Below are positions 1 to 20,337 of a stretch of 20,337 nucleotides of DNA, piece by piece. Both the position numbers and the translations under genes were made by a program. Source of the stretch: a virus; the IMG/VR virus record IMGVR_UViG_3300035698_011980, positions 1 to 20,337 of that record. The stretch is one strand, 5' to 3'. Every line of letters begins with the position of its first letter. Positions within the stretch are counted from its first letter, which is position 1. The notes beneath the pieces were generated by a model. That model was not told the DNA's origin. It searched no databases and saw only the letters and a program-made list of their open reading frames with translations.

Positions 1-66
1 AATAATCCGTGAGCCCGGGCCGAACCCTATCCTCAGGATGGTCCAAACGGTTCCAAGGCTTTTAAT

Positions 67-861
67 TTGTTCCCGGTTCCAGCCCGCAGGTGTTATGGTT
101 GCCGGGAGGGGCGGGTTTTAAATTTCTCGGATTATAGTGGTGCTGAACTTTGTATCATTATGATACTAGCTGATGAAAAGGAATTGATAGAGGCATTTAA
201 AAATAAAGAAGATGTACATGCAATTTTAACTAGCTTATGGTATGATGATGTTTTCCGTGTACCTGAAAGTAAACAGGTTACTTTTTCTAAAATTGATAAA
301 AATGATCCATACTGGAAAGAACTGCGAAATGCTGGAAAAAATGTTGATTTTGGATTACCCTATGGAGGCTCCGCAACAAAAATATCTGAAACTCTTGGAA
401 TTTCTATTGATGATACGATGAGAGTTTTAGCAAATGTACAAGAACGATATCCGAACTTTGCATATTTTACTAAGAATTTAATTGCACAACTAAAGCGGGA
501 TAAGTTTGTTGAAACTCTTTTCGGTAGAAAAATTTCTGTACCATATGAAGCACTTTTCAGCGGTGCAAATTATATAGTATCTGCAACCATTGCCGAACTA
601 ATTAAACGTGCGCAGATTAAGTGTGATCATTATTTTAAAACAGTGTGGAATGATGAAATAAAACTGATTATGCCGGTACATGATGAAATTATATGGTCAC
701 AGCCTAAAAGCCTTATAAAATATGATAAAGAAATCTTCTCAAAAGTAAACGTACTAATGACAACAGGATTTCCTGAAATAGCAATACCGATGAAAGTTGA
801 TCATAAAAGAACATATACAACAGGGTATGGATCGGAGGGGTATACAGAGTGGCAAAACTAA
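67..861 (+). CDS. DNA polymerase I-like (family A) polymerase domain, 5'-truncated
   Basis: C-terminal palm and fingers of a family A replicative DNA polymerase. Residues are counted from the TTG at 67. Motif A is DYSGAEL (22-28), motif B is R87-NAG-K91-NVDFGLPYG100, and motif C is VHDEI (204-208), so both catalytic carboxylates and the O-helix Arg, Lys and Tyr are present. The residue equivalent to E. coli F762 is Phe95. In motif A the usual Arg after DYSQIEL is Cys29. A GRKISVP segment follows at 153-159. The real start lies upstream of the window, so 67 only marks where this frame is clearly coding. The frame has a TGA at 10-12, while the frame starting at base 3 encodes GRTLSSGWSKRFQGF (18-62), which looks like the conserved GRxSS segment that precedes this region. 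One T fewer in the run at 60-63 would join the two. Probably the main replicative polymerase. Identity is very sure, the 5' end is not. Confidence 0.93.
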   Translation: MFPVPARRCYGCREGRVLNFSDYSGAELCIIMILADEKELIEAFKNKEDVHAILTSLWYDDVFRVPESKQVTFSKIDKNDPYWKELRNAGKNVDFGLPYGGSATKISETLGISIDDTMRVLANVQERYPNFAYFTKNLIAQLKRDKFVETLFGRKISVPYEALFSGANYIVSATIAELIKRAQIKCDHYFKTVWNDEIKLIMPVHDEIIWSQPKSLIKYDKEIFSKVNVLMTTGFPEIAIPMKVDHKRTYTTGYGSEGYTEWQN

Positions 862-1121
862 AAATCAAAAGAAAAATTTTGTGCCGTACTAATCCTATTA
901 ATAATGTATGGTTATGTGAATTTACAGAAGATAAAAATGATACATTAATAATTGTATTACCAACACCAGGAAACAATACAACGGCCAGAGAATACATCAA
1001 TAATAATGTTTCGGGTGGGGCAATTTCCAAGTATAATGTATACCCAGTATTTGAGGGGTTCTATCCTGTAAAGAAATCACTTGATTTTATTCTACACACA
1101 GCCACAGGAAAAGAACAATGA
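849..1121 (+). CDS. Hypothetical protein, 90 aa
   Basis: Unrecognised 90-residue protein. It starts at a GTG with GGAGG (834-838) 10 nt upstream and overlaps the polymerase gene by 13 bp, so the two are probably translationally coupled. The N-terminus is strongly basic (MAKLKIKRKILCR), followed by a mixed, beta-rich sequence with hydrophobic strands (TLIIVLPTP). There is no signal peptide or membrane segment. The next gene starts in its stop codon (ATGA). Its place between polymerase and primase-helicase suggests a replication accessory role, but that rests on position only. Confidence 0.75.
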   Translation: MAKLKIKRKILCRTNPINNVWLCEFTEDKNDTLIIVLPTPGNNTTAREYINNNVSGGAISKYNVYPVFEGFYPVKKSLDFILHTATGKEQ

Positions 1122-1363
1122 GACACTTACTCAAGAAAATCACAACAGATAGTTTTATTATGTATTGTGGTATAGTAGAATCAAAGCATAAATGTACATA
1201 CTTAAACAGTACATATAAAAAACCTATGACAGAGATAACTAATGAATTTCAGAATGTATCATGTCCGGGTTGCCTACATAAAGTAGTAATTGCAATGAAT
1301 ACAAAAAGAGATGTTTTATTAAATGAGTTGACAGGAGATCAGGATGAAAATGAAACGCCTTGA
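1118..1363 (+). CDS. Hypothetical small cysteine-rich protein, 81 aa
   Basis: 81-residue protein starting in the 4-bp ATGA overlap with the previous gene. Four cysteines in two groups, C17 and C26 then C49 and C52 (the second a CPGC knuckle), could bind one zinc ion. The tail is acidic (DQDENETP). No family is recognised. It sits in a tight run from polymerase to primase-helicase, and the next small gene starts inside its 3' end. A zinc-ribbon fold is an inference from cysteine spacing only. Confidence 0.72.
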   Translation: MRHLLKKITTDSFIMYCGIVESKHKCTYLNSTYKKPMTEITNEFQNVSCPGCLHKVVIAMNTKRDVLLNELTGDQDENETP

Positions 1364-1520
1364 ATTACTAAAGCGGATCTGTGATGAGGCTGGATTAGTA
1401 CCTAATGTTAAGATGTATTTTAGTAAAAGACAACTTGAGCAAATACTTTTATCGTTCAAAACTATGAAAGGTGATTTACAAAAAGTAGATAAGAAAAAAA
1501 CAGATACCATCCACGCCTAA
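1344..1520 (+). CDS. Hypothetical small basic protein, 58 aa
   Basis: ATG at 1344 preceded by AGGAG (1333-1337), ending at TAA 1518-1520. It overlaps the 3' end of the upstream gene by 20 bp. The product is helical and basic (MKMKRLELLKRICDEAGL at the start, KVDKKKTDT near the end). The good ribosome-binding site and its fit between two genes support it as real. Function unknown. It is followed after 18 bp by the primase-helicase. Confidence 0.6.
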   Translation: MKMKRLELLKRICDEAGLVPNVKMYFSKRQLEQILLSFKTMKGDLQKVDKKKTDTIHA

Positions 1521-1538
1521 CAAATGTAAGGGCATCTA

Positions 1539-3692
1539 ATGCTTACCAGAAAGATTAAATCAGGCGGTGGTGATGATCTTAAACACACCAATATACAGGC
1601 GTATATACAGCACGGGTTTACTCCGGCTGAAATAGCAGGTGGTGGTAAAGAACGGATTGGTTTTTGTCCGTTTTGTGGTAAGGGCAGGAAACATAGCTTT
1701 AGTGTCAACATAGAAACTAAGGATTGGCAGTGCTTCCGTTGTGCAAAACATGGTGGCTTCCAAACATTCTTAAAAGAGATTGTTAGTTTATCAATTGCCA
1801 ATTTTAAAGATAACATTGCACTCAAACTTGCCACCTCCAGAGGCATCAAAATTGAAACAATGCGGCGATGGGATATAGGGTATAACCCACTAAATAATAA
1901 ATACACGATCCCGCTCTATGACATTGACCACGATAAGATCATGAATATTTATACTTATCAAATTGGTAAAAATATTTATGCTACCGCAAACTGTGACCGG
2001 GGATTACTTGGTTGGCATTCACTGGAGGAAAAAAAGGGCGTACATTATTTATGCGAAGGTGTGTGGGATATGCTTTGCATGGATGAAATTCTTACCGTGA
2101 TTGGGCGTGGTGATGATGTGGTTGTGGCATTACCCGGTGCAACTACGTTTAGATCCAATTGGGCACAATTCTTTTTAGATAAAGATGTTATTGATATTCA
2201 CGATTTTGATCATGACCGTACTATACACGGACGTACTGAAATCGGTGCCGGGGCTAAGGGTTCTTTAAAAGTGTATAACATTTTACAAAGCTGTACCCGG
2301 ACACTGGGATTTGTCCATTGGCCTAAGACTAAAAAGAACGGGTTTGATTTACGGGATCATTTTATCGAGCATAAAAAGGATCACTTGATATCCTATAAGC
2401 TGATACAAACTCTTATACAGCAAGAGCCGCCACACATTGAACAGAACAAAGGGACTACTGAGGTAAAAGAAAGTCTTACCGGGGATGGTATGAAAGCGGA
2501 GGATGTGTACACTGGTTATAGTAAATGGCTCAAGCTGAAAACTACGGATGTATTAGATATAATATTCGGATCTATTATAGGAAACCGGCTCCCGGACGAT
2601 CCGATCTGGATGTTCCTTGTGGGTGTTTCAGGTGGTGGAAAGTCCGCTCCGCTGTTGTCTTTGTTTGATGCACCACTTATTCGCAGTACCAGCAACTTTA
2701 CACCTAAAGCCCTTGTAAGTGGTTCAACGGGGCCGGGAGGTGGTGATCCTTCGCTTATCCCAAAACTTGATGGGAAAGTATTAATTATAAAGGATTTGAC
2801 CACTATATTAAAACAACCAGAACAAGATAAAAATGCAATATTCGGAATTTTACGGGATGCTTATGATGGTATAACAGAGCGCCACATCGGAACAGGTGTG
2901 CACCGTTTTTATAAAAGTAGTTTCGGTATGTTATGTGGAACTACACGAGCAATTGATCTAGAGGAAAATAGTACCAGCGCTGCACTGGGAGAACGTTTTA
3001 TCCAATGGGAATATCCAGAGCTAACAGATGATGAGGAATTAGAAATTATTGGTATGGCAATGCGTACCGCTGAGGATCGAAAAGCTGATCAAATGAAAGC
3101 GGAACTAAACGAAATAGCACATAAAGTATTAAATCATAAGTTCACCCATATACCTATTATACGCGATGACCTGCGGTATAAACTAATGCGGTGTGCTCAG
3201 GCATGTAGTAAGTTGCGAGCATATGTGAACAGGGAAAAATATCATAAGACAATTACACATCACGCTTTCAAGGAACTGGGAACCCGGCTAATAAAAGTAT
3301 ATACCAAACTTATGATTGGGATCTCTCAATTCCGTGGGCTTGAGTTTGTAGATGAAAATGTATATACAATTATAAAACATTCTATCCGCAGTACCATACC
3401 AGCACGTATTGATAAAATTCTTATTTACTTTTTTTCCAGTGACCCGGACAAACCAAAAGATCCCCACAATGTAGCGGAGGCAATTGGCTTGCCATATGTT
3501 ACGTGTGAATTACAGATTGGCAATATGGTTATGTTTGGGGCGCTTAATAGAATCAAATTGTCCGGGGCGAAATGTCTTTATAAGTTGGCACCAAGTATGC
3601 TAAAAATGTTAAAAGATGCTGAGTTATATAATATGAAACAAGACAAGAAAAAACAGGTGCTAAAGAGACTAAGAAACCTCAAGTTACCTTGA
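1539..3692 (+). CDS. Primase-helicase (CHC2-type zinc finger, TOPRIM, P-loop ATPase)
   Basis: 717-residue replication protein. Residues 43-68 carry a primase-type zinc-binding site (CPFC at 43-46 and CFRC at 65-68, the latter in WQCFRCAKHGG). A TOPRIM-like region follows: CEGVWD (172-177) gives the catalytic Glu173 and DFDHD (222-226) the acidic pair. The C-terminal half is a P-loop ATPase with Walker A GVSGGGKS (362-369), Walker B LIIKDL (415-420) and a likely arginine finger in LGERFI (Arg486). This order of primase then helicase is that of single-chain phage primase-helicases (T7 gp4 is the best-known example), though the ATPase part looks more like phage/plasmid AAA+ or SF3-type motors than RecA-type ones; that sub-assignment is uncertain. 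It starts MLTRKIKSGGG, a peptide shared with other proteins here. Weak SD TAAGGG (1527-1532). Likely loads at the fork with the upstream polymerase. Confidence 0.88.
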   Translation: MLTRKIKSGGGDDLKHTNIQAYIQHGFTPAEIAGGGKERIGFCPFCGKGRKHSFSVNIETKDWQCFRCAKHGGFQTFLKEIVSLSIANFKDNIALKLATSRGIKIETMRRWDIGYNPLNNKYTIPLYDIDHDKIMNIYTYQIGKNIYATANCDRGLLGWHSLEEKKGVHYLCEGVWDMLCMDEILTVIGRGDDVVVALPGATTFRSNWAQFFLDKDVIDIHDFDHDRTIHGRTEIGAGAKGSLKVYNILQSCTRTLGFVHWPKTKKNGFDLRDHFIEHKKDHLISYKLIQTLIQQEPPHIEQNKGTTEVKESLTGDGMKAEDVYTGYSKWLKLKTTDVLDIIFGSIIGNRLPDDPIWMFLVGVSGGGKSAPLLSLFDAPLIRSTSNFTPKALVSGSTGPGGGDPSLIPKLDGKVLIIKDLTTILKQPEQDKNAIFGILRDAYDGITERHIGTGVHRFYKSSFGMLCGTTRAIDLEENSTSAALGERFIQWEYPELTDDEELEIIGMAMRTAEDRKADQMKAELNEIAHKVLNHKFTHIPIIRDDLRYKLMRCAQACSKLRAYVNREKYHKTITHHAFKELGTRLIKVYTKLMIGISQFRGLEFVDENVYTIIKHSIRSTIPARIDKILIYFFSSDPDKPKDPHNVAEAIGLPYVTCELQIGNMVMFGALNRIKLSGAKCLYKLAPSMLKMLKDAELYNMKQDKKKQVLKRLRNLKLP

Positions 3693-3804
3693 CAGAATGA
3701 ATATAAGAATCGCCCCTGTTTTGTTATGTGTTTTGAGTGGTTCCGGGGTTTTATAGGATTTTCAGAATTATAAAAAGTGTATGTTTTGATTGACAAAATG
3801 AATA
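3689..3804 (+). repeat. Imperfect direct repeat, 15 nt, two copies 101 bp apart
   Basis: TTGACAGAATGAATA (3689-3703) and TTGACAAAATGAATA (3790-3804) differ at one base. The first spans the primase-helicase stop codon; the second lies just before the following weak reading frame. Both contain a perfect TTGACA, but no -10 box lies 16-18 nt further on, so they are not obvious sigma70 promoters. They could be binding sites for a replication or regulatory protein, or chance. Confidence 0.4.
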
Positions 3805-3823
3805 AACTTGAAAGGCGTTGAAA

Positions 3824-4138
3824 ATGTACCGAACCAGAGAAAATACCCGGATCACCTGTAAAATGTGGTGGTATGTTTGGTATGGTTTATGCATTTTGAT
3901 AGTATGTAACTTATTGAAAAACGCAATTCTATTTATAAAATGCTGTAAAAATGCGACGTTTCAGGAGTATACAGGGGGATCAAAAAGTCTAATCTTACTA
4001 CTATATTCTTTACAAATAATAAAGATAATAAAGAAAGTAGTATATAAGAAAGAAGAAAGAAAATGTTTACCCCCATACCCCAATCTATATTGTAGCGTTT
4101 TTACAGCAAAACGTAATTTTTTATCTTTATTTAGTTGA
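3824..4138 (+). CDS. Doubtful small membrane protein, 104 aa
   Basis: Open frame from ATG 3824 with AAAGG (3811-3815) 8 nt upstream. The N-terminal part has one likely membrane-spanning segment (WWYVWYGLCILIVCNLL, residues about 16-32). The second half is low in complexity, rich in Leu, Ile and Lys, and overlaps inverted-repeat sequence. It looks more like chance open sequence than a selected protein. An in-frame TTG at 3818 would add two residues. Treat as a possible gene only. Confidence 0.3.
   Translation: MYRTRENTRITCKMWWYVWYGLCILIVCNLLKNAILFIKCCKNATFQEYTGGSKSLILLLYSLQIIKIIKKVVYKKEERKCLPPYPNLYCSVFTAKRNFLSLFS
3942..4107. repeat. Inverted repeat, 13-nt arms 140 bp apart
   Basis: GCTGTAAAAATGC (3942-3954) and GCGTTTTTACAGC (4095-4107) are reverse complements except for one position that would form a G-U pair in RNA. 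They enclose about 140 bp that include a smaller pair, CTACTATATTC against AAGTAGTAT. This could fold the region into a large stem in RNA or mark protein-binding sites. Confidence 0.35.
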
Positions 4139-4163
4139 TAAATACTGTACCTAATAATATATT
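4135..4163 (+). promoter_or_regulatory. Putative sigma70-like promoter
   Basis: -35 TTGATA (4135-4140) and -10 TATATT (4158-4163) are separated by exactly 17 nt; each matches the consensus at five of six bases. Transcription would begin near 4170, just at the AAGGAG ribosome-binding site of the gene at 4182, leaving a very short leader. It lies at the end of the largest gap in the left half, where a new transcript for the following gene run would be expected. Confidence 0.42.
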
Positions 4164-4181
4164 GATAGTAAGGAGAAAAAT

Positions 4182-4403
4182 ATGGCAACACTAACAAAAA
4201 AATCAGGCGTGGCACGTGCTAAAGATTGGCGTATGGTATCTATGCCTTTCGGAAAATATAAAGGAAGTACGATGTATGAAATTTTCCTTAATGATAAGAG
4301 GTACATTACAGATTTTTTGATACATGAAACTAGTTTATATGGGCCGGTTGCGGATGCTATACAGGCGGCTAATGATTTTATACTTGAACTGCATGGGGGA
4401 TAA
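4182..4403 (+). CDS. FGKYKG-motif protein (ExoX C-terminal/DUF3820-like), 73 aa
   Basis: 73 residues with a strong SD (AAGGAG, 4170-4175, 6 nt before ATG). The core MPFGKYKGSTMYEIF followed by DKRYITDFLI matches the small domain found at the C-terminus of exonuclease X-like proteins and in stand-alone DUF3820-type proteins, where PFGKYKG-x-x-hydrophobic and a Tyr-containing helix are typical. The role of the stand-alone form is not well defined; nucleic-acid binding is likely. The N-terminus, MATLTKKSG, is a variant of the LTRK peptide seen on several proteins here. First gene after the putative promoter. Confidence 0.7.
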   Translation: MATLTKKSGVARAKDWRMVSMPFGKYKGSTMYEIFLNDKRYITDFLIHETSLYGPVADAIQAANDFILELHGG

Positions 4404-4404
4404 T

Positions 4405-4707
4405 ATGGCTCCGGGCATATATGGTGTACATGTTAAAGATAAAATTCTTGCTGAGATAATGAGTGAGGATCTTAAAAATGTTTTACTTTTGCTGGTGCCA
4501 TTTGATAGTGTTGTTGTATCTAATGTGCTATTGGTGCATAAACTAATTGAAATGCTTGGGCATGAAAACAGAAATGTACAGCAGTTGCAAGTTCTTGGTT
4601 CTCAAAATTCGGATAAGATTAATCTGTTAGTACATAGAAATCAGGGATTGCTAAACAAACTCGGAAGAGTGCGCCGGGAAATAAACAAACCTATTGATAA
4701 TTTATAA
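4405..4707 (+). CDS. Hypothetical helical protein, 100 aa
   Basis: Start chosen at ATG 4405 because GGGGGA (4395-4400) lies just upstream and it begins 1 bp after the previous stop; the frame is open further upstream but there it overlaps the FGKYKG gene. The sequence is mostly helical (DLKNVLLLLVPF, LLVHKLIEMLGHENRNVQQLQ, LVHRNQGLLNKLGRVRREI), with heptad-like Leu spacing that would suit a coiled coil. No cysteines or known motif. Function unknown. Confidence 0.7.
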   Translation: MAPGIYGVHVKDKILAEIMSEDLKNVLLLLVPFDSVVVSNVLLVHKLIEMLGHENRNVQQLQVLGSQNSDKINLLVHRNQGLLNKLGRVRREINKPIDNL

Positions 4708-4732
4708 CTTTTTCTTTTACTATGGGGTGTAT

Positions 4733-5038
4733 ATGTCTGTGTCATTTCGTAAATGCATTATCCATGTTTCTGATAATTGTAAGCTTGCTTTAAAATTAAA
4801 TGTTCCTAAAGGGGTTATGATTATTGGTGGACATTCAGAATCACAGAACATGATGGAGACTATTATTGTAGAATACTTTGCACGTACCCCCGGTAAATTT
4901 CAGAAGGTGGGGTATAGTAAAATTAAGTATATAGTACGAATTTCTTTCCGTGATTTTTATTCTGGGATAGCATTACTCAGGGATCATTTTTTCACGGTGG
5001 AGGAAAATATTAAATCATTAGGAACTTTAATCCGTTAG
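4733..5038 (+). CDS. Hypothetical protein, 101 aa
   Basis: Start chosen at ATG 4733 (MSVSFRKCIIHV) because GGGGTG lies just upstream (4724-4729). The longer in-frame start at 4694 would give an odd Phe/Tyr-rich leader overlapping the previous gene. The product is a small alpha/beta protein with strands such as CIIHVSDN, GVMIIGGHS and KYIVRISF and no membrane segment. No family recognised. It ends 6 bp before the clamp-like gene, so probably shares its transcript. Confidence 0.68.
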   Translation: MSVSFRKCIIHVSDNCKLALKLNVPKGVMIIGGHSESQNMMETIIVEYFARTPGKFQKVGYSKIKYIVRISFRDFYSGIALLRDHFFTVEENIKSLGTLIR

Positions 5039-5044
5039 GTTATT

Positions 5045-5731
5045 ATGACTATACTTAATAGTACATGTTTACAGGCTGTTGAATTGATCACACCGGACAA
5101 AAAAACCCCGCTGTTGAATAACGTGCATATTACACACAACGGATCGGTAATAACATCAAACAGTCAAGCGGTAATGGGGGTACAAAGTCCAGCACTAAAA
5201 CAGAAAGCAACAGCGGAGGACATTAACGCCGATACTATTAAAGAGGTACTAAAGGCAATGCCCAAGTCCAGCAAGTATAAGGATCTTATTGACATTGTAG
5301 AAATGCAGCGGGATGGTAACAAAGTATTTTTTACATTTAATGATGGCCTACGGCAGCGTAGTATAGAGGCTAAGACATACACGCATGGGTATATTGATTA
5401 CAAAACTTTGATCAAACGGAATTTAGATTTTGAGGGTAGCCCCTCTGTGTGTATTTCTCAGAAGAGATTACTTACAGCCTTGAGAACCTTTGAAAAGATC
5501 CGGCCAGATAGTTCTGCGGTACACCCGGTATTTATGCATATTACAGATGAGGCGTTGACATTACGGATACAGGTACAGCATACAGATCCGAATGGTAAGA
5601 CAATTACTCAACATGTTTTTTGTGTGCTTAGACAAGATCGTGTACCCCAATGGCTTGAACTAAATGAATGGGAAAAAGGTTTTATTAATAAACCAATACT
5701 ATCACGTAAGAAAATTTTAAAGCGGGGGTGA
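5045..5731 (+). CDS. Possible sliding-clamp-like (DNA polymerase processivity) protein
   Basis: 228 residues, ATG 5045. The pattern resembles DnaN-type clamp domains: an N-terminal PLLNNVHITHNGSVITSN segment (compare P-x-L-x-N-hydrophobic in clamp proteins), a middle part on a KVFFTFNDG strand, and a second stretch, RLLTALRTFEKIRPD then VFMHITDEALTLRIQ, like a repeat of helix plus strand pairs. At 228 residues it is shorter than bacterial beta clamps (about 370), which would suit a two-domain or phage-type clamp. A phage with its own family A polymerase and primase-helicase could well encode one. No sequence motif proves this, so it is a weak fold-level guess; it could be another beta-rich replication factor. 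Confidence 0.42.
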   Translation: MTILNSTCLQAVELITPDKKTPLLNNVHITHNGSVITSNSQAVMGVQSPALKQKATAEDINADTIKEVLKAMPKSSKYKDLIDIVEMQRDGNKVFFTFNDGLRQRSIEAKTYTHGYIDYKTLIKRNLDFEGSPSVCISQKRLLTALRTFEKIRPDSSAVHPVFMHITDEALTLRIQVQHTDPNGKTITQHVFCVLRQDRVPQWLELNEWEKGFINKPILSRKKILKRG

Positions 5732-5732
5732 G

Positions 5733-5849
5733 GTGATAGCGTATATACTAGCATGGATAGGAATTGCAGGTTGTATTATTTGGTTTGCGGCTATTATAAA
5801 ATCATATTATTTAACTTGGAAGGATGGTAAGGATGAAAAAGAATTATGA
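5733..5849 (+). CDS. Tiny single-pass membrane protein, 38 aa
   Basis: GTG start at 5733 with a G-rich SD (GGGGG, 5724-5728), stop TGA 5847-5849. The first 22 residues form one clear membrane helix (IAYILAWIGIAGCIIWFAAII) followed by a charged cytoplasmic tail (WKDGKDEKEL). It lies directly after the clamp-like gene and overlaps the next gene by 4 bp (ATGA). The helix, SD and coupling make it a good candidate despite its size. Role unknown; small phage membrane peptides can act in lysis, superinfection exclusion or membrane anchoring, but nothing here chooses between these. Confidence 0.5.
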   Translation: MIAYILAWIGIAGCIIWFAAIIKSYYLTWKDGKDEKEL

Positions 5850-6088
5850 TAACAAATCGCAGAAAAGTTCTTACACGAACAAAGCCAGCGGAACAAAACA
5901 GAACAGTATTAACAAGGGGCAAGCCACTAAGCCGGGTACAGAAAGTAAAGGGCAACGGAATAAGTAAGCGCAGACTGGATGAGTATTGCCCCCACGGGTG
6001 TACTCGTTTAATAACTGATGGACAATTAATCTGGTGTGGTTATGTTAAGTGTACATACTATAGAACAGCACAAAAAAGAAATTATTAA
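5846..6088 (+). CDS. LTR-repeat, paired-cysteine small protein, 80 aa
   Basis: 80 residues, starting in the ATGA overlap with the tiny membrane gene. The N-terminal half is basic and carries two copies of a short motif, VLTRTKP (8-14) and VLTRGKP (21-27), then PLSRVQKVKGNG. This recalls the N-terminus of the small terminase at 14097 (LTVKGKKPLARQ). The C-terminal half has CPHGC and CGYVKC cysteine pairs, suitable for one zinc ion. Probably nucleic-acid binding. A 44-codon frame at 5833-5967 overlaps it in another frame but has no such features. Confidence 0.6.
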   Translation: MITNRRKVLTRTKPAEQNRTVLTRGKPLSRVQKVKGNGISKRRLDEYCPHGCTRLITDGQLIWCGYVKCTYYRTAQKRNY

Positions 6089-6242
6089 TCAGGTGAACGC
6101 ATCCCCGGAACCGTTGCGGGAGTACATTCATAGTTTATCGGTGGGGCCATACGCGGAGTTACTCTTTGAACTTGAGGCACTGAGGAATCAGAATACAGAA
6201 TTATTATTTTTACTAAACCGAAAGGCGGATGCTGATGGCTAA
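6042..6242 (+). CDS. Hypothetical helical protein, 66 aa
   Basis: Start taken at ATG 6042; a GTG at 6036 would add two residues. Neither has a strong SD, and the gene overlaps the previous one by 47 bp. The product is helical and acidic (TIEQHKKEIINQVN, AELLFELEALRNQNTELLFLL), the second part having leucine heptads that could form a coiled-coil dimer. No family recognised. It overlaps the next gene's likely start by 8 bp. Confidence 0.55.
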   Translation: MLSVHTIEQHKKEIINQVNASPEPLREYIHSLSVGPYAELLFELEALRNQNTELLFLLNRKADADG

Positions 6243-6534
6243 AGCTAAGAAAGAAGATGGGCCGGTTCTTAAACATACTTACCCCCGGAGGGTAAAGGTG
6301 TTATTTGTAAAGCTGGAAACCATAGAGATCGATCAAGCCCTCGATCATGTTATGGATGAAGAGTTGGAGGCACAATTCGCAATTGTTAATAAAGGGTTGC
6401 AAGGCGAAAGAAAAGATAGATCTGGTACGGTAGTAGGTAGCGTCTTAGCCGTACAGAGTATTATTGTTGATCCTATGTTTGGACTCCCCTCCAGAGAAAA
6501 GATGCGTAAACTAATGTCGAAGGCTAAAAAATAA
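6235..6534 (+). CDS. Hypothetical protein, 99 aa
   Basis: Start placed at ATG 6235 (MAKAKKEDG) because AAAGGCGG (6221-6228) gives the better spacing; an in-frame ATG at 6229 adds two residues. It has basic ends (MAKAKK, KMRKLMSKAKK) and a central mixed alpha/beta segment (RRVKVLFVKLETIEI, VVGSVLAVQSIIVDP). No motif recognised. It lies 2 bp before the ParB-like gene, so probably cotranscribed with it. Confidence 0.65.
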   Translation: MAKAKKEDGPVLKHTYPRRVKVLFVKLETIEIDQALDHVMDEELEAQFAIVNKGLQGERKDRSGTVVGSVLAVQSIIVDPMFGLPSREKMRKLMSKAKK

Positions 6535-6536
6535 TT

Positions 6537-7268
6537 ATGCTGACAAGAAAAACAGCCGCCTCCGTTAGCGCCATAAATTCTGGTCCCGTTTTGTGGACAA
6601 AAGAAACACGCTCCGTTGCTGAGTTACATCCAAATCCGCGCAACGTAAATGCAATGACAAAGCGGCAATATAAAGAACTGATAATATCCATTGAAAAATT
6701 TGGATATGTGGAACCAATAGTAATCAATAGAGACAATCAGATCATCGGCGGATTTCACCGCTGGAGTACATTCAATGAGGCGGGGCAAACAGAATTAATT
6801 ATCGATGTCCGTGTTCCCAGCCGTTTACTTTTCCCCCATGAATGTGATGAATTAATGTTAAGGCTTAATCAAAGCGGTGAGGTGGATAGGGATGTGCTGT
6901 TGCGGAATTTTGAAAAGAAAGATTTACTTGACTATGGTTTTTCTGAAAAGGAAATCACAGTTGAGGATCAAACGCAACCCGGCAACACATTGAGCCGTAC
7001 CGATCCAGAAAAGGATAAGAAACTTTTTATTAAAGAATTGAAAAAGTTTCATGATCAGATCATGCTATATGATACCAGTAAGCTGAGCACGGATTCTAAA
7101 CTTAGTGAGGCGTTACAGTGTATAGAAGATGCCATTGGGGATATATATGTGTACAATGAAAAAAGCTACCAAGAAAAATCCACGCACGGTTTAGTAGTTC
7201 GGCAGCTTAGTATGTACCTTTGTGATATTCTTTGGGCTTTCTCGGAGTTGGTGGTTGACAATGATTAA
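6537..7268 (+). CDS. ParB-like nuclease/partition-type N-terminal domain protein
   Basis: 243 residues. Residues about 25-85 follow the ParB/Srx N-terminal pattern: VAELHPNPRNVN, then a helix ending SIEKFGYVEPIVINRDN, then IIGGFHRWSTFNEAG, in the place of the family's GHxR box. Phage proteins with only this domain often sit beside DNA methyltransferases and may act as DNA-binding, nuclease or NTP-dependent adaptor proteins; here a methyltransferase follows at once. The C-terminal 100 residues are helical and unassigned. It begins MLTRKTAASVS, the shared LTRK peptide. No strong SD precedes the ATG. The next gene starts inside its 3' end. Confidence 0.8.
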   Translation: MLTRKTAASVSAINSGPVLWTKETRSVAELHPNPRNVNAMTKRQYKELIISIEKFGYVEPIVINRDNQIIGGFHRWSTFNEAGQTELIIDVRVPSRLLFPHECDELMLRLNQSGEVDRDVLLRNFEKKDLLDYGFSEKEITVEDQTQPGNTLSRTDPEKDKKLFIKELKKFHDQIMLYDTSKLSTDSKLSEALQCIEDAIGDIYVYNEKSYQEKSTHGLVVRQLSMYLCDILWAFSELVVDND

Positions 7269-8940
7269 ACATAAAGAACCGATAGTACCCATTCGTAAAC
7301 AAATGAATTTTGTTTTGTCGTTCGGTGACTTATCAAAAATTGCAAAAGAGATCGCCGAAAAGCACGGATGGGATAACAAAAAGCAAACGGATGGTGAGGT
7401 TGTAGCTTTAATGCACTCTGAGCTATCCGAATGTCTTGAGTTTATGAGACACGGCAACCCGCCATCGGATCATATACCAAATTTTACAGGCGTGGAAGAA
7501 GAGCTTGCGGATGAAATTATTCGTATTATGCACTATGCCGCATCAAAAAAATTAAGAATTGCTGAGGCTGTCATCAGCAAAATAATATTTAATAACTCAA
7601 GACCGTACAAACACGGCGGTAAAAAAATTCTAAGGGGCACTATGTCGATTAAAATCATTTGTGGTGATAACGTTTCGGTGTTGCGTACTATGCGGGCCAA
7701 CTCAATAGATGCCGTGGTGACTGATCCCCCATATGGTATCCGCTTTATGGGTAAGACGTGGGATTATGATGTGCCAACGGTTGAGCAATGGCAAGAGGTA
7801 TTAAGGGTATTAGTGCCGGGGGGATACCTTTTGTCATTTGCTGGAACGAAAACCCAACACCGCATGGCTGTGAACATTGAGGATGCAGGTTTTGAAATTC
7901 GTGATATGATCGCATGGGTGTACGGTTCCGGGTTTCCTAAAAGTGTAAACATTGCTAAACAATTTGATAGGGTGGCTGGTGTTGAAAGAAAAATTCTTAA
8001 AAGAAAGCGTATATTCCGCAACACACAAAGCTGGGAATCTGCATCCCCTAATGGAATGTTAAGCGTAGGGGAACAGAATTTTGATACCACTCAGGACATG
8101 ACAAACGAGGCGAAGGAGTGGTCAGGGTACGGAACAGGGCTAAAACCGGCTTTAGAACCCCTTACCTTAGCCCGTAAGCCGTTTGGTGGCACACTTACAG
8201 ACAACGTAAAAGAGAATGAAAGCGGCGGTTTAAATATTGATGCGTGCCGTGTTGGATCAGATACTATGAAAAGAACATACTCTGATGGGAAATTCAAATC
8301 ACATAACCGATCAATGGCTGGCCATAACACCGGAAGGATTGATGGTGGTACTGTTGTTGGCAGATGGCCCGCTAACTTAATACACGATGGATCGGATGAG
8401 GTGTTGGCTGTATTTCCAAACACCGGCCCATCACGGGCAGCAAAAAGAGGATTACAACATTCTGGCCGACATGGTGGATTTGCTGATCTTGGTGGTAATA
8501 TAAAAGAGGGTACAGATTCTATACGCGGACATAATGATAATGGTGGATCGGCGGCGCGGTTTTTCTATTGTGCTAAATGTTCAAGCAAGGATCGCAATGA
8601 GGGCTTAAAGGATTTTACAACAGTGTCAAGAAAACAACGTACCGGACGAAATACAGACAGTGCAATAAACGGAATGGCAGGATCTTGGGCACCTAATAAA
8701 AATGATCACCCAACGGTAAAACCCACGACCTTAATGCAATACCTTGTTCGGCTGGTTACACCTAAAGGGGGTAAGGTTTTAGTTCCGTGGTGTGGTTCAG
8801 GTAGTACAGGGAAAGCCTGTAATTATGAGGGCTTTGATTTTGTAGGAATTGATAATGATCTGAGAGCAACCGAGATCGCAAAAGTCAGGGCTAACTTTCC
8901 CTCCAGTGAAAAGAAAACTGTTCTAAGGCGAAATATATGA
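7261..8940 (+). CDS. MazG-like pyrophosphohydrolase domain fused to a beta-class DNA methyltransferase
   Basis: 559 residues from ATG 7261, which overlaps the ParB-like gene by 8 bp. Residues about 20-122 are MazG-like: acidic motif HSELSECLE (52-60) and EEELADEII (79-87), ending in the family's usual RPYKHGGKK tail. From residue 128 (MSIKIICGDN) the chain is a DNA amino-methyltransferase of the beta order: motif IV DPPYG (155-159) comes first and the SAM-binding motif I, PWCGSGSTG (509-517), near the end, after HPTVKP (483-488). It likely makes N6-adenine or N4-cytosine methyl marks. The central GLKPALEP and ARKP motifs are typical of phage enzymes. The join lies at an A7 run; with A6 the MazG part would stop at TAA 7631-7633 and the methyltransferase would start at its own ATG 7642. 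So this may be two genes. Confidence 0.85.
   Translation: MIKHKEPIVPIRKQMNFVLSFGDLSKIAKEIAEKHGWDNKKQTDGEVVALMHSELSECLEFMRHGNPPSDHIPNFTGVEEELADEIIRIMHYAASKKLRIAEAVISKIIFNNSRPYKHGGKKILRGTMSIKIICGDNVSVLRTMRANSIDAVVTDPPYGIRFMGKTWDYDVPTVEQWQEVLRVLVPGGYLLSFAGTKTQHRMAVNIEDAGFEIRDMIAWVYGSGFPKSVNIAKQFDRVAGVERKILKRKRIFRNTQSWESASPNGMLSVGEQNFDTTQDMTNEAKEWSGYGTGLKPALEPLTLARKPFGGTLTDNVKENESGGLNIDACRVGSDTMKRTYSDGKFKSHNRSMAGHNTGRIDGGTVVGRWPANLIHDGSDEVLAVFPNTGPSRAAKRGLQHSGRHGGFADLGGNIKEGTDSIRGHNDNGGSAARFFYCAKCSSKDRNEGLKDFTTVSRKQRTGRNTDSAINGMAGSWAPNKNDHPTVKPTTLMQYLVRLVTPKGGKVLVPWCGSGSTGKACNYEGFDFVGIDNDLRATEIAKVRANFPSSEKKTVLRRNI
7632..7644 (+). promoter_or_regulatory. Internal ribosome-binding site and start of the methyltransferase part
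   Basis: AAGGGG (7632-7637) lies 4 nt before the in-frame ATG at 7642, which is the natural first residue of a stand-alone methyltransferase (MSIKIICGDN). The layout TAA-GGGG-CACT-ATG is that of adjacent genes. A separate methyltransferase could therefore be made even if the fusion is real. Confidence 0.55.
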
Positions 8941-8971
8941 TTCACTTTTAATATTGGGAGGGGTGTGTACT

Positions 8972-9367
8972 ATGCAAAGTAAAACTATTCTGTTATTTGT
9001 TTTTCTGTATTTGTTATTCTGTGTTGTATGTGGATATATGTTTGGTGGATGCACCACAGAAAATACTGGTTTGTCTGTTCCTGTTAAGGCTATTCCTGAT
9101 TCTGTTTCTGTTTCTGTATTAGTATTACAAAGTGATAGCCTTTCAGATCCAATCTCAGCCGGGTTAGCTTGTGGCTTTTTTCCCCAGTGGAATCTTGATC
9201 ATTACCCGCTGCCGGATTCTGTCCGGGTATGTATTGGCGATACGCTTTGGGTGAACGCATGGATACCTGATAGCGTTTGTGTAGTTGGTACGTGTACGAT
9301 GGTTGGTTCTGGCTGGGGTTGTAATAATTCGTATATTATTTTTTCAGATACTATTATTTACTTTTAA
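8972..9367 (+). CDS. Probable exported or membrane-anchored protein, 131 aa
   Basis: ATG 8972 chosen for the strong SD GGGAGGGG (8956-8963). The N-terminus has a Lys at position 4 and a long hydrophobic core (ILLFVFLYLLFCVVCGYMF) followed by GGC, so it is either a signal peptide, possibly a lipoprotein type (FGGC is a poor fit to the lipobox), or a membrane anchor. The outer part is Val/Ser/Asp-rich with repeated PDSV blocks (residues about 42, 75 and 97), several Trp and Cys residues, and looks beta-rich. The role is unknown; an outer spanin-like or surface-exclusion protein are possibilities without direct support. Confidence 0.68.
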   Translation: MQSKTILLFVFLYLLFCVVCGYMFGGCTTENTGLSVPVKAIPDSVSVSVLVLQSDSLSDPISAGLACGFFPQWNLDHYPLPDSVRVCIGDTLWVNAWIPDSVCVVGTCTMVGSGWGCNNSYIIFSDTIIYF

Positions 9368-9381
9368 TTCTGGAGGGTGTC

Positions 9382-9726
9382 ATGCTTACTGTTTATATTG
9401 CTAGCCCGTACACGCGCGGGGATGTAGGTCAGAATGTATTGGCTCAGTTAGATACTGCAAATATTTTGATGGATCATGGTGTCTGTCCTATTGTTCCGTT
9501 GTTTGCACAGTACCAACATATGAGACATCCACGGGATTATGAAGATTGGATTACAATTAATATTGAAAAATTGCGGCGCTGTGATGTGCTGGTACGCTTA
9601 CCCGGTAAAAGTTCCGGGGCTGATGAGGAGGTAAAGTATGCTGAGGAAAATGGTATCCCGGTGGTGTATGGTTTACTTGAGTTTATTGATAAGGTGAATA
9701 CATTTGAAGAGCGTTGTACTTTATGA
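9382..9726 (+). CDS. Nucleoside 2-deoxyribosyltransferase-like protein (DUF4406 type)
   Basis: 114 residues with SD GGAGGG just upstream. IASPYTRGD at 6-14, the A-x-x-L-x-x-x-G-x-x-P-x-x-P pattern (LMDHGVCPIVPLF), YEDWITINI, CDVLVRLPG (residues 67-75) and SSGADEEVKYAEENGIPV follow the nucleoside 2-deoxyribosyltransferase superfamily, where the Asp near the N-terminus binds the sugar and the Glu of GADEEV is catalytic. In phages such proteins are thought to take part in nucleotide salvage or in making modified bases. Close to a MazG-like domain and a DNA methyltransferase, it fits a nucleotide-handling or DNA-modification group. The next gene overlaps by 4 bp. Confidence 0.82.
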   Translation: MLTVYIASPYTRGDVGQNVLAQLDTANILMDHGVCPIVPLFAQYQHMRHPRDYEDWITINIEKLRRCDVLVRLPGKSSGADEEVKYAEENGIPVVYGLLEFIDKVNTFEERCTL

Positions 9727-9869
9727 TCTGTCCATTCTATAAAGGGGATAAGAGGGATATACCATGTACATACTGTGATGGGAAAGGAGAGATGACAAAA
9801 GAGAAAGCACATTTATATATTCACTATTCACGTTTTAATAAGGTATACGATAATGGAAAGAAAACTTAA
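9723..9869 (+). CDS. Small cysteine-knuckle protein, 48 aa
   Basis: Starts in the ATGA overlap with the deoxyribosyltransferase-like gene and ends at TAA 9867-9869. Cysteines at 3, 15 and 18; PCTYCDGKGE resembles the CxxCxGxG knuckle of DnaJ-type zinc-binding proteins, and the first CPFY could give a fourth ligand nearby. No family assigned. Coupling and motif make it likely real. The following gene overlaps it by 17 bp. Confidence 0.55.
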   Translation: MICPFYKGDKRDIPCTYCDGKGEMTKEKAHLYIHYSRFNKVYDNGKKT

Positions 9870-9972
9870 ACATACAACGAAATATGAAAAGCTTAATCAC
9901 TACCATGAAATTATGGAGGATCAAAAGCTGTTACTATTGGGGGCAAAAAGTTTGTTGCGGACAAGCCGATGA
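9853..9972 (+). CDS. Short frame, probably the 5' part of a split gene, 39 aa
   Basis: ATG 9853 to TGA 9970-9972, no strong SD. The product is basic and helical (MERKLKHTTKYEKLNHYHEI). Near its end the frame passes a GGGGG run (9939-9943). With one more G the chain would read on as LLLGGKKFVADKPMIPLLKA into the gene at 9969, giving a single protein of 99 residues. The segment GGKKFVADKPMIPLLKALND in that frame looks like real protein but has no normal start codon of its own. I think the two belong to one gene. Confidence 0.5.
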   Translation: MERKLKHTTKYEKLNHYHEIMEDQKLLLLGAKSLLRTSR

Positions 9973-10151
9973 TCCCACTACTCAAGGCACTGAATGACTG
10001 CGGGTTAAAAACGTGGTCGCACTGTTATGGACATGAGGAGAAATCATCTTTTGTAAATATACTTATGCCTAAAGGAATGAGTATAATGATAGACGAACAC
10101 TCAAACATTGGAGAGCAGCGGCTACATATTGGCTGGCCGCGTACTAATTAA
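9969..10151 (+). CDS. Small CxGH-motif phage protein, probably the 3' part of a split gene, 60 aa
   Basis: From ATG 9969 (4-bp overlap with the frame before). PLLKALNDCGLKTWSHCYGH followed by a strand (SFVNILMP) matches a pattern seen in small phage proteins: L-x-x-L-N-x-x-G-[IL]-x-T-x-x-x-C-x-G-H, then a beta strand. Function is not known; a metal-binding Cys/His site is possible. Coding-like sequence in the same frame extends upstream to at least 9936, so the true N-terminus is probably in the gene at 9853, joined by a frameshift at the G5 run. Confidence 0.6.
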   Translation: MIPLLKALNDCGLKTWSHCYGHEEKSSFVNILMPKGMSIMIDEHSNIGEQRLHIGWPRTN

Positions 10152-10179
10152 TTTTATCTTTTACGGTTGCGGAGGGTAT

Positions 10180-10620
10180 ATGGATACAGGACTAATAATT
10201 TTACTTGCGTTTGTTATTATGGTTATCATATCAGTATGGAGTAATCACCTAGTTGTAAAGAAAAATAAGAATAAGATTGATGAGTTAGTACGGCAAACAA
10301 AACAGCCATTGAAAGATCGTGCCATCCCTGTTGCCAAATTACAAAAAGGTATTGCTCATAACGATGATGATGAATATACGGATACGGTGTTTGACGATAG
10401 AGGATTTTTACATTCTCATCCAAAACTAGCCGCACGATCCGGGCTTAATTGTATTGAACATGTTATTATAGATCGGACTGATTGGCAACAGGCACAAAAC
10501 CTTCCTAATTTTATTAATGAGATTAGTGATAAAATTTGTATTATGGTTCCGTGGAAAGATAAATTGAAAGTAAGGTCTGAACTGGATACTATACTCCGGG
10601 GGTGGTTACGTGCTGAATAA
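10180..10620 (+). CDS. Membrane-anchored hypothetical protein, 146 aa
   Basis: ATG 10180 chosen because GGAGGG (10171-10176) precedes it; the frame is open upstream but without an SD. Residues about 4-22 are one membrane helix (LIILLAFVIMVIISVW), followed by a Lys-rich stop-transfer segment (KKNKNKIDELVRQ), so the rest is probably cytoplasmic. The soluble part is unassigned, with strands and helices (CIEHVIIDRTDW, ISDKICIMVPWKDKLK). The next gene starts 10 bp before its end. Confidence 0.65.
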   Translation: MDTGLIILLAFVIMVIISVWSNHLVVKKNKNKIDELVRQTKQPLKDRAIPVAKLQKGIAHNDDDEYTDTVFDDRGFLHSHPKLAARSGLNCIEHVIIDRTDWQQAQNLPNFINEISDKICIMVPWKDKLKVRSELDTILRGWLRAE

Positions 10621-11035
10621 ATCGCGGGTTCCGGTATACATCCGGGTAGCGCTATTGATGGCGATCAGTACTTGGGAATTTAAAAAGTATATGATCGGTC
10701 TTATTAATTGCCAAAAGCCAACAGAAGAGGATTATCAAACCATTATAGATGTTATTGATTTACAATGTTCACTATGTAGTACAACAGGATCATCGGGTAC
10801 AATACTTATTTATGACTGTGTTGAGTGTCCGGTAAGTATACACCTGAATAATACAGGATGCATGGAATCACCATGGATTGAAGCTAGAGATACATTATTA
10901 AAATTAAGAACAGCCCTTTCCCCAGTGAAAAGCAAACCGTATAATGAAGTATACCCCTCTAAGGTTCGGTTGTGTAAACTGGATGCGCTGGATGGCTGTA
11001 CTGAAATGATAAATTTTCTCAGGGAGTTATACTAA
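10610..11035 (+). CDS. Hypothetical cysteine-containing protein, 141 aa
   Basis: GTG start at 10610 with a G-rich SD inside the previous gene, overlapping it by 11 bp. Mixed helical protein with two CxxC pairs, CSLC and CVEC, about 16 residues apart (QCSLCSTTGSSG, YDCVECP), suited to one zinc ion, plus further single cysteines. No family recognised. It ends in TAATG with the next gene, so they are coupled. Confidence 0.65.
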   Translation: MLNKSRVPVYIRVALLMAISTWEFKKYMIGLINCQKPTEEDYQTIIDVIDLQCSLCSTTGSSGTILIYDCVECPVSIHLNNTGCMESPWIEARDTLLKLRTALSPVKSKPYNEVYPSKVRLCKLDALDGCTEMINFLRELY

Positions 11036-11340
11036 TGGCAAAGCGTATACACCCGAACAGTCGATCAATAAGATCAGGACAAACGGTTTATTGGATTAAT
11101 TATTATATAGACTACCGCCCGGAGAGCAGACCACCGGCAGCAATCGAACCTTTAAGAATTGGATCGCATAGAACGATTAACAATGAGGGGGAGATGGTAA
11201 CTATAACAAACTTGAATTTATTTAAAAGAGTTCTATCCGGTGGTTTTGTAAAACCCATTGTGTTCTATTCTCGGAAACGGGCACAAACATATATTGATAA
11301 AAACTTTTCTGCTACGGAGGTGTTTCATGGGGCAACGTAA
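11035..11340 (+). CDS. Hypothetical basic protein, 101 aa
   Basis: ATG 11035 inside the TAATG overlap. Basic and Tyr-rich (MAKRIHPNSRSIRSGQ, YWINYYIDYRPE). A central LRIGSHRTI and a C-terminal KPIVFYSRKRAQTYIDK suggest a small beta-rich fold. No membrane segment or cysteine motif. No family recognised. The next gene starts inside its 3' end, in another frame, with its own SD. Confidence 0.65.
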   Translation: MAKRIHPNSRSIRSGQTVYWINYYIDYRPESRPPAAIEPLRIGSHRTINNEGEMVTITNLNLFKRVLSGGFVKPIVFYSRKRAQTYIDKNFSATEVFHGAT

Positions 11341-11518
11341 AGCTACACCTGAATGTAAAAACTTTCTTTGTTCCACATGGGTTAATCAAGAAATGTGTGC
11401 CGTTCGGAGTATATGTCCAGAGCGCAAAATGTTTAATCGTTTGGTTAAGAAATTGAAAAGTGCTGCGAGTGCATCCGTTGTTTGGAAAAGATTTACTGAT
11501 AAAGAAATACACATTTAA
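11327..11518 (+). CDS. Small four-cysteine protein, 63 aa
   Basis: ATG 11327 with CGGAGG (11315-11320) 6 nt upstream; the longer in-frame start at 11258 is unlikely because it overlaps the previous gene without an SD. Four cysteines are spaced C-x4-C-x8-C-x5-C (CKNFLC, then CAVRSIC), which could bind zinc or an iron-sulphur cluster. The rest is a basic helix (FNRLVKKLKSAASAS). Function unknown. Confidence 0.62.
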   Translation: MGQRKATPECKNFLCSTWVNQEMCAVRSICPERKMFNRLVKKLKSAASASVVWKRFTDKEIHI

Positions 11519-11548
11519 TTTTATTTACCATTTAGAAAGGTTATGGAT

Positions 11549-12925
11549 ATGCATCCAAAATTACAAGCTGAAAAGATTCAAAAAATGGCTGAGGGTTCTA
11601 TGTATACATACTTGGAACTTAGGGAAACATTTGATCAGATAAAAAGCTGGACTGATTTTGAAAGTTCGTTCAAGTTATTACAAAATGCTATACACATGTC
11701 AACGACACAGCAAATATCTCTTATAGACACGGCAACCCAACTATATCATGAGTGGCTAGTAAAAAAGGAATCACAAGATACCCGTGTAAGCCAACACCTC
11801 ACCTATATCGATGAACAGCCTATAGGCTTTAAAGATATACACCGGGCCATATATACACCAAAGCAAACTATAGTAATTCTACAGACAGGCGAGAAAGGGA
11901 TCGCCACATATAAGAAAGGCGATAGTTATTCACGGGATACTGGATTTTGGTGTGCATACTCTAAAGCATTAAGAAGTAAAATAAAAGCATCTGCATCAGC
12001 CGGTGGGTTGCTAGTACTTAAACAGATAACAAAAGAAATCATTGATGCGTGTGTTATACATAGAACCTTTTCATCGTTTATCAAAGACGTAAAGAAACAG
12101 AAAGATCCTGAACACTTTGAAAAGGGCGGTATTGTTGATGGTAATAAACGCCGGTTTATAAAAGAAACTATTCAACCGGCTGTTGATAAAATTACCGATG
12201 GGTACAAAAAAGATACATCGGTACTAGAAAACGTTTATGCTTTAAGACATCCGAATGGTACGTACTTTGAAAAGCATACATCTTTAGATGAATTTGTTTT
12301 TGTTAAAGAAATAACAAAAGCATCCACTTTTATTACACCGATGCACGCTGATGATTATGCTAATAAGTATCCAACACTTGAGAAACTTACCATTGTTGAA
12401 TTTTCTTATCCAGCGTTAAAAAAGACTGGAACACTTATTGATAAGAAACATTATAGAATTCGTATTGGATACTTTTATGTATTCTCAGCAACTGAAGATC
12501 GCGTATTAATGTGTGAATATGCTGAGAGCAAACAGTATGAAACTATGAAAGATGCTGAGTACGTTCTTGAACATTACGTTGATACGGATAAACATTCATG
12601 TACTATAATAACTGTTCCTGCTGGTGCCCGTGAATGTTCTCTTTCTCTCTTAAAGGCTGCTGGTGATAAAATTTCAAATGAGCCAAATCATCATGTTAAC
12701 CAGTGTTTTAAATTATATCATAATCAAGGGCACTATGCTATCAAAGATTGGTGCGGTGGGGCACACCCTGATAATAATTATGCGTGGCTAATGCGTACCA
12801 GTGGTACAGGACATGTGTATGCTGGCAAAGTTACTAAAGTAAAATCAGTCCACAATATTACTGAAAAGGAATTTGCCGATATGTGTGGTGGTCATCCTGA
12901 ATGGTTTGAATTAATTGCTGCTTAA
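11549..12925 (+). CDS. Large orphan phage protein, about 458 aa
   Basis: Start placed at ATG 11549 since AAAGG (11536-11540) is 8 nt upstream; ATG 11543 is only 2 nt from it. I do not recognise a family. The N-terminal 90 residues are helical. The segment TIVILQTGEKGIATYKKGD, then GFWCAYSKALRSKI (about 106-150), is a strand-turn-strand plus helix pattern. The C-terminal half has a Cys/His-rich stretch (QCFKLYHNQGHYAIKDWCGG, then HPDNNYAWLM) and ends MCGGHPEWFELIAA. It has no membrane segment or P-loop. It is the largest unassigned gene here and stands in a run of small unknown genes. Confidence 0.78.
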   Translation: MHPKLQAEKIQKMAEGSMYTYLELRETFDQIKSWTDFESSFKLLQNAIHMSTTQQISLIDTATQLYHEWLVKKESQDTRVSQHLTYIDEQPIGFKDIHRAIYTPKQTIVILQTGEKGIATYKKGDSYSRDTGFWCAYSKALRSKIKASASAGGLLVLKQITKEIIDACVIHRTFSSFIKDVKKQKDPEHFEKGGIVDGNKRRFIKETIQPAVDKITDGYKKDTSVLENVYALRHPNGTYFEKHTSLDEFVFVKEITKASTFITPMHADDYANKYPTLEKLTIVEFSYPALKKTGTLIDKKHYRIRIGYFYVFSATEDRVLMCEYAESKQYETMKDAEYVLEHYVDTDKHSCTIITVPAGARECSLSLLKAAGDKISNEPNHHVNQCFKLYHNQGHYAIKDWCGGAHPDNNYAWLMRTSGTGHVYAGKVTKVKSVHNITEKEFADMCGGHPEWFELIAA

Positions 12926-12960
12926 CTTTTTCTTTCTACCTATTTTAAAGGCGGTGGTAT

Positions 12961-13281
12961 ATGTTAGATAAACATGGGGTGTACGTGTTCCACGATACCG
13001 AATCTCAAAAGACACGCGGGATTGGTATGGCAAGTGGTAAGCTTTGGATTATGAAAAAAGGCCGTGATGGTGATTGGGTTCTGGATCGTTTGGTGTCTCT
13101 TGATGATATTGTGTCACAAGATAAAGAGTTCCAAACGGAGATCACTTTGTTGAAAGAAAGCTTTAGAGCGATACGGCGAAAGGCTAATGAGGTATTTACA
13201 AAACTACAGGGACGCGACAAGATCAAGCCTGTTCCTGTTGTTGAGGCTATGGCTATTGTTCAAAGTATCTTAGACGTATAA
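12961..13281 (+). CDS. Hypothetical protein, 106 aa
   Basis: ATG 12961, preceded by a good SD (AAAGGCGG). The N-terminal 45 residues look like small beta strands (HGVYVFHD, GKLWIMKKGRDGDWVL), the rest helical (FQTEITLLKESFRAIRRKANEVFTKLQ). It ends in an Ala/Val-rich helix (VVEAMAIVQSILDV). No family recognised. Twelve bases separate it from the next gene. Confidence 0.65.
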   Translation: MLDKHGVYVFHDTESQKTRGIGMASGKLWIMKKGRDGDWVLDRLVSLDDIVSQDKEFQTEITLLKESFRAIRRKANEVFTKLQGRDKIKPVPVVEAMAIVQSILDV

Positions 13282-13293
13282 CCGGGGGCCGAT

Positions 13294-13497
13294 ATGCACG
13301 GTACAAAGTTAGGGGATTACACGGTGTTGGATCTGTATACTAATTGTAACCACGGCACCCCCGCAGAAAAATGTGCTAAGTGTCCATTGACAGAGAATAA
13401 CCCTATGTGTACTGGTATTAATGATTTGTTAAAGGAGGAACTTTCAGAGGAAACAGAAAATGGAAAGGAAAGTGTTAATGATTATTATTTCTTTTAA
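13294..13497 (+). CDS. Small cysteine-rich protein, 67 aa
   Basis: ATG 13294 with a G-rich SD (GGGGG). Four cysteines sit in the middle: NCNHGTPAEKCAKCPLTENN, then MC; with the nearby His this is a plausible zinc site. The tail is acidic (EELSEETENGKES). Function unknown. Together with other genes here it belongs to a group of small paired-cysteine proteins. Confidence 0.6.
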   Translation: MHGTKLGDYTVLDLYTNCNHGTPAEKCAKCPLTENNPMCTGINDLLKEELSEETENGKESVNDYYFF

Positions 13498-13514
13498 TTT
13501 AACTGGGAGGTATT

Positions 13515-13841
13515 GTGGCATTAACTCGTAAAGGTTCCGGGTCTAAGAAGTCAAGTTCTACACCAGCCCATACAGTGAATAAAGGGGGACGATCTGGATC
13601 TGGTGCTGTTCCGGGTGCGGGTAGAAAACCGGGTGGCTCTAAAGTTTCAGATGGTGCTAAGGTTATGAAAGGCAATCAAAAAATCGTACATGTCAAGCTG
13701 AGAGAACTAGCCGATAGGGTTGCGGTTGGGGAGTTTGGTTGGGATGCTGAATTTAAAGGGCATTCTCTTTTTCCAGAGGTATCGAGACTTTTGGAAATGC
13801 TCAAAGGATCACTTGCATATAAACAACCCGAACCGAGATAA
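13515..13841 (+). CDS. LTRK-start basic protein with a GAGRxPG motif, 108 aa
   Basis: GTG start at 13515 with GGGAGG (13505-13510). The N-terminal 55 residues are basic and low in complexity, probably disordered: MALTRKGSGSKKSSS, then GAGRKPGGSK. The small terminase at 14097 has the same two elements in the same order (LTRK, then GAGRTPG). The C-terminal half is a helical region (LRELADRVAVGEFGWD, FPEVSRLLEMLKGSL) unlike the terminase. It could be a DNA-binding packaging accessory or a relic of duplication of the terminase N-terminus. It is the last gene before the terminator. Confidence 0.65.
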   Translation: MALTRKGSGSKKSSSTPAHTVNKGGRSGSGAVPGAGRKPGGSKVSDGAKVMKGNQKIVHVKLRELADRVAVGEFGWDAEFKGHSLFPEVSRLLEMLKGSLAYKQPEPR

Positions 13842-14096
13842 ACTAATAGCCTACGGTATATAAAGTAAGCTGAGAAGCTAACGACATGGTAAAATCACCT
13901 TAGCCGGTCTAAATGCTAATCCGGCCTGAAAGCCCTCTTTCCCAGTGTCTGAGGGCTTTTTTATTTATAGCTAAGTTATTGAGTTTTCCTATTCTAAGAT
14001 GTACCCTATTGCATTAATTACGTTATTATAGTACATTATTACTATGAAACACAGTTAAATGATTAGACAGCAACCCTATAACAATCAATTACTTAT
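13842..14096. other. Non-coding gap upstream of the terminase genes with small hairpins
   Basis: 255 bp without a gene. From left to right: AGCT-GAGA-AGCT (13868-13879), GGT-AAAATC-ACC (13888-13899), GCCGG (13903-13907) pairing with CCGGC (13921-13925), then the intrinsic terminator. The last 130 bp are AT-rich; I found no convincing -35/-10 pair and no SD before the ATG at 14097. A gap just before the small terminase gene is also a natural place for the packaging (cos or pac) site. Confidence 0.5.
13931..13962 (+). terminator. Rho-independent terminator
   Basis: AGCCCTC (13931-13937) pairs perfectly with GAGGGCT (13951-13957) around a 13-nt loop, followed by a run of six T (13957-13962). 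It ends the transcript of the accessory gene run and separates it from the packaging genes. Confidence 0.85.
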
Positions 14097-14588
14097 ATGG
14101 CAAGGTTGACAAGAAAGAAGGCAGTCTTAACTGTCAAGGGTAAGAAACCTCTTGCACGTCAATCACAGCCTACTCCTAAAAGTAAAGGCAATCCCAGAGG
14201 TGCAGGGCGTACGCCCGGATTCAATCATGGCCTTACTCTCAAGAGAATTATAGAGGCGTGCTATAACCAATATGGCCTTGTTACCTATATTGCTGAGGAG
14301 CTACAGGTTGAGCGGGCTACCGTTTACAAATGGCAAAAGACCTATCCAGAGGTAAAAGCGGCGATGGCTGATGCCAATGAACACAGACTTGACAGAACAG
14401 AAAACGCGATGTTTAAGGTTATTGACACACAAGGATACGATGCCGCTAAGCTTATGCAATTTCATATTAAATGTAAAGGTAAACAACGCGGCTATGTTGA
14501 AAAACTAGAACTTGCAGGACAGTTTGGACATGATATCACAATAGGCATCGGACTACCCAAAGGGGAAAAAGCGGATGACTATAACTAA
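14097..14588 (+). CDS. Terminase small subunit
   Basis: 163 residues directly upstream of, and overlapping, the large terminase gene. A helix-turn-helix lies at about 48-85 (KRIIEACYNQYGLVTYIAEE, then ATVYKWQKTYPEV), as in small terminases that recognise the packaging site. It is followed by a helical part (HRLDRTENAMFKVIDTQGYD, then AAKLMQFHIKCKGKQRGYVE) usual for oligomerisation in this family. The N-terminal 40 residues are basic and carry MARLTRKKAVLTVKGKKPLA and a GAGRTPG motif, both shared with other proteins here. No SD is visible before the ATG. It would start packaging by binding DNA and recruiting the large subunit. Confidence 0.87.
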   Translation: MARLTRKKAVLTVKGKKPLARQSQPTPKSKGNPRGAGRTPGFNHGLTLKRIIEACYNQYGLVTYIAEELQVERATVYKWQKTYPEVKAAMADANEHRLDRTENAMFKVIDTQGYDAAKLMQFHIKCKGKQRGYVEKLELAGQFGHDITIGIGLPKGEKADDYN

Positions 14589-14649
14589 TGGCGGCACACG
14601 GAAAGTATGCCTATTCCTTTTCATACTTTTATTGATTGCGGTAAACAGT

Positions 14650-15927
14650 ATGCATATTAATATTGATCTTAGTAACCTAGACAAAGTAACAGCCCCAAGA
14701 TTCCTACCCCTGTATAAAAACAAATTTCGTAACCTACATTTATGCGGTGGTGCTGGTTCTACTAAGTCACACTTTGCCGCTCAAAAACTTTGTGTTAGAA
14801 TACTGGCCGGAATGAAGACCGGGCTTGTTCACAACTTTGTAGCTTTACGTAAGACACAACCAGCCGTAAGAAAATCAGTATATACACTATTAGAAAATAA
14901 AATAGTCGACAATGATCTGCATACTGTTGCCAAATGTTACCCCAGCGATCTAACGGTTCGATTTGCTAATGGTTCTAAAATTATGTGTGCCGGTCTTGAT
15001 GATCCTATGAAACTAAAATCAATAGAAAAGATTACCGGGTTCTGGCTTGAGGAGGCAACCGAGTTTACAAAGGCTGATAGGCAACAGGTTGATCTTCGTT
15101 TGCGTGGTGATATAGGAACCTACAAGCAAATACTTGAAACTTATAATCCTATGGATATGAATCACCACCTTTTTCAGAACGTGCATAAAAAGCTTGGTGA
15201 TGATTTTACTGGTGTACATCCAAACTATCCCCGTATGTATATGCACCACAGTACATATCATGATAACCCATTTATTGATCAGGAATACATTGATGTTCTT
15301 GAGGGATTAAAGGATGAGGATGTTGGGTTCCATAAAATTTATACATTAGGCAGGTGGGGTGCTTTAAAGAATCTTATATATGGTGGTAAGTGGCAAAGTG
15401 TTGATACCGCTGGCTGGCCTGTTGATTTTGAGGATGCTTGTTATGGTTTTGACTTTGGGTATAACAATCCGAGTGCACTAGTATTTATTGGTATACTTGA
15501 TGGTGTTCCATATATGCGGGAAATTATTTATCAAACCAAACTAACTAACACACAGCTAATTGAAAAGATGGATGAGCTTGGTGTTAATAAAGAGATTCCT
15601 ATATATGCGGATAGTGCGGAACCCGCACGCATAGAAGAAATAGCCGATGCCGGTTATGATTGTAAACCAGCAATAGAGGCAAAGAAACCACACGCGGTAA
15701 AGGCACGGATAGACTTTTGCAAACGATCACACTTTCGGGTAGATGCCCACAGCCCCAATGTTATTAAAGAATTATCTGTCTACAAATACAAAGAAGATCG
15801 AGATGGTAATGTATTTGATGAGCCTGTTAAATTTATGGATCATGCTATGAATGCATTTGAATATGGATACTATGAGCATTGCCGGATGGGGATGACTATG
15901 CCGGGAATAGCTTTTCTAAAATCATAA
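14650..15927 (+). CDS. Terminase large subunit (packaging ATPase and nuclease)
   Basis: 425 residues from ATG 14650. Walker A GGAGSTKS (33-40), Walker B FWLEEAT (131-137), and an RNase H-type nuclease with Asp268 (YGFDFGYNN), Asp321 (YADSAEP) and Asp397 (FMDHAMNAFEYG). This is the order and length (about 420) of PBSX/Terminase_3-type large subunits, whose N-terminus typically begins just like MHINIDLSNL. An upstream in-frame ATG at 14575 has a better position (overlap with the small terminase, AAGGGG nearby) but would add 25 residues with a hydrophobic core (VCLFLFILLLIAV), strange for a cytoplasmic motor; I prefer 14650 with moderate certainty. It pumps DNA into the prohead through the portal and cuts it. 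Confidence 0.95.
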   Translation: MHINIDLSNLDKVTAPRFLPLYKNKFRNLHLCGGAGSTKSHFAAQKLCVRILAGMKTGLVHNFVALRKTQPAVRKSVYTLLENKIVDNDLHTVAKCYPSDLTVRFANGSKIMCAGLDDPMKLKSIEKITGFWLEEATEFTKADRQQVDLRLRGDIGTYKQILETYNPMDMNHHLFQNVHKKLGDDFTGVHPNYPRMYMHHSTYHDNPFIDQEYIDVLEGLKDEDVGFHKIYTLGRWGALKNLIYGGKWQSVDTAGWPVDFEDACYGFDFGYNNPSALVFIGILDGVPYMREIIYQTKLTNTQLIEKMDELGVNKEIPIYADSAEPARIEEIADAGYDCKPAIEAKKPHAVKARIDFCKRSHFRVDAHSPNVIKELSVYKYKEDRDGNVFDEPVKFMDHAMNAFEYGYYEHCRMGMTMPGIAFLKS

Positions 15928-15938
15928 CGGAGGATGAA

Positions 15939-16169
15939 ATGGTTAAAGCAAAATTCAGAGTAGAATCACAAACAATAAATGCAGATGGTTCTGGTTCTGT
16001 TGTTATTGTTTTAGTTGAAGATGGTTCTAACGAATGGATACCACGCGGAAAAATAAAGATGTTTACTAATGAGTTTTCAAAAGCTGATAAGCTTGATGTC
16101 AATAAGGAATATTATCTTGATTTTTCACCAGTACCTGCTAGTACAAAGAGCCACAATAAAAAGAAATAA
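15939..16169 (+). CDS. Hypothetical small beta-rich protein, 76 aa
   Basis: ATG 15939 with an ideal SD, GGAGG (15929-15933); the longer in-frame start at 15879 lies inside the terminase gene. The protein is made of short strands (KFRVESQTINADGSGSVVIV, then DGSNEWIPRGKIKMF) with a basic tail (KSHNKKK). It resembles small single-domain beta proteins, but no family is assigned. Its position between terminase and portal suggests a structural or accessory role. Confidence 0.7.
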   Translation: MVKAKFRVESQTINADGSGSVVIVLVEDGSNEWIPRGKIKMFTNEFSKADKLDVNKEYYLDFSPVPASTKSHNKKK

Positions 16170-16178
16170 AGAGGAAGT

Positions 16179-16910
16179 ATGGTTGACTTTATTTATATAG
16201 AGGGCTTAAAGCGTAGCGGTTTACACCTATTTGTAAACTGGGTGATGGCTTTATATACATCTCCCCGGTTTGTTAATAATATACACCCAACACATCCACA
16301 ACAAACAGCAAACAAAATAAATAAGAAAATGAATAAGGGTGTAGATGCTATCATTGTACTTTGCGAAGATCCTTGTCAAGCACATAATAATTTAGCTTTC
16401 CAGATTGTTAATGAATTAAACATATCAGCAAATATATATGAATTTCTTTTAGTACGTGATCCCTACAACTGGATAGCATCTTACATTAGACGGTATAGCG
16501 TTGATACAAAACGCCGGGAGGTTCACGGTAGTACATTCTTTAATGATTATAATAAAAATTCAATGACATACTTTAAGCTATGGCTTGAGGTACAGGCAAA
16601 AACTAAAAAGTATACTATGCGGATATGTTATAACTGTTTTATGAATCAGGGTTACTTTCGTAAAGCTATCGCCAATGTTCTACACCGTACACTATACAGC
16701 AAGAAAGAGGCTGATGTATTTAATACAATGGCCCACACCGGATCAAGCTTTGACCTTCAAGCAATAAATGATAAAAGCATAGAACCAAAACAGATGGCCG
16801 TGTTTCACCGTTGGCATAAATATTTAAAACCTTTTGTAAGTATAGAAACTGTACCAAAATTTATAAAACAACTTACCCATGAATGTTATCAAAAGGATCT
16901 CTATGTTTAA
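16179..16910 (+). CDS. Sulfotransferase-like protein
   Basis: 243 residues. It starts with a strand and loop, FIYIEGLKRSGLHLFVNWVM (4-23), in which KRSGLHxxxNW corresponds to the 5'-phosphosulphate-binding loop of a sulfotransferase subgroup with RSGxHxxxNW. The second hallmark is LLVRDPYNWIASYIRRYS (90-107), the 3'-phosphate-binding motif with Arg93 and Ser101. These enzymes move a sulfuryl group from PAPS to sugars, lipids or proteins. It lies in the packaging/head module, where it has no structural role, and overlaps the following methyltransferase gene by 8 bp. The substrate cannot be told from sequence; host or phage surface glycans are the obvious candidates. SD GAGGAAG lies upstream. 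Confidence 0.72.
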   Translation: MVDFIYIEGLKRSGLHLFVNWVMALYTSPRFVNNIHPTHPQQTANKINKKMNKGVDAIIVLCEDPCQAHNNLAFQIVNELNISANIYEFLLVRDPYNWIASYIRRYSVDTKRREVHGSTFFNDYNKNSMTYFKLWLEVQAKTKKYTMRICYNCFMNQGYFRKAIANVLHRTLYSKKEADVFNTMAHTGSSFDLQAINDKSIEPKQMAVFHRWHKYLKPFVSIETVPKFIKQLTHECYQKDLYV

Positions 16911-17544
16911 GCTAACAGAAGAAAACCTAAAAGAATATTGGGATGTACGTTCTGAAAAACAAGGTGCATCAACTGTAGGGAATATGGGGAGAAGCATCAA
17001 ACAGCAACAAAATGCATTTGATAAACTTGCACCATGGATCATGCCAAAGCTTTTACCCAGTGTACGCACACTTGATTATGGATGTGGTGTTGGCAGATTT
17101 GCTAAATACTTTGAAAATCCTTTTTTATATCTTGGTGTTGACATTACAAAAACACTTATTGATATAGCTAAAGTCAACAACCCGGATTATAAATTTGATC
17201 TACTCGAAAGCCCTTATCTTGTATTGCCTGAAGAGTATATACCTGATCAGCTTGTGGGGCCACAACAGATTTTTTGTTGTAATGTATTACAGCATAACCC
17301 GGATGATGTTGTACAAAAAATAATTGATAGCTGGAAACTATACGGAAAAGATTTACAACATATAGTATTATATGAAAATACTACTACAGGAGAAGATAGT
17401 GGTCATGTAAGATTTCGTACACCAGAACAATACACAAGAATATTTGAAAAGCCGTTCCCTGATTTTAAGGCTGATTATAAATTTGGGAAGCCCGGTTTGC
17501 ATAAAGAATTACACACACTGTTTACATTTACCAAACAAGGATAA
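16903..17544 (+). CDS. Class I SAM-dependent methyltransferase
   Basis: 213 residues from ATG 16903, with AAAAGGA (16891-16897) upstream; the ATG at 16879 lacks an SD. Motif I is LDYGCGVGRFAKYF (residues about 57-70), followed by YLGVDIT with the ribose-binding Asp, and later IFCCNVLQHNPDD where motif IV/post-II is expected. The Rossmann core is complete at a normal size. The N-terminal YWDVRSEKQGASTVGNMG is typical of small-molecule methyltransferases rather than DNA methyltransferases (no DPPY or NPPY). It overlaps the sulfotransferase gene and probably acts on the same product. The portal gene follows 3 bp later. Confidence 0.8.
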   Translation: MFKLTEENLKEYWDVRSEKQGASTVGNMGRSIKQQQNAFDKLAPWIMPKLLPSVRTLDYGCGVGRFAKYFENPFLYLGVDITKTLIDIAKVNNPDYKFDLLESPYLVLPEEYIPDQLVGPQQIFCCNVLQHNPDDVVQKIIDSWKLYGKDLQHIVLYENTTTGEDSGHVRFRTPEQYTRIFEKPFPDFKADYKFGKPGLHKELHTLFTFTKQG

Positions 17545-17547
17545 CAG

Positions 17548-19800
17548 ATGCCTAACTGGTTCACTAATGCACTCGGTAAGGTTACACCGGGAATAAAAGC
17601 ACGGACTGATGGAGTTGCTAGAGCGATGGCTGCTTTGCTGGGTATGCAATATACTACAGCCGGAACAAGAGGATTGACAAACTCTATCAGTTATGCAACG
17701 CTTGCTGCATCATATAAAAGTTGGGTATATGTAGCAACCAGTAAAATAGCTAAGACCGTGGCAATGTTGCCGCTTGAGTTATATGCATATAAGAGCAACG
17801 GAAAATATCTACAAGGCAGAACCATTAAAGCACGGCTGCGAAATTGTGCAACTAAAGCAGATGAGCATCGATTTATGAAATCAAATCATATAGAGAAAGA
17901 ACAAATTTTTGATCACCCTTTTCTTGATTTGATTAATCACCCGAACAACATAGAGACACGGTATACAACATGGTATAACACTATGTTGAAAATGGAACTA
18001 TCAGGATCATGTGCACACTATATGCCTAAGAACGCATTAGGACAACCAGCGGAGATCTGGACATTACCTTTAACAAGCACAGGGCAATTTAAAGTAATAC
18101 CTGATTCAAAAACAATTATTAAAGGTTATGTATATCAGGATGGCAGCGTGGTTACACGGTTTGATCTTGATGAAATTTTATACCTCAGATACCCAAGTCC
18201 CAAAGGGCCGTTTGAAGGTATGTCGGCATTGAAAGCGCAAACCTTGCCATATGACATTGATAACTTTCTTATGCAATTACAGTATTATCTTTTAAAAAAT
18301 AATGCTGTTACCGGGTTGACACTCTCAACGGATAAAGAATTGAAAGGTAAACAAGTAGATGAGATCCTTGCTCTTATTAAATCGCAATATGGCGGATATA
18401 AAAAGGGCGGGATGCCTATGGTGTTACATAGCGGATTTCAACCAGCGGCACAAAAAGGAAACAGCACATTAAAAGATATGCTTATAAATGAAATAGAGGA
18501 TACCAGCCGGGATAAAATGTTGTCGGCATATGATGTGCCCGCTGGATTGGTTGGTTTGGTTAAGGATGTCAACCGGGCAAACATGGAAACGCTAAAGGAA
18601 ACTTTCATAAGTGATACAATATTTCCTAAGACAATGCTTATAGAGGAATATTATGAAAGTTTTATTTTGCCAATCTATGATGATCGCCTTACCCTTGATT
18701 TTGTATTGCCAGAATTTAAACAAAAAGAAATTGAACTGAAAACAAAGGAATTAAATCTTAAAACTGGCTATCATAATATCAATGAAGAAAGAGAACTTAA
18801 CGGAGAAGAGCCTGTCCCGTGGGGCGATGAGCCGTGGTTAGCTTTCAATCTTACACAGCCGGGAACAAAACAAGCAACTACAGAACCTGCAAAAAGTTCT
18901 ACTCTTTTTCCAGTGAACCCCATATCCAAAGATACTAAATTAATGAATCGTGATTACTGGACAGAAGAAAGAAAAACTATTTATTGGAAACAGTTTATCC
19001 AGAATACGGAAAGCTGGGAGACTCTATTTACTAAGACCATGCAAAAGTTTTTTAAGTCTCAAGAAACTATGATTCTCGATGCACTGGAAACAGAGGGTAA
19101 AAAGTTTCTTGGACAGGTGGCCGGATGGTCTATTAAAAAGCGTCGTGAATTTGTAAAAGCTAAAGATGCAACAGCAACAATCAATATTGATACAACTGAA
19201 GAGGCTAAACGTTTAGCAGAAACAACCGAACCGGATTACTTGTTAATTATGTCAGAGGCAGGGCAAGCACGTATTGATGATCTGACAGGCCAGAAAAATC
19301 ACAAGGCTGAATTTAATGTAACATTTGATGTTGCCGATGATGGTACGGCAGATTGGCTTGGTGATAGGTTAGACAGCTTTTCTAAAGGGGTAACAGATAC
19401 CACGTTCAAAGGTGTTAAGGCTATTCTGCGGGATGGGTTTAATGAGGGCTTACCAATTAATGCAATAGCTGAAAATATAAAAGAAAAATTTAAAAGTTGG
19501 GATGAATGGCGGGCGCAAACTGTTGCACGTACTGAGGTGATAGCCTCAAGTAATAAGGCAGATATTGAGGGTGTACATCAAAGCGGACTTGAAGATACAC
19601 TAAACAAGTTTTGGATCTCATCACGGGATGGGGCCGTTCGGGATACACACGCGGAGGCAGAAGAACAATATGCGGATGGTATAAAAATTGATGAGGATTT
19701 TGTGGTAGGTGGCGATTCAATGGAGGTGCCGGGTAATGGTTCCAGCGCAGCCGAAAATATCAACTGCCGGTGTTTAGTGGGGTATATAGAAAAAAAATGA
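17548..19800 (+). CDS. Portal protein (HK97 type) fused to a MuF-like head morphogenesis domain
   Basis: 750 residues. Residues about 1-430 are an HK97-family portal: SWVYVATSKIAKTVAMLPLE at the start, a central DEILYLRYPSPKGPFEGMSA, and AYDVPAGLVGLVKDVNRANM (near 330-350), followed by a helical clip-like part. From about 600 to the end it is MuF-like: TVARTEVIASSNKADIEG, KFWISSRDGAVRDTHAEAE, and a final ENINCRCLVGY, all hallmarks of that domain. In other phages these are usually two neighbouring genes, but portal-MuF fusions are known. The portal ring forms the packaging gateway; the MuF part usually assists head assembly or is carried in the virion. It ends in an ATGA overlap with the cupin gene. 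Confidence 0.92.
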   Translation: MPNWFTNALGKVTPGIKARTDGVARAMAALLGMQYTTAGTRGLTNSISYATLAASYKSWVYVATSKIAKTVAMLPLELYAYKSNGKYLQGRTIKARLRNCATKADEHRFMKSNHIEKEQIFDHPFLDLINHPNNIETRYTTWYNTMLKMELSGSCAHYMPKNALGQPAEIWTLPLTSTGQFKVIPDSKTIIKGYVYQDGSVVTRFDLDEILYLRYPSPKGPFEGMSALKAQTLPYDIDNFLMQLQYYLLKNNAVTGLTLSTDKELKGKQVDEILALIKSQYGGYKKGGMPMVLHSGFQPAAQKGNSTLKDMLINEIEDTSRDKMLSAYDVPAGLVGLVKDVNRANMETLKETFISDTIFPKTMLIEEYYESFILPIYDDRLTLDFVLPEFKQKEIELKTKELNLKTGYHNINEERELNGEEPVPWGDEPWLAFNLTQPGTKQATTEPAKSSTLFPVNPISKDTKLMNRDYWTEERKTIYWKQFIQNTESWETLFTKTMQKFFKSQETMILDALETEGKKFLGQVAGWSIKKRREFVKAKDATATINIDTTEEAKRLAETTEPDYLLIMSEAGQARIDDLTGQKNHKAEFNVTFDVADDGTADWLGDRLDSFSKGVTDTTFKGVKAILRDGFNEGLPINAIAENIKEKFKSWDEWRAQTVARTEVIASSNKADIEGVHQSGLEDTLNKFWISSRDGAVRDTHAEAEEQYADGIKIDEDFVVGGDSMEVPGNGSSAAENINCRCLVGYIEKK

Positions 19801-20174
19801 TAAATAAACCACAAAGAATAATAAAGGTGTGGGGTTATGAAGAAATATTTCATAACACGGATCATTGCTGTAAAAAATTGGTAGTTAATCAACAGCACCA
19901 ATGTTCTGAGCATTTTCACCGGGAAAAGAATGAAACTTTTTATCTTGTGTGTGGTCTTGTGTATTTCACTCTTGATAGTTTGTCTTTCTATTTAGAACAG
20001 GGTAAAAGCATAACCGTAAGAAAGAACCAGCATCATAAATTTTTAGCACTAAAGGATTCGGAAATTATAGAGGCCAGTACACCACACAGCGAAGGAGATA
20101 GTTTCCGGGTGTCCACCTCTAAGAAACTGGATGATATTACTTTTAAAAAATTGGTGAAAGGTTATGATCAATAA
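19797..20174 (+). CDS. Cupin domain protein (phosphomannose isomerase type II C-terminal-like)
   Basis: 125 residues, ATG 19797 in the overlap with the portal stop; a run of seven A precedes the start rather than an SD. The sequence follows the one-cupin part of mannose-6-phosphate isomerase/mannose-1-phosphate guanylyltransferase enzymes: KVWGYEE, then CSEHFHREKNETFYLVCG with the metal-binding His, His and Glu, and KNQHHKFLALKDSEIIEAST with the last His. Such stand-alone cupins act on or bind nucleotide sugars or small acids. Near a sulfotransferase and a methyltransferase it supports a carbohydrate-modification function for this cassette. The next gene begins in TAATG. Confidence 0.78.
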   Translation: MINKPQRIIKVWGYEEIFHNTDHCCKKLVVNQQHQCSEHFHREKNETFYLVCGLVYFTLDSLSFYLEQGKSITVRKNQHHKFLALKDSEIIEASTPHSEGDSFRVSTSKKLDDITFKKLVKGYDQ

Positions 20175-20329
20175 TGGCAGACAAAAAAGAATACAAAGAC
20201 CGGCAAAAGGTTGTTGATAAACTTGTTCCAATTTGGAAAGAGTTCAGGGTAGAGTGGATGAAGTCTAAAGAAGATATTGATTCACTCGGTAATGCTGGAA
20301 TTAAAAAGATGCTCAAAAGCAGTTCTTAA
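20174..20329 (+). CDS. Small hypothetical helical protein, 51 aa
   Basis: ATG 20174 in a TAATG overlap with the cupin stop, ending at TAA 20327-20329. Charged and helical throughout (KKEYKDRQKVVDKLVPIWKE, KSKEDIDSLG, IKKMLKSSS). No motif or membrane segment. The coupling supports it as a gene. The 8 bases left in the window after it (GGCGGTTA) may begin the SD region of the next gene. Confidence 0.55.
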   Translation: MADKKEYKDRQKVVDKLVPIWKEFRVEWMKSKEDIDSLGNAGIKKMLKSSS

Positions 20330-20337
20330 GGCGGTTA

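Follow-up and report, generated by a model that had tools for sequence, protein, structure and literature searches.

Recurrence of LT[RK]K at gene starts

Why do several proteins of one phage, built on unrelated domains, begin with nearly the same short peptide? The question arises from an IMG/VR record that is probably a fragment, and the tag counts given for this phage are those of the window, by which we mean the whole stretch of 20,337 nucleotides analysed. The original prediction pointed to MLTRKIK at the start of gene 1539, MATLTKKS at 4182, MLTRKTA at 6537, MALTRKG at 13515 and MARLTRKK at 14097, and to VLTRTKP and VLTRGKP near the start of gene 5846. On re-reading, the five N-termini were confirmed, and the two copies in 5846 were located at residues 8-14 and 21-27. 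A search of the six frames of the 20.3-kb window returned five occurrences of LT[RK]K, every one of them at a gene start. The shorter LT[RK] occurs seven times in the 34 curated window proteins, always within residues 1-24, and an [RK]K pair falls within the first seven residues of all five carriers.

None of the six genes (the five carriers and 5846) has an in-frame upstream start before the preceding stop, so that their starts are well fixed. Downstream alternatives were checked over 20-45 codons: there is none within 30 codons in the primase gene and none in the stretch examined of 5846; gene 4182, preceded by AAGGAG, has GTG at codon 10 and ATG at codon 18; gene 13515, preceded by GGGAGG, has GTG at codon 21; the ParB-like gene has a single TTG at codon 19; and the sole alternative in the small terminase gene is a TTG that is itself the Leu codon of the tag.

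Table 1. Tagged and untagged genes of the window considered in the text
Positions	Strand	Product and N-terminal features	Support
1539..3692	+	Primase(-helicase); tag MLTRK at 1539-1553, short arm, then zinc ribbon	phrog_47, E=1.9e-13; CHC2 zinc ribbon PF01807, residues 35-107
4182..4403	+	FGKYKG small protein; tag MAT-LTKK (Lys for Arg)	ExoX C-terminal-like, PF20600, E=9.4e-6
5045..5731	+	Conserved protein, untagged; relative's orthologue begins MKTKKKKRSTDKK	40% identity in alignment
5846..6088	+	Small protein with two Cys pairs; two LTR-x-K copies (VLTRTKP, VLTRGKP) in residues 1-27	Sequence reading
6537..7268	+	ParB-like protein; tag MLTRK on N-terminal extension ahead of ParB domain	phrog_620, E=1.7e-16, residues 23-181
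13515..13841	+	Basic protein, GTG start; tag MA-LTRK, arm ending GAGRKPGG	Sequence reading
14097..14588	+	Small terminase (TerS); tag MAR-LTRKK; a basic arm with GAGRTPG at its end precedes the helix-turn-helix region	phrog_309, E=2.4e-6
14650..15927	+	Large terminase (TerL), untagged; start inferred from homologues; served to find relatives	phrog_3717, E=1.1e-47; 61% to L239
17548..19800	+	Portal protein with C-terminal head-morphogenesis region, untagged	phrog_2662, E=6.5e-76

According to their Pfam and PHROG matches, the annotated carriers are mostly DNA-handling proteins, the PF20600 match of the 4182 protein scoring 25.4 bits, just under the cut-off of 26.5. This protein gave zero matches in a phage sequence search, as did the 13515 protein in Pfam and PHROG scans at E 0.01. 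Judged from its two repeats, the 5846 protein is a possible sixth carrier. The arms of 13515 and TerS both end in GAGR[KT]PG (weak alignment, E=1.3), and the two proteins are therefore perhaps not independent carriers. An AT-hook has a GRP core with basic flanks; unlike it, these arms end in GAGRKPG and GAGRTPG and are without GRP.

Sharing beyond chance

LT[RK]K was picked after inspection of the sequence and the N-terminal background is lysine-rich, two circumstances that favour chance, noticed because any recurrence was sought. The shuffles already allow for motif picking, because they score the best 4-mer of any kind. In the window the best-shared N-terminal 4-mer is found on 4 proteins when matched exactly and on 5 when Lys and Arg are merged, whereas the maxima in 20,000 shuffles of each type were 3 and 4; hence 0/20,000 shuffled sets of N-termini matched the observed sharing, exact or merged. 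Against the shuffled expectation that the original prediction proposed as a yardstick, the sharing thus stands far above chance, and the control loci agree.

Terminase relatives make up most of these 178 loci (L002 was obtained via ParB, L034 and L035 via the portal); pattern-fetched loci (L004-L030) were excluded, and duplicate contigs were dropped only among L207-L255 (4 of 49). With one ORF caller for both sets, tagged ORFs number 5 of 35 in the window vs 1 of 3493 in the controls, a control figure that is too low, perhaps twofold, because the sensitivity of this simple caller is about one half (5/5 window tags recovered, but 10 among 21 pattern-fetched loci that have a start of this kind). 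A further 45 loci gave 0/633 ORFs. A safer control is a caller-free count, in which a start codon must lie at most five codons before LT[RK]K and the frame must stay open for 40 further codons. By this rule, N-terminal candidates make up 9 of the 39 control occurrences vs 5/5 in the window; the nine sit in 9 of the 178 loci, one each, and no control locus has two. Two of them resemble real starts, namely MSLTKKQ in L061 and, nine residues downstream of a stop, MALTRKIKTKG in L192; for the other seven, an upstream start in the same frame is likely or undecided. Leaving Met aside, a 4-mer common to three N-termini is found in 0/89 control loci with at least 20 ORFs; when Met-containing 4-mers are counted, one control locus has three sharers (L185, MSKQ). 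With shuffles and controls both against it, chance is scarcely credible as the source of the recurrence.

Likeness at the level of the peptide

The five tag Leu codons are all different, three Thr codons are used, and the third place is encoded by AGA, CGT or AAA. Codon identity between pairs of tags is 0.675 vs 0.674 expected from random synonymous codons, and the 30-base sequences upstream of the tagged genes are unrelated (identity 0.29). These two figures rule out a copied DNA leader or ribosome-binding element, as had been claimed from the sequence at the outset; the likeness resides in the peptide, because the codons are no closer than synonymous chance and the leaders are unrelated. Selection on the mRNA start, for A-rich early codons and weak structure, could also make certain peptides recur, and lysine codons are indeed A-rich, as are the M[KR][ST]K starts of the relative described below. 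But the diversity of Leu, Thr and third-place codons speaks against it, the A content of codons 2-6 is 0.4 in three of the tagged genes and 0.6 in the other two, and base-level selection does not predict LTRK. We consider this explanation improbable.

The nearest relative and the basic arm

Neither a megablast of the whole window against phages nor scans of viral contigs with single proteins (TerL, primase, portal) turned up a close relative; terminase-alignment scans gave 46% as the best among the matches listed, beyond which closer kin may exist. A pattern on the TerL peptide YADSAEPARIEE retrieved L239, and a second, clade-specific TerL pattern retrieved L239 alone. L239/L256 is the nearest relative found, with 61% (TerL), 49% (portal) and 45% (ParB) to the window. 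Another locus, L250, is a 4.3-kb fragment with a portal at 46% and none of the tagged genes. The primase, sought in the L239 and L250 records, both of them fragments, gave no match.

The ParB and TerS of the relative are without LTRK and have lysine-rich N-termini at the equivalent position; it is therefore the basicity of the N-terminus, and not LTRK, that has been kept over that distance. The gene syntenic to 5846 (L256:2011-2214) has no LTR, its similarity being 13 residues only (E=0.1). Conservation in orthologues, which the original prediction had put forward as a check, was thus not borne out: the four residues are not conserved, and all orthologues seen lack the tag together. As read from these sequences, the LTRK tag is private to the lineage of the window phage.

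The relative has a recurrent start of its own. M[KR][ST]K opens 4 or 5 of its 21 genes, the ParB orthologue included; the count depends on the ambiguous start of L256:2011/2017 (GTG giving MKLKTK, TTG giving MKTK), and the genes were hand-curated in lists that differed slightly between counts. In the controls it opens 9 of 3493 ORFs, with at most one in each of 113 loci with at least 15 ORFs. The sharing is not extreme in a register-free shuffle (reached by 36 of 5000); with L256:2011 beginning at GTG, the start is common to only four genes, a level seen in 6 of 20,000 fixed-register shuffles. The codons of these starts are A-rich, and translation initiation could lie behind them.

In the window, the tags of ParB and TerS sit on extensions that the homologues read are without. 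The caller-defined starts of ParB homologues from nine control loci (11 had a ParB match, and a right-frame ORF was obtained in nine) lie about 11-17 residues nearer the domain than that of the window ParB. A phage search with TerS gave 16 records, with identity of at most 32% among the matches listed; in a TerS-like Rhizobium phage protein the start coincides with the matched domain, with no extension. A structural model of the window ParB was too poor to judge disorder (pLDDT 41 overall, 26-27 at residues 1-20).

These N-termini could simply be basic nucleic-acid-binding arms with a common origin far back, one N-terminal module having been copied between genes and kept basic, so that the peptide persists without a protein partner. 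The basicity retained in the relative's ParB and TerS fits this account, as do the K+R content of residues 2-10 (21% in window proteins vs 16% in controls), the tag, basic linker and GAGR[KT]PG that 13515 and TerS have in common, the basic TerS arms without LTRK elsewhere (L136; Flavobacterium phage 1/32) and the predominance of DNA-handling proteins among the carriers. However, a plain basic arm has no need of Leu-Thr ahead of the basic pair, the codons and leaders hold no trace of copying, and the arms following the tag vary in length and sequence. The basic arm is thus a serious but weakened rival, which we regard as possible rather than probable. Even if it is correct, the window would offer an unusually clear case of intragenomic peptide-level convergence or of old module sharing.

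A possible docking peptide

The reading that we favour, with a probability of about 0.4, is that LT[RK]K serves basic N-terminal arms as a short docking peptide, recognised by one putative partner with which it co-diverges. The tag would be a short linear motif at the extreme N-terminus of arms that are probably disordered, the proteins concerned acting for the most part on DNA (primase, ParB-like, ExoX-C-like and small terminase, plus 13515). Several genes would carry the same peptide because it fits a groove, probably acidic, of a single partner, and this partner would gather or activate the tagged proteins at one site on the phage DNA. The excess over chance, the unrelated codons and leaders, the extensions ahead of the ParB domain and the relative's own recurrent start speak for this reading; the lack of LTRK in the relative's ParB and TerS speaks against it. 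Of the original interpretation, the peptide-level likeness and its excess over chance are supported, and a docking or compartment role with a partner is an inference. The partner may be encoded by the phage beyond the fragment or be a host protein, a ParA/MinD-type ATPase being the best-precedented candidate. Tags and partner would diverge together, so that the relative would have another basic peptide at the same position. A more specific version, in which a lineage-private four-residue address tag is renewed with its reader and directs, across the phage genome, proteins of replication, packaging and a partition-like function to a single hub or site, as LTRK here and as [KR][ST]K on the relative's orthologues, seems unlikely to us as it stands.

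Such a peptide could also be read by a protease of host or phage, for instance as an N-terminal ClpX-type degron that would time the removal of early proteins. The tag is N-terminal, short, basic and common to different proteins, and phage replication proteins with N-terminal protease signals exist, lambda O being an example. But LTRK is not known to match any published ClpX N-motif, and a late-acting small terminase would not obviously be degraded alongside a primase. A degron is in our opinion very improbable.

A docking peptide has precedents of several kinds. Partners of ParA/MinD ATPases (ParB/Spo0J, SopB, MinE, PomX, McdB) have short, positively charged, disordered N-terminal extensions on diverse domains, termed a 'luggage tag' (PMC7993993, PMC10241942). 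The window likewise has a positively charged extension on unrelated domains, and one carrier is ParB-like. There, each ATPase is usually paired with one cognate partner bearing a peptide of its own, or with two in the Pom system, whereas five or six proteins of the window have one peptide in common. A cognate ATPase gene was not seen in the fragment: among the 23 of 34 curated proteins scanned (Pfam and/or PHROGs; the other 11 are small) there was no ParA/MinD protein or other evident hub. The capsid targeting sequence of T4, described as a conserved short sequence on otherwise highly diverse phage proteins (PMC3012670), is similar in being a short N-terminal peptide common to different phage proteins; its bearers enter the prohead scaffolding core, whereas the carriers here include by annotation a primase, a ParB-like protein and TerS, and none is a known internal head protein. 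The LAST motif of T4 gp32, an N-terminal Lys-Arg-Lys-Ser-Thr that makes protein-protein contacts in phage replication (PMC12893549), resembles the tag as a short basic peptide with Ser/Thr. It differs in having three basic and two Ser/Thr residues contiguously, where the window has LTRK or LTKK in another order and composition, and it is described as serving contact of gp32 with its neighbour rather than several different proteins. Narrow word searches of open papers found none on shared N-terminal motifs or hubs, which does not prove that such work is absent.

If LT[RK]K is a docking signal, small phages would organise replication and packaging proteins through one reusable peptide address, and the tag would be a ready bait for hub discovery. 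Lysine-rich, poorly conserved phage N-termini would then be explained as fast-evolving interaction tags and not as noise.

The untagged 5045 protein was considered as a sliding-clamp-like hub and set aside, with no PDB sequence match, no phage match and an AlphaFold2 model that was unusable (pLDDT 41.5). Outside the window, a scan for a strong RBS followed by MALTRK retrieved 27 contigs, with an open frame in 21 and not in 6. A second candidate tag in L012 was discarded as internal because it lies 318 residues deep in its frame. The 21 open-frame contigs fall into two families, 12 being MALTRKFLSALGI-like and 9 MALTRKDYRWLA-like, and each locus has a single such gene.

Results

The tetrapeptide LT[RK]K occurs five times in a six-frame scan of the window, always on the plus strand and 2–4 residues into a gene whose start position is well fixed. 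Among the 34 curated proteins the shorter LT[RK] is found seven times, in the five tags and twice within residues 1–24 of the product of the gene at 5846. The product of 849–1121 has the N-terminal stretch RKILCRTNP, similar to RKVLTRTKP of the 5846 product (E = 0.58); this may be a variant copy of the motif or a chance likeness.

The window spans the entire 20,337-base IMG/VR record, which probably covers part of a tailed-phage genome, and contains no tRNA. The MazG-like fusion gene immediately follows the ParB-like gene. Two genes between the large terminase (TerL) and portal genes (16179–17544), one with no match to any family and one resembling a SAM methyltransferase, and a cupin gene 3′ of the portal (19797–20174), look like inserted cargo genes.

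Genes of the phage fragment and N-terminal tags (single positions are gene starts)
Feature	Position	Strand	Tag	Family match
Family A DNA polymerase, end of gene only				PF00476, E = 1.1e-31
Primase with CHC2 zinc ribbon	1539	+	M-LTRK	
FGKYKG protein	4182	+	MAT-LTKK	
5045 protein	5045–5731			RusA-like PHROG, weak match only, E = 0.002
ParB-like protein	6537	+	M-LTRK	
MazG-like pyrophosphatase/DNA methyltransferase fusion	7258–8940			phrog_3301 (residues 23–123), phrog_67 (residues 118–542)
Basic protein	13515	+	MA-LTRK	
Small terminase (TerS)	14097	+	MAR-LTRK	
Large terminase				
Portal				

With one simple ORF caller used throughout, N-terminal LT[RK]K was found in 5 of 35 window ORFs and in 1 of 3,493 ORFs (TerS of L061, MSLTKKQ) from 178 control loci on viral and genome contigs, mostly chosen as terminase relatives, which held 27 internal copies in 696,131 residues. 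Another 45 loci (633 ORFs) had none at N-termini and two internally. In other loci with a known start of this kind the caller recovered just 10 of 21, so a second, caller-free count took LT[RK]K wherever the frame stayed open for a further 40 codons and asked for a start codon at most five codons upstream. In 2.32 Mb of control DNA there were 39 copies in open frames, 9 of them with a nearby start codon, and no locus had two candidate starts; in the window all five qualified. Since the motif had been picked afterwards, shuffles of residues 2–10 among 33 window genes were scored for the best-shared 4-mer of any kind. The window's best 4-mer is shared by four genes exactly and by five with K=R, and 20,000 shuffles of each kind reached at most three and four. 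Random sets of 34 control ORFs gave three or fewer in 5,000 drawings, and, with Met left out, no 4-mer recurred on three N-termini in any of the 89 control loci that have at least 20 ORFs. Chance does not sensibly explain this sharing, and the original observation of one LTRK-type peptide on several phage proteins holds, in excess of shuffled N-termini.

The tags use the leucine codons CTT, CTA, CTG, TTA and TTG. Mean pairwise identity over their 12 bases is 0.675, compared with 0.674 when synonymous codons are drawn by the usage of eight of the phage's genes (P = 0.48), and the 30 bases upstream of the tagged genes are 0.29 identical. Therefore, there is now no DNA-level sharing among the tags, which agrees with the earlier claim that the likeness is neither a copied leader nor a ribosome-binding element; old copying followed by silent divergence may still lie behind it.

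Single-protein scans for relatives gave no match, and terminase-alignment scans reached 46% identity at best among the matches listed. A pattern built from the TerL peptide YADSAEPARIEE returned, among 50 stretches, IMGVR_UViG_3300037504_000316 (L239; L256 is its whole 16.2-kb record), which is 61% identical to the window in TerL, 55% in the DUF4406-like protein 9382, 49% in portal, 45% in ParB, 37% in the 5045 protein and 34% in TerS; a clade-specific TerL pattern matched this record alone. No gene start in L239/L256 carries LT[RK]K: its ParB begins MKSKKKSMSNVVWTTETR versus MLTRKTAASVSAINSGPVLWTKETR in the window, and its TerS MAKAKRKTPTVKK versus MARLTRKKAVL. The primase, FGKYKG protein and 13515 product have no counterpart in the relative's fragment, so that the lack of conservation of the tag in orthologues concerns the two comparable proteins of five. 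The 5045 protein, for which no relatives were found among phages or in the PDB, is 40% identical to the relative's protein in a separate alignment; the relative's orthologue starts with the arm MKTKKKKRSTDKK, and the window protein has no such arm. Nine of 11 ParB-matching control loci gave a right-frame ORF, and compared with all nine the window's ParB begins about 11–17 residues farther from the domain. The arm is absent from a TerS-like protein of a Rhizobium phage, and the TerS of a Flavobacterium phage and of locus L136 have lysine-rich arms without LTRK.

AlphaFold2 with two-sequence alignments gave poor models (pLDDT 41.5 for 5045, 41.2 for ParB). Residues 1–26 of ParB were modelled without secondary structure (first 20 at pLDDT 26–27), which fits an unstructured arm and proves nothing.

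The relative has a recurrent start of its own, M[KR][ST]K, on four or five of the 21 genes curated by hand: the 5045-like, methyltransferase and ParB genes, the one at 4927 and, for one of its two possible starts, that at 2011/2017. Control ORFs have it in 9 of 3,493 cases, at most once per locus in 113 loci. Five sharers appeared in none of 20,000 fixed-register shuffles and four in 6, and free-register shuffles (K=R, S=T merged) reached the observed six in 36 of 5,000. The codons are A-rich, and translation initiation could thus contribute; this second shared start is suggestive only. The broader M[KR]xK opens 6 of 21 curated genes (L256:796–6183) versus 2.2% of the 3,493 control ORFs, and none of the 113 control loci exceeds 4 of 27.

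Discussion

What could account for the tag? In this one phage fragment the feature is real, unusual and statistically strong. An explanation must cover why the same residues stand at the extreme N-terminus, on different domains and with no likeness at DNA level, why they are private to this lineage, and why their position stays basic in the relative. Basic arms of common origin would account for the basicity, and we hold them to be a serious rival, somewhat less probable than docking. We favour a docking peptide that a single partner recognises, with a probability of roughly 0.4; such recognition would account for the identity of the residues.

Among known systems, N-terminal tags for docking or targeting come nearest; the present case would be a form with a single peptide on many proteins of one genome. 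Partner proteins of ParA/MinD carry N-terminal extensions with a positive charge on a variety of domains (PMC7993993), likened to a luggage tag (PMC10241942). In T4, phage proteins that otherwise differ widely share one targeting peptide, the capsid targeting sequence (PMC3012670), and gp32 makes a contact through a short basic stretch at its N-terminus, the LAST motif (PMC12893549). All these likenesses are by analogy only, and no ParA/MinD gene was found among the 23 of 34 curated window proteins scanned.

Similar starts occur singly elsewhere. Apart from L061, the control locus most likely to hold a real single occurrence is L192, a Paenibacillus kobensis contig in which a gene may start with MALTRKIKTKG, nine residues past a stop. 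In 12 of 27 pattern-fetched loci (L005, L008, L013 and others) a single gene per locus, encoding a MALTRKFLSALGI-like protein, starts with MALTRK, an independent family-level occurrence. Within the window, the basic protein (over 13515–13640) and TerS (over 14097–14219) have in common the tag, GAGR[KT]PG and a linker of basic residues, although they align only weakly (E = 1.3); the basic protein may thus derive from a terminase arm.

Follow-up and report, generated by a model that had tools for sequence, protein, structure and literature searches.

The window analysed here, the whole of a 20,337-base IMG/VR virus record that is probably a genome fragment, carries genes for a sulfotransferase, a SAM-dependent methyltransferase and a cupin interleaved with its packaging and head genes. 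We favour, at somewhat better than even probability, the reading that these are late-expressed glycan-tailoring genes in a head operon, and that they most likely act on a glycan carried by the virion itself. The observed basis of this reading is the enzyme families, the predicted folds, the reading-frame coupling to structural genes and the recurrence of relatives with sugar genes, from which we infer that the three enzymes are active, work together and modify a glycan of the virion.

Layout of the locus

The upstream part of the region codes for a terminase small subunit-like HTH protein (14097-14588; PHROG 309 terminase small subunit, 2.4e-6) and for the large terminase subunit TerL (14575-15927; Terminase_3, 3.3e-38; PHROG 3717, 1.1e-47), which forms the upstream boundary. 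A 76-aa ORF follows (15939-16169), which opens with an ATG at 15939 after an AGGAG-like site and gives no significant family match in Pfam or PHROG. Next come the 243-aa sulfotransferase (16179-16910) and the 213-aa methyltransferase (16903-17544). The portal, with a MuF head-morphogenesis domain as fusion partner (17548-19800; Phage_portal, 2e-37; Phage_Mu_F, 4.5e-10), stands between the methyltransferase and a 125-aa single-domain cupin (19797-20174; PHROG 7851, 5.5e-21), and a 51-aa ORF read from the sequence (20174-20329) is coupled to the cupin. All of these genes are on the plus strand, and judged from their sequences the identities of TerL and the portal are certain.

Sequence checks of the junctions gave an 8-bp overlap between the sulfotransferase and methyltransferase genes (16903-16910, with the methyltransferase starting at ATG 16903), a 3-bp gap from the methyltransferase to the portal, an ATGA overlap of portal and cupin at 19797-19800, and a TAATG at 20172-20176 that joins the cupin to the 51-aa ORF. 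The original prediction placed a sulfotransferase and a methyltransferase between TerL and the portal with a cupin behind the portal, and it is borne out in its coordinates and in every overlap. These reading-frame overlaps suggest that the cassette is expressed late and is co-transcribed with terminase and portal.

The insert between TerL and portal measures about 1.6 kb, and both this insert and the post-portal cupin are missing from the compared phages that are nearest by portal or terminase. Specifically, TerL and portal are adjacent or one small ORF apart in GBK2, Silence, PHS21, P12026, Sarge, THSA-485A and Vibrio 1.189.B, and Vibrio L1 has one larger ORF between them. The slot can take up genes, since Vibrio BT-1011 has six ORFs there. 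Set against most of the compared phages, the window's gene order shows an insertion. Single-protein scans of IMG/VR with the window's sulfotransferase, TerL or portal returned no relatives, and a TerL motif pattern search returned none either, which left the phage's own lineage unsampled.

Elsewhere in the window, positions 7222-8940 code for a DNA N6/N4 methyltransferase with an N-terminal stretch that is MazG-like by eye, possibly a fusion, and positions 11543-12925, upstream of the terminase genes, code for a 460-aa protein that no Pfam model matches.

The three enzyme families

With Pfam, PHROG and NCBIfam models the sulfotransferase gives no accepted match, and its sequence has no counterpart in the PDB; the assignment draws on the motifs and homologues of an uncurated family found in this work and on a predicted fold. 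Viral relatives were obtained with a degenerate DNA pattern for the first motif, and profiles then extended the set to nine viral and eighteen cellular loci, the cellular ones mostly from cyanobacteria. The family motif is G-[ML]-[KR]-R-[STC]-G-x-H followed by R-x7-S, which in the window protein reads G9-L-K-R12-S-G14-L-H16 (GLKRSGLH, residues 9-16) and R93-x7-S101. Nine residues (G9, R12, G14, H16, W21, N33, R93, S101 and R161) are invariant in a 25-row alignment. The RSG of the window protein corresponds to the beginning of the PAPS P-loop, and the 3'-phosphate motif of SULT enzymes consists of an Arg and a Ser eight residues apart. Near the N-terminus of the window protein the 5'-phosphosulfate P-loop is present as a variant in which the canonical Pro and Thr of PRSGT are replaced, and the 3'-phosphate motif is present as R93 and S101, conserved at this eight-residue spacing in 25 of 25 rows and preceded by strand E84-92.

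When the AlphaFold2 model of this protein (pLDDT 80.6, pTM 0.81) was compared with the PDB by Foldseek, the ten best matches were all sulfotransferases, with E-values of 9.4e-6 to 4.3e-4 and moderate TM-scores of 0.4-0.5. The best was mSULT2A8 (9.4e-6) and a tyrosylprotein sulfotransferase was also among the top matches, although the position of a match among these sulfotransferases says nothing of substrate. The original call of a sulfotransferase for 16179-16910 is upheld by these ten matches, structure prediction having returned a PAPS-sulfotransferase fold and not the lack of one. Like SULT and other PAPS-dependent sulfotransferases (Sulfotransfer_1, Sulfotransfer_3), the window protein combines this predicted fold with a first motif that resembles a P-loop and, further on, the 3'-phosphate motif R-x7-S; unlike them, its family has a G-[ML]-[KR]-R-[STC]-G-x-H P-loop with an invariant His. 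The annotated sulfotransferases of S-SCSM1 and Xanthomonas phage FoX4 fall in the same superfamily by predicted fold.

None of the tested family members scored above a Pfam cut-off, the best being locus L010 with 20.2 bits against a Sulfotransfer_1 cut-off of 22 bits; such a miss would count against membership of a curated family, not against membership of the PAPS-dependent sulfotransferase superfamily. Because no Pfam, PHROG or NCBIfam model recognises the window copy, many members of its family are probably listed as hypothetical proteins. Searches of INPHARED phages by tblastn gave no match to the window sulfotransferase or to the methyltransferase and sulfotransferase pair of locus L019, and nothing on point about phage sulfotransferases was found in the literature searched.

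The product of 16903-17544, originally proposed as a SAM methyltransferase, is one of class I by motif and Pfam model, with a glycine-rich motif I, an acidic residue after strand 2 and a passed Pfam model (Methyltransf_11, 23.2 against a cut-off of 21.2 bits). Across a four-row alignment motif I (DYGCGVGR, D58 to R65) is invariant at all positions but the V, and D80 is also invariant. A profile search placed the family at 13 loci (E <= 1e-3, taken from the pattern scan), of which about ten are convincing. Over nearly its full length the window protein shows about 32% identity with proteins encoded directly upstream of sulfotransferase homologues in L015, L018 and L019. No match was found by tblastn in INPHARED with either the window methyltransferase or that of L041. 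There was only one weak partial match in the 17 cellular genomes that hold the sulfotransferase family, and only five weak or partial matches in 292 cyanobacterial genomes. On these counts the idea that the methyltransferase is a host gene was set aside, and its family looks viral.

The cupin passes Cupin_2 (28.6 against a cut-off of 27.2 bits). Its metal-site residues H39, H41, E46 and H80, together with G53, are invariant in 26 rows and give the motif HxH-x4-E-x6-G plus a later His. The AlphaFold2 model (pLDDT 93.5) has a double-stranded beta-helix fold; D-lyxose isomerase is a profile match (1.1e-9), and Foldseek matches include phosphomannose isomerase, KdgF and D-lyxose isomerase as well as the nucleoside dehydratase Pac13 and dioxygenases. 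Profile and fold matches thus agree with the sugar-isomerase-type cupin first proposed, and by sequence and model the protein is sugar-isomerase-like. The PHROG 7851 name 'cysteine dioxygenase' was rejected for it, since profile and fold favour sugar isomerases, though dioxygenases also match. Like the cupin of the cyanophage ADP-heptose cassettes (S-SM2, Bellamy and S-CAM1; PHROG 7851), with which it shares about 40% identity, the window cupin conserves the metal-site residues. Unlike those cassettes the window is without HldE, GmhA and HldD, no homologues of which were found by phmmer in the 20 kb.

Genomic surroundings of the homologues

In the T4-like records L013, L016 and L017 the sulfotransferase gene lies directly 3' of a gp23-type major capsid gene (phrog_138, 1e-72 or better), and in L013 a tail sheath gene is found downstream of this stretch. 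These records represent one lineage, not independent events, and no GT2 or GT4 was detected in them, all three being fragments. Other viral copies adjoin an NAD epimerase (L003) or a weak GT9 (L014). The family also occurs in cyanobacterial glycan loci; for example, in Okeania the sulfotransferase gene lies between GT4 and GT2 genes, often as tandem copies. Because of these contexts in the T4-like, L003, L014 and Okeania relatives, gene neighbourhood points to head modules of three lineages, the window's included, and to cellular glycan loci as the setting of the family, the viral copies lying in or beside the head modules. The tandem copies in Okeania were seen at loci L026, L027, L031 and L040.

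Four contigs (L015, L018, L019 and L044) each have a methyltransferase homologue immediately 5' of a sulfotransferase homologue, an order that is reversed relative to the window. These again are one lineage, not independent events, and their terminase and portal genes are divergently transcribed. The three larger records of this lineage have a GT4 of 717-781 aa directly 3' of an HK97-type major capsid gene. GT4-domain proteins behind the major capsid were observed at L151:2779-6003, L152:2716-6144 and L153:4517-7927, in phages with the methyltransferase-sulfotransferase pair. The window sulfotransferase sits on a long branch that the tree does not join with this lineage, and an AU test did not reject joining them (p = 0.099), leaving a shared origin of the two pairs neither shown nor excluded by the sequences.

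Other methyltransferase relatives have varied neighbours. In L047 a patatin-like gene takes the place of the sulfotransferase. By eye, a lipase-like gene (L018:8728-9498) and patatin-like genes (L019:8672-9619 and L047:5536-6354) lie directly 3' of the methyltransferase or of the pair. In L045 the TerL-portal interval, which is the slot used in the window too, holds a GT2-methyltransferase fusion, a GT9 and further genes; the fusion, at L045:4293-5606, belongs to a phage unrelated to the window's. The gene row in L050 is major capsid, GT4, methyltransferase and head-tail connector. L041 and L042 carry GT2, GT9, a sulfotransferase-like gene (by eye, without a Pfam match) and the methyltransferase; L051 carries the methyltransferase, a sulfotransferase-like gene (by eye) and GT9, and L043 a GT9 homologue with the methyltransferase.

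The cupin family is very common in marine viruses, with at least 525 loci, mostly in heptose-nucleotide cassettes. Among the best 80 of these at least 525 loci, genes within 4 kb included HldD-like (65/80), GmhA-like (63/80) and HldE-kinase-like (57/80) ones. The two closest relatives of the window cupin, L067 and L068 (45-47% identity), lie in portal/connector modules with methyltransferases, and the heptose cassette was not detected at either locus. Gene order in L067 is portal, collagen-like gene, connector, unknown, cupin, GT9-like (by eye) and methyltransferase, and in L068 it is connector, unknown, methyltransferase, cupin, GT9-like (by eye), methyltransferase and collagen-like fibre. 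The collagen-like repeat proteins (L067:857-1621 and L068:4658-5587) adjoin these cupin/methyltransferase cassettes. Marine virus AG-345-O18 (L060:974-5102) has Sulfotransfer_3, 2OG-oxygenase-like and heptose genes together with the cupin near repetitive structural-looking ORFs.

No other contig was found with all three genes. The earlier idea of a single linked set is not supported: the pair recurs in one other lineage with its order reversed, and the cupin recurs separately. The set was not found in host lipopolysaccharide or capsule clusters. The proposed link to carbohydrate genes held up, as relatives of all three lie beside glycosyltransferases, heptose genes or epimerases, repeatedly in head modules, and in unrelated phages each gene is found, apart from the other two as a set, in the company of sugar and head genes. 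Within the 20 kb of the record, which are without capsid and tail genes, neither a glycosyltransferase nor a heptose gene was detected; related cassettes in other phages do include a glycosyltransferase. Taken singly, none of these contexts would prove a function. A glycan-tailoring role fits because the three families, followed separately, lead to the same surroundings of sugar genes and head genes, and this apparent convergence is hard to explain by chance.

Proposed role and its alternatives

We propose that the three enzymes would be produced together with terminase and portal. The cupin would make or isomerise a sugar precursor, and the PAPS-dependent sulfotransferase and SAM methyltransferase would cap or decorate a sugar, the glycan being one on capsid, tail or fibre that may be built by glycosyltransferases encoded beyond the fragment or by the host. 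The virion is a more likely target than the host surface because the genes adjoin capsid genes and because a GT4 lies behind the capsid gene in the other pair-bearing lineage. The modification may serve superinfection exclusion or shielding of the virion, the two roles originally suggested. Against the cassette reading, a structural-gene neighbourhood is also where accessory genes insert. A broader proposal, that several unrelated phage lineages coat their own capsids with sulfated and methylated sugars by means of the uncurated sulfotransferase family, encoded next to capsid genes, and so acquire a negatively charged glycan coat, is possible but on the doubtful side.

The cassette might instead act late in infection on the polysaccharide or lipopolysaccharide of the host surface, so that progeny cannot re-adsorb or superinfection is prevented, with the late operon serving only for timing. 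It is established that phage genes can change the surface antigens of a host, and such a role would suit both the cyanobacterial sulfotransferase homologues that sit among GT4 and GT2 genes and the cupin relatives in cyanophage heptose-nucleotide cassettes with glycosyltransferases. We nevertheless consider it unlikely: the genes are found time and again next to capsid, portal or connector genes, and in the lineage with the methyltransferase-sulfotransferase pair a GT4 lies directly 3' of the major capsid gene, both of which fit the virion better. Nothing that looks like a membrane or export component was seen in the window. Less probable again is that the three genes are independent insertions (morons) without joint function that form a cassette by chance. 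The methyltransferase is rare, yet four of its 13 loci (about ten convincing) adjoin the same sulfotransferase family, nearly all the remaining ones occur with a glycosyltransferase or another sulfotransferase-like gene, and sugar contexts are common to all three families. Chance would account for the lack of a second contig with all three genes, for the reversed order of the pair in the other lineage and the tree that keeps the two sulfotransferases apart, and for the portal that separates the cupin from the pair; BT-1011 shows that the TerL-portal slot takes ORFs.

A non-glycan substrate, whether a tyrosine or other residue of a capsid protein that is sulfated directly, or a lipid, small molecule or nucleic acid that is modified, seems very unlikely to us. 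It would agree with the tyrosylprotein sulfotransferase among the top Foldseek matches and with the L013, L016 and L017 fragments, where the sulfotransferase lies behind the capsid gene and GT2 and GT4 were not detected. However, Foldseek rank among sulfotransferases is not indicative of substrate, and for all three enzymes most relatives occur together with glycosyltransferases or sugar-nucleotide genes.

The glycan-tailoring reading has a counterpart in Che8, Corndog and Myrna, whose virions are glycosylated by phage glycosyltransferases with glycans on capsid and tail-tube proteins, as described in passages of PMC12363180 and PMC11256854 that cite Freeman et al. 2023. The window resembles these phages in having phage-encoded sugar enzymes, here placed among head genes. 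It differs in that the Che8, Corndog and Myrna systems are defined by glycosyltransferases, whereas the window has genes for a predicted sulfotransferase, a methyltransferase and a cupin, and no glycosyltransferase in the fragment. No description of sulfation or methylation in Che8-type virion glycosylation was found in the literature searched.

As judged from sequences and models, the enzymes of this uncultured phage probably sulfate, methylate and reshape sugars, and the relatives among head genes of unrelated phages suggest that phages decorate their particles or the host surface with unusual sugars. Phage glycan-modification modules are known, and sulfation is possibly the new element. The pair with a GT4 directly 3' of the capsid gene provides a concrete testable system. 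Few phages are known to glycosylate their virions, and the accounts so far are in terms of glycosyltransferases; if our reading is true, phages would add sulfate and methyl groups to surface sugars as well, which would alter the charge, stability or recognition of the particle.
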